Shown here in pieces: positions 1 to 64,000 of a stretch of 64,000 bases of DNA. The stretch covers positions 430,470 to 494,469 of the forward strand of contig NZ_CP047080.1 of NCBI RefSeq assembly GCF_030408595.1. Direction: 5' to 3'. The DNA is from Corynebacterium canis (GTDB taxonomy: Bacteria > Actinomycetota > Actinomycetes > Mycobacteriales > Mycobacteriaceae). Each line of letters starts with the position of its first letter. The stretch's first letter is position 1. Made by a program: the position numbers and the translations under genes. The notes under the pieces are model-generated. The model made no database searches. It had not been told where the DNA came from and worked only from the letters and a program-made list of their open reading frames with translations.

Positions 1-2
1 TT

Positions 3-821
3 AACGGTGTGAAGGAAGACGTTTCCGACATCATCCTGAACATCAAGGGCATGGTGCTTTCCTCCACTTCCGACGAGCCGGTGGTCATGTACCTCCGCAA
101 GGAAGGGGAAGGCGTTGTCACCGCGGGCGATATCGAAGCGCCCGCCGATGTGGAAATCCACAACCCGGATATGCACATTGCAACGCTGAATGAGCAAGGC
201 AGCCTCAATATCGAATTGGTTGTGGAACGTGGCCGTGGCTACGTGCCCGCCACCATGTACGGCGGCTCCGGGGAGATCGGCCGCATCCCGGTCGATCAGA
301 TCTATTCTCCGGTGCTCAAGGTGAGCTACAAGGTGGAAGCTACTCGTGTTGAGCAGCGCACCGACTTTGACAAGCTCATCATCGATGTTGAGACCAAGAA
401 TTCTATCTCCGCTCGTGACGCCATGGCATCTGCTGGCAAAACCCTCGTCGAATTGTTCGGTCTCGCCCGCGAGCTGAACGAAGCCGCTGAGGGCATCGAG
501 ATCGGCCCCTCTCCCCAAGAGACCGAACACACCGAGTCCTACAAGATCCCGATTGAGGACCTGAACTTCTCCGTTCGTTCCTACAATTGCTTGAAGCGCC
601 AAGAGATCCACACCGTGGGCGAACTCGCGGAATGCAACGAATCCGATCTGTTGGACATCCGCAACTTCGGGCAGAAGTCCATCGATGAGGTGAAGATCAA
701 GCTCGCCAGCTTGGGCCTCACCCTGAAGGACGCTCCCGAGGATTTCGATCCGACCACCTTGGAAGGGTACGACGCGGAAACCGGTGACTTCATCGACCTC
801 GACGCTGAAGATTCCGAGTAG
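3..821 (+). CDS. rpoA: RNA polymerase alpha subunit, 3' part (5' end outside window)
   Basis: This is the alpha subunit of RNA polymerase, the assembly platform of the enzyme and the contact point for activators and UP elements. The reading frame is open to the left edge of the window, so the N-terminal part is missing; about 272 codons remain of a protein usually near 340 residues. The first visible residues, [16 protein letters not shown], are typical of the alpha N-terminal domain. The C-terminal domain follows a linker and begins around [18 protein letters not shown], with the helix-hairpin-helix segment [15 protein letters not shown]. The acidic tail is common in actinobacteria. rplQ follows 48 bp downstream on the same strand, the normal operon order. 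Confidence 0.97.
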
Positions 822-869
822 AAAGCACTCAGCCACCGCGCTCAAATATTCGTACACGAGGAGTACATC

Positions 870-1304
870 ATGCCAAAGCCCAAGAAGGGGCCCCGTCTCG
901 GCGGTTCTGCTAGCCACCAGAAGAAGATTCTTTCGAACCTGGCGGCGCAGCTGATCGAGCACGGCGCAATCAAGACCACGGACACCAAGGCCAAGCTGCT
1001 GCGTCCGTACGTGGAAAAGCTCATTACCAAAGCCAAGGCCGGCACTGTTGCCGACCGCCGTAATGTGCTCAAGGACGTCCCGAACAAGGAGATCGTCGCT
1101 CGCCTGTTCAACGAGCTCGCTCCCAAGTTCGAAGGTCGTGAGGGTGGCTACACCCGCATCGTCAAGCTGGAAAACCGCAAGGGCGACAACGCCCCGATGT
1201 CTCAGATCTCGCTCATCCTCGAGCCGACCGTGAGCACCGAGGCCTCCCGCGCCGCCCGCGCCGCCGCTTCCAAGCAGGTCGAGGAGACCACTGAGGAAAA
1301 CTAA
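870..1304 (+). CDS. rplQ: 50S ribosomal protein L17
   Basis: This encodes L17 of the large ribosomal subunit, 144 residues. The N-terminus [20 protein letters not shown] and the segment [14 protein letters not shown] are family hallmarks. The ATG is preceded by a good Shine-Dalgarno (cacgaggag, 6 nt upstream). The C-terminal tail after about residue 120 is rich in Ala and Glu, as in other actinobacteria. It closes the ribosomal protein/rpoA operon and is followed by a strong hairpin terminator. Confidence 0.97.
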
Positions 1305-1317
1305 ACCTTTCCGCGCC

Positions 1318-1354
1318 GACCCGCAGACCCGCTTGGGCTGCGGGTCTTGTGTTT
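1318..1354 (+). terminator. Rho-independent terminator after rplQ
   Basis: A 9-bp stem GACCCGCAG / CTGCGGGTC with an 11-nt loop is followed by the T-rich run TTGTGTTT. It lies 13 nt after the rplQ stop and separates that operon from truA. Confidence 0.85.
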
Positions 1355-1400
1355 GCAACATTGATTGGACTCAAGCGAAAGACAAGTAGAATTGGACAGC

Positions 1401-2264
1401 GTGACTGATACTTTCCGCCTGCGCCTAGACCTTTCCTACGACGGCACGGATTTTCATGGGTGGGCTCGCCAAACGCGGCAAGGCAACGCGGATGAATTGC
1501 GCACAGTCCAGGGCACGTTGGAGGAGACGCTCTCGTTGATCCTGCGGGCCCCCGTCCAACTCACCGTCGCCGGGCGCACGGACGCCGGTGTACATGCGGC
1601 GCACCAGGTGGCGCATTGCGATGTCCCGGCGGGTTCGTTAGATCAGCGCAGCATCGACGGGGATCCCCGCCGGCTGGTTCGCCGCCTGGCCAGGATCCTC
1701 CCGGAAGACGTGCGGGTGCGCGATGTGTCCTTCGCCCCGCCCGGATTCGACGCCAGGTTTTCGGCGTTACGCAGGCATTATGTGTATCGGGTGACCACCC
1801 ACGAGGCCGGCGCCCTCCCCACGCGCGCCCGGGATACCACGGTGTGGCCCAAGCCGGTGGATATGCAGCGGATGCAGCGGGAGGCGGAATCGCTGCTCGG
1901 CCTCAATGATTTCGCGGCCTTTTGCAAGCACCGCCCGAACGCCACGACGCTTAGGGATTTGCAGGTGTTTTCCTGGCGGGATATTTCCACCGTTTGGGAG
2001 CCGGAATTATATGAAGCGCATGTTTGTGCAGATGCGTTTTGTTGGTCGATGGTGCGTTCGCTTGTCGGTGCGTGTTTGGCGGTGGGGGAGGGGCGTCGAA
2101 AAGCGGGGTTTGCTGCGGAATTATTGCAGGAGCGGGTGCGTTCTTCGGCGGTTCCGGTGGCGGCCGCGAAGGGTTTGTCCTTGGTCGGTGTGGACTATCC
2201 TGCGGACGAGTGTTTGGCGGAGCGCGCCACGGTAACGCGAAATGTGCGTACCTTGGAAGGTTGA
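1401..2264 (+). CDS. truA: tRNA pseudouridine(38-40) synthase TruA
   Basis: TruA makes pseudouridine at positions 38-40 of the tRNA anticodon arm. The motif [10 protein letters not shown], about 45-50 residues from the start, contains the catalytic Asp. The N-terminal [20 protein letters not shown] and the C-terminal [19 protein letters not shown] are also characteristic. I chose the GTG at 1401, giving 287 residues, because the family protein begins just before [11 protein letters not shown]; an in-frame TTG at 1365 would add twelve residues without family support. Synteny rpoA-rplQ-truA matches mycobacteria and corynebacteria. The 3' part contains one copy of the 13-bp word GGCGTCGANAAGC at 2092-2104. 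Confidence 0.93.
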
Positions 2265-2355
2265 CCACAATAAAGAGTTCTAACTAAATTTTTAGGGCGG
2301 CGGCTGAAAGCGTTTGGGCGCTGGTGTGAAACAGGTGAGGAGTTGGTAAGCCGAC

Positions 2356-4656
2356 ATGGGAATCTACGGTGCGGCGTTGGTGGCGGTGGCGGTGTTTACC
2401 GTTCCCGGTTTCCTGCTGACGTGGGTTTCTGGGCTGCGGGCTCCATGGGCGGCGGCGGCTGCGGTCCCGGCAAGTTTTGGAGTGTTCGGGTTCGCCGCGT
2501 GGTTTTACGGAATGACGGGGTATTCGTTTACCGGCACCGCAACGTGCATAATTTTGGCGGCCGCACTCCTGTTAGCCGCCCTGTGGCGCTTCGCGTTTTT
2601 TGCTTATCGACGCCGCGCCCGGCGCAACGCCCCACCCGCCCCCGCGCCCGATCCCACGAAACCCCAGGTGGTTGCCCCGAAACCGCGGTTCTGGGAAGCC
2701 TGGCAGCCGGGTAGTATTATCGACCCCCGCTGGGTGCTGCCCGGGCTCGGTGCCGTGGTGGGCGCGTGGCTGCTGATGAGCCGCTCGCTGAAATTGCTGG
2801 ATGAGACCCGTTACGGGATGGATAACATCTACCAAGGGTGGGATGTGCACTGGCACGCCAGCGTGATCCGCTTTATTTTGGAAACGGGTGTGGCGTCGCC
2901 GACGCGCATGGGGGAGCTGCAGAATCTGGAGAGTCAGGCGCCGCTGTACTACCCGTCCGCCTGGCACGCCGGTGCCTACCTGGTTGCGGAGTACGCCGGG
3001 GTGTCGCCGATCGCCGCCACGAATATCACGGCGATCGTGCTGCCCGCGCTGGTCTTGCCCTTGTCGGTGGGGTTGCTGGCGTGGCGGATTTTGAATAATC
3101 GGGGCTTGGCGGCGCAGATCGCGGCGGGCATCGCGGCCATCGCCGTGTATGGCAGCCCGGTGTTGTTCTGGATCGGTAACTATGTGGGGGCGTGGCCGTA
3201 TGTGGCGGCGGTAAGCATGGCGGGGATCGTGCTGGCGCTGTATATGTCCGTGCCGGCGGTCAAGGTGCGGGCGTTCGCGGCGGCGGTGACGTTTATCGGC
3301 ATGGTGCAGACGCACCCCTCGGCGGCCACCATCGTGATCCTGGGGCTGGCCTGCTGGTGGCTGCTGTGGTTGGTGTGGGCGCCCTCGAAACGGCCCACCA
3401 CGCGCAAACAGCATGTGCTGTATCGGCTTTCAGACCTCGGCATGCTGGCCGGTGCCGGCATCGTGGCGGTGGCGGTGTTCCTGCCGCAGCTGCTGGCCGG
3501 TGCCGGGCAGAGCGAAGAAGTGAAATCCTTTACCGCCACGGAAAACGTTTCCCGCACGCAATCCTGGTGGATGGCCATCGAAATGATGACCCGCCACACC
3601 GATGAAGCCCCCAATGCCTCCTGGGTGCTGTGGCTGGCCGGGACGGGCGCGGTGCTGGCCCTGCTGTGGCGCCGTAATCTGTGGCTGCCCGCCTGCTATG
3701 CGCTGAGCGTGTGGGTGACCGTGAACTCGCTGCGCCCCTTTGAAAAACCGTGGGGCGAATGGTTGGAAATGATCGGTGCCCTGCACTACAACACCGCGCA
3801 CCGCCTGATCATGCCGGTGGCCATGATCACCTTCGCCTACGTGGGCGTATGCATCGCCGTGGTGCTGCGGCTGGTGCTGCTGGGCCCGTTCCGGCGTTTC
3901 CACCAGGTTTCCGTGGCATTGTCCGTGGTCGCGGCGCTGATCGCCGGCTGGTGCATGGCGCAGCGGGTAACCAAAGACATGGAGGAGGGTTCCGATTGGG
4001 CCATTACCTCCGCCCGCGACGGCCGCATGGTCAGCGAAACGGACCTGAAGGCGTACCGCTGGGTGGCGCGGCAACCCCACGCCTACGATGGGCTGATCCT
4101 GTCCAACCCGGCGGAAGGCTCCGGGTGGGCGTACCCGTACAACAACCTGCCCATGCTGTTCCCGCATTACCTGTGGCCGGCCACGGGGACTAGTTCCGCG
4201 ACCAATATGGTGTATTGGCACCCCGACAAGCTCGGCATGGGCGCGAATGGGGATCCGGACGAGCTGAATCTCGCGGATATCGCCGCGCGGCGGCTGAATA
4301 TCACGTTTATTATCGTTTCCCCGCCGAGCTTTTGGGCCTTCCAGGAGCCGCTGCTGCCCATGGAGCAAGGGTTGTGGCACACCGCCGGCGTGACCCCGGT
4401 GTATAAAGACCGCCATGTGGTGGTGTTTGCCGTGAATGATCGCTTTACGGACGCCCAATTGAATCAGATGCGCGAGCGCGGCAATTCCCCGGAGCGGCTG
4501 CCGGATCTACCCACAAAGGGCTTGGAAGGCAAGGCGCTCACCCCCGAGGAATACGATCAGCCCTATTACCATCGCCCCATCAAGGCCCCCTCGCAACCCC
4601 CGAATATGGCTGATATCAACGATCACTGGCAGGAGCAGCCCGCCGCTTCCCATTAA
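2356..4656 (+). CDS. Large polytopic membrane protein, DUF6541 type
   Basis: This 766-residue integral membrane protein has an N-terminal block of hydrophobic helices, a loop near residues 155-200 containing YGMDNIYQGWDVHWHASVIRFI, many further membrane segments to about residue 540, and a soluble C-terminal part. That order and the Asp/His-containing first large loop resemble actinobacterial DUF6541 proteins, which look like GT-C glycosyltransferases acting outside the membrane. No catalytic function can be proved from sequence. It has its own Shine-Dalgarno (gaggag, about 12 nt before the ATG), lies 91 bp after truA and ends in a hairpin terminator. Envelope glycan assembly is a reasonable guess only. 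Confidence 0.8.
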   Translation: MGIYGAALVAVAVFTVPGFLLTWVSGLRAPWAAAAAVPASFGVFGFAAWFYGMTGYSFTGTATCIILAAALLLAALWRFAFFAYRRRARRNAPPAPAPDPTKPQVVAPKPRFWEAWQPGSIIDPRWVLPGLGAVVGAWLLMSRSLKLLDETRYGMDNIYQGWDVHWHASVIRFILETGVASPTRMGELQNLESQAPLYYPSAWHAGAYLVAEYAGVSPIAATNITAIVLPALVLPLSVGLLAWRILNNRGLAAQIAAGIAAIAVYGSPVLFWIGNYVGAWPYVAAVSMAGIVLALYMSVPAVKVRAFAAAVTFIGMVQTHPSAATIVILGLACWWLLWLVWAPSKRPTTRKQHVLYRLSDLGMLAGAGIVAVAVFLPQLLAGAGQSEEVKSFTATENVSRTQSWWMAIEMMTRHTDEAPNASWVLWLAGTGAVLALLWRRNLWLPACYALSVWVTVNSLRPFEKPWGEWLEMIGALHYNTAHRLIMPVAMITFAYVGVCIAVVLRLVLLGPFRRFHQVSVALSVVAALIAGWCMAQRVTKDMEEGSDWAITSARDGRMVSETDLKAYRWVARQPHAYDGLILSNPAEGSGWAYPYNNLPMLFPHYLWPATGTSSATNMVYWHPDKLGMGANGDPDELNLADIAARRLNITFIIVSPPSFWAFQEPLLPMEQGLWHTAGVTPVYKDRHVVVFAVNDRFTDAQLNQMRERGNSPERLPDLPTKGLEGKALTPEEYDQPYYHRPIKAPSQPPNMADINDHWQEQPAASH

Positions 4657-4712
4657 AAACCCCCTTGTGGAGCGGCGTCGCACGCATACACGGCTCCGGC
4701 AGGGGGTTTGTT
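4657..4712 (+). terminator. Terminator after the DUF6541 gene
   Basis: Arms AACCCCCT and AGGGGGTTT enclose a second inverted pair (GGAGC / GGCTCC). The structure starts at the stop codon and ends in a short T run. Only a moderate U-tract is visible. Confidence 0.65.
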
Positions 4713-5128
4713 CGGCTATCGGCGCATCACCAGCAGTCATCCCACCAGCAGGGGCCCCAGCCGAAGGAACCGAGATTCCAGGACAAGTTGTAGAACGCTG
4801 CATCGAACCAAGAAAGCATTGTGGGGACCTTTCCTCGAAGTGGTGCCAACCAGATTTGGGGAGGCTGAACCTATTGTCTCCCCCGTATTTATTAGGTTCA
4901 AGGGAGTAGAACGATTGATTATTCTTCGGTATAATCGCGTGAGCGTGCTCATGTAATCGTTTTTTATAGGGGATTTGCAGCGCCCAAAGCATCGAAAAAC
5001 GGCATCGTACAACCTGAGACGCGCCCCATTTAGGGGGTGGTGTGAGCTAAAAACTGGGAGTTTTCACCGCAAATATAAGCGCCGAGTATACTTGGCCCGG
5101 CAAGGGGAATCGGATCGGGGAGATTTCA
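4713..5128 (+). promoter_or_regulatory. Intergenic region upstream of eccB with promoter-like elements
   Basis: No convincing gene lies here. A perfect TATAAT is at 4930-4935 and is followed within 20 nt by the palindrome TGAGCGTGCTCA and a T6 run near 4961, which could attenuate transcription. A second -10-like TATACT is at 5087-5092, about 37 nt before the eccB start. Between them (about 5039-5069) is an inverted repeat with arms AAAACT and AGTTTT inside GGTG/CACC. Which element drives eccB is unknown. Confidence 0.4.
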
Positions 5129-6412
5129 GTGGACTATCAGCGGATCCTATCGCCAACAACACAGGCCCAGGTCTCTGGCCATAGGTTTTTCATACGCCGC
5201 ATTGAGCATGGCTTGGTGCTCGGGGATACCCGCATGATCCACGATCCCCTGGGCCGTCGCCGCCGCGCCGCGGTGTTCGGCGGTGTGGCCTGTCTGCTCC
5301 TGTGCCTGGGTGCCGGGGCGCTCGCCTTGTTCGTCCCGCGCATTGACCCCGGCGCCGCCCCCATCGTGGTCGCCGAGACCGGCGCATTGTACGTTCGCAT
5401 AGACGATCGGCTGCACCCCGTGTTCAACCTTACGTCCGCACAATTGATCGTGGGCGCCCCCGAGCAACCCGCCCGCGCCGCCACCGAAGTCCTCGCCGAT
5501 ATGCCGCGCGGCATCCCCATCGGGCTTATCGACGCCCCCGGTGTGATCGACACCGACCCAACCCACCGTTGGCACTGGTCGGCGTGCGCTTTGGGCGAGG
5601 GAATCCAGGTGCGCGCCGCAGATCAGGTCCCGAAGGCCATCGCCGGTGGGGAGGCCATATTTACGGAGGCCGCCGGCATCTCCTATATTGTGACCTCGCA
5701 GGGCCGTCAGGCGCTCCCGCCCGGCGACACTCCGGAGGGCCGCGTGGTGCGCCGCCGCCTAGGCATTACCGCGAAAACCCCGGTGTGGAGCACGTCCCCG
5801 GAGATGTTGAATACCATCGCGGCGCAACCCGAGGTGCGCATCCCGCCCGCCGGTGAACTTTGGGAAACCGGCGACGGCGGGTCTTTCTTTGTGCACGATC
5901 AGGCCGTGGTGCGCCTGACCGATGTGCAGCGCGATATCCTCCTTGACCTGGGTTTCCGCAGCATCCCCGTCGATCGCGCCACCCCGCACAATTTCGATGA
6001 CGCTAAAGATTATGTCGAGCTCCCCAGCGCCGCACCGCGGACGTGGCTTGACCCCACCGAGCGCGCCGTGTGCGCCAGCGGTGAGGCTGGCGATATTTCG
6101 CTTATCGACGCCCCGTCGGCAGGCACCGCGCTCAGCGAAACGCTCAGCTATCACGGCCCCGGCCTTGGGCTCCCCGTGGATACCGGAAACGGTTGGATCG
6201 TGGTCAGCGATTACGGCACCCGGCACACCATTGCCGATAAGGAGGCCCTTGCGGCGCTCGGGATCGAGACGCCCGGCCCGGCCCCGTGGGCGATCATCAA
6301 GCTGTTGCCCGAGGGCATCGCATTGGACCGGGATCAGGCTCTCGCGCCCCTGGCTATCGGCGCCGACGCAACAAGAGCGCCGAAAGCGCAGCCCCAACCA
6401 GCAGCGCCATAA
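5129..6412 (+). CDS. eccB: Type VII secretion protein EccB
   Basis: EccB is a core subunit of the type VII secretion membrane complex, with a short cytosolic N-terminus, one transmembrane helix and a large extracytoplasmic domain. The N-terminal TTQAQVSGHRFFIRRIEHGL is the family signature, and one membrane helix lies near residues 48-68. Length is 427 residues, slightly shorter than mycobacterial paralogues. The GTG at 5129 has ggggag upstream. The 3' end overlaps the convergent mycP gene by 59 nt. Two copies of the GGCGTCGANAAGC word lie in this gene, read as LIDAP on the coding strand (5524, 6100). With eccD and eccC it forms an ESX-4-like machine. Confidence 0.92.
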   Translation: MDYQRILSPTTQAQVSGHRFFIRRIEHGLVLGDTRMIHDPLGRRRRAAVFGGVACLLLCLGAGALALFVPRIDPGAAPIVVAETGALYVRIDDRLHPVFNLTSAQLIVGAPEQPARAATEVLADMPRGIPIGLIDAPGVIDTDPTHRWHWSACALGEGIQVRAADQVPKAIAGGEAIFTEAAGISYIVTSQGRQALPPGDTPEGRVVRRRLGITAKTPVWSTSPEMLNTIAAQPEVRIPPAGELWETGDGGSFFVHDQAVVRLTDVQRDILLDLGFRSIPVDRATPHNFDDAKDYVELPSAAPRTWLDPTERAVCASGEAGDISLIDAPSAGTALSETLSYHGPGLGLPVDTGNGWIVVSDYGTRHTIADKEALAALGIETPGPAPWAIIKLLPEGIALDRDQALAPLAIGADATRAPKAQPQPAAP

Positions 6413-7508
6413 CCACCTGCAGGGCGCGGCCGGCGGCGGGGTTGGTGCGGGCGGTGGGAGGGGCGTCGATAGGCGGGGCGGCGGCGGGCCGGGTGAGTCC
6501 GGTGGGCAACCACGTTAAGGCGGCATAGGGATCAACATTGCCCGTGCCATGGGCCGCGCTACTAGTAATGCGATCGCGAATCTCGGCGGCGCTGGCCTCC
6601 GGGAAACGCTGCTTCACCAATGCCGCAGTGCCCGTGACCACCGGGGCGGCGAAACTCGTGCCCTCGAACGGCCTCGAACCACCTTGCGGATCGACGATCC
6701 CGCCCACAAACCCCGCATCGCGCGGGCTGGCGGCCACCTTCACATGGCCGGATGCCGCCACCTGCGGATGGTCTGCAAGCCCCGGGATGCTATACGGTGC
6801 GATATTGTGCGCGTCGCTGCTGGCGCTCACCGCCAGGACCGTCGGCGAATGCGCAGGTAGTACCGCCGAGTCCGGTTGGCATTCCGCCGTCACATTCCCC
6901 GCGGCCGCGACCACCACCACGTTTAACTCCTCCGCGCGGGCCAAAGCGCCATCCAGCACCGTTTCCATCGGTTGGCCGCGGCCCGGGACGCAAGACACCA
7001 CCGACACATTAATAATCTGCGCGCCACGATCGAGCGCCAGTTCTATCGCCTCCGCGAGGGAATCCAAGGTTCCCGCCGAGGATTCGGACGGCGCGAAACT
7101 GGAGGTTTGGCGGATGCTCAATAGCTCGATATCCGGGGCCACGCCGTCCAACGGGCCGCGACCGGCCAGGACTCCGGCCACCACCGTGCCGTGACCATCG
7201 CAATCCGTCAGGGCGCCCTCGCGCGCGCCATCCACAAGATCCGCGATCGGCTGCACCTGCGGCAAATACGGGTGCGGATAAATCCCCGTATCAATCACCG
7301 CCACCTTTACCCCGGCACCCGTGGCAAACTCATGCGCCCGCGCCCACGAACTCTTCGTTTCCGCAGGCAACGACTCCACCGGCAGCGCCTGCGGGCATTG
7401 CGCCTGCGGCAGCCCCTCCGCCGCCTGGGCGATCGGCGGGCGCAATAAATACACCAAGGCGCACAATACGATCAGGCCAGTCACCGCCGCCTTGCAACGA
7501 AAACTCAT
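6354..7508 (-). CDS. mycP: Type VII secretion-associated serine protease mycosin
   Basis: Mycosins are membrane-anchored subtilisin-like proteases needed for type VII secretion. The catalytic triad is visible as Asp in VAVIDTGIYPHP, His in DCDGHGTVVAGV and Ser in FEGTSFAAPVVTG. An N-terminal hydrophobic signal (AAVTGLIVLCALVYLL) and a C-terminal membrane helix followed by RRRR place the protease domain outside the cell. I start it at the ATG at 7508, which overlaps the eccD stop by 4 nt (ATGA), so the two are translationally coupled; the frame is open further upstream but that part lies inside eccD. The protein is 384 residues. Its 3' end overlaps eccB on the other strand. Confidence 0.93.
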   Translation of the reverse strand: MSFRCKAAVTGLIVLCALVYLLRPPIAQAAEGLPQAQCPQALPVESLPAETKSSWARAHEFATGAGVKVAVIDTGIYPHPYLPQVQPIADLVDGAREGALTDCDGHGTVVAGVLAGRGPLDGVAPDIELLSIRQTSSFAPSESSAGTLDSLAEAIELALDRGAQIINVSVVSCVPGRGQPMETVLDGALARAEELNVVVVAAAGNVTAECQPDSAVLPAHSPTVLAVSASSDAHNIAPYSIPGLADHPQVAASGHVKVAASPRDAGFVGGIVDPQGGSRPFEGTSFAAPVVTGTAALVKQRFPEASAAEIRDRITSSAAHGTGNVDPYAALTWLPTGLTRPAAAPPIDAPPTARTNPAAGRALQVVMALLVGAALSALLLRRRR

Positions 7509-8839
7509 CCCAACCCCCGAATTGCCACAAACAACCCCGCCACGTGCGCCGCCAAAGGCAACGCCACCGCAATGGCAAAAGCCTCCAAACGCTCGAACCA
7601 ACACACCAGCGTAGGCGTAAACTCCGGGACCCGGCCAGCCCACAACACGCAACTCAAACAACCCGCCACCAGCAAGAATCCCACCAGCGGAAGGGTGGAC
7701 ACGCTACACACCAAGCACATTAGGGCCCATACCCACAACGCCCAAGTGGACCACGGGGAACGATGCCGAATGGCATGGAACCCCACCGCCGCGCTCGTCG
7801 CCGCGCACAATGCGGCCACATACGGTGCGGAACCCGGAGGACACAGCACGCACGCTGCGGCGATGCCAGCGCAACCGGAAAAGCTAAGGCCGAGCACCAT
7901 GCCGTCGAGAAGCAATACAGCGAGCCGCGCACTGGTTTGGGTCTGGGCGGGCGGCGACCCCGAATCAGCAACCGTAAAATCCTCCCCGGCGGAGGGCAAA
8001 CGCGGCACCGAACACCCCGCAATATGCACAGCAAGCGACGGCACCACAATCAACGACACCAAGGCAAAACCAACGCACGCGGCGGCCGGGCCAGCCAACC
8101 ACAAATCATGCGGGGCCAAGCCAAACGCCGCCACCCCGCACAACAACACAAACAACACCGTGCCCCAACACGCATTAATCATCGCGGGACAATACGAAAC
8201 CACCTGGACCGCGACACACGCGCACGCCATCGCCGCCACCGCCGTCAACCCCGCAACGAGCAAAGCCCCGCGACCATCATCGCCGGACGTCACATACGTC
8301 CACGCCGCGCACCCCGCCGGGATCGGAGTACCGGAGGCCAACACCCACCGAGAAACCGGCGAACTCAAGGCGAAACGCGTGGCCAGGGCCAATAACGTCA
8401 CGCACGCCAATGCGCCGGAGGCAAACGCCAACCACTGGTGGTGCGGAAGCGTCCAACACCACCACACAAAACCCACCAAACCCGCGCCCGTCGCAGCGGC
8501 GCTTAATTGCGTGGCAGGGTGCGGGAGCGGTACCGAAACCAACGCCTCCGCGGTATCAACCACTAACGGTTCCGGAGTGTCCGCAAACGGGCGGAGCACC
8601 ACGATATCGCCGTGCGTGAGGGGCAGCGCGGACAATGGGGCGGTGGCATCCAACACAGTGCCGGCCGTGGTGGTCGGCTGCCAAGGCGCGGAAATGCTAG
8701 GGGCGTGTAGTAAGTCTAAAACCTCTCCCAAGATTTCAGCGACGCTCGAATGCGCAGGCAGCGCAAGGTCCGCTTGTCTCCGGTGCGTGCCAGGCGCCTC
8801 CAATCGGACGGTCAGATGCAGGATGGTGTTCATGGTCAT
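7505..8839 (-). CDS. eccD: Type VII secretion integral membrane protein EccD
   Basis: EccD forms the membrane vestibule of the type VII secretion complex. The first ~95 residues are the ubiquitin-like cytosolic domain (ILHLTVRLEAP through GDIVVLRP). The rest contains around eleven hydrophobic helices, as expected. I chose the ATG at 8839 because gaggggg sits 4-5 nt upstream in the mRNA; a second ATG two codons later is possible. That gives 444 residues. It is coupled to mycP and divergent from eccC across a 433-bp region. Confidence 0.92.
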   Translation of the reverse strand: MTMNTILHLTVRLEAPGTHRRQADLALPAHSSVAEILGEVLDLLHAPSISAPWQPTTTAGTVLDATAPLSALPLTHGDIVVLRPFADTPEPLVVDTAEALVSVPLPHPATQLSAAATGAGLVGFVWWCWTLPHHQWLAFASGALACVTLLALATRFALSSPVSRWVLASGTPIPAGCAAWTYVTSGDDGRGALLVAGLTAVAAMACACVAVQVVSYCPAMINACWGTVLFVLLCGVAAFGLAPHDLWLAGPAAACVGFALVSLIVVPSLAVHIAGCSVPRLPSAGEDFTVADSGSPPAQTQTSARLAVLLLDGMVLGLSFSGCAGIAAACVLCPPGSAPYVAALCAATSAAVGFHAIRHRSPWSTWALWVWALMCLVCSVSTLPLVGFLLVAGCLSCVLWAGRVPEFTPTLVCWFERLEAFAIAVALPLAAHVAGLFVAIRGLG

Positions 8840-9272
8840 AACGCCCCCTCGTGACACACGCGCGCGTGAACTCCACCGGACGTCATCGAGTTCAAAGCTG
8901 CGGCAACGGCCATAGCTCACGTTCTACACTTTGGAGTGGCGGGAGCTAGGGGCTCGGGGGTGTTACCGGCGGAAACCCGGGGAGCTACCTGGGTTTTCCC
9001 TGTCCATGGCTAGGGGGAAAACACGTGGTGGGCAATGGGTTCAGTCAAAGCTCTGGAGCCTTACGCGGCTCCAGGCGACAACGTTTCGGTATCCGACCCG
9101 TCGTATGGCAAATTTAACTCCTCGTCGGGTGAGCCGTCAATATGAAGGTTTTTGAAAATAACCTCCTCTTCGTCTGTCCGCCACGACTCCTTAAGCTTCC
9201 GCTACACCCGCCCAGCACCCCTACTTAGGAAATGTTCTACACTGGTTTTTAATTAACACTAAGGGGAGGATC
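8840..9272. promoter_or_regulatory. Divergent regulatory region between eccD and eccC
   Basis: No gene is evident. Two plus-strand copies of the decamer GTTCTACACT occur at 8921-8930 and 9234-9243; each contains TACACT, a plausible actinobacterial -10, and the second lies about 30 nt before the eccC start. Two strong hairpins lie between: 8973-8998 (arms AAACCCGG / CCTGGGTTT) and 9053-9074 (perfect 8-bp stem CTGGAGCC / GGCTCCAG, 6-nt loop). They could fold in an eccC leader transcript started at the first copy. Neither is followed by a T run, so they are not obvious terminators. Confidence 0.5.
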
Positions 9273-12200
9273 GTGGGGAACACCGCATTTTCGCAGCGTC
9301 CGGGCGTGCGTGAACGTATCGTGCCGCAGTTAAGAATGTCCGAGCGCGATCCCGCTCCGCCCCTTCCCGCTGGCACTCTCACCCCGGATCCCGTCCCGCC
9401 AGCTGTGCGGCCTCAGCCGCAGCCGCTGCTGCGCATGCTGATGCCGTTGGTCATGGTGTCGGCGGTGGTAGGCATGGTTGCGTTAATGGTGATCACCGGC
9501 CGAGCGCACACCGGCGCAGGTTTGAATCCCGGCATGATTATGTTCCCGGTGATGATGGGTATGGGCATGCTCGCCATGTTCTTGCCCCAATCCGCGGAAG
9601 ACACCGATGAGCAGCGGCGAGTTTATATGCGCCACCTGGATGCACTCCGCGCGCAAGCAAACGAGAATGCCCACGCGCAGCGCGCCTACGAGCTGTATCG
9701 CGCCCCGGATCCTAGGCACCTCGTTTCGCTGGTTTCCACCCGCCGGCTGTGGGAGCGTGCCGCAGAGGACCCGGACGCCTTGCAGGTCCGCATCGGCCTC
9801 GGCCCGGCGGCGTTGTGCACTCCCGTCGAGGTCCCAGATTCGGGTGCCGCCGAGGATTTAGACCCTGTGTGTGCGGTGTCGCTTCGCCGCACGGTCCACG
9901 AGGTCGGTTCCGTTCCCATGGTTCCGGTTCTGATTCAGCTTGGGCCTTTCCGTTTCCTTGCGTTTTCCGGCCCGTCCGCCGCTGATGTTGCCCGCGCGCT
10001 GGTGGCGCAATTGGTGTTCCATCATGGCCCAGAGCTGGTTTCGGTGATGGCGTTGGGCGCGGGCTGGGAGTGGCTGAAGTGGCTCCCGCACACCCGTTCG
10101 CCGGAGGCGGCGTTGCACCGGGTGCTGGTGGTGGATTCGGCGACTGCGGACGGCGCGGAGGATTGCCTGGACGATCCTCGTTTTACCACCATCATCGACG
10201 TCGGTTCTCGCCCCCACAGCGAGCTCGGGGCCCGCGCACAGGCGGAGGGTTTGGCGTTTCATTGTGATGCTGACCTGCGTATTCATACAGTGGAGGGGGA
10301 GGAGGGCATAGGCGTGCCCGACTGCATGCGCGTCGCCGAGTCGCTGGTGTTGGCGCGCGCTCTCGCCGCTTGTCGACGTCCCGCCACCGCCGACCGCACC
10401 AACCTACCGCGCGATTTCCTCGGTCTGATTGGCCTGAGCCCCGCCGAGTTAGAACATTCTGACGGGTTGTGGGAGCATTGCGCCCGGTTTGGGCATTTGA
10501 CCGTTCCCATTGGCGTGGCGGAGGATTCCGGGGCCGCCGTGCTATTGGATCTAAAGGAATCCGCCTTGGGCGGCGTGGGTCCGCATGGCTTGTGTATCGG
10601 CGCTACCGGCAGCGGGAAGTCTGAGTTATTGAAAACGCTGGTGTTGGCATTGGCGGCCACCCATGATCCGGACGAATTGAATTTCGTCCTGGTGGATTTT
10701 AAGGGTGGCGCCACTTTCCTCGGCGTCGAACGTTTGCCGCACACCAGCGCCGTGATCACCAATCTTGCGGAGGAGCAGGCCTTGGTGGATCGCATGCATG
10801 ATGCCATCAGCGGGGAAATGAATCGCCGCCAGGAGGTGCTGCGGAAGGCCGGCAAGTTCGCCAATGTTACCGACTATAACGCGGCGCGCGCGGCTGGCCG
10901 CTCCGATCTTGCCCCGTTGCCGTCCCTGGTGATCGTGGTGGATGAGTTTTCGGAGCTGCTCGGCCAACACCCCGATTTCGCGGATTTGTTCGTTGCCGTG
11001 GGTCGGCTTGGGCGGTCCCTGCATATGCACCTCTTGTTGGCCAGCCAGCGCCTGGAGGAGGGCCGGCTGCGGGGTTTGGATTCGCATTTATCGTACCGCA
11101 TCGGTTTGAAAACCTTTTCTGCCGCCGAGTCCCGCCAAGTGTTGGGTGTCGTGGATGCGTATCATCTGCCGGCTCGCCCGGGCGCGGGCTATATGCGTAC
11201 CGATTCGGATTCGTTGGTGCGCTTTCAGGCCGCGTACGTTTCCGGTCGGTTGCCCGCGTTGCCTGTCGCGGGCGTCGATAAGAAACTTTCGGTGCGGCGT
11301 TTCCATCAGTGGATCGTGCCGGAAGTGGAGGACGCTCCCCGTAAGCCGCAGTATCACCCGACCGCCATGCTTCTCGACGCCGTGGTGGCCGCCGCCCAAC
11401 GCTCAGCTCGCGGCAAGCACGCGCACCGGATTTGGTTGCCGCCCCTGCCCGCGGAGATCCCATTGGCCAGTATCGTCGCGCGCGTCGGGCATCTCGGCTG
11501 CGTCCTAGGGCTGATCGACCGCCCTTTTCAGCAACGCCAGGACCCCTTTATCCTGCAGTTTTCGGGATCCGGAGGGCACGCCGCGCTGTGCGGTAGCCCA
11601 CGCACGGGAAAGACCACCGCCCTGCGTTCCTTGGTGCTGTCGCTGGCGCTCACGCATGGCACCGATCAGCTGCGTTTTTATATTTTGGATCTGGGTGGCG
11701 CCGAGGGCCTGGCCGCGCTGGCGAAGCTGCCGCACGTGGCGGGCGTCGCTGGGCGCAAGGACCCCGAACGCGTGCGGCGCGTGGTGGATGAGGTGCTCGG
11801 TTTGGTGAGCGTGCCGGAGCCGCGCCATACCTTTTTGGTGGTCGATGGCTGGCATGTGATCGCCAACGAGTTCGATGATCTGGTGGAGTCCGTTACCCGC
11901 ATCGCCGCCGATGGATTGGCCGCGCGCGTGCACTTGGTGGTGAGCACTGCGCGGTGGACCAATATTCGGCCGGCTGTGCGAGACCTGCTGCAGCAACGCG
12001 TGGAGCTGCGGCTCGGCGAGCCGATGGATTCCTTGATTGATAGGAAGGCCCAGCTGAAGCTGCCGAATCTGCCGGGGCGCGGGCTGACCGCAGAGGGGGA
12101 GCCCATGCTGATCGCGCTCACCGGGAATCAGGACGTGCACCACGTGTGCCAGCAGCTTGCCGACCAGCCCCGGGTGCCCGCCTTGCGTATCCTGCCGCAG

Positions 12201-12914
12201 CACATCGCCTTGTCGGCGCTCCCGCCCACAAGCGCGCCGGGCATTCCCTTCGCGGTGGGCGGGCCGCGGTTGGAAACCTGGGCGTGGAACTTGGATACCA
12301 GCCCGCACGCTGTGTGTTTGGGTTCGCAAGGCGCCGGGAAATCCACCTTCCTTTCTGCGTTGATGGCGGGGATGCGTGACCCTGAGCGCTACCGGATTGT
12401 GCTTTTGGATCTGCGGCGCACGCACCTGGGGGAGGTGGGGCCGGATATGCTGGCGGCTTATTGCCCCACCACCGAGAGCGCGGCTCGGGCGGTCTCCCAA
12501 CTGGGGGTGACCATGCGGGAGCGCTTGCCGGGTCCGGATGTGACACCTGCCGAGTTGAAGCGGCGTTCCTGGTGGCGCGGGCCCGAGATCGTCCTGGTTG
12601 TGGACGATTACGATGTGCTGCCCGCGGGGTTGCTGCAACCCTTGCTGGAATTCGTGCCGCACGCACGGGATATTGGCCTGCATGTGGTGGTGGCCCGGAA
12701 ATCGGGCGGCGCGGGTCGCGCGCTGTATGATCCGCTGCTGGGGGCGGTGAAGGACCAATCGCCGGCGGTCATGCTTCTGGACGCGGATCGGGAGGAAGGA
12801 CCCCTGTTTGGAGTGCGTCCGGTCACACAACCGCCGGGGCGGGGAACCTGGATCGTGCGCGGGAACGTCATAGGTGTAGGGCAGGTGGCGCAACGGCAGG
12901 AGGATGCGGCGTAG
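9273..12914 (+). CDS. eccC: Type VII secretion ATPase EccC (fused EccCa-EccCb)
   Basis: EccC is the FtsK/SpoIIIE-type motor that recognises WXG100 substrates. It has 1,213 residues, the size of a fused EccCa/EccCb. Two membrane helices lie near residues 53-105. Three ATPase modules are visible: P-loop GATGSGKS near residue 443 with Walker B VIVVDE; GSPRTGKT near 772 with FLVVDG; and GSQGAGKS near 1016 with IVLVVDDYD. The GTG start at 9273 has a strong aggggagg upstream. Its stop overlaps the next gene's GTG by 1 nt. It is the only ATPase of the locus; no EccA or EccE gene is present, as expected for ESX-4. Confidence 0.96.
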   Translation: MGNTAFSQRPGVRERIVPQLRMSERDPAPPLPAGTLTPDPVPPAVRPQPQPLLRMLMPLVMVSAVVGMVALMVITGRAHTGAGLNPGMIMFPVMMGMGMLAMFLPQSAEDTDEQRRVYMRHLDALRAQANENAHAQRAYELYRAPDPRHLVSLVSTRRLWERAAEDPDALQVRIGLGPAALCTPVEVPDSGAAEDLDPVCAVSLRRTVHEVGSVPMVPVLIQLGPFRFLAFSGPSAADVARALVAQLVFHHGPELVSVMALGAGWEWLKWLPHTRSPEAALHRVLVVDSATADGAEDCLDDPRFTTIIDVGSRPHSELGARAQAEGLAFHCDADLRIHTVEGEEGIGVPDCMRVAESLVLARALAACRRPATADRTNLPRDFLGLIGLSPAELEHSDGLWEHCARFGHLTVPIGVAEDSGAAVLLDLKESALGGVGPHGLCIGATGSGKSELLKTLVLALAATHDPDELNFVLVDFKGGATFLGVERLPHTSAVITNLAEEQALVDRMHDAISGEMNRRQEVLRKAGKFANVTDYNAARAAGRSDLAPLPSLVIVVDEFSELLGQHPDFADLFVAVGRLGRSLHMHLLLASQRLEEGRLRGLDSHLSYRIGLKTFSAAESRQVLGVVDAYHLPARPGAGYMRTDSDSLVRFQAAYVSGRLPALPVAGVDKKLSVRRFHQWIVPEVEDAPRKPQYHPTAMLLDAVVAAAQRSARGKHAHRIWLPPLPAEIPLASIVARVGHLGCVLGLIDRPFQQRQDPFILQFSGSGGHAALCGSPRTGKTTALRSLVLSLALTHGTDQLRFYILDLGGAEGLAALAKLPHVAGVAGRKDPERVRRVVDEVLGLVSVPEPRHTFLVVDGWHVIANEFDDLVESVTRIAADGLAARVHLVVSTARWTNIRPAVRDLLQQRVELRLGEPMDSLIDRKAQLKLPNLPGRGLTAEGEPMLIALTGNQDVHHVCQQLADQPRVPALRILPQHIALSALPPTSAPGIPFAVGGPRLETWAWNLDTSPHAVCLGSQGAGKSTFLSALMAGMRDPERYRIVLLDLRRTHLGEVGPDMLAAYCPTTESAARAVSQLGVTMRERLPGPDVTPAELKRRSWWRGPEIVLVVDDYDVLPAGLLQPLLEFVPHARDIGLHVVVARKSGGAGRALYDPLLGAVKDQSPAVMLLDADREEGPLFGVRPVTQPPGRGTWIVRGNVIGVGQVAQRQEDAA

Positions 12915-13849
12915 TGAACATCGTGGTGTTGGATACGGCGACGGTCTTCGAGGCGGATGAAACTGCGTACAGGTACGACCTCACAGCCAGCGCCGTCGCG
13001 GAAGACGGCGGGGAAGCCGCCAAGGAGATCGTGGAACAGGCCCGTGACCTGCTGCAGGAGCGATGGCCCCACGAGGAGGTGGTTATCGACGCCCCTGCAA
13101 ACGTCGTCGCGGTGCTCACCGCGGCGTTTGCCGGGGTTGGGGTATTGGTGAAGGAGGATGTGGAAAAGCCACCGATGCAACCAAGCGCACCGAAACGCCT
13201 TAATATTCCCCGTCCACGTAATCCCCGCAGACCAGCGTGGTTTATGCCCGCGATCGGGGCAGTGGTGTGCTGTGTAGGTGTGGCCTGCTGGTGGGGTACG
13301 CGGCCGGAACCGCAATTGGGCGGTAGCGTGGATTCAGCCACAGCGAGGCCCTCGTCGGAGACCGTGCAGCCCAGTGCGCAACCAGTTGCGGAGTTGCCGG
13401 GGGTGGAATTCGCTCACGGTGCGTTGCGGGTGCGGCTGCCCGAAGGGTTCCGCTTGGAGCAGCGGGAGGATGGGGCGTTGACCGCTACCGGTCCGGATTC
13501 GGAGCTGCGGATCCTATTGGCGGCGGATCCCGTGTATGGCGTGAATTCGGACGCAGTGTATCGGGAGGTGGAGCTGATGGTCCAGCGCGACCCGACCCTG
13601 GAGGTGCGCGAGGGGCAGGGGTTTCGGGATCACGCGGTGCGCACGATTGACTATCGGGAAACGCCTGGGGACGGCTCGACGGTGAGCTGGGTTACGTGGG
13701 TGGAGTCGGATCACCAGTTTTCCATGGGTTGCCATACGCGGGCGGAGCCGACGATTCCGCAGCTCGCGGCGTGTCGGATGGCCGCAGGCACCCTGCGGAT
13801 CCACCTCGATGGGGGTGGCCCGGGGTCGGAGGGAACCCCGGGAGGTTGA
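12914..13849 (+). CDS. Type VII secretion-associated protein, Rv3446c type
   Basis: This 311-residue protein has a ~108-residue cytosolic N-terminal part, one membrane helix (AWFMPAIGAVVCCVGVACWWG, about residues 109-130), a low-complexity linker and an extracytoplasmic domain beginning near GVEFAHGALRVRLPEGF. That architecture and its position between eccC and the esx pair match the type VII secretion-associated family exemplified by Rv3446c of M. tuberculosis ESX-4. Its function is not known. The GTG start overlaps the eccC stop by 1 nt, implying coupled translation. Confidence 0.8.
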   Translation: MNIVVLDTATVFEADETAYRYDLTASAVAEDGGEAAKEIVEQARDLLQERWPHEEVVIDAPANVVAVLTAAFAGVGVLVKEDVEKPPMQPSAPKRLNIPRPRNPRRPAWFMPAIGAVVCCVGVACWWGTRPEPQLGGSVDSATARPSSETVQPSAQPVAELPGVEFAHGALRVRLPEGFRLEQREDGALTATGPDSELRILLAADPVYGVNSDAVYREVELMVQRDPTLEVREGQGFRDHAVRTIDYRETPGDGSTVSWVTWVESDHQFSMGCHTRAEPTIPQLAACRMAAGTLRIHLDGGGPGSEGTPGG

Positions 13850-13913
13850 TTGCGCGTCTAAGTAGGCGAAACAGGTTGAAGGCAAGGAAGCTTGAGGAGG
13901 GTCGGACTTAACA

Positions 13914-14231
13914 ATGAACGATACGTTTCGCACAGAAGCAGATGTCATGGTGGCCACCGCCGGCCGCGTGGACGATGTGAATTTTCAGGTGCAAAGCGAG
14001 CTTGGGCGGCTGCGTGGCGTGGTGGACTCTTTACAGGGAAGCTGGCAGGGCGAGGCGCAGATTAATTTTGATGCCCTGATGGAACGGTGGAACACTTCGG
14101 CGCGCAACCTGCAGGAAGCGTTGACAAGCATCTCGGACAATATTCGGCAGAACGCTGGGTCCTTTGAAGGCACGGAAACGGATAATGCGATGTCTTTAAA
14201 GTCGATCGGCGGCGAGGGCCTTCCCCTATAA
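13914..14231 (+). CDS. WXG100 substrate, EsxB/CFP-10-like
   Basis: This is a 105-residue secreted WXG100 protein, the likely partner of the next gene. The turn motif GSWQG places W44-x-G46 between two predicted helices, exactly where the family has it. The usual C-terminal secretion motif YxxxD/E is not perfect: the aligned place reads SFEGTE, i.e. F-xxx-E. A gaggagg sequence lies 13 nt before the ATG, a rather long spacing. The second WXG100 gene follows 22 nt later. Confidence 0.88.
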   Translation: MNDTFRTEADVMVATAGRVDDVNFQVQSELGRLRGVVDSLQGSWQGEAQINFDALMERWNTSARNLQEALTSISDNIRQNAGSFEGTETDNAMSLKSIGGEGLPL

Positions 14232-14253
14232 CTAGAAGGAATGAGTTGGCGGT

Positions 14254-14544
14254 ATGTATAACACGATTAAGTATTCGTTTGGGGAGATTCAAAATGCGGC
14301 GGCGGATATCCAAAACACCTCGCGCAGCATTGATGGCCTGCTGGGTGATCTGAAACGCCAGCTTGAGCCGATGGTAGCCACCTGGGAGGGCGAATCCGCA
14401 TTTGCGTATCAGGCGGCGCAGGCCAAGTGGGACAATGCTGCGGCGGATCTGAACAATATCTTGGCCACCATCGCCACCACCGTGTTGGAGGGCAATGACC
14501 GCATGGGCGAAGTGAATAGGAAAGCGGCGGCGAGCTGGGGATAA
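14254..14544 (+). CDS. WXG100 substrate, EsxA/ESAT-6-like
   Basis: This is a 96-residue WXG100 protein with the motif TWEGE (W44-x-G46) between two amphipathic helices. Its length, position and pairing with the previous gene fit an EsxA-EsxB heterodimer exported by the adjacent EccB/C/D machine. It has no signal peptide. It is the last gene of the ESX-4-like locus, ahead of rplM as in mycobacteria. Confidence 0.9.
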   Translation: MYNTIKYSFGEIQNAAADIQNTSRSIDGLLGDLKRQLEPMVATWEGESAFAYQAAQAKWDNAAADLNNILATIATTVLEGNDRMGEVNRKAAASWG

Positions 14545-14919
14545 GGTCTTTCAATGAGGCCCGAGGTCACGCGCCCTGGGTCCCACAGGTAACCAACAGC
14601 CTAGGGCGCGGCCGGAGGAAATGAAGGCGCTCCGCCGCTTGCGCCCCCGCATGCGAGATGTTCGATGGAGGTATGTCAATGCCCCCAATTGGCCATACCA
14701 TGGTTGTATCGATTTCCCCGCATGTGGGGCCACAGGTGGCGGAGCGTTTTTGGTTTTGTGTTTGAATCCCCGCTGGACTAGAGTTGGTTGTCTGTGTGTA
14801 GGGCCTCCATATTTGTGGGGGCAGCCAAGTTATTGCGGGTCTCCACCGGCCGCCGTAATACATACTTTCTACAGCACGTGATGGCTGGCAGTTCCAAGAC
14901 AGACTTTAAAGGAGTCCTG
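14545..14919 (+). promoter_or_regulatory. Intergenic region and probable leader of rplM
   Basis: There is no convincing gene. A 7-bp stem GCGCCCT / AGGGCGC (about 14568-14607) after the esx genes could end or process their mRNA but lacks a T run. A GC-rich inverted segment around 14625-14752 is followed by GTTTTTGGTTTTG, which may be the actual terminator. A -10-like TAGAGT lies near 14780. The rplM Shine-Dalgarno AAAGGAG is at 14908-14914. Confidence 0.4.
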
Positions 14920-15363
14920 TTGTCTACTTACCACCCGAAGAGCGGTGACATTACCCGCAAGTGGTACGTCATCGACGCTACCGACGTGGTGCTTGGTCGC
15001 CTGGCAAGCCAGGTCGCTGACCTGCTCCGCGGTAAAGGCAAGCCCCAATTCGCCCCCAACGTTGACTGCGGCGACTACGTGATCATCGTCAACGCTGACA
15101 AGGTGCACATTTCCTCCAACAAGCGGGAACGTGAGTTCCGTTACCGCCACTCCGGCTACCCGGGTGGTTTGAAGACCCTCTCCTTGGGCCGCTCCATGGA
15201 ATTGCACCCAGAGCGTGTGGTTTTCGAGGCCGTGAAAGGCATGATGCCGCACAACAAGCTGACCCGCGCGTCCGTGAAGAAGCTCCGCGTCTTCGCTGGT
15301 TCCGAACATCCGTACGCGTCTCAGAAGCCCGAAACCTACGAAATCAAGCAGGTGGCCCAGTGA
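14920..15363 (+). CDS. rplM: 50S ribosomal protein L13
   Basis: This is L13 of the large subunit, 147 residues. [29 protein letters not shown] is the conserved N-terminus and [22 protein letters not shown] the C-terminal hallmark. The start is the TTG at 14920, preceded by AAAGGAG with 5-nt spacing; an in-frame upstream extension exists but has no family support. Its stop overlaps the rpsI start by 4 nt (GTGA). Confidence 0.96.
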
Positions 15364-15899
15364 CCGATCTGAACAACACCGAAAACCTCGCAGCCGACGC
15401 GGCCGACATCGCCGCAGCTCAGGCAGCTACCGAGGAGTTCACCAACACCATTGGTGATGCCATCGCTACCGAGGCAGTCGAGGAAACCCCCGTCGCTGCG
15501 CCGGCCGAGCTGGACCACCCGATCCAAACCGTTGGTCGCCGCAAGCGCGCCATCGTGCGCGTGCGCATGGTCGCCGGTTCCGGCCAGTTCATCTGCAACG
15601 GCCGTTCCCTGGAAGACTACTTCCCGAACAAGCTGCACCAGCAGCTGATCAAGGCCCCGCTGGTGCTTATCGACCGCGAAGGCCAGTTTGATATCCATGC
15701 GAACCTGCGCGGCGGCGGCCCCACCGGCCAAGCTGGCGCATTCCGCCTGGCTATCGCCCGTGCGTTGAACGCCTACAACCCGGCTGATCGTCCGGCCCTG
15801 AAGAAGGCCGGATTCCTCACCCGTGACGCGCGCGCCGTGGAACGCAAGAAGGCTGGTCTGCACAAGGCACGTCGTGCCCCGCAGTACTCCAAGCGTTAA
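15360..15899 (+). CDS. rpsI: 30S ribosomal protein S9
   Basis: S9 of the small subunit, 179 residues. The conserved core starts around residue 53 ([15 protein letters not shown]) and ends with the basic tail [14 protein letters not shown] that reaches the decoding site. The first ~50 residues are an acidic, Ala-rich extension common in corynebacteria and mycobacteria. The GTG start overlaps rplM, and a strong terminator follows. Confidence 0.96.
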
Positions 15900-15916
15900 G
15901 ATCTCACGCAAAAGTC

Positions 15917-15966
15917 AAAGCCGCCATACACAGGTTATCCCGTGTGTGGCGGCTTTCGCCTTTTCT
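15917..15966 (+). terminator. Terminator after rpsI
   Basis: A long stem AAAGCCGCCATACAC / GTGTGTGGCGGCTTT with a ~10-nt loop is followed by CGCCTTTTC. It begins 17 nt after the rpsI stop and marks the left edge of the accessory block. Confidence 0.9.
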
Positions 15967-16143
15967 CGGGTTGCCGCGGGCTAACAAAAACTTAAGAAAG
16001 CAATGGGCTTGTTATACGATCTAGGGTCCAAAGCGAGCACAGGGGCGGAAGGGCCCTTGCCGGTGGGGCTTGCACAGCGGTGTGCACTCATGCTAAGGGG
16101 CGAGCCGGCATCCGGGTGCGGGGCGGGCAAATGGCTTGCCGCC

Positions 16144-16390
16144 ATAGCAGCCCCGCTAAGGCGTTGAGATCCGATACCCTGTACCGAAATACCTTGGGTG
16201 GCGTTATTGCGGCTCTACTGATTGTTTGCAACCTTTTGTCCGTGGCGGAGTTGAACGGTGTCTACCGATATTTTTTACATCAAAATCCCGAAATCTGTGT
16301 AAAACATATCGCTGCGGCGGCCCTGGACGGCCCCGGATGATGAAAATTACACAGAACCGGGTTTCGTGTGTAAAAAACTTCATGCGTAGT
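16144..16390 (+). repeat. ~250-bp hairpin repeat, unit 1
   Basis: First of five related non-coding units. It begins with the box AGCCCCGCTAAGGCGTTGA (16146) and, 104 nt later, GAGTTGAACGGTGTCTACC (16248). The tail holds two hairpin-like parts: CGATATTTTTTACA...GTGTAAAACATATCG (about 16265-16311) and GATGAAAATTACAC...GTGTAAAAAACTTCATGC (about 16338-16385), separated by a GC-rich spacer. No reading frame is conserved between units. Confidence 0.75.
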
Positions 16391-16561
16391 GCGCTACGTA
16401 TTTGTTTTGCGCTTGCCGAGGGGGCAGTCATGCTCCGACGGGCTAGGTGCCGGTGCCAGATGTGGGGGCGTGCGGGGATTGTTGGGTTGGTTCGAGGCGT
16501 TTGCGGATGGTTGGGGTGCGTTCCGATAAGCATTGTGCATCACTATTTAGTGCCCGATGAG

Positions 16562-16820
16562 AATATCCCCGCTGTGGCCTTCAATTCGCTCGCCCTATAT
16601 GGAGTATGGGCCAATAACGTCACAGTGACGAAAAGGATTGAAGGTCAATCGAGGGCAACCTTTTTTCGGTGCCGGAGTTGAACGCTGTCTACCGATATTT
16701 TTTACATCAAAATCCCGAAATCCGTGTAAAACATATCGCTGCGGCAGTCCCAGACGGCCCCGGATGATGAAAATTACACAGAATCCGGGTTTCGTGTGTA
16801 AAAAACTTCATGCGTAGTGC
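16562..16820 (+). repeat. ~250-bp hairpin repeat, unit 2
   Basis: The second unit, same orientation as unit 1. The left box is diverged (CCCCGCTGTGGCCTTCAATTCGC). It contains the perfect palindrome CGTCACAGTGACG (16618-16630), then GAGTTGAACGCTGTCTACC at 16675 and the two-hairpin tail, nearly identical to unit 1. The palindrome lies 58 nt before the GAGTTGAACG box, the same distance as in unit 5. Confidence 0.72.
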
Positions 16821-17461
16821 ACGACCGATCCGCGAAGGGGCTAGGCCGCTGCGGCGCGGGAGAATGGGTGGGCCGAAACAAGGGGGCATTCCGGAATTGG
16901 TACTCCTTTGGCAATATGCAATACCCCCGAAGCCCCTCACCGCGATTCGAAACCCCTCAGCGCCAACCGAAATCACATTTGTTTCCGCAAGGGCGAATTC
17001 ACCCGAATGGGGAGGCCTTGAATCAAAATGCAACAGCACCGATGCGGTAATGGCTGCAACTAATGCACTAACACTAATGGGGGTAAGAAGGTGTCGGGTA
17101 AAGCATCGGCTTTTGGTGCATTGAGCCTGGCGGCGACGGGGGCGGTCGGGGCGCTTTGACGTGCGATTATTGCGGCACAAGGGGTCCAGTAAGGGTATAC
17201 CAAAGCGAAGGTAGTTTGTGTGCTGCTGAATTTTAATACTAATTTAATTTTTCGGGCGTTTAAGGATCCCTCGCAACGTGGAAGTTTATAGCCACCTACC
17301 TGCGAAGTTTTGGTGATCTATCTGCAAGTTCTGAAGCGGTGTTTAGCTGTTTCTTGGGTGTCGCGAAGTATATTGCGCTCAAAGTGCTCCGGTAAGGTAC
17401 TCGATAGGGATGGTGCTACCGTCCAGTTGAGCCTGCACATAGTTGGAGAAAGGAACGGGCC
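16821..17461. other. Gene-poor stretch upstream of the Pel-like module
   Basis: I see no supported gene. Open frames here either overlap the repeat or lack family character. A GTG at 17092 opens a 22-codon frame that reads like the start of a signal peptide and then stops. A, T-rich DNA near 17236-17260 and a ggagaaagg sequence at 17444-17452 may provide the promoter and ribosome site of the following gene. Confidence 0.4.
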
Positions 17462-18085
17462 TTGGCTCTTCAAGTCAACCACTTCAGGCAGGTCCCAGTT
17501 GTAGTTCTATTGTCGGTAACTTTCGTTGCCTTTGTGGGGACTGCATGCGCATGGGCCTGGCTGACGCGAGTGGACCCAAACCCCGCGCTACCCACCGCGT
17601 TGGGGATTATTTTTTGCCTTTTGGCGTTGGCTTCCGTGGTGATCCTCGGGCGCGTGTGGCAAGCATTAGTTCAGCTTTCGCCTACCGCGCTGCTCATGAC
17701 GGTGTTCCCGTTCATCGTTGCTGAGATCCGCGGTGTGATCGCCATAGTGTTGATGGTTTCCGTGACGGTGCCGTGGATTTCCCACGCGGTGACGTTGCCG
17801 TTTTACCGCCCGCTGCAGGATGTGAGCCGCGCGGATGAGGGGGAGTTTAATTATCAGCTTATGCGCCTGTTCCCAGCGATCATGGGCTACGCGGTTGTTC
17901 CTCTGGTGGGTTTCGGGGCGGTTATGGGGACGATTAATACGTGGGGTTTGTTTGAGGTGTCCATGTACCTTTTGGGCCTGCTGACCAACCTGGTGTTTGC
18001 GTTGTCGTTGATTCCGGCTCAGGAGTTGCGTAAGGCTAATTTTATTTTTGCTGGCTGGGTGTGTTACGCGTTTTTTCTGCTGCTC
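17462..18085 (+). pseudogene. PelG-like exopolysaccharide exporter, 5' part (interrupted by IS)
   Basis: The first 208 codons of a polytopic membrane protein, with about six hydrophobic helices. The TTG at 17462 is preceded by ggagaaagg. If the IS (18086-19796) and one 3-bp duplicate are removed, the frame continues without a break into 19800-20543 and gives a protein of 455 residues, the size of PelG, the inner-membrane exporter of Pel polysaccharide. The identity rests mainly on length, topology and the PelF-like gene that overlaps its 3' end. The present allele would make a truncated protein with 10 codons from the IS end (RRVPLSCELL). Confidence 0.72.
18083..18085. repeat. 3-bp target-site duplication (CTC), left copy
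   Basis: CTC precedes the left IS end and recurs immediately after the right end (19797-19799). It fixes the insertion point inside the PelG-like gene. Confidence 0.8.
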
Positions 18086-18130
18086 CGCCGCGTGCCATTG
18101 AGTTGTGAACTTCTTTGATTGTTCTTGGTT

Positions 18131-19219
18131 TTATTGTACTTGGTTTTGTGGGGTTGGTGGTGGTGTTCCGATTTTGATGCCGACGGTGGCTGGTGGTGGT
18201 TGGAACATGGATCGTGGTGGGCGTCGTTGGGGGTAGGTGTTGTAGTAGATTTCTTCCTTTGCTTTGCGGTGTTTGAGTAGTGGTTTCCATTCGCCGGTGT
18301 AGACCTGTTGTGGGGTGAATCCGGCGAGGCCGCTGTGTGGGTCGTGGTTGTTGTAGGCGTCGATGATGGAGGCCATGGTGTTGGCGGCGGCCTTGATATT
18401 GGGGTAGCTGGTTAAGGCGTAGCGGTGGTGTTTGAGTGTGCGGTGGGAGGATTCTTCGAAAGGGTTGTCGTTGGATACTCCGGGGCGGATGAGTGAGAGT
18501 TCTACGCCGTTGGCGTCGAGCATTTGGCGCATTTGGGTGGAGGTCATGACAGCACCGTTGTCGGTGTGCAGGACTCGGACCTTGGCGTGGTTGAGCTGCT
18601 CGGCGGCGATGACTTGGGCGATGAGGTCGGTGGCGATGTGTTTGTCTTGGCGCAGTTGTACGGTGTGGCCGACGATTTTACGGGAGTGCAAGTCCAGCAC
18701 GGTGTAGAGGTGAAATCCCTTGGTCATAAAGGATCCGGGGAGCCAGGTGATATCCCAGCACAGGACTTCGCCGGGCCGTGTCGCGGTCACTATTCGTGGT
18801 GGTTGCGGCGCCCGTGGCGCGCCGTGGCGCAGCGGTGCTGGCACCGTTTTGATTTCATTGTTCACGCGGTAAAACGTCCGCAATGAGCCGAGCAAGGGCT
18901 CCTCGGAATCGACATGGCTGAAAAAGATTTTATAGACCGATAATCCCTGCTCACGACCGTCGCGAAGCAATGCGGCGATACGTTGACGCTCCGGGGCGCT
19001 AATCGTTTTCGGCGGCGCGGCCTTTGGGTGTTGTGGTGGTTTCTTCGGCCGCGGATGCCGCCGGTAATACAGGGTTGTTTTCGCAAGCCCAAGCAGCTTC
19101 AATGCCGCGTTTTGGGTATAGCCAGCCGCCGCAAGCAACTCTAAAATATGGTCTTCAAGCTTAACGAACTCATCGAAATCGGCTTGCTGCTCTGGGGAAA
19201 GTTTCCGGCCACCACGCAT
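18131..19219 (-). CDS. IS transposase OrfB, DDE catalytic subunit (copy 1)
   Basis: A 362-residue transposase with an rve/DDE integrase fold. The catalytic acidic residues are visible: Asp in LCWDITWLPG, Asp in LHTDNGAVM, and Glu in NPFEESSHRTLK with 35 residues between the last two, the DD(35)E spacing of IS3-family enzymes. A helix-turn-helix-like N-terminus (NAALKLLGLAKTTLYYRR) precedes it. The ATG at 19219 overlaps the orfA stop by 1 nt; a TTG one codon earlier is possible. Confidence 0.93.
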   Translation of the reverse strand: MRGGRKLSPEQQADFDEFVKLEDHILELLAAAGYTQNAALKLLGLAKTTLYYRRHPRPKKPPQHPKAAPPKTISAPERQRIAALLRDGREQGLSVYKIFFSHVDSEEPLLGSLRTFYRVNNEIKTVPAPLRHGAPRAPQPPRIVTATRPGEVLCWDITWLPGSFMTKGFHLYTVLDLHSRKIVGHTVQLRQDKHIATDLIAQVIAAEQLNHAKVRVLHTDNGAVMTSTQMRQMLDANGVELSLIRPGVSNDNPFEESSHRTLKHHRYALTSYPNIKAAANTMASIIDAYNNHDPHSGLAGFTPQQVYTGEWKPLLKHRKAKEEIYYNTYPQRRPPRSMFQPPPATVGIKIGTPPPTPQNQVQ

Positions 19220-19719
19220 CAACGATCGGTATATTTTTGCATGGCGGCGATAGCTTTTCCCATCGCCTCCACCGCCTTGGCATGCGCAGTGGTGGCAGCA
19301 TCCTTATCCGCAACCACCTTTTCCAATTCAGCGATCCGCGCCTCCAATTTGGCGTGACGTGTTTCCCACTTCGCGCGCGCAGTCTCCCACTTCGCGCGCT
19401 CGGTCTCCAGCTTCGCACGCTCCGCCCCCAGCTCGGCGTTAAGCGCCTCCAACTCCTGATTGCGCTGTGTCAGCCGAGAAAACTCCACGATATTTTCATC
19501 ACTCATAGGAATATTTTCTCGCGGTGTTAACCCGATGTCGAGCGTGCCCGCCGCAAGCTGCCGCCGCCACAAATACAACTGCCGCGGCGTCACCCCGGCC
19601 GCCCGGAGGAACTCTCCCTTCAGACCATGCTTGGTCTCCGCATGGGCCAACACGATCTCCCGGCGCTGCTCCGCAGTAAACGTCCGGTCCGGATCTACCG
19701 GAGGGATCTGTACAGACAT
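19219..19719 (-). CDS. IS transposase OrfA (copy 1)
   Basis: This 166-residue protein has an N-terminal helix-turn-helix domain (FTAEQRREIVLAHAETKHG ... TPRQLYLWRRQLAAG) and a coiled coil rich in KLETERAKWE-type heptads. It is the DNA-binding and multimerisation subunit of the IS. I start at the ATG at 19719, preceded by aggaagg; a longer in-frame ATG begins in the terminal region of the element. Confidence 0.9.
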   Translation of the reverse strand: MSVQIPPVDPDRTFTAEQRREIVLAHAETKHGLKGEFLRAAGVTPRQLYLWRRQLAAGTLDIGLTPRENIPMSDENIVEFSRLTQRNQELEALNAELGAERAKLETERAKWETARAKWETRHAKLEARIAELEKVVADKDAATTAHAKAVEAMGKAIAAMQKYTDR

Positions 19720-19796
19720 CTTGAACCTTCCTTCCTCATCCCCATGACCATCACGGGGAAGCTTCCGAAAGTTCACATCTTCAATGGCAAGGTACG

Positions 19797-20543
19797 CTCT
19801 TCCCGCATTTTTGGTTTTTTGCCCCGGTTGCTGGCGTGGTGCCGCAATTGGCGTTGATTGGCGGCGGCTTACAGGGGCTTTTCGACGCCACGTCTCCCCG
19901 CCGTGACACCGTAGTGTGGGACCTTGGCTTGGGCTTGCTGTTTGGCAGTATTCTGTGGGCCGATAAATTCTTCCTGATCGCGTTGTATTCGAATCAGATC
20001 GACGTTGTCACCGTGTATGTGGGTTTGATCCCGGTGGTGATCGGCTTGGCCGTGTTTTTCAGCTCCCAGTACCCGTTGATCAGGCAGAATGTGGATTCGT
20101 TGATGTTGGGGATCCACCGAACGCCGCTGTCCGGGCTGCGGAAGTCCATCGATCTGACGCGCAATAATGTGGCGCGGTGTTTCGCGTTGACGCTGAGCGT
20201 GGCAGCGGTGTCTTCGCTGGGGGTGTTGCTGGTTACCGCCATGGTTGGCATGAAGCACGATGTGTTGAGCCTGCTGCTCTTTTTGGTGCCGATCCCGCTG
20301 CTGGCGTTCCACCTTGCGGTGTTCCAGTTGACGCAGTTTTATATGCACCGCGAGGCCGCCATCTATTCGGGTGCGTTTTGCCTGGCGGTCACGTTGGTGT
20401 TTGTGTTCGCGGGCGCGATCCCGGGCCTGGTGTTTGCCATGTTGGCGGCCGTGGTGTCGGCGGTGGTTGCGGTACGCAGCGCCTCGGATCGAATGAAGGA
20501 TGCCCCGTTTGAGATGTTCTGGCAGAAAGCGGTGAAGTGGTGA
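19797..20543 (+). pseudogene. PelG-like exopolysaccharide exporter, 3' part
   Basis: This is the continuation of the gene broken at 18085. From 19800 the frame reads FPHFWFFAPVAGVVPQLALIGGG and then ILWADKFFLIALYSNQ, with about seven more membrane helices and a cytosolic end DAPFEMFWQKAVKW. An internal GTG or ATG (e.g. 19836) could in principle restart translation of a fragment, but half of the transporter would be missing. The stop overlaps the next gene, so coupled translation of the glycosyltransferase may also be reduced. Confidence 0.72.
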
Positions 20544-22228
20544 GAAAAACCAAATATCGGTTCCCCGGCGACGATACGCCGCTGGAATTGGTCGATGTTG
20601 CCATCGTGATGGAGTCGACCTACCCGTTCCTTACGGGCGGCGTTTCCGCCGTGGTCCACGATATTATTTCCCATAATCCGGACCTGAAGTTCGGCATTAT
20701 CCATATCGCATGGGATTCCAAGGCCCCCACCAAGGACCTGTACGGCGTGCCGGAGAATGTGGCGTGGGTGGATGTGCTTTACCTTTCCTTGGAGGAGCAC
20801 CGGGCGGGGTTCCAAGCCGCGGTTAATGATACTGCGGGGGAGCCCAATACGGCCGCGCTGATACAGGCGTTGCGCGCCGGCATGCAGGGTAATCCGGAAT
20901 TATTACGCCGCTTGTATGTGAATGCGGTGAATCCGCAGACTCGCTCGTGGCGCCTGTGGTCGGTGCTGCCGCGGCGCGACCTGATGGCGGCCGTCCTTGA
21001 CGCCGCGGGCCAGGCCGACGATATCCGCCTTGATGAATTGTTTTGGATGATCCGGGATTTCTTCTCCCTGATGTACGCCCTGCTTGATCGCGTGCACCCG
21101 CCGGCCCGTGTGTACCACGCCCATACCACCGGCTATGCGAGCTTGGTGTCCGCCGCCGCCAGCCTGCAAAACAACGGCAGGTTCCTGCTTACCGAGCACA
21201 ACCTGTACGTTCAGGACACGGTGAATACGCTGTTGGATCGCAGCATGAACCTGCCCATAACGCTCGATTCGCCCCGGGAGCTGTGTAGCACCACGTTCGA
21301 ATGGTTTTGGACCAATTGGTGGATCCGCCTCGGCGCCTTGTTGTACCCGATGACGGATCACATCACCTACCTGTATCCGCGCGCCATCGAGGAGGCCAAG
21401 GACTTAGGCGGCGACCCCGAAAAATCGGAGATCCTGCCCAATGGCATCGTGTGGGATGATTTCGCCTACACCCGCTTCCGGCGCCAGGAGGTGATAGATA
21501 ACCTGCCCGAAAAGAAGGTGTGGCGGCTGGTCAGCATCGCCCGCGTGGTGCCCATTAAGGGCATCCTTGAGCTCATCGATACGGTGGACGAATTGTGCAA
21601 ACGCGGCGTGGACAATGTGGTGGTGGATGTCCTCGGCCCTACGAACCACCTGCCGGAGTATTACGAAAAGTGTCTCGAACATATTGAAAACCTGGGGCTG
21701 CAGGACAAGGTGGTGCTGCGGGGTTCCATGCGCGTCCGCGACGTCCTGCACGATTATGATGCCCTGATCCTGGCCAGCTTTAATGAGGGCCAGCCGGTGG
21801 TGGTGCTGGAGGCCATGGTCGGCGGCCTGCCGGTGATAGGCACCCGCGTTGGCGGCATGGAGCAAATGGTGCTGGACCCGCTCCTAGACCAGGAGCAACG
21901 CGTGGTGGGCCCGTGCGGCGACCTTGCGGAGCCGGGCGATGTGACGGGCCTTGCGGATATTGTGCAGCGCATCGCCTTTGATAAGGATTTGTACCTGCGC
22001 TGGCACCGCAACGCACTGTCCCGCCCGCACACCATTTTCCTGATGGAGCAGGTGATGGTGCGCTACAACGCCATTTATCGACGCCTCGGGGCTGGCACCA
22101 ACGTGTCCCGCACCGCTGACCTGGGCCGCGGCGAACAGGACATTGTGATCGGGGGTTGGGAACGCCTGCCCAAGCAAGGGAAACTCCGGATGGTCGGAGG
22201 GGGTGTGCGCCGTTTCTTTGCACGCTAA
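20537..22228 (+). CDS. PelF-like GT4 glycosyltransferase
   Basis: A 563-residue cytosolic glycosyltransferase. The N-terminal DVAIVMESTYPFLTGGVSAVVHDII resembles the DUF3492 domain of PelF, the UDP-sugar-using polymerising glycosyltransferase of Pel exopolysaccharide. The C-terminal half is a GT4/GT-B domain (WRLVSIARVVPIKGILELI ... ASFNEGQPVVVLEAMVGGLPVIGTRVGGM), with the nucleotide-sugar E-x7-E motif in FNEGQPVVVLEA. The GTG start (20537 or 20540) overlaps the PelG-like frame by 4-7 nt. The pairing of a PelG-like exporter with PelF is the basis for calling this a Pel-like module. Confidence 0.87.
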   Translation: MVRKTKYRFPGDDTPLELVDVAIVMESTYPFLTGGVSAVVHDIISHNPDLKFGIIHIAWDSKAPTKDLYGVPENVAWVDVLYLSLEEHRAGFQAAVNDTAGEPNTAALIQALRAGMQGNPELLRRLYVNAVNPQTRSWRLWSVLPRRDLMAAVLDAAGQADDIRLDELFWMIRDFFSLMYALLDRVHPPARVYHAHTTGYASLVSAAASLQNNGRFLLTEHNLYVQDTVNTLLDRSMNLPITLDSPRELCSTTFEWFWTNWWIRLGALLYPMTDHITYLYPRAIEEAKDLGGDPEKSEILPNGIVWDDFAYTRFRRQEVIDNLPEKKVWRLVSIARVVPIKGILELIDTVDELCKRGVDNVVVDVLGPTNHLPEYYEKCLEHIENLGLQDKVVLRGSMRVRDVLHDYDALILASFNEGQPVVVLEAMVGGLPVIGTRVGGMEQMVLDPLLDQEQRVVGPCGDLAEPGDVTGLADIVQRIAFDKDLYLRWHRNALSRPHTIFLMEQVMVRYNAIYRRLGAGTNVSRTADLGRGEQDIVIGGWERLPKQGKLRMVGGGVRRFFAR

Positions 22229-23264
22229 TCCAAAGCCCCGCCCCCGCCTTGGGTGGATCCGTTACGCCGGCCCGCTCACCGAAGAGGAAATAGCACAGGC
22301 GGCCGGAAGGTTCCGCGTGGTGATCCTGCAACCCTGGGAAAACCAGCACGCGCACCGCTTCCGTGAGGCGGACCCAGATATAACAGTATTGGCGTACAAG
22401 TGTTTGTCTTCCGTGCGGGTGTACGAGACGGGGCCGGTGTTTTCCTCCGGCATCGCCCCGGCGCAGGCCGCGCAGCTTGATTCGAACGTAGCGGTGCCCG
22501 AATGGGAGGGCTACCCCGGCCATATCCAACAAAAAGTGTGGGACCCCAAGTATCGCCGCGCCTGGGTGGACACCGTCACCGCGGAACTCGTCGCCTCCGA
22601 TTTCGACGGCGTCATGGCGGACAATGACGTGTTCGATGATTATTACGGTCACGGCCTGGACATGGAGCGGGTGCGCGCTGGGCTGGACGCATTGGTTGCG
22701 GAAGCCGGGGCGTCGATAAGCAAACACGGTTTGCTGCTGGTGCCGAATATCGCCGAATCACGCGTGGAGCCGGGGCGCTGGGCGCGACACGCACGCTACG
22801 GCGGCGGCTACGAGGAATGCTGGCTCGGCTGGGGCACGGCGGGTGACGGCTGGCTGAGTGTGGCGGATTGCCTTGCGCAGGTGGCGGAGATGGACCAGGA
22901 AGGGCTGATCATCGCGCGCGTACCCGGCACCGGCGCGCCCGCAGACCCCTACCTCGAGTTTGCGCTGGCGGCGGCGTGGGTGTTTCTGCCGGAGCGGGAT
23001 ATCGCGGTTACGGCCACCGCGCACGATGGCTACCACGATATGCCCCTGCGCCCCGACATTGACCTCGGCAAGCCGCTTAGCGACGTCGCGTCCTTCCCCG
23101 CCGCCGGGCTATTCTCACGGCGGCTGCAGCACGGGCTCGCGGTGGTGAATCTGGGGGAGCGGGAGGCGACGTTTGGCTATCAGGGTGAGCTTGTGACACT
23201 CCCAGCACACAGCGGGCGGATTTTCCATACGCCGCCAGCTTCCGGTGAGGAATCGCTTGTGTAA
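22203..23264 (+). CDS. Putative glycoside hydrolase, GHL15/PelA-like TIM barrel
   Basis: A 353-residue protein resembling the hypothetical glycosyl hydrolase family 15 (GHL15). Strand-like segments include FRVVILQPWE, ITVLAYKCLSS and FDGVMADNDVFDDYYG; acidic residues in the last are candidate catalytic groups. No signal peptide is visible with the GTG start at 22203, so it appears cytosolic, unlike PelA; a TTG at 22218 is an alternative start. It overlaps the PelF-like gene by 26 nt and belongs to the same operon. It could trim or recycle the polymer, but this is inference. Confidence 0.68.
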   Translation: MCAVSLHANPKPRPRLGWIRYAGPLTEEEIAQAAGRFRVVILQPWENQHAHRFREADPDITVLAYKCLSSVRVYETGPVFSSGIAPAQAAQLDSNVAVPEWEGYPGHIQQKVWDPKYRRAWVDTVTAELVASDFDGVMADNDVFDDYYGHGLDMERVRAGLDALVAEAGASISKHGLLLVPNIAESRVEPGRWARHARYGGGYEECWLGWGTAGDGWLSVADCLAQVAEMDQEGLIIARVPGTGAPADPYLEFALAAAWVFLPERDIAVTATAHDGYHDMPLRPDIDLGKPLSDVASFPAAGLFSRRLQHGLAVVNLGEREATFGYQGELVTLPAHSGRIFHTPPASGEESLV

Positions 23265-23619
23265 ATCGCATAAAAAACGCAGCACACGGGGGCTCGTGCG
23301 ATGGCGAAACGTGCGGCGGAAATGCGTTGTGCGATGGGGGTGGCGCGTGGGTATTTTCGCAGGTTGAGGGTAGATAATAAGCTATATGATTGGTGGGGAG
23401 CAATGGGTTACGTTGGGTTTCAAAAGAGCGCCTGTAGGTGGGCATGAAACGGGCGTGTAGTTGTGTCAACCACACTTTAGAATTCCTTCAGGATTGCAGT
23501 GTAAAGTTCCACGGGCATATGTGCTCGCTGTGGAACACGATTCAGCACAGGGGGTTCACAGGTAGCGTCTCGCCCGCCGCGGCGAGCCTGAATAAAGAAA
23601 GGGCAGAGGTAGGACACGA
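23265..23619. other. Intergenic region before the acyltransferase gene
   Basis: No gene is supported. The part just after the hydrolase gene has a GCAC/GTGC inverted pair around 23281-23300. An AT-rich stretch TAGATAATAAGCTATATGAT at 23371-23390 is a plausible promoter. Nothing else is recognisable. Confidence 0.4.
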
Positions 23620-26010
23620 GTGGCCAAGAAACGGTCTCCTAGGCAAAAAACGCGAGTTCAACCCAAGCCGCGGGTTCGCAAGAATAACCTCGTAGAGGCT
23701 CGGGCGCGTCGACTATCACGAATCCGCCATCAGACGGCGGCGTTGCACAAAACAGAGCACTATGAGGACCTGGTAGAAGAATCCGATATCCCTGAGCTGG
23801 AGCTTGCGGAGGTTCCCGCCGCGCCGGCGCCCTCCGAGGCGCCCACGGTGAGCTTCCCCGCGCCGGAAGCGCCCACGGAAAGCTTCCCCGCCGCCGCCTC
23901 GGACAAACCTGACGGCACCACGCGCAAGGCGCGCGCCGCGGCGGTGGAGGCCTCCACGGAACCCGCCCCGGGGAAATCCACATCCGCGGCGGCGCTGGAT
24001 ACGCCATCGGGCGCGCCCACGCGGCAATTCGCGGCCGCCAGCGCTGAAGTCGGTTTGAGTGCGGGTGGGACGGCGGTGGCCACGTTGGAGCCGCCCTCGG
24101 TTGCCCCGACGGTGGACGCCCCGCCTCCGGCACGCAAGCCGCAAGGCAAGAAACCCCGCATCCGAATTCGTCGCGTCACGGGCATTGACGGCCTGCGCGG
24201 GCTCGCCGTCCTCGTGGTGGTGATCTACCACTTCTTTGGCGATGCGATGCCGGGCGGGTTCCTGGGCGTGGACATGTTCTTTGTGCTGTCCGGGTTCCTG
24301 ATTACCTCGCTGCTTGTGCGGGAGCGGGCCGTCACCGGCAGGATTGACCTGAAAGATTTTTGGCGACGCCGCGTCAGGCGCATCCTCCCAGCCGCCGTCA
24401 CCGTCCTGGTCATGGTGACGGCGCTGGCCGGCATGGTTGGGGGCGATCCCGCCGTCGGCTTGGTCGCCCAGTTCTTTGGCACGCTGGCCTTTGTAAACAA
24501 CTGGGTGCAGGTCGCGGAATCCGCGAGCTACTTTGCGGACTCCGGGGTGCAGATCTTTGCGCACTATTGGTCGCTGGCGGTCGAGGAGCAATTCTATGTG
24601 ATCTGGCCGCTGCTCTTTGTGGCGCTGACCGCGAACCGGTTCGTGCGAAAACACATCCGGTGGTTTATCGCGGCGATGATCCTGGGAAGTTTCTGCTGGA
24701 TGTTGTACCTGTACGATCCCGCTCAGGACCCCACCCGCGTCTACTACGGCACGGACACGCACTCCTTTGGCCTGCTGCTTGGCGTGATGCTCGCGCTGAC
24801 CGCCACCACCACGGTGGGCAACCCCGATGGGGATAGCTGGCCGCGGGAACGCGTGCCGCTGCGCCGCACCGCCAGCTGGGTGGGCGTGATCGCCCTGATC
24901 GGCCTGATCGCCATGGTCATGCTGGTGCACGATACGCACCCATTCACCTATCGCGGCGGGCTGCTGCTGGCCTCCGTGCTTACCGCCATCGTGCTGACCA
25001 CCGTGGTGCACGAGGCCGGGCCGGTGAACAAGATCATGAACCTGCGCTTTATGCGCTGGTTAGGCGAGCGCTCCTTCAGCCTGTACCTGTGGCACTGGCC
25101 CGTGATTATCCTGCTGGAGCAGCTGATCCATAACCTGGCGCTCACCGTGCCCGCGTGGCTTATCGGGCTGATCTCATTTGGTATCAGCATGCCGATCTGC
25201 CACTGGTCGTATCAGTGGATTGAAACCCCGATCCGGCGGCGCGGCTACAAAGCCATCCTGTGGGACAGCTGGAAAGCCCAGCCGATCATGCTGCGCGGCC
25301 TCACCGGTGCCGTCAGCGCGGCGATCCTGGTGGTGGCGGGCCTGGCGGTGGCCAGCTCCCCGAACGAAACCGAGCTGGAACGCGACCTGGTTACGCTCGC
25401 AGAGCAGCAGGAGGCGGCGTCGAAAGCCGCTTCCTCGTTGGTGCCTGCGGCGGAAGCGGCGGACGTGACCAAGCCAATCACCGGCCCGCAACTAATTCCT
25501 ACCGGCGACCGCATTACCGCCGTCGGCGACTCCGTGATGCTGGCCAGCCTGCCCGCGCTGGAAGAACAATTCCCCGGCATCCACGTTGACGCGGCGGTAT
25601 CCCGAACCATTCGCGCCGCCCCGGAAATAGTCACCGAACTGAAAAACGCCGGGGCCCTCGACCCGTTCCTTGTGCTCGGCTTTGGTACTAATGCGCACCT
25701 TAGCCAAGACCACCTGAAACAAGTCATGGAAATCGCCGGTCCAGAGCGCGTGGTGGTGCTGGTCATGCCGTACGGCGATCGCTCCTGGATCCCGAACTCG
25801 CACGAGGAAGTGAAAATCGGCGAGGAAACCTACCCGAACCTCTACGTTGCCGACTGGTGCCAGCGTGCCCGCGCCGATCACGCCCTGCTGCGCAGCGACC
25901 TGATCCACCCCTCCGATGAAGGCACCTACGCCTACGTGGACGCAATCAAATACGCGCTAGACCAGTGGGCGAACCACCGGAAGATCCCCATCGGGGAGTG
26001 CGGCGTGTAA
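23620..26010 (+). CDS. OafA/OatA-type membrane O-acyltransferase with SGNH domain
   Basis: A 796-residue protein. Residues 1-185 are a basic then Pro/Ala/Ser/Thr-rich cytosolic extension with repeats like EAPTESFPA. The acyltransferase-3 domain follows (ITGIDGLRGLAVLVVVIYHFF, GGFLGVDMFFVLSGFL) with about ten membrane helices. The end is an SGNH hydrolase-like domain with ITAVGDSVML (block I Ser) and IHPSDEGTYAYVD (Asp/His block V). Such proteins transfer acyl groups to extracytoplasmic glycans. Next to a Pel-like module, acetylation of the polymer is attractive, but cell-wall glycan is equally possible. The GTG at 23620 is in a weak context. Confidence 0.88.
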   Translation: MAKKRSPRQKTRVQPKPRVRKNNLVEARARRLSRIRHQTAALHKTEHYEDLVEESDIPELELAEVPAAPAPSEAPTVSFPAPEAPTESFPAAASDKPDGTTRKARAAAVEASTEPAPGKSTSAAALDTPSGAPTRQFAAASAEVGLSAGGTAVATLEPPSVAPTVDAPPPARKPQGKKPRIRIRRVTGIDGLRGLAVLVVVIYHFFGDAMPGGFLGVDMFFVLSGFLITSLLVRERAVTGRIDLKDFWRRRVRRILPAAVTVLVMVTALAGMVGGDPAVGLVAQFFGTLAFVNNWVQVAESASYFADSGVQIFAHYWSLAVEEQFYVIWPLLFVALTANRFVRKHIRWFIAAMILGSFCWMLYLYDPAQDPTRVYYGTDTHSFGLLLGVMLALTATTTVGNPDGDSWPRERVPLRRTASWVGVIALIGLIAMVMLVHDTHPFTYRGGLLLASVLTAIVLTTVVHEAGPVNKIMNLRFMRWLGERSFSLYLWHWPVIILLEQLIHNLALTVPAWLIGLISFGISMPICHWSYQWIETPIRRRGYKAILWDSWKAQPIMLRGLTGAVSAAILVVAGLAVASSPNETELERDLVTLAEQQEAASKAASSLVPAAEAADVTKPITGPQLIPTGDRITAVGDSVMLASLPALEEQFPGIHVDAAVSRTIRAAPEIVTELKNAGALDPFLVLGFGTNAHLSQDHLKQVMEIAGPERVVVLVMPYGDRSWIPNSHEEVKIGEETYPNLYVADWCQRARADHALLRSDLIHPSDEGTYAYVDAIKYALDQWANHRKIPIGECGV

Positions 26011-26015
26011 CTTCG

Positions 26016-26046
26016 GGGCTGGCCGTTTCAAGCGGCTGGCCCTTTT
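26016..26046 (+). terminator. Terminator after the acyltransferase gene
   Basis: GGGCTGGCCG and CGGCTGGCCC can pair over 10 bp with two G-U wobbles around the loop TTTCAAG, followed by TTTT. It begins 6 nt after the stop codon. Confidence 0.7.
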
Positions 26047-26686
26047 GTGCGTCTAGGTTCTAGGTTGGTGGGGAGAGCGGGGACCTTATTGCTGCGGCGG
26101 AGGCGTTAAGGACCAACCGTGGGGGATCTGCCACAAGCGATCTGCGGGACTGGTATCCAGGCAGTCCTCGGAACATGCCTTGATAAAATCTTCCCCGACC
26201 GTGCATTCGTCGCGGTGGATGACTGTCCTTGGGGGATTGTCGGCGTGAAATCTTCGGAAGCTGCAGCCCTTAAAATAGAAAAATAGTGGCGAATAATATG
26301 CGTTGAACTCTGCAAACACCCTGACGGCGGTACGTCAGCATAACTCAGCCACACATAATGGAACTTTTGGTGGCAGATTACATTATCGCCGGGCGAGGCA
26401 GATCGTACATGGGCGTTAGGTGCGGACCCCGCCGCTGCAGGACTTAAACCCGGCTATCCGCGCTAAGGCGGCGTCGGCAGCCGCCTCTCAGTAATACGGA
26501 AACTCTCGCGGGGGTGTTGAATTGAACACTAAAACCAATCGAAGCCGAGTTGTGACCTGCGATTTTTCCTAAAAATATATGCAGTAGCTTCCCGCTTGAT
26601 TGGTGTGTGGGTGTGGTCGCGCTGGTGCGACTCTTGGAAAACCCTTAAACTCTCAATGTAAAAACTTATGGCTAGCCCTGGTTTGT
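26047..26686. other. Gene-poor stretch before the surface-protein gene
   Basis: I find no supportable gene. A 77-codon minus-strand frame (26086-26319) has no recognisable family and no good start. The first GGAAAAC half-site of the regulatory cluster is at about 26635. Confidence 0.4.
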
Positions 26687-26742
26687 AGCTTTTCCCTCGG
26701 AAAAGCTCGAGCGCACATCGGTTTTCCGTATGGAAGAAAACC
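26687..26742. promoter_or_regulatory. Two GGAAAA-type inverted repeats upstream of the surface-protein gene
   Basis: AGCTTTTCC-CTC-GGAAAAGCT (26687-26707) is a perfect 9-bp inverted repeat. It is followed by GGTTTTCC-GTAT-GGAAGAAAACC (26720-26742). Both use the same half-site, and another GGAAAAC lies at 26635. The cluster ends 31 nt before the TTG start. It could be an operator for an unknown regulator or a structured 5' leader. Confidence 0.55.
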
Positions 26743-26773
26743 TTAGGGCAAGTTAAAACGAAAAGGAAGCACA

Positions 26774-29029
26774 TTGAGAACAGATCTTCGCGCCGAAGCA
26801 CCGTTTGGCGTGGCTCATCTACTGCGCTACCTCATAGCGTTCGCGGCGGCACTCGCGCTGGTCGCGGGACTATTCACCGTGCCGCCAGCGCACGCGCAGG
26901 AAGCACCAGACGCAGAGAAGACCACCGCCGCAACTACCGCCGAGCCCACTGAAGAATCCACCGCAGAACCCACTAAGGAAAAGCCGGCCGATAAGAAGCC
27001 GCTGGGGGATGCTGCGGAGGATGCGCTCCCAGCGGAGGACGCAGCTCCCATCCAGCCCGCGGAACGGGCCGTTGTGGAGGCCGCTAGCCCCGTAGTTATC
27101 TCCGACATCCAGGTGATCAATGATCGCCGGGAGCACAGCCAGGACGAGACGCTGATTCAATGGCAGCACACCACCGTGAAGTGGAAGTGGGAGGCCACCG
27201 GCCCGATCGTTGAGGGCCAGACGTTTGAGCTGGAGTTTCCAACGCAGCTCCGCCTTTACCACGATGAGACGTTCACCTTGACCGCGCTCGACGATCCTCC
27301 GGGGATGCCGAACAAGGACAATGGCACCTGTGTGGCCACCGCCGCTTCGCCGAGCAAGGTTGTGTGCACCTTTGGCAAGAGGTTTGTGAATAAGGATGAC
27401 GTCAAGGGTGAAGCGTCGCTCGCGGCCCAAGCCTATGAAGCGTGGGATCAAGAGGGCGTGGATTTCCGGGTGAACGGGTCCGAGGTGAAGCGTGTGCGGC
27501 TGCCCGGCCCGAAGGGCACCATTATTGGGCAGCTCGACGAGGCCCCCAAGTATCCCGTGAAGTGGGGCTGGTACAACGATGATCAGAAGACTATTAGCTG
27601 GCGTATCCACGTCCCGGGCACCGAAGCCGCCAAACTCGGCGACAAGCCCATGGTCATTGACGACGCCCTGACTGGCCACGCCCACAAGTACATTGAGGGT
27701 ACGCTGGTGGCCGGCGAATACGGCATTATCGGCACCATTGATAATGACACTGACCTGCGCACTCGTGAGCCCGAGGTTGTATTGGACTCCAAGGTAGAGG
27801 TCAATGGGGCTCAGGCTAAGGTCACCATCACCGCCCCGGCGGGTGGTTGGAAGGCCGAAAAGTACTATGTGATCAATTACAAGACCGTTACCGCCGACGG
27901 CCAACCTGCGCCTTTCGAAGCCGAGACCAAGAACAAGGCGGATATCGGTGGCATTAAGCTGCTCGAGCGCGGGGTGAAGCGCTCCCAGTCCGGCAAGGGC
28001 ACCATCGAGGGCGTGGATCGTCGCTCCGTGGAGGTGCACAAGAAGCTCGCCGCCGATTCCGCGCCGGTTCCCGCAGGCACCGTCTTTTCCGTCTTGGCCG
28101 AATACAAGGTCAATGGCAAGGACACCAAGGAATACCTCGAGGTTCCGCTGGACGGCAGCGCGAAGGGCAAGCAGGAGCTTCCCAAGGGCACCAAGGTTGT
28201 GCTGAGCGAGCCTAGCTTCCCAACCGTGGCTGGCTTGACCTTTGAAAAGCCGGTGTTCGCCCCGCTGAACCCGAACGACCCGAACGTAAAGATCCTTGAC
28301 GACGGCGCAAAGGCCGAGGTCAACGTGGTCAATAGCGAGAACGTTCAGGTTGTGGTGACCAACAAGGCCGTGACCGATAAGGCATCCTTCTCCGTGGCCA
28401 AGAACATCGCCGGCTTGACCGACGAACTGGCCGATCACGCGCGCACCAAGCAATACACCTTCGACTACAAGTGCGGCACCGAAGAAGATGGCGTTGGGAC
28501 CATTACCGTCAAGGGCGATGGGGCACCGGTCGCCGTGGGCAAATCCTTCCCCGTGGGCACCGAGTGCACCATCACCGAGGATGTGGAAACCGCGAAGATT
28601 GACGGCGTTGACCTCAACACCGAAAAGAGCACGCTGAAGCAAACCCTGAAGCTCGGCCCCGATGCCGGCGCGGTGGTGCAATTTACCTTCACCAACGCCT
28701 ACGAGGATGGCGGGATCTCGCCGCGTCCCCGCGATGTGCCGTGGTGGTTGCTGCTCGTGCCGTTCGCACTCGGTAGCCTCGGCGCAGGTTCTTCCAATAC
28801 CGGTTCCTCGCAATCCGGCGGCACCAACAACAAGCCCGCCGATAATGCGACCAATCAGACCGCTCAGGGAGGCGACCAGGGCAAGACCACCCCTGCCGCT
28901 TCCGACGCAAAGCAGCAGAACCGCACGCTGGCTAATACCGGTGCGTCCGTGCTGGGCATCGCCATCATCGCCTTGCTGGCAGTGGCGGCTGGCGTGTTCC
29001 TGATTCGCCGCGGACGCAAGCAGAGCTAA
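26774..29029 (+). CDS. Sortase-anchored surface protein (LANTG) with DUF5979-like domain
   Basis: A 751-residue wall-anchored protein. Residues 1-41 are a signal peptide (hydrophobic core LIAFAAALALVAGLF, cleavage after AHA). An acidic Thr/Glu/Pro-rich stretch follows, then an adhesin-like beta domain beginning near VVISDIQVIND. A later domain (ASFSVAKNIAGL ... YTFDYKCGTEEDG ... VGTECTITEDVE) resembles DUF5979. The C-terminus has the sortase motif LANTG near residue 719, a hydrophobic helix and RRGRKQS. A hydrophobic PWWLLLVPFALGSLGAG segment precedes the motif. The start TTG at 26774 has aaaagg upstream. No sortase gene lies in the window. An adhesive role is likely but the ligand is unknown. 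Confidence 0.87.
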   Translation: MRTDLRAEAPFGVAHLLRYLIAFAAALALVAGLFTVPPAHAQEAPDAEKTTAATTAEPTEESTAEPTKEKPADKKPLGDAAEDALPAEDAAPIQPAERAVVEAASPVVISDIQVINDRREHSQDETLIQWQHTTVKWKWEATGPIVEGQTFELEFPTQLRLYHDETFTLTALDDPPGMPNKDNGTCVATAASPSKVVCTFGKRFVNKDDVKGEASLAAQAYEAWDQEGVDFRVNGSEVKRVRLPGPKGTIIGQLDEAPKYPVKWGWYNDDQKTISWRIHVPGTEAAKLGDKPMVIDDALTGHAHKYIEGTLVAGEYGIIGTIDNDTDLRTREPEVVLDSKVEVNGAQAKVTITAPAGGWKAEKYYVINYKTVTADGQPAPFEAETKNKADIGGIKLLERGVKRSQSGKGTIEGVDRRSVEVHKKLAADSAPVPAGTVFSVLAEYKVNGKDTKEYLEVPLDGSAKGKQELPKGTKVVLSEPSFPTVAGLTFEKPVFAPLNPNDPNVKILDDGAKAEVNVVNSENVQVVVTNKAVTDKASFSVAKNIAGLTDELADHARTKQYTFDYKCGTEEDGVGTITVKGDGAPVAVGKSFPVGTECTITEDVETAKIDGVDLNTEKSTLKQTLKLGPDAGAVVQFTFTNAYEDGGISPRPRDVPWWLLLVPFALGSLGAGSSNTGSSQSGGTNNKPADNATNQTAQGGDQGKTTPAASDAKQQNRTLANTGASVLGIAIIALLAVAAGVFLIRRGRKQS

Positions 29030-29043
29030 CCGCTCTCACGGCT

Positions 29044-29080
29044 CGCAACCTCCAGATCATCACCATGCGCGGGGGTTGCG
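29044..29080 (+). terminator. Possible hairpin after the surface-protein gene
   Basis: CGCAACC / GGTTGCG form a 7-bp stem 14 nt after the stop codon. The loop is about 23 nt and no T run follows, so termination activity is uncertain. Confidence 0.35.
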
Positions 29081-29100
29081 GGCAACGTCGGGGGTGTCGC

Positions 29101-29113
29101 GGCGTCGATAAGC
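29101..29113 (+). repeat. GGCGTCGATAAGC word, intergenic copy
   Basis: Exact copy of the 13-bp word, in non-coding DNA 8 bp before the left end of IS copy 2. It is one of 14 copies in the window. Confidence 0.7.
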
Positions 29114-29118
29114 AGCAT

Positions 29119-29121
29119 GCA
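29119..29121. repeat. 3-bp target-site duplication (GCA) of IS copy 2
   Basis: GCA precedes the element and recurs at 30833-30835 directly after its right end. Confidence 0.8.
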
Positions 29122-29198
29122 CGTACCTTGCCATTGAAGATGTGAACTTTCGGAAGCTTCCCCGTGATGGTCATGGGGATGAGGAAGGAAGGTTCAAG

Positions 29199-29699
29199 AT
29201 GTCTGTACAGATCCCTCCGGTAGATCCGGACCGGACGTTTACTGCGGAGCAGCGCCGGGAGATCGTGTTGGCCCATGCGGAGACCAAGCATGGTCTGAAG
29301 GGAGAGTTCCTCCGGGCGGCCGGGGTGACGCCGAGGCAGTTGTATTTGTGGCGGCGGCAGCTTGCGGCGGGCACGCTCGACATCGGGTTAACACCGCGAG
29401 AAAATATTCCTATGAGTGATGAAAATATCGTGGAGTTTTCTCGGCTGACACAGCGCAATCAGGAGTTGGAGGCGCTTAACGCCGAGCTGGGGGCGGAGCG
29501 TGCGAAGCTGGAGACCGAGCGCGCGAAGTGGGAGACTGCGCGCGCGAAGTGGGAAACACGTCACGCCAAATTGGAGGCGCGGATCGCTGAATTGGAAAAG
29601 GTGGTTGCGGATAAGGATGCTGCCACCACTGCGCATGCCAAGGCGGTGGAGGCGATGGGAAAAGCTATCGCCGCCATGCAAAAATATACCGATCGTTGA
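29199..29699 (+). CDS. IS transposase OrfA (copy 2)
   Basis: This 166-residue helix-turn-helix plus coiled-coil subunit is identical in protein sequence to copy 1 as far as I can compare; the one base difference seen is silent or nearly so. The ATG at 29199 has aggaagg upstream. The stop overlaps orfB by 1 nt (TGATG). Confidence 0.9.
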   Translation: MSVQIPPVDPDRTFTAEQRREIVLAHAETKHGLKGEFLRAAGVTPRQLYLWRRQLAAGTLDIGLTPRENIPMSDENIVEFSRLTQRNQELEALNAELGAERAKLETERAKWETARAKWETRHAKLEARIAELEKVVADKDAATTAHAKAVEAMGKAIAAMQKYTDR

Positions 29700-30787
29700 T
29701 GCGTGGTGGCCGGAAACTTTCCCCAGAGCAGCAAGCCGATTTCGATGAGTTCGTTAAGCTTGAAGACCATATTTTAGAGTTGCTTGCGGCGGCTGGCTAT
29801 ACCCAAAACGCGGCATTGAAGCTGCTTGGGCTTGCGAAAACAACCCTGTATTACCGGCGGCATCCGCGGCCGAAGAAACCACCACAACACCCAAAGGCCG
29901 CGCCGCCGAAAACGATTAGCGCCCCGGAGCGTCAACGTATCGCCGCATTGCTTCGCGACGGTCGTGAGCAGGGATTATCGGTCTATAAAATCTTTTTCAG
30001 CCATGTCGATTCCGAGGAGCCCTTGCTCGGCTCATTGCGGACGTTTTACCGCGTGAACAATGAAATCAAAACGGTGCCAGCACCGCTGCGCCACGGCGCG
30101 CCACGGGCGCCGCAACCACCACGAATAGTGACCGCGACACGGCCCGGCGAAGTCCTGTGCTGGGATATCACCTGGCTCCCCGGATCCTTTATGACCAAGG
30201 GATTTCACCTCTACACCGTGCTGGACTTGCACTCCCGTAAAATCGTCGGCCACACCGTACAACTGCGCCAAGACAAACACATCGCCACCGACCTCATCGC
30301 CCAAGTCATCGCCGCCGAGCAGCTCAACCACGCCAAGGTCCGAGTCCTGCACACCGACAACGGTGCTGTCATGACCTCCACCCAAATGCGCCAAATGCTC
30401 GACGCCAACGGCGTAGAACTCTCACTCATCCGCCCCGGAGTATCCAACGACAACCCTTTCGAAGAATCCTCCCACCGCACACTCAAACACCACCGCTACG
30501 CCTTAACCAGCTACCCCAATATCAAGGCCGCCGCCAACACCATGGCCTCCATCATCGACGCCTACAACAACCACGACCCACACAGCGGCCTCGCCGGATT
30601 CACCCCACAACAGGTCTACACCGGCGAATGGAAACCACTACTCAAACACCGCAAAGCAAAGGAAGAAATCTACTACAACACCTACCCCCAACGACGCCCA
30701 CCACGATCCATGTTCCAACCACCACCAGCCACCGTCGGCATCAAAATCGGAACACCACCACCAACCCCACAAAACCAAGTACAATAA
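29699..30787 (+). CDS. IS transposase OrfB, DDE catalytic subunit (copy 2)
   Basis: A 362-residue DD(35)E transposase with the same catalytic motifs as copy 1 (WDITW, HTDNG, FEESSH). The reading frame is complete. Confidence 0.93.
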   Translation: MRGGRKLSPEQQADFDEFVKLEDHILELLAAAGYTQNAALKLLGLAKTTLYYRRHPRPKKPPQHPKAAPPKTISAPERQRIAALLRDGREQGLSVYKIFFSHVDSEEPLLGSLRTFYRVNNEIKTVPAPLRHGAPRAPQPPRIVTATRPGEVLCWDITWLPGSFMTKGFHLYTVLDLHSRKIVGHTVQLRQDKHIATDLIAQVIAAEQLNHAKVRVLHTDNGAVMTSTQMRQMLDANGVELSLIRPGVSNDNPFEESSHRTLKHHRYALTSYPNIKAAANTMASIIDAYNNHDPHSGLAGFTPQQVYTGEWKPLLKHRKAKEEIYYNTYPQRRPPRSMFQPPPATVGIKIGTPPPTPQNQVQ

Positions 30788-30854
30788 AACCAAGAACAAT
30801 CAAAGAAGTTCACAACTCAATGGCACGCGGCGGCAACCTATATCGGTTGTGTGC

Positions 30855-31105
30855 TGTTGATGTTTTTTACACAAAAATTGGGATTCCGGTGTAAAAAATA
30901 TCGCGGCGGGCTCGCTGGGCGGCTCGAAACGATGAAAATTACACAGAAATCGCGATTCGTGTGTAAAAAATATCAGTAGACAACGTTCAACTGTGCGCAA
31001 TCTTCTGACCCTCGGGGTGCGGATCTAGCTCGGGCGACGTTAAGTCACGTATTCCGGCCATGTCCCAATATGGGTAAGCGAATTCAACGCCTCAGCGGGG
31101 CTCCT
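30855..31105 (-). repeat. ~250-bp hairpin repeat, unit 3 (minus orientation)
   Basis: Read on the minus strand this unit begins with AGCCCCGCTGAGGCGTTGA (from 31103), continues with AATTCGCTTACCC and GTTGAACGTTGTCTACTG, and ends with the two TTTTTTACAC/GTGTAAAA hairpin parts next to IS copy 2. The spacing from left box to GTTGAACG (about 115 nt) matches unit 4. It lies just upstream of glmM, oriented away from it. Confidence 0.72.
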
Positions 31106-31259
31106 ACGGCGCCTCCAAAAACCTCGGCCCGCTAGCCGCACCAATGCCCGCGGCCCCGCAGCACCCTTTATCGCAACATACCTATAGGTTTTTCGCGCCC
31201 GCTTATGCGTTTATTGCTCACACTTGGGGGCGGCGCCTCGTGCGCGTGCGGGCGGTAGG

Positions 31260-31265
31260 CATAAT
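31260..31265 (+). promoter_or_regulatory. -10 element of a leaderless glmM promoter
   Basis: CATAAT lies 7 nt before the glmM ATG, so transcription should start at or beside the A of the start codon. No Shine-Dalgarno is visible. Confidence 0.5.
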
Positions 31266-31272
31266 AGACGGC

Positions 31273-32616
31273 ATGACTCGACTTTTTGGAACTGATGGTG
31301 TGCGCGGATTGGCTAATAAAAGGCTGACCGCTCCGTTGGCCTTGCGGTTGGGTGCTGCGGCAGCTCACGTGCTTACAAGCGAAAACCGAACCTCTAAGCG
31401 GCGGCCCGTTGCGATCGTTGGCCGCGATCCTCGCGTGTCCGGTGAGATGCTTGCCGCAGCCCTAGCCGCTGGCATGGCGAGCCAGGGTGTTGACGTCCTT
31501 CGGGTCGGCGTCCTGCCCACCCCCGCCGTCGCGTTCCTCACCGATGATTATGGTGCGGATATGGGCGTGATGATTTCCGCCAGCCATAACCCGATGCCCG
31601 ATAATGGCATTAAGTTCTTTGCGGCGGGCGGGCACAAACTCGCCGATGAAGTTGAGGATGAGATTGAGGCGGCGATGGATCAGCTGCCGGAGGAGGGCCC
31701 GACCGGCCACGGCATTGGCCGCGTGTTGGAGGAATCCACGGACGCCACGGAGCGCTACCTGCAGCACCTTTCGAAGTCGATTCCCCACACGCTCCACGGC
31801 ATTAAGGTGGTTGTGGACTGTGCAAATGGCGCAGCCTCGGAGGTCGCCCCGCTGGCGTACGGTGCCGCCGGGGCCGAGGTGATCCCGATCCATAACAGCC
31901 CGAATTCCTATAACATCAACGATCATTGCGGGTCCACGCATATTGAGCAGGTGCAAAAGGCCGTGGTGAAGCACGGCGCCGATATCGGTCTTGCCCACGA
32001 TGGTGACGCGGACCGTTGCTTGGCTGTGGACGCCGACGGCAATATCGTCGACGGCGACCAGATCATGGCGATCCTTGCCCTAGCGATGAAGGAAAACGGT
32101 GAGCTGCGCAAAAATACGCTGGTGGCCACCGTGATGTCCAACCTGGGCCTGAAGCTGGCGATGGAGGGGGCCGGGATTACCCTGCGTACCACCGCTGTCG
32201 GTGACCGTTATGTGCTCGCCGATTTGAACGCCGGCGGGTTTAGCCTTGGCGGCGAGCAGTCCGGGCATATCGTGCTGCCGGATTACGGCACTACCGGCGA
32301 TGGTGTGCTTACCGGGTTGGCGTTGATGGCGCGCATGGCCGAGTCCCGGCAGAGCTTGAAGGAGCTGGCCACCGTGATGACGGTACTGCCGCAGGTGCTT
32401 ATCAACGTCCCGGTGGCGAACAAGGCTGTTATAGTCAATCACCCCAATGTGCGCGGCGCCATCGAGTCGGCGGAGGCGGAACTTGGCGATACCGGCCGTA
32501 TTCTGCTGCGCGCATCCGGAACGGAGGAGCTGTTCCGCGTGATGGTGGAAGCCCCCACGGAGGAAACCGCCCGCCGGGTCGCAGGCCGTCTCGCGGCCGT
32601 GGTTGCCGAGGTGTAG
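31273..32616 (+). CDS. glmM: Phosphoglucosamine mutase
   Basis: GlmM converts glucosamine-6-phosphate to glucosamine-1-phosphate for UDP-GlcNAc and cell-wall synthesis. The start [15 protein letters not shown] is canonical. The phosphoserine loop is visible in [17 protein letters not shown], the metal-binding loop in HDGDADRC, and the sugar-binding GGEQSGH follows. Length is 447 residues. The ATG at 31273 fits the family start; an in-frame upstream ATG at 31144 is not supported. It forms a pathway pair with glmS 2.6 kb downstream. Confidence 0.96.
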
Positions 32617-32718
32617 CCAGGCCCGATCGGGGGTAGTGGGCGGCGTGGGTTGGGAACCTGTGGGGTGGTCCGCAACGTCTAAGGGGAAACGACTTGATTG
32701 CGGAACAAGGGGTTTGCG

Positions 32719-33018
32719 GTGGCAGGTTTCTCATTTGACGCAGACGCGGCGGGCACGCAGCTAGACCGCCTGATCGGAGAGTATGAGGATCGCCAGCGCG
32801 CCTACCAATCCACTTCGCCGAGCTTTCCGCAGCGCGCCACCGGCCAGGGCTTTGGCGGGCATGGGCAGCGCATCGCGGAAATGTTGCAATCCGTCCACGA
32901 GGCGGGCCGGGAGCGCGCCGGGGCGCTCGCGGAGGGCTGCAGGTTCGCCCGCCAGGTGGTCGCTGAGCTGCAGGAAACGGATATTGATTTTGGCACGAGC
33001 CTTAAGGGGCTGCGGTGA
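32719..33018 (+). CDS. Small helical protein of unknown function, first gene of a three-gene operon
   Basis: 99 residues, start MAGFSFDADAAGTQLDRLIGEYEDRQ, predicted mainly helical, no signal peptide. I chose the GTG at 32719 because aagggg lies 6 nt upstream; a TTG at 32698 is possible. Its stop overlaps the next gene by 4 nt. The place between glmM and glmS corresponds, as I recall, to Rv3440c in M. tuberculosis, a small protein of similar size and unknown function. Size and helicity recall type VII substrates but no WxG is present. Confidence 0.65.
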   Translation: MAGFSFDADAAGTQLDRLIGEYEDRQRAYQSTSPSFPQRATGQGFGGHGQRIAEMLQSVHEAGRERAGALAEGCRFARQVVAELQETDIDFGTSLKGLR

Positions 33019-33923
33019 CGGCCATGGCGAACACTGCCGAATTGATCGGGGGCTATTCCGCGGCCGTTGATGATCTGCATGCTGCGGCCCGGGGCTTTTG
33101 GGCCGGTCCCGCGCTGAGTCCTACCGTATTGGCCAGCGCTGCCGCCACCGTCGATGGTGCGGATCCGGAAGCGTTGATAGCGCATGCTCAGCTCGCCGCC
33201 GGAGACCAACTGGCAATGGATGATTCCGATGGTGCGTTCGAAGAGCTGGGGGATGTCGCCGACGGTGTGCTCCGTGAGGCATTGCAAATCCTGTCCTGTG
33301 ACCTGCAGGAGTACCACCAGGCAAGCAAGAACGTGGAGCGGCAGGCCACCGAATGCGCCGCCGCCATCCACACCATTGCGGAGGATTCCGGGCAAACCTT
33401 GCTTGCCATGTGCGAGGAATTGCAACGCCTGATCGCGGTCCTCTGCGCTCAGCTGCACACCCTGGACCCCCAAGATCACGCCGCCGCGTTTCGCGCTTGC
33501 ATCGATGCCGCCGCCGATCTGATCGATCGTTCCGGCACCCTGATCCTTGGGGTGTGCCAAGACCGCGATGAGGCCCTGGGGCAGTGCTACGACACCCTCC
33601 TTGGAATCGGGAGCGAAGTGACAAACCAGCCCCCGCCCACCCTGCCGTTTTCACTCGCGCAACCGCTGATGGGAGTGATGAATATCGGAGTGGCGCTAGC
33701 GGGCATCGCCCAAGCAATCCAGGAGGGCGCGCTCGCTACCGAACCCGAACCGGAACCGGAGCCGCAAATTGTTTCGGAACCAGCACCACAACCGCCGGAA
33801 CCAGCACCAGAACCAGAACCAGAACCAGCGCCGCCCGCACAGACGGTGCCCGCGGCTGAGGTGGAGTCTGGGGGAGGCGGGGCGTCGACAAGCGGGGGAG
33901 CCAGGAAAGCAGGTGCGTGGTGA
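33015..33923 (+). CDS. Ala/Pro-rich protein of unknown function, second gene of the operon
   Basis: 302 residues. The first ~210 residues are Ala-rich and helical, with FWAG near residue 30 and several Cys residues; a more hydrophobic part lies near LMGVMNIGVALAGIAQAI. The C-terminal ~75 residues are a Pro/Glu repeat tract (EPEPEPEP, PAPEPEPEP). No catalytic motif is recognised. It overlaps both neighbours by 4 nt, so the three genes are tightly coupled. An Ala/Pro-rich protein (Rv3439c) occupies the equivalent place in M. tuberculosis by my recollection. Confidence 0.65.
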   Translation: MTAMANTAELIGGYSAAVDDLHAAARGFWAGPALSPTVLASAAATVDGADPEALIAHAQLAAGDQLAMDDSDGAFEELGDVADGVLREALQILSCDLQEYHQASKNVERQATECAAAIHTIAEDSGQTLLAMCEELQRLIAVLCAQLHTLDPQDHAAAFRACIDAAADLIDRSGTLILGVCQDRDEALGQCYDTLLGIGSEVTNQPPPTLPFSLAQPLMGVMNIGVALAGIAQAIQEGALATEPEPEPEPQIVSEPAPQPPEPAPEPEPEPAPPAQTVPAAEVESGGGGASTSGGARKAGAW

Positions 33924-34126
33924 GTGGCAGCCCGGAATTCGCCGAATTTATAGAACAATTCCGCGCACGCGCGGCGCGACGCCTCATGGAATTCGAGGCC
34001 GAAATGGAAAAAACCCGCGCCACAACGACGCGGGCCATGCAACCCCCGCGGCAAGAACCCGTGGCCCAAGGGGCGCCGCTGCGCACCGGCCCCGTGCAGA
34101 GCGTGCTGCGCAGAAGGCGGCTATAA
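33920..34126 (+). CDS. Small basic protein of unknown function, third gene of the operon
   Basis: 68 residues starting MSGSPEFAEFIEQFRARAARRLMEFEAEMEK, a single long amphipathic helix followed by a Pro/Gln linker and a basic end LRRRRL. The GTG at 33920 overlaps the previous stop (GTGA). No family is recognised. Confidence 0.6.
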   Translation: MSGSPEFAEFIEQFRARAARRLMEFEAEMEKTRATTTRAMQPPRQEPVAQGAPLRTGPVQSVLRRRRL

Positions 34127-34128
34127 AA

Positions 34129-34962
34129 CTATGCGGAAAGGAAACCCGCAAGCGGGGAGGCCGAAGACACCTCCGCCATATTTGTCACGTGCTTCGCGTG
34201 CACCTCCAATGCGGAGAACGGCGCGTACTTCTTATCGCCCGCCAGGCGGTGCAGCAAGAACCCGGTGATCAAGCCGCGCGCCGTTTCCTGGGCCGAGAAC
34301 TCCGGCCAGCCGAGGCCCGCCACCGCCTTGAGCAGCACAGCCTCCGAAAATCCGTGCTGAGAACCGTTTGTGATGCTGCGGTACACCACCGGGCCCTTCC
34401 AGGCTTTGGCGAGGGCGATGGCATTGCCGCTGGTAAATACTGATTCCTTGCCGGAATCGATAATCAGCCCCGGGATATCCACATTGTGGGCCGCGGACTC
34501 CGAAGACGGGCTCGTCATCGCCGGGTACAGCGCGACCACTGCGCGCGTTTTTGGACGCCCCGCCGCCGCCAACACCGCGCAACCCGCGCCCATGCCGTGC
34601 CCGACGAAACCCAATTTGCCGGGGGAAACGGTGATCTTCCCATTGCCTAATTTCACGCCGGCGGCGATCTGCAATGCCGACTCTAAATCCGCCGAAAAGC
34701 CGCGATGGTTCGGGGCGATACCCTGCTCCGTATTCGGCGCGGCAACGACAAAACCCCAGCTAGCAAGGTGTTTTAGGGTATTGTGATAACGGGAAACATC
34801 CGTCATCCAATCATGCCCAAACGCCACGGCTGGCAACCCCGAACCCTCGGCGGGTGTGTACACTTTGCCTGGCAGGCCGGCGAATTCAAGGTCACCAACC
34901 AGGACACGATGGGGACCACGCTTACTTAGCTTAGGAAGTTGCTTCTTTAGATTCTCAGCCAC
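34129..34962 (-). CDS. Alpha/beta-hydrolase-fold protein with altered nucleophile elbow
   Basis: 277 residues with the look of a dienelactone-hydrolase or PET-hydrolase-like fold: AVAFGHDWMTDVSRYHNTLKHLASWGFVVAAPNT, then FVGHGMGAGCAVLAAAG, LIIDSGKESVF and SQHGFSEAVL. The nucleophile elbow reads G-H-G-M-G, with Gly where the catalytic Ser of GxSxG should be, so it may be non-catalytic or act otherwise. The GTG at 34962 is 7 nt from a TATTCT, suggesting a leaderless mRNA. It converges on the three-gene operon, with only 2 nt between stops. Confidence 0.72.
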   Translation of the reverse strand: MAENLKKQLPKLSKRGPHRVLVGDLEFAGLPGKVYTPAEGSGLPAVAFGHDWMTDVSRYHNTLKHLASWGFVVAAPNTEQGIAPNHRGFSADLESALQIAAGVKLGNGKITVSPGKLGFVGHGMGAGCAVLAAAGRPKTRAVVALYPAMTSPSSESAAHNVDIPGLIIDSGKESVFTSGNAIALAKAWKGPVVYRSITNGSQHGFSEAVLLKAVAGLGWPEFSAQETARGLITGFLLHRLAGDKKYAPFSALEVHAKHVTNMAEVSSASPLAGFLSA

Positions 34963-34969
34963 ATGCCTA

Positions 34970-34975
34970 AGAATA
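34970..34975 (-). promoter_or_regulatory. -10 element of the leaderless hydrolase-like gene
   Basis: TATTCT on the minus strand ends 7 nt before the GTG start, the same arrangement as in glmS on the plus strand. Confidence 0.45.
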
Positions 34976-35112
34976 GTTCAACTGCGGCCCCCGCGGGAGA
35001 CGTACGCAAACCCGTGACCAGCTTGTTAAACAATGCGGGGAGGGCGGGGGCTAATCCGGAAAGAAACGCAGGATAACGGCGGTCAATGTTGTGTGCAACG
35101 TGGGCTGGCGGG

Positions 35113-35125
35113 GGCGTCGATAAGC
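35113..35125 (+). repeat. GGCGTCGATAAGC word, intergenic copy
   Basis: Exact copy in the glmS upstream region, in a G-rich context. Confidence 0.7.
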
Positions 35126-35207
35126 ATCTTTCGGCGGCGAACCCCGGCTACTCAGCAACAATAAGGGGTAACGATGAGCAATTCCTTGAATCTTAGCTGC
35201 TTTGCAT

Positions 35208-35213
35208 TATTCT
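35208..35213 (+). promoter_or_regulatory. -10 element of leaderless glmS promoter
   Basis: TATTCT ends 7 nt before the glmS ATG. No Shine-Dalgarno precedes the start, and the Cys2 start MCGIVGY is invariant in the family, so the start is secure. Confidence 0.5.
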
Positions 35214-35220
35214 GTGGGCC

Positions 35221-37086
35221 ATGTGTGGAATCGTTGGATACGTTGGTGGCCGCAACGGCCTACAAATCGGACTGGACGCGCTACGCCGCATGGAATACCG
35301 CGGATATGACTCCGCAGGCATCGCGGTCGCGGACGGCGCAGGCCACCTCAACGTAGTGAAACGCGCCGGGAAACTCGCCAACCTTGAGGACCGCATCGCG
35401 GAAATCGGCGCGGACACATTGCAAGGCCACACCGCGATCGGGCACACCCGGTGGGCGACGCACGGGCGACCCACCGACTCAAACGCCCACCCCCATCTGT
35501 CCTTCGATGGCAAGGTGAGCGTGGTGCACAACGGCATTATTGAGAATTTCGCGCCGCTGCGGGAACGCCTCACGCGCGCCGGGGTAGAACTGCAGAGCGA
35601 AACGGACTCCGAGGTGGCGGCGCACCTGGTGGCCTTGGCGTATGCGGAAGGGGACAGCGCCGGGGACTTCCAGGCCAGCGTGTTGGCCGTGCTGAACCAG
35701 CTAGAAGGCGCCTTTACGCTGCTGTTCCTGCACGCCGATCACCCCGATAAAATCATCGCCGCGCGGCGCTCCACCCCCCTGATGGTGGGCGTGGGGGAGG
35801 GGGAAATGTTCCTCGGTTCCGACGTCGCGGCCTTTATCGAATACACCCGGGACGCCGTTGAGCTGGACCAGGACAACGTGGTGATCATCACGGCGGATGG
35901 CTACCAGCTATTGGATTTCCAGGGCAATGCGGCGGAAGGCAAGCCGTTTGTGATCGATTGGGACCTCGCCGCCGCGGAGAAGGCCGGGTATGACTCCTTT
36001 ATGATGAAGGAGATCCACGAGCAGCCCGCCGCCGTACGCGATACGCTCGCCGGGCACCTGGTGAATGGTCGAATCGTGCTGGACGAGCAAAACCTTTCGA
36101 ACGCGGATTTGAAGGCCGTGAACAAGATCTTTGTGGTGGCGTGCGGATCCGCGTACCACTCCGGGTTGCTGGCGAAGTACGCCATCGAACACTGGGTGCG
36201 CATTCCCGTGGAAATCGAGGTGGCCTCCGAGTTCCGCTACCGCGACCCGGTGTTGGACTCCCGCACGCTGGTGGTGGCAGTTTCCCAGTCCGGGGAGACT
36301 GCCGACACCCTCGAGGCCGTGCGCCACGCCAAGCTGCAGGGTGCGAAAGTGCTTGCGGTATGCAATACGAACGGTTCCCAGATTCCCCGGGAGTCCGACG
36401 CCGTGCTGTACACCCACGCCGGGCCCGAAATCGGCGTGGCTTCCACGAAGGCCTTCCTCGCACAGGTGGCCGCGAACTACATCGTGGGCCTGGCATTGGC
36501 GCAGGCGAAGGGCACGAAATACCCGGATGAGATCGCCGATATTTGGGCGGACCTGGAGGCTATCCCCGCCAAGATCGACGCCCTGCTGAGCTGCGAGGAG
36601 CAGGCCCGGCAGATCGCCGAAACCCTCGGCCCGATACCAACAATGCTATTCTTGGGGCGCGGTGTTGGCTATCCCGTAGCGTTGGAGGGTGCGTTGAAGC
36701 TCAAAGAGTTGGCGTATATCCACGCCGAGGGTTTCCCGGCCGGCGAGCTGAAACACGGCCCGATCGCCTTGATTGAGGACGATCTTCCGGTGGTCGTTGT
36801 GGTGCCTAGCCCGCGTGGCGTTAAGGTGCTGCACTCCAAGATTGTGTCCAACATTCAGGAGATTCGGGCGCGCGGGGCGAAAACCATCGTGATCGCGGAG
36901 GAAGGCGATACCGCCGTTGAGCCTTACGCGAACTGGCTGATTCGCATTCCGGAATCCTCGTCGATTATGCAGCCGCTGCTCGCTACCGTGCCATTGCAGT
37001 TCCTTGCTGCGTTTATTGCGCGCGAATGCGGCAACGACGATATTGACAAACCACGTAACCTTGCGAAGTCAGTTACAGTGGAGTAA
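35221..37086 (+). CDS. glmS: Glutamine-fructose-6-phosphate aminotransferase (isomerizing)
   Basis: GlmS makes glucosamine-6-phosphate from fructose-6-phosphate and glutamine, the first step to UDP-GlcNAc. The N-terminal Cys (MCGIVGYVGG) is the glutaminase nucleophile, with HTRWATHG and HNGIIEN supporting. Two SIS domains follow (CGSAYHSGLLAKY, SQSGETADT, STKAF), and the C-terminal KPRNLAKSVTVE is canonical. Length 621 residues is normal. No glmS ribozyme or GlmZ-type signal is visible upstream. Confidence 0.97.
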   Translation: MCGIVGYVGGRNGLQIGLDALRRMEYRGYDSAGIAVADGAGHLNVVKRAGKLANLEDRIAEIGADTLQGHTAIGHTRWATHGRPTDSNAHPHLSFDGKVSVVHNGIIENFAPLRERLTRAGVELQSETDSEVAAHLVALAYAEGDSAGDFQASVLAVLNQLEGAFTLLFLHADHPDKIIAARRSTPLMVGVGEGEMFLGSDVAAFIEYTRDAVELDQDNVVIITADGYQLLDFQGNAAEGKPFVIDWDLAAAEKAGYDSFMMKEIHEQPAAVRDTLAGHLVNGRIVLDEQNLSNADLKAVNKIFVVACGSAYHSGLLAKYAIEHWVRIPVEIEVASEFRYRDPVLDSRTLVVAVSQSGETADTLEAVRHAKLQGAKVLAVCNTNGSQIPRESDAVLYTHAGPEIGVASTKAFLAQVAANYIVGLALAQAKGTKYPDEIADIWADLEAIPAKIDALLSCEEQARQIAETLGPIPTMLFLGRGVGYPVALEGALKLKELAYIHAEGFPAGELKHGPIALIEDDLPVVVVVPSPRGVKVLHSKIVSNIQEIRARGAKTIVIAEEGDTAVEPYANWLIRIPESSSIMQPLLATVPLQFLAAFIARECGNDDIDKPRNLAKSVTVE

Positions 37087-37087
37087 C

Positions 37088-37100
37088 GCTTTTCGACGCC
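37088..37100 (-). repeat. GGCGTCGAAAAGC word, intergenic copy
   Basis: A-variant of the word on the minus strand, starting 2 nt after the glmS stop and lying just before its terminator. Confidence 0.65.
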
Positions 37101-37103
37101 CAG

Positions 37104-37130
37104 CCCCCTGCACCCCGGTGCGGGGGGTTT
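37104..37130 (+). terminator. Terminator after glmS
   Basis: CCCCCTGCACC and GGTGCGGGGGG form a long stem with one wobble and a very short loop, followed by TTT. Confidence 0.75.
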
Positions 37131-37235
37131 CGCGTTTGCGGGGGTAAAGCCAATATCGTGAGTGCATCGTTAGTGCGCCAAATTTGATAAGGGTGGTGGG
37201 GTACGAAAACTCGCCTACGCGGAAGGAAAACTCTA

Positions 37236-38012
37236 GTGGCTGTGGTCATGGCAATGCTGCTCCAACACGAAGCTGACCTGGGGGTTAACGAGGAAGAACT
37301 GAAAATCCAACTGGCTGAGGACTGGCCGGATTTTGACGTCTCCCAGCTGACCCGCACCGAATCCGAAACCGGCGTGCTCGCGTTCACCTATGGCACCTAC
37401 GTGATCATGGTGAGTTCGGTGCAGCGCCCCATGCAGGAACTCAATCACATCAGCGAACTCTGCGCCGCGAGCCGCCTCTGGCCGGACGAAGTTGCGTTCG
37501 ATACCGACTATCAGGCGCACACCCTAGTCAGCGTCGCAGGGGTGGGGGAAGGCAACGAGATGGAAGCATCCGCCATTCTCACCCGCGTCATCGCATCGCT
37601 TATCGCGATCGCCCCGCACGGTTTCGCAGTGTTCTGGGAAGGCGCCCAACACCTCGCATACCCCGGCTTTGTCCGCGAAATCGCCCTGCAGGAACTTCCG
37701 CGGCCGTTGCCCGCCATCTGGGTCTCCTACAACATTGGCCCCGGGCCTAACGGCAAGATCGCCGCCCTGACCGTGGGCCTGGAACGGCTTGGGTTGATGG
37801 ATGTGGAGCTGCCCGAAGTCAACGAACCCGGCCGCGAAACCCTGGAAACGCTGATCCGGATGGCGGGCTACTTGATGGAAAACGGCCTGGTGATCAAGGA
37901 TGGTGATTCCATCGGTGGCTTCGGGCCGGACAGTATCACCGCTGTGTACGGGCCGTCGATGATTTCGGCGGATAAGACCGTGATCCAATTGCATAGGCAG
38001 CCGACCGCGTAG
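37236..38012 (+). CDS. DUF4261 domain protein
   Basis: 258 residues. The C-terminal portion ENGLVIKDGDSIGGFGPDSITAVYGPSMI is typical of DUF4261, a family of unknown function. It appears soluble. The GTG at 37236 follows gaaggaaaa; internal GTG/ATG codons within five residues are alternatives. It may share context with the other DUF4274 and DUF1963 proteins of this region, families frequent among immunity-like or stress proteins, but no function can be assigned. Confidence 0.75.
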   Translation: MAVVMAMLLQHEADLGVNEEELKIQLAEDWPDFDVSQLTRTESETGVLAFTYGTYVIMVSSVQRPMQELNHISELCAASRLWPDEVAFDTDYQAHTLVSVAGVGEGNEMEASAILTRVIASLIAIAPHGFAVFWEGAQHLAYPGFVREIALQELPRPLPAIWVSYNIGPGPNGKIAALTVGLERLGLMDVELPEVNEPGRETLETLIRMAGYLMENGLVIKDGDSIGGFGPDSITAVYGPSMISADKTVIQLHRQPTA

Positions 38013-38090
38013 CGTCCGTGCACGGCGGGCGACGTAAACCCCAGCCAACGAGGGATAACGCCGATCGCAGATGTTAGGCTTGCTACAACT

Positions 38091-38765
38091 ATGAGCTCTG
38101 AATCGGAATACCAGCCTCCCGTCCTCACCGTTGACCTTGTCGCCTTCCGTGTCTACGACGCGCATCTGGAGGTCCTGCTGCTCAAACGTGCGGCCGAACC
38201 CTTCAAAGGCGAATGGGCGTTGCCCGGCGGCTACAACGCTAAGGGTGAGACCACCATTGAGGCTCTTACGCGCGTCGCCCAGCAAAAGGTCGGTCTTGAT
38301 CTGGACTCGGACCTCGGTTTTCTGGAGCAGCTATACACATTCGACACCGTGGCCCGCGACCCGCGCGGCCACGCCGTGTCCGTGGTCTACCTCGGCTGCG
38401 GATACGAATTCAACCTTCAAGACGGGGACAACGTCCATCAATTCTGGCGCGTTGATGAACTCCCGAGCTTGGCGTTCGACCACGCCGACATTATCCGCTA
38501 TGCGCGCGACCGGCTGAACTCCAAAATGTCCTATAGCAATGCCGTCGCCGGCCTACTACCTGAATCGTTTACGCTGTCCCATTTGCAAACCGCCTACGAG
38601 GCCGTGCGCGCCCGCCGGCTGGATAAACGCAATTTCCGGAAGAAATTCCTAAGCCTTAACGTTATCCACGAAACCGGCGGGGTCTGGCGCGAGGGAGCGC
38701 ACCGCCCGGCGAAGCTTTACGCCTTTAATTCCAAAAAGCTCCAGAACTTCAACGTGCCGTTTTAG
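38091..38765 (+). CDS. NrtR-type transcriptional regulator (degenerate Nudix plus winged helix)
   Basis: 224 residues with an N-terminal Nudix fold and C-terminal winged helix, the architecture of NrtR regulators of NAD metabolism that sense ADP-ribose. The Nudix box GYNAKGETTIEALTRVAQQKVGL keeps the overall pattern but the catalytic REUxEE reads RVAQQK, so hydrolysis is probably lost, as in true NrtR. The C-terminal part (VRARRLDKRNFRKKFLSL) fits the DNA-binding domain. No NAD biosynthesis gene is adjacent, though an Nnr repair gene and paralogue lie within 10 kb. A -10-like TAGGCT is at 38075-38080. Confidence 0.82.
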   Translation: MSSESEYQPPVLTVDLVAFRVYDAHLEVLLLKRAAEPFKGEWALPGGYNAKGETTIEALTRVAQQKVGLDLDSDLGFLEQLYTFDTVARDPRGHAVSVVYLGCGYEFNLQDGDNVHQFWRVDELPSLAFDHADIIRYARDRLNSKMSYSNAVAGLLPESFTLSHLQTAYEAVRARRLDKRNFRKKFLSLNVIHETGGVWREGAHRPAKLYAFNSKKLQNFNVPF

Positions 38766-38776
38766 CGCAAGCCGGG

Positions 38777-39361
38777 CTAACTGCGGTCCGGCTGCAGGGA
38801 ATCGGCGATTCCCCAGAGCTCGCCGCCGGCCTCCACCTCGGTGAATTCGAATTCCTTTGGCAGGGAGTGCAGGAATTCGCCCCTGTGCGCCTTGGCATCG
38901 AGCTGGGTGAGAAACCGCGCGAGGTCATTGTTTACGATCTCGCCCGGTGCGTGGGCGGGGTGGCCGTAGGAATCGGCGAAATATTGCGGGTTGGATAACC
39001 AAAAGAGCATGCGGGCGGTGCGGATATCGCAAAACGGGCTGTTGATGATCTGCTCGAGCGCCCAAAACCCGTCGTCGAAGTTGTAGTCCTTGGCTAAGTA
39101 GTGCAATTCCTCCGGATTGGTGATCGCCGCGAGTTCGGCCTTGATTTCCTCCTGGTATTCGTCGAACCCGAGCTGCCGCTGGCGCAAATGCGCCGCAAAG
39201 AGAACCCGGCAGGATGGTTCCTCGCTGTTTTCGCTGATATCGCAGTCTTCGAGTTCCTCATGAAAGTCCTCGTCGTCGAGGTCTACGTAGTAGGCGTCCC
39301 CGGCGAGGCAGGCGCGCATGTGCAGTAGGTCCAGTTCATAACTACGAGTCTCTGTGATCAT
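38777..39361 (-). CDS. DUF4274 domain protein
   Basis: 194 residues, acidic and soluble. The segment TNPEELHYLAKDYNFDDGFWALEQIINSPFCDIRTARMLFWL matches DUF4274, a family of unknown function. The ATG has aaggga upstream. It converges with the NrtR-type gene, stops 11 nt apart. Confidence 0.75.
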   Translation of the reverse strand: MITETRSYELDLLHMRACLAGDAYYVDLDDEDFHEELEDCDISENSEEPSCRVLFAAHLRQRQLGFDEYQEEIKAELAAITNPEELHYLAKDYNFDDGFWALEQIINSPFCDIRTARMLFWLSNPQYFADSYGHPAHAPGEIVNNDLARFLTQLDAKAHRGEFLHSLPKEFEFTEVEAGGELWGIADSLQPDRS

Positions 39362-39783
39362 CGTTATCCCTTGATCGACATGGGCGTTGGTGTGGCGTCA
39401 GTGACCTCATTGTAGGTGGTGTGTTCTGGCGTGAGATGAACCCGAAATTATATTGTCCGACGCCCATCGCGGCACTTCGCGGTGCATTAAGCAATGGCCA
39501 TGAATTGACTTTTGCTGAAGCCCGCATAGAAACAATGAAAGAGGGGATTTATAAGCCCCTAAAATTACATTGAACTATGCCGAGATAGTTTGCCCACATG
39601 CCGCCCCATTGGTGTGTGATCTTCCCCAAAGCACGCCCTTTACCAGCGCGTTTCTCCATGTGAAAATAAGTTCAGTGTACGCCGAGTTCCGCGTATATGC
39701 CGCCTCAACATTGCGCAAATTTGGCACGCCGAAGACCTAAATGATCGCCTACTTTGTGCCCTTGGAAACTATGATGCATTGCT
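39362..39783. other. Intergenic region before the Nnr-like gene
   Basis: No gene found. It includes a short AGGGG/CCCCT inverted pair (around 39542-39560) and a -10-like TATGAT at 39770-39775, 8 nt before the next ATG, consistent with leaderless transcription of that gene. Confidence 0.4.
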
Positions 39784-41028
39784 ATGGAGCCGTTGTTTCC
39801 CGCAGAACTGGTAGACCCGCTTTTAAAGGAAAGCTTTGCCCAAAATGGGGTTGGGGTTCTGGATCGCGGCAAAAAGGTCACCGGGCAACTCATCCCCATT
39901 GAGCGCAGAATTGCCGATGTCGTAGTGGCCGCAATGAGCGGCGGCAGACACGTGCTCTATCCCCGCCGCGTGCTCCTCGTGGCGGGCTCCGGCTGGCGCG
40001 GCAGCGTCGGCTTGATCAGCGCCGTGGAGCTCTTGGGCCGCGGCGTTGCCGTCGAGGTGTTTTTCGCGGCGGGCGCTTCAAGGCAATTACGCAGCCGGGA
40101 ATTTCAGCGCTACATTGACGCTGGCGGCAAGGTGTTTAACTGGCTGGAGGCCTTTGACACCGACTTTATCGGCGCCGAATTCGACCTCGCCGTGAACGCG
40201 CTGGACCTCGGCGATGAGTTCGAATACCACACGGTGTTGTCGCTCCCCACCGTGGCCATCGGGGTGCCTACCGCGCAGTGGAAGGCGGAGTGCTCGGTGG
40301 CCATCGGATGGGCCACCGTGGAGCACATGCAATTCGGCGGCCGCGTGTTTATCGCTCAAGTACCCGTGGAAAGCCCGGGCCGTTCGGAGACGTACGGGGT
40401 GCGCGTGGCCCGCCGCGATGCCGCGTATTTGGGCATTGAAGGGGTCAAGGAGCTGCGGGAACCCCGCCTGCAATTCATTTCGCGCAATCGTGTTTCGGTG
40501 TTTCCGTCCCGCATTGGGATCGTCGGCGGGACGCCGCATCGCTCGGCCGCGCATGTGCTTCCGGCGTTGGCGGCGCAGCGCTTCGCGGGCGCGGAGGTAA
40601 GCATTGTGGGCCATGTAAAGGAGTCGCCGACCGGGATTCCGGAGGCGCAGGTTGTCGGCACATTAGAACAGATTCGCGGCTCCGGCCCCGATTGTTGGGT
40701 GATTGTCGACGGCGCGAGCCCCGCCCAAGTCGCGGAAGTGAAACGTAGCGGGGCGTCCTGGTGGGACGGGCGTGGCGACCGCATAATCAGCCCAGACTTC
40801 CAGGTATTTCCCGGCGCCATCACCACCATTCGCAGCGCGGACCAAACCATCGTGGTGGATACCGAATTGCAGCGGGTGCTCGGCCCAGGGGCACAGGATG
40901 TCCTGCTGGGGCTGCTCGCCGTGAACGACAATCCGGTGTTGGCGGTCCAGGCATGGGCGGAGGCCGTTGCTGCGGTGGGTGAGCCTTGGCGCTTTGTCTC
41001 CGGGAGCCGCGTCGTCGATAAGCTATAG
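39784..41028 (+). CDS. Degenerate paralogue of the NAD(P)H-hydrate repair enzyme Nnr (probable pseudoenzyme)
   Basis: 414 residues. It can be aligned by eye to the authentic Nnr at 47503-48918. In the epimerase-like half, VLLVAGSGWRGSVGLISAVEL matches ILVLAGSGGNGGDALYAATEL, and FDLAVNALDLGD matches YALVIDGITGIG. In the dehydratase-like half, RIGIVGGTPHRSAAHVLPALAA matches GVVGICAGSTQYPGAGIMCSIAA, and LGPGAQDVLLGLLA matches TPGSGDVLSGLAG. The key GNGGD and GSGD motifs are lost, so both activities are probably gone. It may be a regulator, scaffold or NAD(P)HX sensor. Its 3' end overlaps the convergent MerR gene by 6 nt. Confidence 0.68.
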   Translation: MEPLFPAELVDPLLKESFAQNGVGVLDRGKKVTGQLIPIERRIADVVVAAMSGGRHVLYPRRVLLVAGSGWRGSVGLISAVELLGRGVAVEVFFAAGASRQLRSREFQRYIDAGGKVFNWLEAFDTDFIGAEFDLAVNALDLGDEFEYHTVLSLPTVAIGVPTAQWKAECSVAIGWATVEHMQFGGRVFIAQVPVESPGRSETYGVRVARRDAAYLGIEGVKELREPRLQFISRNRVSVFPSRIGIVGGTPHRSAAHVLPALAAQRFAGAEVSIVGHVKESPTGIPEAQVVGTLEQIRGSGPDCWVIVDGASPAQVAEVKRSGASWWDGRGDRIISPDFQVFPGAITTIRSADQTIVVDTELQRVLGPGAQDVLLGLLAVNDNPVLAVQAWAEAVAAVGEPWRFVSGSRVVDKL

Positions 41029-41799
41029 GTGCGTTTGCAGGCGATCGAAGGCCATGTTGATAAAGCGGCGGTGCCCGGCGGAAGGGGCGGCGGACAGGCA
41101 CAGCAGGCGAACCGCGCGATTATTGGCAAGGCGGCGGGCGTTTTCCAGCGTCGACTGCGGCGGATCGCCATAACTTTCGAGGATGGCAAATAGCCTGTCC
41201 ACGAGCTTCTCGCACACCTGTTCGGTGAGGATGCCGCCGGTGGGGTCCGCGAACTCCACGTAAAAATCCGCGATCTCCTGGTGGTCGACGCGGGAAATGT
41301 AATAGGAAAAATCATCGTCGATAAACCCGCGCTGGGCGGCGAGCTCCACCAGCATCCGCTCCCGGTTAAACAATTGCAGCGCCTTTGTGGAACCGGAAGC
41401 GCGAATGCGGGCCACGATCTCGTCATAGCTCGCGGCCAGCGGATCCGGCAAAAACGACTGCTTGCCCGCCGCCACCTGCTCCCGGAGCGCCAACAACCGC
41501 TGGCGCTGCGCCTCCAGGGAACTGATATGGCTGTTTAAGGAGTCAATCGCATCATCCAACGCGCCGACATCGTCGGCTGGGATCTCCCGCGGGGCCTCCT
41601 GCAAATGGCGCGGAACCTGCGCGAGCGGGATGCCCGCCGTGGTCAATGTGCGGATGCGCACCAGCAGCGCGACATCCTCAAAGCTGTAACTCCGCCACGC
41701 GCCGCGCTGCGGCGGTATCGGCAGCAGGCCGATCTGATGATAATGGCGGATCGTGCGCACCGATACGCCCGCGATCTCCGCCACGGTAGAAACCCTCAT
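41023..41799 (-). CDS. MerR-family transcriptional regulator 1
   Basis: 258 residues. The N-terminal MRVSTVAEIAGVSVRTIRHYHQIGLLP with the wing RSYSFEDVALL is a classic MerR DNA-binding domain; a dimerisation coiled coil (DAIDSLNSHISSLEAQRQRLLAL) follows. The ~150-residue C-terminal domain has no Cys-rich metal site and may bind an organic ligand. Its promoter has the 19-bp spacer typical of MerR targets and shares architecture with two ABC exporter promoters nearby, so it probably regulates them and itself. It is similar in layout to the second MerR at 44123. Confidence 0.88.
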   Translation of the reverse strand: MRVSTVAEIAGVSVRTIRHYHQIGLLPIPPQRGAWRSYSFEDVALLVRIRTLTTAGIPLAQVPRHLQEAPREIPADDVGALDDAIDSLNSHISSLEAQRQRLLALREQVAAGKQSFLPDPLAASYDEIVARIRASGSTKALQLFNRERMLVELAAQRGFIDDDFSYYISRVDHQEIADFYVEFADPTGGILTEQVCEKLVDRLFAILESYGDPPQSTLENARRLANNRAVRLLCLSAAPSAGHRRFINMAFDRLQTHL

Positions 41800-41805
41800 G
41801 CCACC

Positions 41806-41836
41806 ATTGTGGGGTGTGACGCAGGGTCACAGTCAA
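41806..41836 (-). promoter_or_regulatory. MerR-type promoter of the MerR 1 gene
   Basis: On the minus strand: -35 TTGACT (41836-41831), a 19-bp spacer with the dyad GTGAC-N5-GTCAC, -10 CACAAT (41811-41806), then 6 nt to the ATG. The overlong spacer is the hallmark of MerR-activated promoters. The short 6-nt gap implies a leaderless transcript. Confidence 0.75.
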
Positions 41837-42066
41837 GGGTTACAGTTTTAGGGTTTAGGGGCGGTGTGTTGTCGCCCGGCCAATCGGCGGTGAGGGCCGT
41901 AATGTTACTGAGCGATTGGCCTCAGTCCCGCACCTTTGGCGCTTGTGTCACAATGCGTGAAGGCTGTACAAAAACGGTGTAGCATCTGAGAAGCGCGCTT
42001 TCAATACTCACTCATAACGGGAAGGGGAACGAGATTAAAGCTTGGTATAAAGCATCACGATCTTGC

Positions 42067-42507
42067 ATGGTCGAATGCGAAAAGATCAGCAACAAGGAGC
42101 TGATCACAGCCATTGCCTCCGGCAAAGTGACTGAGCTTATCCCGCCAGAGCAGTTTAATGTTCTGGAGCGGAAGAAACAGTGCAGCAGAATCGTCAATTT
42201 TCTTATGGCAGCCCTCTACGCGGTAGTTTTTGAGGGCTTGCTGGTCCTAGTTATTGGAACCCCATTGTATTTCTTGTGGGGAGTCGAGCGCCCCGAATTC
42301 TGGGTGCTCGGATATTTCGCCCTTGTGTTCGTTTTGTACCTGTCAAACCAGTGGGGCGGCACTTCGCAATACAATAAGAATGTTCGGTTGTATGCGAAGT
42401 TCTATGAGCGGTTCCGTAATGCCGCCCGCGCCGCCAGCCAGCCCGCCAATGTTGGCGAGGCCGTCCAGGCCGATGTTCCGGTTCGCAATACCGACCGCGC
42501 GGCGTAG
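42067..42507 (+). CDS. Small membrane protein of unknown function
   Basis: 146 residues with two adjacent membrane helices (FLMAALYAVVFEGLLVLVIGTPLYFLWG and FWVLGYFALVFVLYLSN) flanked by cytosolic ends. The N-terminal ISNKELITAIASGKVTELIPPEQF is hydrophilic. The start is uncertain; no strong Shine-Dalgarno precedes the ATG at 42067. A hairpin terminator follows. No family recognised. Confidence 0.6.
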   Translation: MVECEKISNKELITAIASGKVTELIPPEQFNVLERKKQCSRIVNFLMAALYAVVFEGLLVLVIGTPLYFLWGVERPEFWVLGYFALVFVLYLSNQWGGTSQYNKNVRLYAKFYERFRNAARAASQPANVGEAVQADVPVRNTDRAA

Positions 42508-42526
42508 CCCAAGCTTGTAACCGAAG

Positions 42527-42560
42527 ACCCCAGTGAGCGCATGCCGCCGCTGGGGTTTTT
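42527..42560. terminator. Terminator between the small membrane protein and ABC permease 2
   Basis: ACCCCAG and CTGGGGT form a stem followed on the plus strand by TTTTT. It lies between converging genes and serves the plus-strand gene; the T run abuts the permease stop codon. Confidence 0.7.
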
Positions 42561-44089
42561 CATGAGCAGTGCAGGTCGCGGCGTCGATAAGCGATGGCGC
42601 CTACGAGCGCGCAGCCGAAGCCGATGCACACAAGCGTCACCGCCGCAAACGTATGTTCGTGCGCTGGCCAGGCGAACAGGGAGGCGTCTAGGAGCCAGGA
42701 GGGGAAATCCATAAGCTCGCCGAAAAAGGTAATAAAGCCGGACGCCGCAACCGGTACCCACGCTAGTGCTGACCAGCGCAAAGAGCAGCCCGTACACAGC
42801 GTGGCAAACCCGGCGGCCGCGACGGCTGGGGGCGATTGGTCGAGGATTGCTTGCCATGCGGCTTCGAACACCTCTGCGTCGGTGGAGGCGTCGGCAACAA
42901 TGGCGGAAAGGGGAGCGATAATGGCGACGATGCACAGTGTGACCGCCACCGCCGTGCCGAAATCGCTAAGCAGCGGGCGATGGCGCGGATTCCCATTAAC
43001 CACCTCTTGCGTGACGACGCCGCTCCGCTCATCGCGCGCCGTAGCCAACGCGAGCTGCACCGCGGCGCAGGCAATCAGGATGCCCACGGGTGTGGCGATA
43101 AAGCGCAAATAGCTCGCCTCGGTCTCGGCATCGCCGGTGATGGATTGCATAAGTGCGGCGGTATTTGGGGACCCTTCAAGCAGGGAATTCATCTCGCCGG
43201 TGAGTGCGAATAGCGCGAGGGTGATGGCGGCGACGGCTACGAACCAATTTGCGATGACGCTGCGCTGGTTTCGCACGCGGAACAGGTACGGGGTGCGGAG
43301 CGTCCAGGTGGCATGGAGATCGCGCGGAACCAACAGCGGCGCGTAGCAGACCAGCGTAATCCCGAGCGCGGCGGCGAGCGGCCAGGCGTCGTTAAGTTCG
43401 AACGGTTTGACTAGGTCGCGCCAAGCGAGCGGGGAGCCCCAGCGCAGGCGGGGGAAATCCCACACGTCCGCAATCACGCGGAGGAAAAACGCCGCAGCCA
43501 GGGCAATCAACGCCGCGCTGCGCGCCTGGCGGGCGGTCTGGGACCATTGCGCGCACAGCATGCCGATGCCGCCGAAACACCCCGTGGCCAGCGTCACCGT
43601 CTTGCCGAGCAGCAGGCAACCATAGAAATCGAAACCCTCCAGGTGAAGGTTCTGCGCATACAACGCGCACGTGCTGGCCGCGCCCAAGAGGCAACACGTG
43701 AGCAATACCGTGGCCGCCGCCGCCAGGTTCGGGGTCGCCCGGCCCATGCCCGTCACGCGCACCAACTCGAGGATCCCGTCTTCTTCGGCGGCGCGCGTGA
43801 GGCGGATGGCAAGGAGCAGGGACATGATGCAGCCCAGGAGGATCACCCACATCCCGGTCTCCCACATGGTGAAACTGGGGATGGTGAGCGGGTCCGGGAC
43901 CACGCCGTACAGCACCCGCAGGCCGAGCTGGCCGCGCATCGGATCGGCGAGGCGTTTCAGCTCCTCGGCGTTCGGGTACGTGTCGTGGTACGCGTGCGGA
44001 ACCACCGCAATCAGGGCGGTCAGCGGTACAATCCACGCGGCGAGGAACCAGCGGGTGGAACGGAAATTACAGCGGATAAGCTCGAACAT
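42560..44089 (-). CDS. ABC-2 type exporter permease 2
   Basis: 509 residues with about twelve membrane helices in two homologous halves; each half opens with RCNFRSTRWFLAAWIVPLTALIAVVP-type helices. The cytosolic loop RLTRAAEEDGILELVRVTGMGR is conserved with permease 1 (RLTRAMEEDGIVELIRVTGISN), so the two are paralogues. It has no ATPase of its own and probably shares the one at 46513-47367. I start at the ATG at 44089, six nt after the -10 of a MerR-type promoter. The exported substrate is unknown. Confidence 0.82.
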   Translation of the reverse strand: MFELIRCNFRSTRWFLAAWIVPLTALIAVVPHAYHDTYPNAEELKRLADPMRGQLGLRVLYGVVPDPLTIPSFTMWETGMWVILLGCIMSLLLAIRLTRAAEEDGILELVRVTGMGRATPNLAAAATVLLTCCLLGAASTCALYAQNLHLEGFDFYGCLLLGKTVTLATGCFGGIGMLCAQWSQTARQARSAALIALAAAFFLRVIADVWDFPRLRWGSPLAWRDLVKPFELNDAWPLAAALGITLVCYAPLLVPRDLHATWTLRTPYLFRVRNQRSVIANWFVAVAAITLALFALTGEMNSLLEGSPNTAALMQSITGDAETEASYLRFIATPVGILIACAAVQLALATARDERSGVVTQEVVNGNPRHRPLLSDFGTAVAVTLCIVAIIAPLSAIVADASTDAEVFEAAWQAILDQSPPAVAAAGFATLCTGCSLRWSALAWVPVAASGFITFFGELMDFPSWLLDASLFAWPAHEHTFAAVTLVCIGFGCALVGAIAYRRRDLHCS

Positions 44090-44095
44090 AATGCG

Positions 44096-44126
44096 ATTAT
44101 CTGGTGTGACGTAGCGTCGCAATCAA
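44096..44126 (-). promoter_or_regulatory. MerR-type promoter of ABC permease 2
   Basis: On the minus strand: -35 TTGATT (44126-44121), 19-bp spacer with GCGAC-N5-GTCAC, -10 GATAAT (44101-44096), 6 nt to the ATG. It overlaps the stop region of the upstream MerR 2 gene, allowing separate induction of permease 2. Confidence 0.75.
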
Positions 44127-44893
44127 GGGTTGGTGGCGCAGCGATCGAGATATTCCTGCACGCGGGGTAGGGCCAGCTGAATGTAGCGCTGATGCCCGGC
44201 GGCGGGGTAGGCGACGCGGGCGAGGAGCAGTGTGCTTTTGCTCCGTGCAAGGCGGCGGGTGGGGCCGATCAGCTGCCGGGGCAGGGGGCCGTTGCGCTCG
44301 AGAATTTCGAACGTATAGTCAATGAGTTCGTGGCATTGTTGGTCGGTCCAATGCGGGCCGCTGAGCGCGAGAAAACGGCGGTAAAACCCGATGATGTCCG
44401 CCTCGTCTATCTGATCAAAAAACGTGTAATAATTCGAATTGAAAAGGCCGAGGCGGATGGCGAGCCGATCGAGCTGGCGCTTACGCCGCAGGAACGGCAA
44501 TGCCCGCTCGTAGCCTTCGGTGCTCAGCAACTCTTCCGCGCGATCGAAAAGGCTATCGATGTTGGGAGGGAGTATGGTTTCGCCGGAAGCGTCCGTATTT
44601 TCGCATAATGCTTGGAGCCGTTGCCGCTGCTTCTGCAGCTTGGCAATCTGGGAATCGATGCGCGAAATCGCGGCCGTGCAGGTGCGGTGATAGTCCGTGC
44701 TGGGGTCGATCTCTTGCAGCGGAACGCCGGCCTCCGCGAGCGCGCGGATATACAACAAACGTTCAAGGTCTTGGATGCTGTAATCGCGCCACGGACCCTG
44801 CCGCTCGGGGACCGGCAGCAGCCCTACGCTATGATAATGGCGGATCGTTCGCACGGAAACGCCCGCAATCTTAGCCATCTCCGAAATGCGCAT
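44123..44893 (-). CDS. MerR-family transcriptional regulator 2
   Basis: 256 residues. MRISEMAKIAGVSVRTIRHYHSVGLLP and RDYSIQDLERLLYIR form the MerR DNA-binding domain, followed by a coiled coil (ISRIDSQIAKLQKQRQRL). The C-terminal domain resembles that of MerR 1, with a shared end (YPAAGHQRYIQLALPRVQEYL versus APSAGHRRFINMAFDRLQTHL). It lies 9 nt downstream of permease 1 in the same operon, so it is likely a feedback regulator of the exporter. Confidence 0.88.
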   Translation of the reverse strand: MRISEMAKIAGVSVRTIRHYHSVGLLPVPERQGPWRDYSIQDLERLLYIRALAEAGVPLQEIDPSTDYHRTCTAAISRIDSQIAKLQKQRQRLQALCENTDASGETILPPNIDSLFDRAEELLSTEGYERALPFLRRKRQLDRLAIRLGLFNSNYYTFFDQIDEADIIGFYRRFLALSGPHWTDQQCHELIDYTFEILERNGPLPRQLIGPTRRLARSKSTLLLARVAYPAAGHQRYIQLALPRVQEYLDRCATNP

Positions 44894-44902
44894 ATGTTCA
44901 CC

Positions 44903-46516
44903 CTACGTGCACACGAGGTCGCGGCGGCTCCGCAACAACGTGCCGGCCGCGGCGGTGACGACGCCGATACCCACGAGCGTGAGCGCGCCGGTCCACTGTG
45001 TGGCGCTTTCCTGATGCGCGGCCCAGGCGAACACGGATGCGTTGAGCAGCCAGTCGGGGAATTGGAATAGTTCGCCGAAATAGGTGATCACGCCGGAAAT
45101 GCCAAGCACGGTCCATGCTAAGGGGGCGAGCCGGGTAGATAGGCCAACACACAAAATTGCGAATCCGGCGAGGGCGATCACCGGCGGCAATTGGTCCAGC
45201 ACCGCCCAAAACGCTGCGCGTGCGATCTCGCTGGTGTTGGTTGCATCGCCATACGTTGAACGCATGCTCCAATCGGTGACAAGTGCCGCAAGTGGCGCTG
45301 CCGCGAGTGCAGTTGCGGCACCGGCGAGCACTGCGGTGGCCCAATCGACCACCAAGGGGCGGTAGCGTGGACCGCCCGAGGTGACCTCTAGGCTGAGCGT
45401 GCCGGTGGTTTCATCACGCAGCGTTGCCAGCGCCGTTTGGATCGCCGCGCAACTGAGCAGGATCCCCAGCAGCGTGCCCATCATGCGCACAAATATGCTG
45501 CTGAGTTCCGTATCGCCGAGAAGCTGCGCCATGGAGTCCATCATTTCGGTGCCCGTGGTGGCAAGCGAATCCATTTCGCCTATGAGTGCAAATAGGCAGA
45601 TCGCGATGGCGATAGTGCTGAGCGCCCACCACAGGACTATGGCTCGGTTCAGCCGCCAATGCAGCGATACCGGATTGAATGCATGTTCGCTTACGCGGGT
45701 GGTTTGAGGGCGAAACGCGCGGGCTCCCCAGAACGCGCCAAGATCGCGGGTGAACGCCAGCGTTGGGGCGTACAGGCATGCGATAGCCAGTACGAATACG
45801 GCGAGCGGCCAGACGTTGTTATCCAGGTAGGGGTCCAGGATATGCCGCCAGCCCAGCGGCGACAGCCACCGCAACCAGGCGAAATCGTACACATCGGCGA
45901 TTACCCGGAAGGCGTAGGTAATGGCCAGCGCGCTCAGCCCGGTGGCGCGTGCGGCACGTGCCGTTGGGGTGAGCTGTGCGGCGAGCAGCCCGATACCGCC
46001 GTAAACCGCAAGCATTGCTGCGATGCCGATCCCGCTCAGTACGCTTGGGGCCAGCTCAAACTCCTCGATTTTGAACATTTGTGCGTACAGGATGAGTGCG
46101 CACAAGAATCCGAATAAACCGCTGGCCAAGAGCACCGTGAGCGCCGCGGCAACGACTGGTGTGCGATTGCTGATCCCCGTGACGCGGATCAATTCAACGA
46201 TTCCGTCTTCCTCCATCGCGCGCGTGAGCCGCACGGCCAGCAGGATGATCATGACGCCGCCGAGTAATCCCAGCCAGATCCATAATTCCCACAGGATCCA
46301 CGTCGCGTACCCGAGCGGCTCCGGCGCGTGGCCGTACATGACCAACGTGCCCAGGTTTGCGCTGATCGCCCGCCCGAGCGCGGCCACCTCAGCCGAACTG
46401 GGATTCGCCGCATACAAGGCGCTTGGCGACGCCGCGAGCAGCACCATCAGCGGCACGATCCACCCAAGCAGAAACCCAAGGTTTGTCCGGAAAAACACCC
46501 TGATCAGCGTGTTCAT
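44903..46516 (-). CDS. ABC-2 type exporter permease 1
   Basis: 537 residues with about twelve membrane helices, paralogous to permease 2 (shared ILLAVRLTRAMEEDGIVELIRVTG loop). The ATG at 46516 overlaps the ATPase stop by 4 nt (ATGA), showing that they function together. The double-length permease with one ATPase resembles multidrug or antibiotic-resistance exporters regulated by MerR/TipA-like sensors; the substrate cannot be told. Confidence 0.85.
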   Translation of the reverse strand: MNTLIRVFFRTNLGFLLGWIVPLMVLLAASPSALYAANPSSAEVAALGRAISANLGTLVMYGHAPEPLGYATWILWELWIWLGLLGGVMIILLAVRLTRAMEEDGIVELIRVTGISNRTPVVAAALTVLLASGLFGFLCALILYAQMFKIEEFELAPSVLSGIGIAAMLAVYGGIGLLAAQLTPTARAARATGLSALAITYAFRVIADVYDFAWLRWLSPLGWRHILDPYLDNNVWPLAVFVLAIACLYAPTLAFTRDLGAFWGARAFRPQTTRVSEHAFNPVSLHWRLNRAIVLWWALSTIAIAICLFALIGEMDSLATTGTEMMDSMAQLLGDTELSSIFVRMMGTLLGILLSCAAIQTALATLRDETTGTLSLEVTSGGPRYRPLVVDWATAVLAGAATALAAAPLAALVTDWSMRSTYGDATNTSEIARAAFWAVLDQLPPVIALAGFAILCVGLSTRLAPLAWTVLGISGVITYFGELFQFPDWLLNASVFAWAAHQESATQWTGALTLVGIGVVTAAAGTLLRSRRDLVCT

Positions 46517-47367
46517 GATGCCTGTTCCTTGTAATGGTCTAGGAAGATATCGTCCAAACCGGCGCTGGTGCACGTGATTCCGGTGGCCGAGGCATTCAAA
46601 AGCTTTTGCAATTGGTTCGGGACCTCGGCGGCGGGGTAGAGGTGGTCGTGCACGCTGCCATCGGGGAGCGTGGCCACGATTCTTGAGCCCCGCAGGTGGG
46701 TCAGGTCTTCCAACCGTCCCGATTCTACGAGCTTTCCGGCGCGGATAATGCTGATGTCATCGGCCAGTTCCTGGACCTCCGAAAGGATGTGGCTGGACAA
46801 TAATACCGACGCGCCTTCGTTCACCCGTTCCCGCAAGCATGCACCGAACTCGCGTTCCATGAGCGGGTCGAGCCCGGAGGTGGGTTCGTCAAAGACCAAG
46901 ACATCGGCGTCCGCGGCCAGCGCGGCGATCAGCATTACCTTTTGCCGGTTTCCCTTTGAGTACGCCCGGATCCGCTTGGACGGGTCGAATTGGAAACGCT
47001 CGATCAATTCGGCGCGCCGGGCCGGGTTGTCCCCGTGATGCCGATCCCGCAGCCGCGCCAGCGTCGCCAGCGCTTCCGCGCCGGTCAGGTGTGGCCACAG
47101 CGCGACATCACCCGGCACGTATGCAACCCTTCGCGTAGCCGCCGCCGGGTGTGCCGTGGGGTCGTGCCCCAGGAGGCGCAGCGTTCCGGCATCCGGGCGG
47201 ATCAGCCCCAGCAGGGAGCGGATTGTCGTGGACTTTCCGGAACCGTTCGGTCCAAGGAATCCGTGTACGGTGCCCGTTCGGACCCGCAGGTCTAAATGGT
47301 CAACGGCCGGCACGCCGCCGTATTTTTTCACCAAACCAGTAATTTCAATGGGGAAGGAATCAGTCAT
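46513..47367 (-). CDS. ABC transporter ATP-binding protein
   Basis: 284 residues. Walker A is GPNGSGKST, the signature is YSKGNRQK, Walker B is VLVFDEP with the D-loop SGLDPL, and the switch His is in LLSSHIL. It belongs to the drug/antibiotic export ATPases of the ABC-2 type. It is the first gene of the operon ATPase-permease 1-MerR 2, driven by a MerR-type promoter. Confidence 0.95.
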   Translation of the reverse strand: MTDSFPIEITGLVKKYGGVPAVDHLDLRVRTGTVHGFLGPNGSGKSTTIRSLLGLIRPDAGTLRLLGHDPTAHPAAATRRVAYVPGDVALWPHLTGAEALATLARLRDRHHGDNPARRAELIERFQFDPSKRIRAYSKGNRQKVMLIAALAADADVLVFDEPTSGLDPLMEREFGACLRERVNEGASVLLSSHILSEVQELADDISIIRAGKLVESGRLEDLTHLRGSRIVATLPDGSVHDHLYPAAEVPNQLQKLLNASATGITCTSAGLDDIFLDHYKEQAS

Positions 47368-47373
47368 GCCACC

Positions 47374-47404
47374 ATTCTCAGGTGTGACGCTGCGTCGTAG
47401 TCAA
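47374..47404 (-). promoter_or_regulatory. MerR-type promoter of the ABC exporter operon
   Basis: On the minus strand: -35 TTGACT (47404-47399), 19-bp spacer with ACGAC-N5-GTCAC, -10 GAGAAT (47379-47374), then GGTGGC and the ATG. The hexamer before the ATG is identical to that of the MerR 1 promoter. Confidence 0.75.
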
Positions 47405-47502
47405 CCCCCGTCCGCAGCAATATCTCACCCCAAAACAAATTGCGCACAACAAAAATAGCAAATCTCATTCCGTTCGTCATTCTGTGCGCCTAACCTAGGA
47501 GT

Positions 47503-48918
47503 ATGCGCCCCCTTTACACAGTTGAACAGGTCCGTGCCGCGGAGGCGCCTCTCCTCGCGGCGCAGCAACGCCCAGACGAACTCATGCGCAAGGCCGCGCA
47601 CCAGGTCGCCCGCGCCGCCCAAGACATGCTCGATAGTAAGTATGGTCGAATCCTGGTGCTCGCGGGTTCGGGCGGAAACGGCGGAGACGCGCTCTATGCG
47701 GCCACCGAACTTAAAGCCGCCTCGCTCGAAGCGGTCCTGATGGGCGGCCGCGTCCACCAGCCCGCGTTAGCTGCGTTCGAGGCTGCGGGAGGGACGGTCG
47801 TCGAAAAGCCGCTAGGTGAATACGCGCTGGTTATCGACGGTATTACCGGTATCGGTGGTACGGGAGCGCTGCGCGATTGGGCGGCGGGGATAGTCGCAAG
47901 CATTGATGCGCCGGTGCTTTCCGTGGATATCCCCTCGGGCGTGGATGCGGATACCGGTGCCACGCATGGGGCGCACGTCAAGGCTCGCCGCACCATTACC
48001 TTCAGCGGACTGAGATACGCACATGCGTTTGCCTCGGCGTGCGGCGAGGTGACCGTGGCCGACATCGGACTGGAGTTCGAACCCGCCGACGCCTTTTTGT
48101 GGAACGCCCTCACGGATAACCTCCCGCTAAAGCTTGAACCCGGCGAATCCGACGATAAATACACCGGCGGCGTCGTGGGCATTTGCGCTGGCAGCACGCA
48201 ATACCCCGGCGCCGGGATCATGTGTTCGATCGCTGCGGTGCGGGCCACCCCCAGCATGGTGCGCTATATCGGCGATATCTGCCCGCTCCCCGAAATCGTC
48301 CCGCACCCCAGCATCGCCGAAGCCGCCCGCGTGCAAGCCTGGGTTTACGGCCCTGGGCGGGGCGAACGCGACGAACTCGCCGAATTGCTCGCCCGCCCGG
48401 AAGCGTTGCTTATCGACGCCTCCGGGCTTACCGTACTCGCCCGCGACGCCGCACTCCGCGAGCAGCTGATCGAACGCAAATTCCCCACGGTGCTGACGCC
48501 GCACGTCGGTGAGTTCGTACAACTGGTCGAGGGGTTCCGCTTGCCCGTAAACCTCGAGGATTGGGTCGGTTCGGCCCGCGCGCTCGCCGTGCACACCGGC
48601 ACCACCGTCCTGCTCAAGGGCCGACGCACGGTGATCACCGACGGCGTGAATCCCACGAACATTGTGGACCTCGGCACCTCCTGGGCCGCTACCCCCGGAT
48701 CCGGGGATGTGCTTTCCGGCCTCGCCGGCGCCTGGCTGGCCACCCCGCTGCTGGACAAATGGGGTGCCGTCAAGGTGATGACCCTCGCCGCGCTTATCCA
48801 CGGGCAGGCCGCGGAAATCGCCGCCCGCACCGAATACGGCCACGCGCCGACCTCAGCCTCGCTGATCATCGACGCGATCCGCCCCGCTACTGCTCGAGTA
48901 TGTGGTCCCGCTGGGTAA
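47503..48918 (+). CDS. nnr: Bifunctional NAD(P)H-hydrate repair enzyme (epimerase and dehydratase)
   Basis: 471 residues. The N-terminal YjeF_N domain (MRPLYTVEQVRAAEAPL, AGSGGNGGDALYAATEL) epimerises NAD(P)HX; the C-terminal ribokinase-like domain (GTTVLLKGRRTVITDG, TPGSGDVLSGLAGAWLA) dehydrates the S-form using ADP or ATP. The catalytic Asp is in GSGD. A TAACCT lies 6 nt before the ATG, with aggagt just at the start, so it may be leaderless. Its 3' end overlaps a small convergent membrane-protein gene. Confidence 0.95.
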   Translation: MRPLYTVEQVRAAEAPLLAAQQRPDELMRKAAHQVARAAQDMLDSKYGRILVLAGSGGNGGDALYAATELKAASLEAVLMGGRVHQPALAAFEAAGGTVVEKPLGEYALVIDGITGIGGTGALRDWAAGIVASIDAPVLSVDIPSGVDADTGATHGAHVKARRTITFSGLRYAHAFASACGEVTVADIGLEFEPADAFLWNALTDNLPLKLEPGESDDKYTGGVVGICAGSTQYPGAGIMCSIAAVRATPSMVRYIGDICPLPEIVPHPSIAEAARVQAWVYGPGRGERDELAELLARPEALLIDASGLTVLARDAALREQLIERKFPTVLTPHVGEFVQLVEGFRLPVNLEDWVGSARALAVHTGTTVLLKGRRTVITDGVNPTNIVDLGTSWAATPGSGDVLSGLAGAWLATPLLDKWGAVKVMTLAALIHGQAAEIAARTEYGHAPTSASLIIDAIRPATARVCGPAG

Positions 48919-49003
48919 ACGCAAATACCGCAACGCCAAGAAACGTTAGGAAAAATAGCACCTGCGCAAAAGCGAGCAGTTCTGGGACTCCGATTTTTGC
49001 CAT
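48887..49003 (-). CDS. Very small single-pass membrane protein
   Basis: 38 residues, MAKIGVPELLAFAQVLFFLTF then a hydrophobic continuation ending AFTQRDHILEQ. There is one membrane helix and a strong ribosome site (aaggag, about 8 nt before the ATG at 49003). It overlaps the nnr 3' end by 32 nt on the opposite strand. Size and topology recall accessory subunits of membrane complexes, but no assignment is possible. Confidence 0.6.
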   Translation of the reverse strand: MAKIGVPELLAFAQVLFFLTFLGVAVFAFTQRDHILEQ

Positions 49004-49081
49004 TGCTCTCACTCCTTGCTGTGGTGGGATATACCTAAAGCATATTGGATGACGTATGCACGAGTGGCACAATGAGCAATC

Positions 49082-50197
49082 ATGAACTTGCTCACCATCA
49101 CCATTGATTTAGACGCCATCGCGCACAACACCCGCCTGCTCAAACAAAAGGCTGCGGGGGCGCAATTAATGTGCGTGGTCAAGGCTGATGGATATAATCA
49201 TGGTGCGGCGCGGGTGGCAGCAACGATGGCCGCCCACGGGGCCGACCAGTTCGGCGTGGCCACGTTGGCGGAGGCGTTGGCGCTGCGGGAAGCGGGAATT
49301 ACACAGCCGATCCTTGCGTGGATTTGGACGCCCGATCAGGACGTCGTAGCTGCTCTTGATGCTGGCATCGAGCTGGGTGTTCCGAGCCTTGCCCACGCCG
49401 CGCACTTGGTGTCCCTGCGCCGCCCCGCCCGCGTGAGCGTGAAATTGGATACGGCGATGAACCGGTCAGGCATTGACGTTGCGGAATGGGATACCGCGTT
49501 CCGCATGCTTATCGACGCCCCGCACCTCACCGTCACCGGACTCTTCTCCCATCTAGCATGCGCGGACGAGCCGGAAAACCCCCTCAATGATCAGCAGGTT
49601 GCGCTGTTCCGCAAGGCAATCGACCAAGCGCGCGGTGCGGGCCTGGATGTGCCCGTGAATCACCTGGTCAACTCCCCGGGGTTGCTGACCCGGCCGGACG
49701 CCTACTTTGATATGGTCCGCCCGGGTATCGCGCTCTACGGGTACAGCCCGATCCCGGGTTTGAGTGCGGCTGCGGAAGGGCTGCGCCCCGCCATGACCTG
49801 GGAGTCCCGGATTACCGTGGTGAAAGAGATCCACGCTGGTGAAGGCGTGAGCTATGGGCAAACCTGGCGCGCGCCAAGCGATGGATACACCGCCGTGGTC
49901 GCCTGCGGTTACGCCGACGGCCTGCCCCGAGCCCTGCAAGGATCGCTCGAAGTTTCGATCAATGGCCGCCGCTACCCGCAGGTTGGCCGCGTCTGCATGG
50001 ACCAAATCGTCCTGTGGCTAGGCGCTGGTGGGGAAGAGGCTCCGCCTGTCCAGCCCGGCGACCGCGCCATTCTGTTCGGCCCCGCCGAGACCGGCGCCCT
50101 GACCGCCGATGATTTCGCCGCCGCCCTGGGCACCATAAACTATGAAGTGATCTGCAGCCCACACGGCCGCACCACCCGCGCCTACCTGGGAGGATAA
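49082..50197 (+). CDS. alr: Alanine racemase
   Basis: Alr supplies D-alanine for peptidoglycan, using PLP. The PLP lysine is in MCVVKADGYNHG and the second catalytic Tyr in GEGVSYGQTWRA; VACGYADGLPRAL and RVCMDQ are further hallmarks. It has 371 residues. CACAAT about 8 nt before the ATG suggests leaderless transcription. The tsaE gene follows 1 nt after the stop, an arrangement conserved in actinobacteria. Confidence 0.96.
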   Translation: MNLLTITIDLDAIAHNTRLLKQKAAGAQLMCVVKADGYNHGAARVAATMAAHGADQFGVATLAEALALREAGITQPILAWIWTPDQDVVAALDAGIELGVPSLAHAAHLVSLRRPARVSVKLDTAMNRSGIDVAEWDTAFRMLIDAPHLTVTGLFSHLACADEPENPLNDQQVALFRKAIDQARGAGLDVPVNHLVNSPGLLTRPDAYFDMVRPGIALYGYSPIPGLSAAAEGLRPAMTWESRITVVKEIHAGEGVSYGQTWRAPSDGYTAVVACGYADGLPRALQGSLEVSINGRRYPQVGRVCMDQIVLWLGAGGEEAPPVQPGDRAILFGPAETGALTADDFAAALGTINYEVICSPHGRTTRAYLGG

Positions 50198-50198
50198 G

Positions 50199-50657
50199 AT
50201 GAAACGCCGCTTGGAAACCGCCGCAGATACCCAAGCCCTCGGCGAGGAAATAGGCCGCACCCTGCGCGCCGGAGATGTGGTAATTCTGGACGGCCCGCTC
50301 GGTGCCGGAAAGACCACCTTTACCCAGGGCCTTGCTCGGGGCTTGCAGGTCAAAGGCAAGATCACCTCGCCCACGTTTGTTATCGCCCGGGAACACCGAT
50401 CCTTGGTCGGCGGCCCGCCCTTGATCCACATTGATGCCTACCGGCTTCTCGACCAAGAAGGCGATCCCTTTGGCGCCTTGGATTCCCTGGACCTCGATTC
50501 CGAAATCGACGACGCCGTCCTCGTCGCCGAATGGGGTGGCGGCCTAGTGGAAAGAATCGCCGACCGGCACCTTCACGTCACCTTCGACCGCGAAACCGCA
50601 GTCCAGGAAGACCCCACCTCCGAGGCGCGCTATATCACCTGGGAATGGGTCGACTAA
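50199..50657 (+). CDS. tsaE: tRNA t6A biosynthesis ATPase TsaE
   Basis: 152 residues. TsaE is the ATPase that resets the TsaBD complex in N6-threonylcarbamoyladenosine formation. The P-loop is GPLGAGKTTFTQGLARG, followed by SPTFVIAREH and HIDAYRL. A good ggaggat ribosome site lies in the alr end. tsaB and tsaD lie 1.4-2.5 kb downstream, separated by the cutinase-like gene. Confidence 0.94.
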   Translation: MKRRLETAADTQALGEEIGRTLRAGDVVILDGPLGAGKTTFTQGLARGLQVKGKITSPTFVIAREHRSLVGGPPLIHIDAYRLLDQEGDPFGALDSLDLDSEIDDAVLVAEWGGGLVERIADRHLHVTFDRETAVQEDPTSEARYITWEWVD

Positions 50658-50711
50658 ACCCGCCCTGCCCCGTCCGCCGATGGGTTGTGTGCAACCGTCG
50701 ACCTGGGGCTG

Positions 50712-50842
50712 GTCTTTCTATTCTTCATTGGGGCCCCTAACGAAGAAATTCCGGACGAATCTGGCCCGAAAAGGCCGAAAAGGCCGCAGCTCGTCTTTCC
50801 ATTCTTCGTTGACCACCCCAATGAAGAAATTCCGGACGATCG
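50712..50842. repeat. Nested inverted repeats downstream of tsaE
   Basis: Two imperfect direct units, each containing ATTCTTC[A/G]TTG...GAAGAAATTCCGGACGA, lie at 50718-50757 and 50800-50839. TTCTTCATTGGGG of the first (50721-50733) is the exact complement of CCCCAATGAAGAA in the second, and AACGAAGAA of the first pairs with TTCTTCGTT of the second; GACGA/TCGTC pairs further inside. Each unit also folds alone, so alternative structures are possible. Confidence 0.7.
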
Positions 50843-51097
50843 CAGGTCAGGGGTTGTGCCAAATCCATCTGCCGTAGCCCCGACCAGCCTTAAACCCGCC
50901 CGCTCAGCCGATCACGGCCCGCACCCCTAGCCACGCAAGCTCAGTTTTCCCCCGTATGAGGGGTAGATAGCGCCATAAGCTTTCTGTATGGATCTAACAA
51001 TGCGGTGTTCAGGGGGCACACGATACAGTCGCTGAGATTTGCGATCAATTTGTTACCAATTCCTGCCCCTGATCCCCGCGCGACCAGCAATAAGCTC
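50843..51097. other. Intergenic region before the cutinase-like gene
   Basis: No gene is supported. The frame of the esterase is open upstream to a GTG at 51005, but the signal peptide begins at 51098-51104. No clear promoter is recognised. Confidence 0.4.
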
Positions 51098-52015
51098 ATG
51101 CACATGGGTACGCAAATTCTTCTCAGGCGACGCGTCGCCGCAGTTGGCGCGATGATTCTTGCGGCGACGGCGCTGGCCCAAGCCGAAACCCAGCCGGCGC
51201 TTGCAACGGCCGAGTCTATGTTCCAAGAATCTGAGACGCCCACGCCATGCCCGGCGGTGGTGGTGCTTGCGGCCCGCGGAAGCAGCGAGACGCGGTGGTT
51301 GGACGAGACGCTCCCCCCAGAGCCCTGGACGTTTACCCAGCCGGACCGCCAAGGCTGGGAGGGCAAGGCGCTGCACTTCATGTACCGGCACATCGATTCG
51401 TACGCACGTTCCACCTACGATATCGACCCGTTCGCCCAGGTGAGCTTCCTGCCGCTCGATGAGGGCTACCCGGCGGTGCCCGTCCTCGGCTCGGACGCGG
51501 GCTACGGCAGCATCCCTTTCGATCGCATGCACAAGAGTTCGCAGCTGGGTAGCGATAACGCCCTCCACACCATCGATGATTACGAGGCGGCCTCGGCCTG
51601 CCACCCAAAGTACCTGCTCACCGGCTATTCCCAGGGCGCCCTGGCGCTCCAACCCATCGAGGTGGAGCTCGAACAGCGCGGCCAATTCGCGGGTGTGATC
51701 TACCTCGGCAGCCCGGTAAAGGTGCATGCAGATCCGCGTAGCCATTTCATCGGCACGGATCTCCGCGACGGCGTGATGGTGCTCGACCCAGATTTGCTGG
51801 CCCCCGCAGCCCAGATCGCCCAGGCTCATCGCACCGAGTATTGCATCGAAACTGATTTCGTTTGCAATTTCGATCAGCACAATTCCGAGAATTTCGTCCT
51901 AGGTTTCGGCGGCGACCATAAGGACTATTTCAAGGGCCCGGCCTCCACCCAGGAGCAGCGCGATGCGGTGGCGGAGGATTTCCTCGAGTACGTGGCGGCG
52001 GCTACTGGCGGCTAG
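51098..52015 (+). CDS. Secreted cutinase-like esterase
   Basis: 305 residues. The N-terminal LLRRRVAAVGAMILAATALAQA is a signal peptide. The mature enzyme has the cutinase-family opening CPAVVVLAARGSSET, the nucleophile elbow LTGYSQGALAL, and late Asp and His residues in YCIETDFVCNFD and FGGDHKDYF, forming a likely triad. In mycolic-acid bacteria such enzymes act on envelope lipids or esters. Start at the ATG at 51098 or 51104. It ends inside the tsaB promoter. Confidence 0.86.
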   Translation: MHMGTQILLRRRVAAVGAMILAATALAQAETQPALATAESMFQESETPTPCPAVVVLAARGSSETRWLDETLPPEPWTFTQPDRQGWEGKALHFMYRHIDSYARSTYDIDPFAQVSFLPLDEGYPAVPVLGSDAGYGSIPFDRMHKSSQLGSDNALHTIDDYEAASACHPKYLLTGYSQGALALQPIEVELEQRGQFAGVIYLGSPVKVHADPRSHFIGTDLRDGVMVLDPDLLAPAAQIAQAHRTEYCIETDFVCNFDQHNSENFVLGFGGDHKDYFKGPASTQEQRDAVAEDFLEYVAAATGG

Positions 52016-52018
52016 GCT
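52013..52018 (+). promoter_or_regulatory. -10 element of a leaderless tsaB promoter
   Basis: TAGGCT, whose first three bases are the stop codon of the esterase gene, ends 7 nt before the tsaB GTG. Confidence 0.45.
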
Positions 52019-52025
52019 GTTAGCC

Positions 52026-52673
52026 GTGCTCGTTCTTGCGATTGATACCTCTACGCCGACCGTGGTGTCGGGTTTGGTGCGCGATGGCCACACGATTGCG
52101 CAGCGTATTCTTCCGGATTGCCGCCATCACAATGAGTCCTTGGTGCCCGCGATTCAGCAGTGTCTCGCGGAGGCCGCGGCGGGGTTCGCCGAGCTTGATG
52201 CCGTGGTTGTGGGTTGCGGTCCCGGCCCGTTTACGGGGCTGCGCGTGGGCATGGTGACCGGTGCGGCGTTGGCGGATGCCCTGCAGATTCCGGTGTACGG
52301 GGTTTGTTCCCTCGACGCGATCGCACAGCGTATCGACGCCGCGACGCTGCTGGTGGCCACGGATGCGCGGCGTCGAGAAGTATATTGGGCGAGGTATATA
52401 AACGGGGAGCGGGTCGTGGGCCCTGAGGTTGCCGCCCCGCAGAGTTTGGTGGAGCCCGCGGAGGTGGTGAATGTGCCTGCGCGCTATGCGGATGCGATCC
52501 CAGCGGCGGGCCGACGCGTGGACATGCACCCCACCCCGGAATCGTTGGTTTCCGTTGCTGTGTTCGACGGCTCGCCTGCGCCGTTGACGCCGCTTTATTT
52601 ACGACGCCCCGACGCGAAAGAACCGAAGCCGAAGCCCAAGAGCCCTGCCGTCCCCGACGTGGTGATCGACTAG
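52026..52673 (+). CDS. tsaB: tRNA t6A biosynthesis protein TsaB
   Basis: 215 residues. TsaB partners TsaD in t6A37 synthesis. LVLAIDTSTPT starts the ASKHA fold, and VGCGPGPFTGLRVGMVTGAALADAL is the family signature. The GTG at 52026 matches the usual N-terminus; upstream codons in frame belong to the esterase gene on another frame. The C-terminal Lys/Pro stretch is corynebacterial. The stop overlaps rimI by 1 nt. Confidence 0.94.
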   Translation: MLVLAIDTSTPTVVSGLVRDGHTIAQRILPDCRHHNESLVPAIQQCLAEAAAGFAELDAVVVGCGPGPFTGLRVGMVTGAALADALQIPVYGVCSLDAIAQRIDAATLLVATDARRREVYWARYINGERVVGPEVAAPQSLVEPAEVVNVPARYADAIPAAGRRVDMHPTPESLVSVAVFDGSPAPLTPLYLRRPDAKEPKPKPKSPAVPDVVID

Positions 52674-53125
52674 TGCATATTCGTCGCTTGACCGTGGAGG
52701 ATGCGCCCGCCTGCGCCGCTTGGGAGCGGATCCTTTTCCCCGGGGATGATCCGTGGCCTGCGGCGGCGTTTCGGGCGGAAATCCGCAGTCCGTTTAACTT
52801 TTATATCGGGTTATTTGATCCCGAACTGATTGGCTATGCGGGCCTGGCTATGTTGGGGCCTTCGAGCAGTCCGGAATTTGAGGTGCACACGATCGGGGTG
52901 GCCCCGGAGCGGCAGGGCGAGGGGTTGGGCAGGCAATTGATGGATCAGCTGATCGCCGCAGCGGATGAGTATGGCGGGCCGGTGTTTTTGGAGGTGCGTA
53001 CGGATAATCTTGCGGCCATTGGATTGTATGAATCGTACGGGTTTACCATCACCGGGACGCGGAAAAACTACTATCACCCCTCGGGTGCGGATGCATACAC
53101 GATGATGCGCGAAGGACGGAAATGA
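52673..53125 (+). CDS. rimI: Ribosomal protein S18 alanine N-acetyltransferase
   Basis: 150 residues, GNAT fold. [20 protein letters not shown] is the acetyl-CoA-binding motif A, and [19 protein letters not shown] is motif B. RimI acetylates the N-terminus of S18. It is translationally coupled to tsaB and to tsaD (ATGA). Confidence 0.93.
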
Positions 53126-54162
53126 ATAGCACAATAGTTCTCGGTGTGGAATCTTCTTGCGATGAAACCGGGGTGGGCATTGTGCGCGTCACGTGGGGTG
53201 ACGGCGCGCCCCAATACGAGGTGCTTGCCGATGTCGTGGCTAGCTCCATGGAACAGCATGCGCGCTTCGGTGGCGTGGTTCCGGAGATCGCATCCCGGGC
53301 GCACCTAGAATCCATCGTGCCGGTGATGCGGGCCGCATTGGCCGAGGCGGGAATCGAACGTCCGGACGTGGTTGCCGCTACCATCGGCCCCGGTCTGGCA
53401 GGCGCGCTGCTGGTGGGTGCCAGCGCCGCCAAGGCTTATGCCGCCGCCTGGGGCGTGCCCTTCTACGGGGTGAATCACCTCGGCGGGCACGTGGCCGTCG
53501 CGGGTCTGGAGGGCGACGCCCTGGAGCACGCGGTGGCGCTATTGGTGTCCGGCGGGCACACCCAATTGCTGGAGGTGCGTGGTCCGGAGCTGCGGGAACT
53601 CGGCTCCACCCTGGACGATGCCGCGGGCGAAGCCTATGACAAGGTGGCCCGCTTGCTGCGGTTGGGGTACCCGGGCGGGCCGGTGGTGGATAAGTTGGCG
53701 CGGCGGGGCGCGGTGACCATCGACTTCCCGCGCGGGCTGATGAAAAAGTCCGATTCGCGCTATGACTTTTCCTTTTCCGGTTTAAAAACCGCCGTGGCGC
53801 GCTATGTGGAAGCGGCCGAACGCGCGGGCGAGGTGGTTTCGGTAGAGGACGTGTGCGCTTCCTTCCAGGAGGCGGTGTGCGACGTGCTTACCAAAAAGGC
53901 CATCTGGGCGTGCCAGGATGTGGGCGCCGAGGTGCTCTTGCTGGGCGGCGGGGTGGCCGCGAATTCCCGGTTGCGGGAGCTGGCCGCCGAACGCTGCCGC
54001 TCCGCGGGGGTGCGATTGCGTGTTCCATCCTTCAAACTCTGCACCGACAATGGGGTGATGATCGCCACCTACGCCGCCCAACGCGTCGCCGCCGGTGCCG
54101 CGCCCTCCTCCCTGGCGGTGGGTTGCGATCCCGCCTTGGAGGTGGAGGTCGGCCAGCTGTAG
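53122..54162 (+). CDS. tsaD: tRNA N6-adenosine threonylcarbamoyltransferase TsaD
   Basis: 346 residues. TsaD transfers the threonylcarbamoyl group to A37 of t[17 protein letters not shown] opens the ASKHA fold; the iron-binding HxxxH is in [24 protein letters not shown] and [14 protein letters not shown] are conserved. It completes the tsaE/B/D set, with no tsaC in the window. Confidence 0.97.
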
Positions 54163-54170
54163 CCCCGGAG

Positions 54171-55001
54171 TTAGCAGCAGTCCCAGGTATACAGCACGTT
54201 ATCGAAGTTCAGGGCGGCCAGATCGGAAGGCTTGATAAAGAAATTCGCTATTCCGGAATCGCCGAACATAATGGTCACTTGGGAATCCGCCGAATCCTCG
54301 GTATCCACCTGAAGCAGCAATTCGTACTTTTCTTCGCCCGCCGCGGCGGCCTCTTCGCTGAGGTCGGTGCGCGGATCCCCTTGGGTGAAATAAGCCCAGC
54401 CGCCGCCGAAAATGGTATTGGTCGGGTTGAGGCCGAGCACGTCATACAGCGCGTCTTCGGTTTCTTCCGTGGCGAGCTCGGCGGGCAGCGTAAGATCCTC
54501 CACCTCGTAATCCTCCGAGGTGGGGAATTGGTCGAACAATTGCCCGTGCACCTCGAAGTAGCCGCCCCACAGCGCATCGGTCTGGTTCTTGAGCGTGCCT
54601 TCGAGGTGCCCGGCCGCCAATTCCGCCGCCGGGATATAGCGGACATGGTGCCCGGATTCGAAGCCATAGCAATCATCATCGCCGTGGAAGAATTGCAGCA
54701 TGCCATCCGTAGGGTACCCGGGGCGCGCGGGGAGTTCCGCCAGGTTGAGCTGGGCAAGCAGCATCATCTTCTTGCCCTGCTTATCGGTTGGCCAGGGATG
54801 GTTCTTCGTAATCAGCGCGGGGCCGCCGATACGGGACCCGGTCAGGCTCGCGGTTGCGGTGAGCGTATCCACGCTCGTATCCTCCACGGCCACTCCCGTC
54901 AGGCGCAGCATGGTGGTGCGCCGACAATTGGACGTTAAGAAATCGCGGTAGCGCTCGAACTCTGCGGGGATTTCAGGGCGAAAAACTTCAGCGGATGTCA
55001 T
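54171..55001 (-). CDS. DUF1963 (YwqG-like) protein A
   Basis: 276 residues. SRIGGPALITKNHPWPTDKQGKKMMLLAQLNLAELPARPGYPTDGMLQFF is typical of DUF1963, a family of unknown function often found near contact-dependent or SMI1/KNR4-type immunity genes. I start at the ATG at 55001. It is paralogous to the next gene; both end in Tyr/Asp/Cys residues (LYTWDCC, AYYWDCY). Confidence 0.85.
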   Translation of the reverse strand: MTSAEVFRPEIPAEFERYRDFLTSNCRRTTMLRLTGVAVEDTSVDTLTATASLTGSRIGGPALITKNHPWPTDKQGKKMMLLAQLNLAELPARPGYPTDGMLQFFHGDDDCYGFESGHHVRYIPAAELAAGHLEGTLKNQTDALWGGYFEVHGQLFDQFPTSEDYEVEDLTLPAELATEETEDALYDVLGLNPTNTIFGGGWAYFTQGDPRTDLSEEAAAAGEEKYELLLQVDTEDSADSQVTIMFGDSGIANFFIKPSDLAALNFDNVLYTWDCC

Positions 55002-55049
55002 GGTTGAAAACCTTACATAACGCCCATGACACCCCGCGCTCATGTTCGA

Positions 55050-55886
55050 TCAGTAGCAGTCCCAGTAATAGGCCACCTCGCTGAAGTCCCACCGCTCAAG
55101 GTCTTCGGGGCGGATAAAAAAGGTGGCAAACCCGCAATCGCCCCATTGGATGCGGGGCTTATTGCGCGGCCCGTGATTCGAACGGATCTGCAGCAGGGGC
55201 CGGTGGCTATGGCAGAAGCCTACGGGATCTCGCTGCGCAAACGCGGCCCAACCGCCACCAAAAACGGCGGGTGGGCCGATGTGGGGCAGTTCAGACGTGG
55301 CGTCGATAAGCCCGTTGCTGACGCTGGGGTCGGACCACACCATGTTTACAAAGGTGCTGTCGTGCCGGCTGGGGTATTGGTCGAAAGGCTTGGCGGACAG
55401 CTCGAAAAAGCCGTTTTCAATCGTGTTGGTTTGGGTTTTAATCCCGCCCAGCAGCTGGCCGTTTAAGTATTCCTTGACGGGGATATAACGGACGCAGGAG
55501 TTGTGCGGGTTCGCGTAATTGTGCGTATCAAAGTCTGCGTTGTCGATGCCGAAGTAGCCGTGATCGCCGATAAAAAACTGCAGCAGGCCCTCGGAGCGGA
55601 AACCCTCCAGCGGCGGCATATCCGCCAAATTTATCTGGGCCACAAAGAGCATGCGCCGCCCGAGCCGGTCGCGCGGCCAGGGGTGTTCCTTGGTAATAAA
55701 GGCGGCGCCGCCGAGGCGGGACCCCGTCGGGTTGGCCACGATTCGCTTGGGTATGTGGTTTTCATTTTGCACGGTCATGCCGTGGGGAAATAGCGCCGCC
55801 ACGCGCCGCGCGTGGGATTGCAGGTAGGGCCGGTAGGGCTCGAGGTTTGCCGGTAGTTTCACCTGGAATGCTTCATCAGTGCTCAT
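55050..55886 (-). CDS. DUF1963 (YwqG-like) protein B
   Basis: 278 residues. [41 protein letters not shown] matches DUF1963 and aligns along its length with protein A, so the pair comes from tandem duplication. The start ATG is at 55886. A GGCGTCGATAAGC copy lies within it (55299-55311) on the non-coding strand. Confidence 0.85.
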
Positions 55887-55974
55887 GGTGCCCACGGTAC
55901 TGCGATTGCGCGGTGGGCATGCCGGGATTCACCCCCGCTACCGTCCGCACCCTGCGAGGATCCTTAAGCGCGCC

Positions 55975-56003
55975 TTGAAGGCTGGCACTCGCAAGGGTAG
56001 AGT
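55975..56003 (+). promoter_or_regulatory. groES-groEL promoter
   Basis: -35 TTGAAG (55975-55980), 17-bp spacer, -10 TAGAGT (55998-56003). The CIRCE operator covers spacer and -10. Confidence 0.7.
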
Positions 56004-56007
56004 GCCA
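55983..56007 (+). promoter_or_regulatory. CIRCE operator (HrcA-binding)
   Basis: TGGCACTC-N9-GAGTGCCA, matching the CIRCE core GCACTC-N9-GAGTGC, lies about 100 nt before groES. It overlaps the promoter, so HrcA should block RNA polymerase directly. Confidence 0.9.
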
Positions 56008-56109
56008 ATAGGTTGTTTGACACACACAGTTGTTCACCCGCGACGACGGCTGTGCTGGGAAGTTGCAACCGGCACGTATTCAACTGCTTTCACAATGGAG
56101 GAATTCATC

Positions 56110-58028
<1,919 letters not shown>

Positions 58029-58045
58029 CTAATATTTCACACCCG

Positions 58046-58116
58046 AAACCCGTCACTTTTGCATACCTCACTAAACTTAGGGTACGCAAAGGTCGGCGGG
58101 TTTGCGCGTTTTTTGG
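58046..58116 (+). terminator. Terminator after groEL1
   Basis: AAACCCG / CGGGTTT form the outer arms, and CTTTTGC-TACC / GGTA-CGCAAAG the inner arms, followed by GCGCGTTTTTTGG. Confidence 0.75.
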
Positions 58117-58281
58117 ATTAGTGTCGCGCCATGAAAATTGCGATTGTGCACTACTTATACTGTTGACGCTGGGGCTTTACACTTATAGGGAAGCTGAGAC
58201 ACAGTCGTTAGGTTTTCGCGGTACGATTGGACCTTGTCATATGCCAGTGGGCATCGCATGAACAAAGGAAGGGGTTCGCCG
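58117..58281 (+). promoter_or_regulatory. sigD upstream region
   Basis: TTGACG at 58162-58167 is a good -35; 17 bp later the -10 position reads TAGGGA. I find no clear copy of the SigD-type -35 needed to claim autoregulation. The sigD ribosome site aaggaagg is at 58264-58271. Confidence 0.4.
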
Positions 58282-58851
58282 GTGAGTGAGTCTGAGGCTG
58301 AGCTTGCTGAGCTTGTGCCACTTGCTGCTGATGGTGACCGGAGGGCCCTGCAAAGAATCATGCAGATCATCCACCCTCAAGTGCTGCGATACTGTCGTGC
58401 GCGATTGGGTGGTGGGCGCCATCCCACTCCGGAGGATGTGGCGCAGGAGATCTGCCTAGCCGTTTCCACATCGGTCGGCTCCTATGTGGATCGTGGACGG
58501 CCATTTATGGCCTTTGTGTACGGGATCGCCTCCAACAAGGTCGCTGACGCTCACCGAAGCTTCCATAGGGATTTATCTAACCCAACTGAAGAGCTCCCTG
58601 AGCAATCAATTGAGCACGATACACCTGAGGAATATGCGCTGGTCAGCGATGGAAGTAACAGAGTACGCCATCTTCTCGATGGTTTAAGTGATAAGGCTCG
58701 CGACATTATTATTTTGCGAGTTTTTGTCGGACTATCTGCGGAAGAAACTGCGGATATTGTTGGAAGTACCCCTGGTGCTGTCCGGGTTGCGCAACACCGC
58801 GCACTCACGGCGCTCAGGAAGCAATTGGAAAACGTGGGAGAGCGTAGATGA
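58282..58851 (+). CDS. sigD: RNA polymerase sigma factor SigD (ECF type)
   Basis: 189 residues. Region 2 is seen in HPQVLRYCRARLGGG ... EDVAQEICLAV and FMAFVYGIASNKVADAHR; region 4 in LDGLSDKARDIIILRVFVGLSAEETADIVGSTPGAVRVAQHRAL. Position between groEL1 and guaB2, with an rsdA-like gene after it, supports SigD, which in corynebacteria controls mycomembrane and cell-envelope genes. I prefer the GTG at 58282; an ATG at 58258 is possible. It overlaps the next gene by 4 nt. Confidence 0.93.
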   Translation: MSESEAELAELVPLAADGDRRALQRIMQIIHPQVLRYCRARLGGGRHPTPEDVAQEICLAVSTSVGSYVDRGRPFMAFVYGIASNKVADAHRSFHRDLSNPTEELPEQSIEHDTPEEYALVSDGSNRVRHLLDGLSDKARDIIILRVFVGLSAEETADIVGSTPGAVRVAQHRALTALRKQLENVGERR

Positions 58852-59726
58852 ACCATCTTCGCGGAGTCGAAGGCTCAGGCGCGAACGGGCACGAGAAAGA
58901 CCTCGTGCTCGCTGATGACGCGTTCTTGGATGAGCTGGCTCGTGGTGTGGATCCGTCGGACGGCGCGGACGAATTGGCAGGGCTGCTGCTGGGCCTCAAG
59001 GCTGAGGTTGAAGCGCCGATGCCGCCTGCCCCGTTGGTCACTGACGCACCTACCACCGCCATGCCGCCGCTGCGTAACGTCGTCCCCGCTTCTGAACAGG
59101 AGTTCGAAGAAGAGGAGTACGAGGACGCGGAGGTCATTGACCTATCCGCCCACCGCCCCAAACGTAGCTTCCGCCAGGCGTTGATGCACGGCATTATCGG
59201 TGCGGCGGCCGCCACGCTGGCCATCGCGGGATCCGGCATTGCCATTTATAATGCTGGCCCCGGCTCCCCCTTATGGGGCGCTCATGTCGCATTGTTTAGT
59301 GATCATGCAGCTGTGGTCGAGCTTGCCTCCACGCTGGAGCAGGCTGATGATTCCCGGAGTCGCGGCGATGTCGAAGGCGCGCTGGAATTGCTGGACCAGG
59401 CTAGGAGTATGGCGGCCGATATCCAGTCCAAGCGGGGCAGTGATTCCGGCCCGGTGACCACCGTGACGGTGACCCAAGGCCCGGTTGCCACCTCCACCTC
59501 GGAGAAGCCGAAGACGGAGGAACCTGAGGAACCGTCCTCACCGGCGGCACCCCCGCCGCCCGTGACCGTGACCGCAACGGTGACGGTTGTGCAGCAACCC
59601 GCTCCGGCCCAACAGCCGACCAGCCAGGCCCCCACGCCGGGCGGCCCGGATAATCCGAACCCGCAGGATCCGGTTCAGCCCACGGCTGAGCCGAGCCCCC
59701 CGGGAGACAATAACGGCGGGAACTAG
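58848..59726 (+). CDS. rsdA: Anti-sigma-D factor RsdA
   Basis: 292 residues. The N-terminal LADDAFLDELARGVDPSDGADELAGLLLGLKAEVEAP is the sigma-D-binding region. A membrane helix (ALMHGIIGAAAATLAIAGSGIAIY, near residues 110-133) leads to an extracytoplasmic coil and a Pro/Thr/Val-rich tail. It should hold SigD at the membrane until released, in mycobacteria by proteolysis. Coupled to sigD (ATGA). Its stop overlaps the convergent DUF5319 gene by 4 nt. Confidence 0.92.
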   Translation: MNHLRGVEGSGANGHEKDLVLADDAFLDELARGVDPSDGADELAGLLLGLKAEVEAPMPPAPLVTDAPTTAMPPLRNVVPASEQEFEEEEYEDAEVIDLSAHRPKRSFRQALMHGIIGAAAATLAIAGSGIAIYNAGPGSPLWGAHVALFSDHAAVVELASTLEQADDSRSRGDVEGALELLDQARSMAADIQSKRGSDSGPVTTVTVTQGPVATSTSEKPKTEEPEEPSSPAAPPPPVTVTATVTVVQQPAPAQQPTSQAPTPGGPDNPNPQDPVQPTAEPSPPGDNNGGN

Positions 59727-60079
59727 CGGTTCGCTTCCATCCCGTCGAGATAGCCTAAGCAGTAGTCCCACGGTACATATGCCATGACCGTGGGCTCCGC
59801 GCTGGGTTCATGCACGGGTGCGAGTTCTCCCCGTAAGGTGGCGCGCATGTTTGCGTCAATAATGTCCCAGTCGTAGTAATGGTTTTCTTCACAATCCTCG
59901 CAGAGGAAAAAGATGCCCTTGATGCCGCGGGGCTCAAGCACTTTCCGGAATTCGTGCAGCAGTTCGAGGTTTCGAATCACCTCGAGCCGTTCTTCTGGGC
60001 TTAATGGGGGCAGAGTTTCGCCATCGTCGAAAAACGATGCCGGATCGTTGGGGTCGTTGGCAAACGGATCGGGAGGCAT
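59723..60079 (-). CDS. DUF5319 protein
   Basis: 118 residues, MPPDPFANDPNDPASFFDD at the start, the CEDCEENHYYDWDII segment with a CxxC pair, and the C-terminal VPWDYCLGYLDGMEANR. This family of unknown function is conserved beside guaB in actinobacteria. I start at the ATG at 60079. It is divergent from guaB2 and may share its control region. Confidence 0.85.
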   Translation of the reverse strand: MPPDPFANDPNDPASFFDDGETLPPLSPEERLEVIRNLELLHEFRKVLEPRGIKGIFFLCEDCEENHYYDWDIIDANMRATLRGELAPVHEPSAEPTVMAYVPWDYCLGYLDGMEANR

Positions 60080-61763
<1,684 letters not shown>

Positions 61764-61777
61764 CTCAAAGGACCGCA

Positions 61778-62935
61778 ATGCGTAACTATGTGGAAATCGG
61801 CAAAGGCCGGGAAGCCCGAGTAGGGTATCGTCTCTCCGATGTGTCGATCGTTCCGAATCGCCGTACTCGCTCCTCTAAGGACGTGGACACCTCCTGGCAT
61901 ATCGACGCATACTCGTTCGATATCCCGGTAATGTCGCACCCCACCGACGCCCTGGCTTCCCCCGAATTTGTGATCGAAATGGGCCGCCTCGGCGGGCTGG
62001 GCGTGATCAATGCGGAGGGGCTGTGGGGCCGCCACGCGGACTTAGACGCGGCGATCCAGCGAGTGCGGGAGGCAACGATGGGCGGTGACGGCGATTTCGA
62101 TTTCGAATCCACCCGCCCCATCGCCGTATTGCAGGAGCTCCACGCCGCGCCGATCGATGAAACGTTGCTCACCGAACGCATCGCTCAGGTGCGCGAATCC
62201 GGTACGACGTTGGCGGTGCGTGTGTCCCCGCAGCGGGCCCGCGAACTGGCGCCGTTGGTGATCCAGGCGGGCGCGGAATTGCTGATCATTCAGGGCACCC
62301 TGATTTCCGCCGAGCACGTGGCCGAGGGCGGCGAGCCCCTGAACCTGAAGGAGTTTATCGGGGCGCTGGACGTGCCGGTGATTGTCGGCGGCGTGGTCGA
62401 TTATTCCACCGCGCTGCATCTAATGCGCACGGGCGCAGTGGGCGTGATCGTCGGTGGCGGCACGAACACCAACGAGCCGACGCTTGGCATGGATGTTCCA
62501 ATGGCCACCGCGATTGCCGACGCCGCCGCCGCCCGCCGCGATTACCTCGACGAAACCGAGGGGCGCTACGTGCACATCATCGCCGACGGGGACATTTTCA
62601 CCTCCGGAGATGCGGCGAAAGCGATTGCCTGTGGCGCCGACGCCGTGATGCTCGGCCTTCCGCTTGCCGACGCCGCGGAATCAGCCGCCCACGGATTGTT
62701 CTGGCCGTCCACCGCCGGGCATCCTCGATTCCCCCGAGGTGCGGTGTATTCCAGCGCGGTCTTTGCGGCGGAGGATAACGATACCAGCCCCTCGTTGGAG
62801 ACTATCCTGCTCGGCCCGACCTCAAGTGCCTTTGGCGACCGAAACTTCGTTGGTGGGCTGCGGCGCGCCATGGCCAAGGGCGGCTACACGGATCTGAAGA
62901 GTTTCCAAAAGGTGGATTTGACGGTGTGCCGCTAG
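61778..62935 (+). CDS. guaB3: GuaB3-family IMP dehydrogenase-related protein
   Basis: 385 residues, an IMPDH/GMPR-fold TIM barrel without CBS domains. DVSIVPNRRTRSSKDVDTSW, GGGTNTNEPTLGMDVP and IIADGDIFTSGDAAKAIACGADAVMLG are typical. Its biochemical role is not settled in this family. In corynebacteria guaA usually follows; here repeats and an IS follow instead within the window. Confidence 0.92.
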   Translation: MRNYVEIGKGREARVGYRLSDVSIVPNRRTRSSKDVDTSWHIDAYSFDIPVMSHPTDALASPEFVIEMGRLGGLGVINAEGLWGRHADLDAAIQRVREATMGGDGDFDFESTRPIAVLQELHAAPIDETLLTERIAQVRESGTTLAVRVSPQRARELAPLVIQAGAELLIIQGTLISAEHVAEGGEPLNLKEFIGALDVPVIVGGVVDYSTALHLMRTGAVGVIVGGGTNTNEPTLGMDVPMATAIADAAAARRDYLDETEGRYVHIIADGDIFTSGDAAKAIACGADAVMLGLPLADAAESAAHGLFWPSTAGHPRFPRGAVYSSAVFAAEDNDTSPSLETILLGPTSSAFGDRNFVGGLRRAMAKGGYTDLKSFQKVDLTVCR

Positions 62936-63064
62936 CTGCTAGTGCCGTGTTCTGGGTTGCGGCCTGACCGGCCCAGACGCGCAGCGCCAGCGAAACCTTG
63001 GACTTCCGCACCTCGAACCGCCCCCGCACAGTTCGAGATTCTTCGAACCATCTGGCCCCCGCCG
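62936..63064. other. Spacer between guaB3 and repeat unit 4
   Basis: No gene, and no clear terminator, seen. Confidence 0.35.
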
Positions 63065-63326
63065 TAGCTGCCCCGCTAAGCGCTTGAAACTCGTTACCCT
63101 TGTTGGGATATTGGCGAGTGGCGTAAAAGGCGTCATTTCAACCCATAACGTTGCCCGCAACGAATCCCTAAACGTCGAGTTGAACGGTGTCTACCGATAT
63201 TTTTTACACAAATAACGGCGATTCTGTGTAAAAAGTATCGCGCTGGCGGCCCTGGGCGGCCCTGGATGATGAAAATTACACGGGATCGGCGATTCTGGTG
63301 TAAAAAACTTCATGCGAAGTGCACGA
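63065..63326 (+). repeat. ~250-bp hairpin repeat, unit 4
   Basis: The left box TAGCTGCCCCGCTAAGCG is at 63065, GAGTTGAACGGTGTCTACC at 63177, and the two hairpin parts at about 63196-63241 and 63268-63314. The two loops of this unit share CGGCGATTCT, suggesting that the hairpins arose by duplication. Confidence 0.75.
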
Positions 63327-63460
63327 CCTTTCCGTCTGGGCTCGTTGGCGGGCTTCTGTTGCGCGGTGGGTGCCTCGATGTAGATGTATGCCACGCGGGT
63401 GGGTGTGGCTATAGAGCTTTTAGAAATGTCGTTTATAACTATTTTGTGCTCAACAATAAC
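63327..63460. other. Spacer between repeat units 4 and 5
   Basis: Non-coding. ATAACTATTTTGTGC (63435-63449) corresponds to ATCACTATTTAGTGC between units 1 and 2 (about 16539-16553), so homology extends into the spacer. Confidence 0.5.
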
Positions 63461-63607
63461 TAGGCCACTGGAGGCATCAGTTCGCCCGCGCGATATACGG
63501 TATGGGCGAATTACGTCACAGTGACGAAAACCTTGAGCTATTCGTTGTGGACAACCTATTCGCCGGGCTCGAGTTGAACGGTGTCTACCGATATTTTTTA
63601 CACAAAT
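63461..63607 (+). repeat. ~250-bp hairpin repeat, unit 5, interrupted by IS copy 3
   Basis: Diverged left box, then TATGGGC, the palindrome CGTCACAGTGACG (63514-63526) and GAGTTGAACGGTGTCTACC at 63571, ending at TTTTTTACACAAAT where the IS begins. The rest should lie past the right edge of the element, outside the window. Confidence 0.7.
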
Positions 63608-64000
63608 CGCCGCGTGCCATTGAGTTGTGAACTTCTTTGATTGTTCTTGGTTTTATTGTACTTGGTTTTGTGGGGTTGGTGGTGGTGTTCCGATTTTGAT
63701 GCCGACGGTGGCTGGTGGTGGTTGGAACATGGATCGTGGTGGGCGTCGTTGGGGGTAGGTGTTGTAGTAGATTTCTTCCTTTGCTTTGCGGTGTTTGAGT
63801 AGTGGTTTCCATTCGCCGGTGTAGACCTGTTGTGGGGTGAATCCGGCGAGGCCGCTGTGTGGGTCGTGGTTGTTGTAGGCGTCGATGATGGAGGCCATGG
63901 TGTTGGCGGCGGCCTTGATATTGGGGTAGCTGGTTAAGGCGTAGCGGTGGTGTTTGAGTGTGCGGTGGGAGGATTCTTCGAAAGGGTTGTCGTTGGATAC
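63608..64000 (-). mobile_element. IS3-family-like insertion sequence, copy 3 (partial, runs off window)
   Basis: The first 393 bp match the orfB-proximal end of copies 1 and 2 (CGCCGCGTGCCATTGAG...), same orientation as copy 1. It starts inside the first hairpin of repeat unit 5. Confidence 0.93.
63653..64000 (-). CDS. IS transposase OrfB, C-terminal part (copy 3, truncated by window edge)
   Basis: The C-terminal ~115 codons of the DDE transposase, including the catalytic Glu region near the window edge and the ending PPTPQNQVQ. The frame is open to position 64000. No disabling change is visible in the part present. Confidence 0.9.
   Translation of the reverse strand, partial: VSNDNPFEESSHRTLKHHRYALTSYPNIKAAANTMASIIDAYNNHDPHSGLAGFTPQQVYTGEWKPLLKHRKAKEEIYYNTYPQRRPPRSMFQPPPATVGIKIGTPPPTPQNQVQ

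Follow-up and report, generated by a model that had tools for sequence, protein, structure and literature searches.

The stretch of Corynebacterium canis DNA analysed here (64,000 nt in all, referred to as the window) carries 15 exact copies of the word GGCGTCGANAAGC, seven on the forward strand and eight on the reverse strand, together with copies that differ from it by a single base (Table 1). The expectation from dinucleotide shuffling was 0.01 copies per window, and 15 copies were reached in none of 100 shuffles, in agreement with an earlier note on this DNA that had put chance occurrence far below one copy. That note was right about the repeat itself but had counted 14 copies divided 7/7 between the strands. 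An exact word search of the window returned every one of its ten T-variant and three A-variant positions, moved the C variant from 33891 to its actual start at 33881, 10 bp away, and added a G variant on the reverse strand (11369) that was absent from its list. The four one-mismatch copies it gave were also recovered, along with a fifth at 52328 that it had not listed.

Table 1. Copies of the word and one-mismatch copies in the window.
Feature	Position	Strand	Source
Word copy GGCGTCGAAAAGC	2092..2104	+	exact search
Word copy GGCGTCGATAAGC	2602..2614	-	exact search
Word copy GGCGTCGATAAGC, antisense in EccB-like gene, host codons LIDA	5524..5536	-	search and gene calls
Word copy GGCGTCGATAAGC, LIDA frame	6100..6112	-	search and gene calls
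One-mismatch copy GGCGTCGATAGGC	6462..6474	+	mismatch search
One-mismatch copy GGCGTCGATAAGA	11271..11283	+	mismatch search
Word copy GGCGTCGAGAAGC, LIDA-type frame, reads LLDA	11369..11381	-	search and gene calls
One-mismatch copy GGCGTCGATAACC	13081..13093	-	mismatch search
Word copy GGCGTCGAAAAGC, LIDA-type frame, reads LFDA	19877..19889	-	search and gene calls
Word copy GGCGTCGATAAGC	22709..22721	+	exact search
Word copy GGCGTCGATAAGC, outside called genes	29101..29113	+	search and gene calls
Word copy GGCGTCGACAAGC	33881..33893	+	exact search
Word copy GGCGTCGATAAGC, outside called genes	35113..35125	+	search and gene calls
Word copy GGCGTCGAAAAGC, outside called genes	37088..37100	-	search and gene calls
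One-mismatch copy GTCGTCGATAAGC, mismatch at tolerated position 2	41011..41023	+	mismatch search and profile
Word copy GGCGTCGATAAGC	42580..42592	+	exact search
Word copy GGCGTCGATAAGC, LIDA frame	48408..48420	-	search and gene calls
Word copy GGCGTCGATAAGC, LIDA frame	49507..49519	-	search and gene calls
One-mismatch copy GGCGTCGATACGC, mismatch at tolerated position 11	52328..52340	-	mismatch search and profile
Word copy GGCGTCGATAAGC, LIDA frame, gene on - strand	55299..55311	+	search and gene calls

Genes at the word sites were called with a crude, purpose-made gene caller. These calls bore out the peptides previously read at word sites (LIDAP, ASISK, AYRRR and GRRKA), and the three copies claimed to be intergenic indeed fell outside called genes. 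A single frame accounted for most of the coding copies (34 of 56), and the word exhibited no preference for intergenic DNA, with 16 of 72 copies located there compared with 18% of the DNA being non-coding.

Across the 3.05-Mb genome, we found 406 exact copies of GGCGTCGANAAGC, 201 on one strand and 205 on the other, compared with a single copy of the reversed word. The element is wider than the earlier note described, since the relaxed pattern GNCGTCGNNAAGC occurs 780 times in this genome, or about once per 4 kb, compared with 37 times when reversed. The note had proposed a genome-wide count against a Markov model; in a 464-kb sample, 72 copies were seen where an order-3 model predicted 0.18. 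Within this sample, positions G1, C3-G7 and A10 were strict, with only 0-2 copies carrying any other letter, and positions 2, 8, 9, 11 and 12 were tolerant. The 5' flank, previously described as G-rich, had G at position -2 in 56 of 72 sampled copies, as claimed, but C at position -3 in 49 of 72, and is better called C/G-rich. Strong likeness between copies ended ~3 bp from the word, with a weak G bias farther out, indicating that no larger element surrounds this asymmetric, non-palindromic word. The bare core GNCGTCGNNA was present 353 times in 464 kb, 316 times with G as its last letter, a count that is not telling on its own.

An orientation map, also proposed in the earlier note, was made for 400 kb in which the sign of the GC skew was the same for 19 of 20 blocks. 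The word fell 28 times on the forward strand and 29 times on the reverse strand, so no replichore polarity was detected in these 400 kb of the C. canis genome, which supports the earlier argument against a KOPS-like polar motif for the region tested. Spacing between relaxed sites in 400 kb fitted an exponential distribution, and close pairs were not in excess (7 gaps of <100 bp compared with 10.2 expected). While inverted DUS pairs serve as terminators in Neisseria, this gap count led us to reject inverted word pairs as terminators here. Forward copies were evenly spread over the first 1.38 Mb of the genome (KS p 0.51, for the 100 of 201 copies listed).

Most of the Corynebacterium species sampled have the word in the hundreds, and its dialects are species-specific. 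When the relaxed word was tallied by hand in 242 Corynebacterium genomes, 169 carried mainly GNCGTCG (G-dialect), 17 carried mainly GNCATCG (A-dialect), and 56 carried neither, having <90 copies of either dialect and the word at background level. Genus-wide, the dialects differ at word position 4 (G versus A), with further variation at positions 2 and 8 in small samples. One genome, G237 (likely C. pygosceleis), had only 62 relaxed copies. On a TadA tree, the label "none" requires seven changes, with gains and losses being indistinguishable. The G-dialect species that branch within the A-dialect part of this tree retained 98-129 A-words, as expected for relics of a recent switch. Among all 169 G-dialect genomes, a hand tally found at least 90 A-words in just 15. 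Separately, other words peculiar to low-word genomes were observed, for example in G240.

Aligned orthologous word sites of an A-dialect species (G101) and a G-dialect species (G315) revealed how the dialects differ copy by copy. Identity was 0.16 at position 4 compared with 0.79-0.98 at the other 12 positions, and flank identity averaged 0.81, falling to 0.52-0.64 at the least conserved positions among those listed. Thirty-six of the 62 aligned A-words of G101 matched G-words of G315, and five stayed A-words. Conversely, the 53 aligned G-words of G315 lay opposite 37 A-words, 4 other CATCG, 12 other sequences and no CGTCG. Outside words, CATCG was kept in 370 of 820 cases and turned into CGTCG in 82. 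The 36 in-step switches, which occurred in two reading directions, comprised 27 synonymous changes, eight Val/Ile replacements and one Arg/Cys replacement. Where both species encode Asp, GAC to GAT accounted for 27 of 27 cases within the selected in-step switches compared with 356 of 801 outside words. The earlier note had argued that selection acts on DNA rather than protein and had suggested checking conservation at silent sites; this check, which we ran in the G101/G315 pair, supports the argument, with 27 of 36 switches being synonymous. An in-step switch of this kind fits a trans-acting reader with changeable specificity.

The word was missing from four 20-kb prophage structural stretches, where 26.8 copies were expected from genome mean densities, a small-sample figure uncorrected for composition. 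A fifth prophage stretch contained seven words, every one of them outside recognised phage genes. DUS and USS are likewise scarce in phage DNA. Among phage genome records, 39 of 1502 were from Corynebacterium, and the matches listed came from one phage (two records, host C. xerosis).

Profile searches detected a T2SSE-family (Tad-type) ATPase in 239 of 242 genomes (235 above cut-off) and ComEC in 241 of 242. Since both are near-universal, including in word-less species, their presence is uninformative on an uptake role. All 76 chosen genomes had matches to DprA and to PF12836 (HHH), although the best HHH match was mostly an ~780-aa frame rather than ComEA; among the matches listed, ComEA-sized HHH frames were present in 75 of the 76 genomes and missing from the word-bearing G226. 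Of 64 genomes chosen as low in words or otherwise odd, 56 scored above cut-off with the TadA model. C. canis itself has a Tad locus (L191), ComEC, two ComEA-sized HHH frames and DprA. The word-bearing genomes without TadA above cut-off (G193, G264, G265, G286, G294 and G300) were drafts of 30-480 contigs; the A-dialect G282 had no ComEC match, and ComEC appeared as two matches, perhaps a broken gene, in the word-bearing G113, G189 and G325. DprA was weak in two word-less genomes (G127, 60 bits; G210, 129 bits), but two of the 42 word-less genomes examined do not constitute evidence. TadA of word-less species tended to be more diverged, yet nine of these species form one outer branch of the TadA tree, so the trend is confounded by kinship. 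Taken together, none of these genes separates word-bearing from word-less genomes, and competence-gene presence was rejected as an explanation for word carriage.

Components of the Tad locus were compared between dialects. TadE was rejected as a simple dialect marker because five G-dialect species (G133, G184, G204, G277 and G315) carry an A-clade-like TadE. The TadE model reached at least 100 bits in 15 of 16 A-dialect, 25 of 28 G-dialect and 11 of 28 word-less rows, figures biased by a model seeded only from word-bearing species, with the 16th A-dialect locus cut by a contig end. Across one A/G boundary, TadF, the Rv3654c-like minor pilin, was 60% identical in its outer half compared with 89% within dialects, whereas the corresponding values were 88 and 97% for TadA and ~88-89 and 97% for TadE. 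A TadC-like frame and TadB were also low, at 70 and 76% (G101 versus G315). At this one A/G boundary, TadF is a weak lead as a candidate receptor.

On balance, the word is probably a genome-wide recognition sequence of a trans-acting DNA-binding factor, with a DUS-like role being the most likely. Among the candidates named in the earlier note (a HIP1-like word, an uptake word, a recombination or chromosome-organisation site, and a protein-binding site), the dialects, patchy presence and prophage absence favour, short of proof, the DNA-uptake reading. A competent Corynebacterium cell would then use the word as a kin tag, as some other bacteria do, to choose DNA from its own kind over other free DNA. 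A surface receptor, perhaps one of the minor pilins of the Tad pilus, would bind DNA bearing the word in the right dialect. This DNA would cross the envelope, which in Corynebacterium includes an outer mycomembrane, to ComEA and ComEC, and would recombine into the chromosome. Each transfer could overwrite a broken word with a working copy, such that words multiply and track changes in the receptor's taste. Recognition by a receptor, the uptake role and the Tad pilus as gate are all what we infer from these data.

The strongest alternative is that the word is bound inside the cell by a protein that organises the chromosome or associates with the nucleoid, and that the specificity of this protein drifts between species, with the sites following. 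Such a protein would account for much of the same evidence, because a long strict core, tolerant positions and co-ordinated dialects are typical of any specific DNA-binding protein, and the word lies on chromosomes and is absent from the four prophage stretches. However, the word is not palindromic and exhibits neither strand polarity nor clustering beyond chance in 400 kb. Its patchiness, with 56 of 242 genomes below 90 copies of either dialect, seven "none" changes on the TadA tree and the low count of G237, would also be odd for a housekeeping chromosome function, and we consider this explanation possible but rather unlikely. If it held, a genome-wide binding code would have changed in concert from one orthologous site to the next, a finding of interest in its own right. 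A Chi-like recombination word that steers an end-processing nuclease such as AdnAB, the mycobacterial end-processing enzyme, would be consistent with many non-palindromic copies per chromosome that are missing from the four prophage stretches; nevertheless, the known Chi words have fewer bases and a strand bias, whereas the 28/29 split was obtained despite the nearly constant sign of GC skew, making this role quite improbable. An iterated HIP1-like word that multiplies or persists through mutation, repair or methylation, with no receptor involved, could explain why the word is so extremely over-represented in coding DNA and why one frame predominates there. A cell-wide process should, however, eventually mark prophages, yet four stretches contained none of the 26.8 copies expected, and the switch from A to G was concentrated in words (36 of 62) relative to CATCG elsewhere (82 of 820), so we regard this origin as very improbable. 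Lastly, although a single frame is common among coding copies and the bare core is abundant and usually ends in G, we give virtually no credence to a composition or codon-usage artefact or to mobile-element relics, which are refuted by the counts of full versus reversed words, by the background levels in 56 of 242 congeners and, for relics, by the loss of strong likeness ~3 bp from the word.

Returning to the uptake reading, we consider it evenly poised whether Corynebacterium has an uptake-word system of its own, possibly Tad-gated and read by a fast-changing minor pilin, that sorts most species into exchange groups, with dialects switching and reverting by the rewriting of hundreds of sites and with natural transformation being common but overlooked among commensal corynebacteria. 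Among the matches listed in our literature search, we found neither an account of Corynebacterium being naturally transformable nor anything in print on the word, and none of the three papers containing a 12-base part of it was about Corynebacterium by title. If the proposal is true, natural transformation with kin discrimination would operate in a large Gram-positive genus, sharing a dialect would predict which species can exchange genes and which cannot, adding the word to DNA would be a genetic tool, and the natural series of dialect switches could be used to find the uptake receptor by co-evolution.

Like KOPS, Chi and matS, the word would be a chromosome word acting on DNA. KOPS (FtsK) are strand-biased towards the terminus, Chi is strand-biased relative to replication and recognised by an end-processing nuclease, and matS, a 13-mer, is palindromic and confined to the region of the terminus. 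In contrast, the Corynebacterium word divides 28/29 between strands in 400 kb and, unlike matS, is asymmetric, with listed forward copies uniform over the first 1.38 Mb. HIP1 of cyanobacteria, a palindromic octamer (GCGATCGC), resembles it in being short, hugely over-represented in the coding DNA of a clade and variable in abundance between species, whereas the Corynebacterium word is 13 bp long, asymmetric and subject to dialect switches. The uptake signal sequences of Pasteurellaceae are genome-wide, competence-linked words with a preferred placement in genes and A/T-rich flanks; the Corynebacterium word is also genome-wide but differs in sequence, in phylum and in having a G-rich 5' flank without A/T-rich flanks. 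We know of no such uptake-word system outside Neisseriaceae and Pasteurellaceae, so that of Corynebacterium, if real, would be the first. Several features that mark DUS and USS were found here, namely a short non-palindromic word, hundreds of copies, balanced orientation, dialects, scarcity in phage DNA, and Tad genes together with ComEA, ComEC and DprA. DUS and USS also increase the binding, uptake or transformation of DNA. DUS of Neisseriaceae occur in both orientations, and ComP is their receptor in Neisseria. DUS are described as a short word whose species dialects share a core and are set apart by one or a few bases, with one species using two dialects at once and five family members lacking DUS (PMC3630211). 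Copy numbers there range from about a thousand to several thousand, with ~1900 10-mers per Neisseria genome (PMC3630211), compared with the lower density of 780 copies in 3.05 Mb here. The Corynebacterium word further differs from DUS in its letters, in its phylum (Actinomycetota) and in its pilus genes, which are Tad, but it is likewise a short, non-palindromic, multicopy word with species dialects and with members of the group that lack it.

The exact word GGCGTCGANAAGC occurs 15 times in the window (7 on the + strand and 8 on the - strand) compared with an expectation of 0.01 from shuffled sequence, together with five further one-mismatch copies of its T form, none of them N variants. The copies listed in the earlier note were located correctly except for one at 33881 that had been placed ten bases off, at 33891, and a copy at 11369 had been omitted. 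The contig that contains the window (430470-494469) is a single one of 3,045,310 bases, and the whole genome holds 201 forward and 205 reverse copies of the exact word, compared with 1 and 0 for the reversed word. In a 464-kb sample of this genome (the window plus 500-900 kb), 72 exact copies were counted vs 0.18 predicted by an order-3 Markov model.

When one position at a time was varied in the same 464 kb, positions G1, C3, G4, T5, C6, G7 and A10 proved strict, with 0-2 copies per alternative letter, and positions 2, 8, 9, 11 and 12 were tolerant. Likeness between copies reaches about 3 bases upstream (position -2 is G in 56 of the 72 exact copies) and one base downstream, with just a weak G bias farther out, indicating that the word is not part of a larger repeat. 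In the 464 kb, the bare core GNCGTCGNNA was counted 353 times vs 109 times reversed, but a form with G as its last letter reached 316, which makes the core by itself a poor marker. The relaxed form GNCGTCGNNAAGC, found 401 + 379 times in the whole genome and 19 + 18 times when reversed, is a good marker of the word.

Gap lengths between the 204 relaxed sites in 400 kb of this genome, which are partly background, follow an exponential distribution, and no excess of near pairs was found among them. Exact copies numbered 28 on the + and 29 on the - strand of that 400 kb, where GC skew was positive in 19 of 20 blocks, so the word is non-polar there. By a crude gene caller, 16 of the 72 exact copies (22%) lie outside called genes, the non-coding share of the sequence being 18%. 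Within genes, 34 of 56 copies are antisense in one frame, which reads Leu-Ile-Asp-Ala when position 9 is T, and five additional frames are also used. The word is placed mostly at low cost to the protein. At its left end, the window carries the type VII secretion genes EccB and EccC. A second dispersed family, a palindrome present at 22 places in 500-900 kb and absent from the window, looks REP- or terminator-like, and TGTGTAAAAA, over-represented with 7 copies in the window and 27 in 400 kb, some in facing pairs, possibly marks regulator sites.

Coordinates of other repeats and genes in the C. canis genome (G000)
Feature	Reference	Positions
TCTGCCT[CG]AGGCAGA (examples)	G000:C1	536130, 692392, 899482
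TGTGTAAAAA	window	16367, 16795, 30864, 30960, 63201, 63225, 63595
EccB, EccC	window	5129-12914
ComEA-sized HHH frames, neighbouring	G000:C1	2360494-2360667, 2361325-2361507
Second DprA-type match	G000:C1	214704-215270

High word counts were confined to Corynebacterium among 101 family genomes from 31 genera, other genera holding 0-25 copies; across 242 Corynebacterium genomes, the strict word ranged from 0 to 779. Counting k-mers in sampled stretches revealed related words in other species, for example GGCATCGGCAAGC in G125, where the C. canis word is absent. In classes tallied by hand, twice, GNCGTCGNNAAGC prevails in 169 of the 242 genomes with at least 95 copies (G dialect, CGTCG core), while GNCATCGNNAAGC is abundant in 14 (398-1090) and intermediate in 3 (167-179), these 17 (A dialect, CATCG core) also holding 12-146 copies of GNCGTCGNNAAGC; 56 genomes carry fewer than 90 of either. 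Consensus words, drawn from 40-120 kb for most species, also differ at positions 2 and 8, with GTCGTCG in G121 (18/19) and GNCGTCGT in G071 (12/16). At named loci of about 20 kb searched with the pattern G-N-C-R-TCG-NN-A-M-GC, CATCG made up 11/11 matches in C. phoceense and 9/10 in C. macginleyi, and CGTCG 12/15 in C. striatum and 13/14 in C. yonathiae; the remaining nine Corynebacterium loci had 0-3 matches each. By IMP dehydrogenase, the closest genome to C. canis is a MAG (92%), followed by C. meridianum and C. pygosceleis (89%). A relative, G237, holds only 62 relaxed words vs 780 in C. canis, and the neighbours of G237 on a TadA tree, G108, G201 and G211, hold 60, 83 and 55. Stretches L167-L170 of the low-word genome G240 have a surplus of GTGGCGTCGA and GGCGTCGGAA, which might represent another dialect, and at 600-680 kb of G105 (L179-L182) overlapping 12-mers spell a CRISPR-repeat-like GTGAGCGGGGATGTTCC 13-14 times.

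The dialects were compared site by site between G101 (A dialect, 200 kb) and G315 (G dialect, 223 kb), of which 117 kb aligned at 79% identity. G101 has 99 A-words, and the 62 that aligned faced a G-word in 36 cases, an A-word in 5, a different CATCG or CGTCG in 6 and other sequence in 15. From the G315 side, 53 of 81 G-words aligned, 37 on an A-word, 4 on another CATCG, 12 on other sequence and none on CGTCG. Identity was 0.16 at word position 4 and 0.79-0.98 at the other twelve; flanks averaged 0.81, but because position 4 falls on the third base of a codon in 27 of the 36 switches, the proper comparison is with the least conserved flank positions (0.52-0.64). These 36, 27 of them synonymous Asp, 8 Val/Ile and 1 Arg/Cys, were selected for switching, the unselected figure being the 0/53 retaining CGTCG. 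Outside words, GAC in G315 corresponded to GAC at 445 and GAT at 356 of 1002 G101 codons, and GTC to GTC at 460 and ATC at 77 of 942.

On a midpoint-rooted tree of the single gene TadA (72 chosen rows: 28 G, 16 A, 28 none; 19 open forks), dialect changes state 9 times vs 33 in shuffles, and the outer branch consists of nine word-less species. Five G-dialect genomes (G133, G184, G204, G277 and G315) are nested within the A-dialect part, as are G114, G247 and G307. Because the five retain 98-129 A-words each, when just 15 of 169 G-dialect genomes have at least 90, we read the nested species as reversals from A to G with relic A-words, on a one-gene tree in which word gains and losses are indistinguishable.

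Dozens of orthologous sites underwent the same single-base change in concert, in silent and amino-acid-changing codons alike; such a switch almost certainly needed a trans-acting reader whose specificity had changed, with selection or drive also acting on the DNA. This reader is, on balance, probably a DNA-uptake receptor, as suggested by the likeness to the dialects of the DNA uptake sequence (DUS) of Neisseriaceae, by the word's lack of polarity, its random spacing and patchy occurrence, and its absence from phage DNA. For the last, a terminase family was found at five places in 3 of 50 genomes searched; of five prophage stretches compared, four phage structural ones held 0 words vs 7.1, 7.1, 6.3 and 6.3 expected from genome means, and the fifth held 7 vs 8.2, its recognised phage genes stopping at ~4.1 kb and its first word lying at 6.4 kb. 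The main rival holds that a chromosome-binding protein uses the words as its sites. On polarity or symmetry, the word fits none of KOPS, Chi, matS and HIP1.

The C. canis genome has an actinobacterial Tad pilus locus with ssd, tadA, a T2SSF-type tadB, a DUF4244 Flp-like pilin, TadE and an Rv3654c-like TadF. It also carries a pair of HHH frames of ComEA size and a further match of DprA type. A T2SSE ATPase was found in 239 and ComEC in 241 of 242 genomes, a ComEA-sized HHH frame in 75 and DprA in all of 76 chosen genomes; among word-bearing genomes, no match was found for TadA over the cut-off in six drafts, for ComEC in G282 or for ComEA in G226. In another actinobacterium, Micrococcus luteus, tadA1, tadA2 and comEA are termed competence-related genes (PMC6667448). 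Word-less species have these genes just as often, so having them is compatible with the uptake reading but no support for it. The word-less G127 and G210 have weak DprA matches (60 and 129 bits), and G127 also has the weakest ComEA-sized match among those listed, perhaps reflecting decayed competence.

TadE was rejected as a dialect-following receptor because it does not track dialect. Between G101 and G315 it is 88% identical, above the 85% median found across 89 proteins from the compared stretches, and TadF is 73% identical. Across this one A/G boundary, in five A and five G species, the outer half of TadF is 60% identical vs 89% within dialects, with 88 vs 97 for TadA, 89 vs 98 for Flp and 89 vs 97 for TadE. 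This outer half (G101 and G315 Tad loci L202 and L253) shows two cysteines in the printed sequences and diverges more than any of the other three Tad proteins in that comparison. TadF is a receptor candidate, in that a rapidly changing, exposed minor pilin might be expected of an uptake receptor, for which ComP is the comparison; but a TadC-like frame (70% between G101 and G315) and TadB (76%) are low too, and a single boundary proves nothing. No publication on the word was among the results listed by searches of the open-licence PMC literature. Like the DUS of the Neisseriaceae (PMC3630211), the word comes in dialects.
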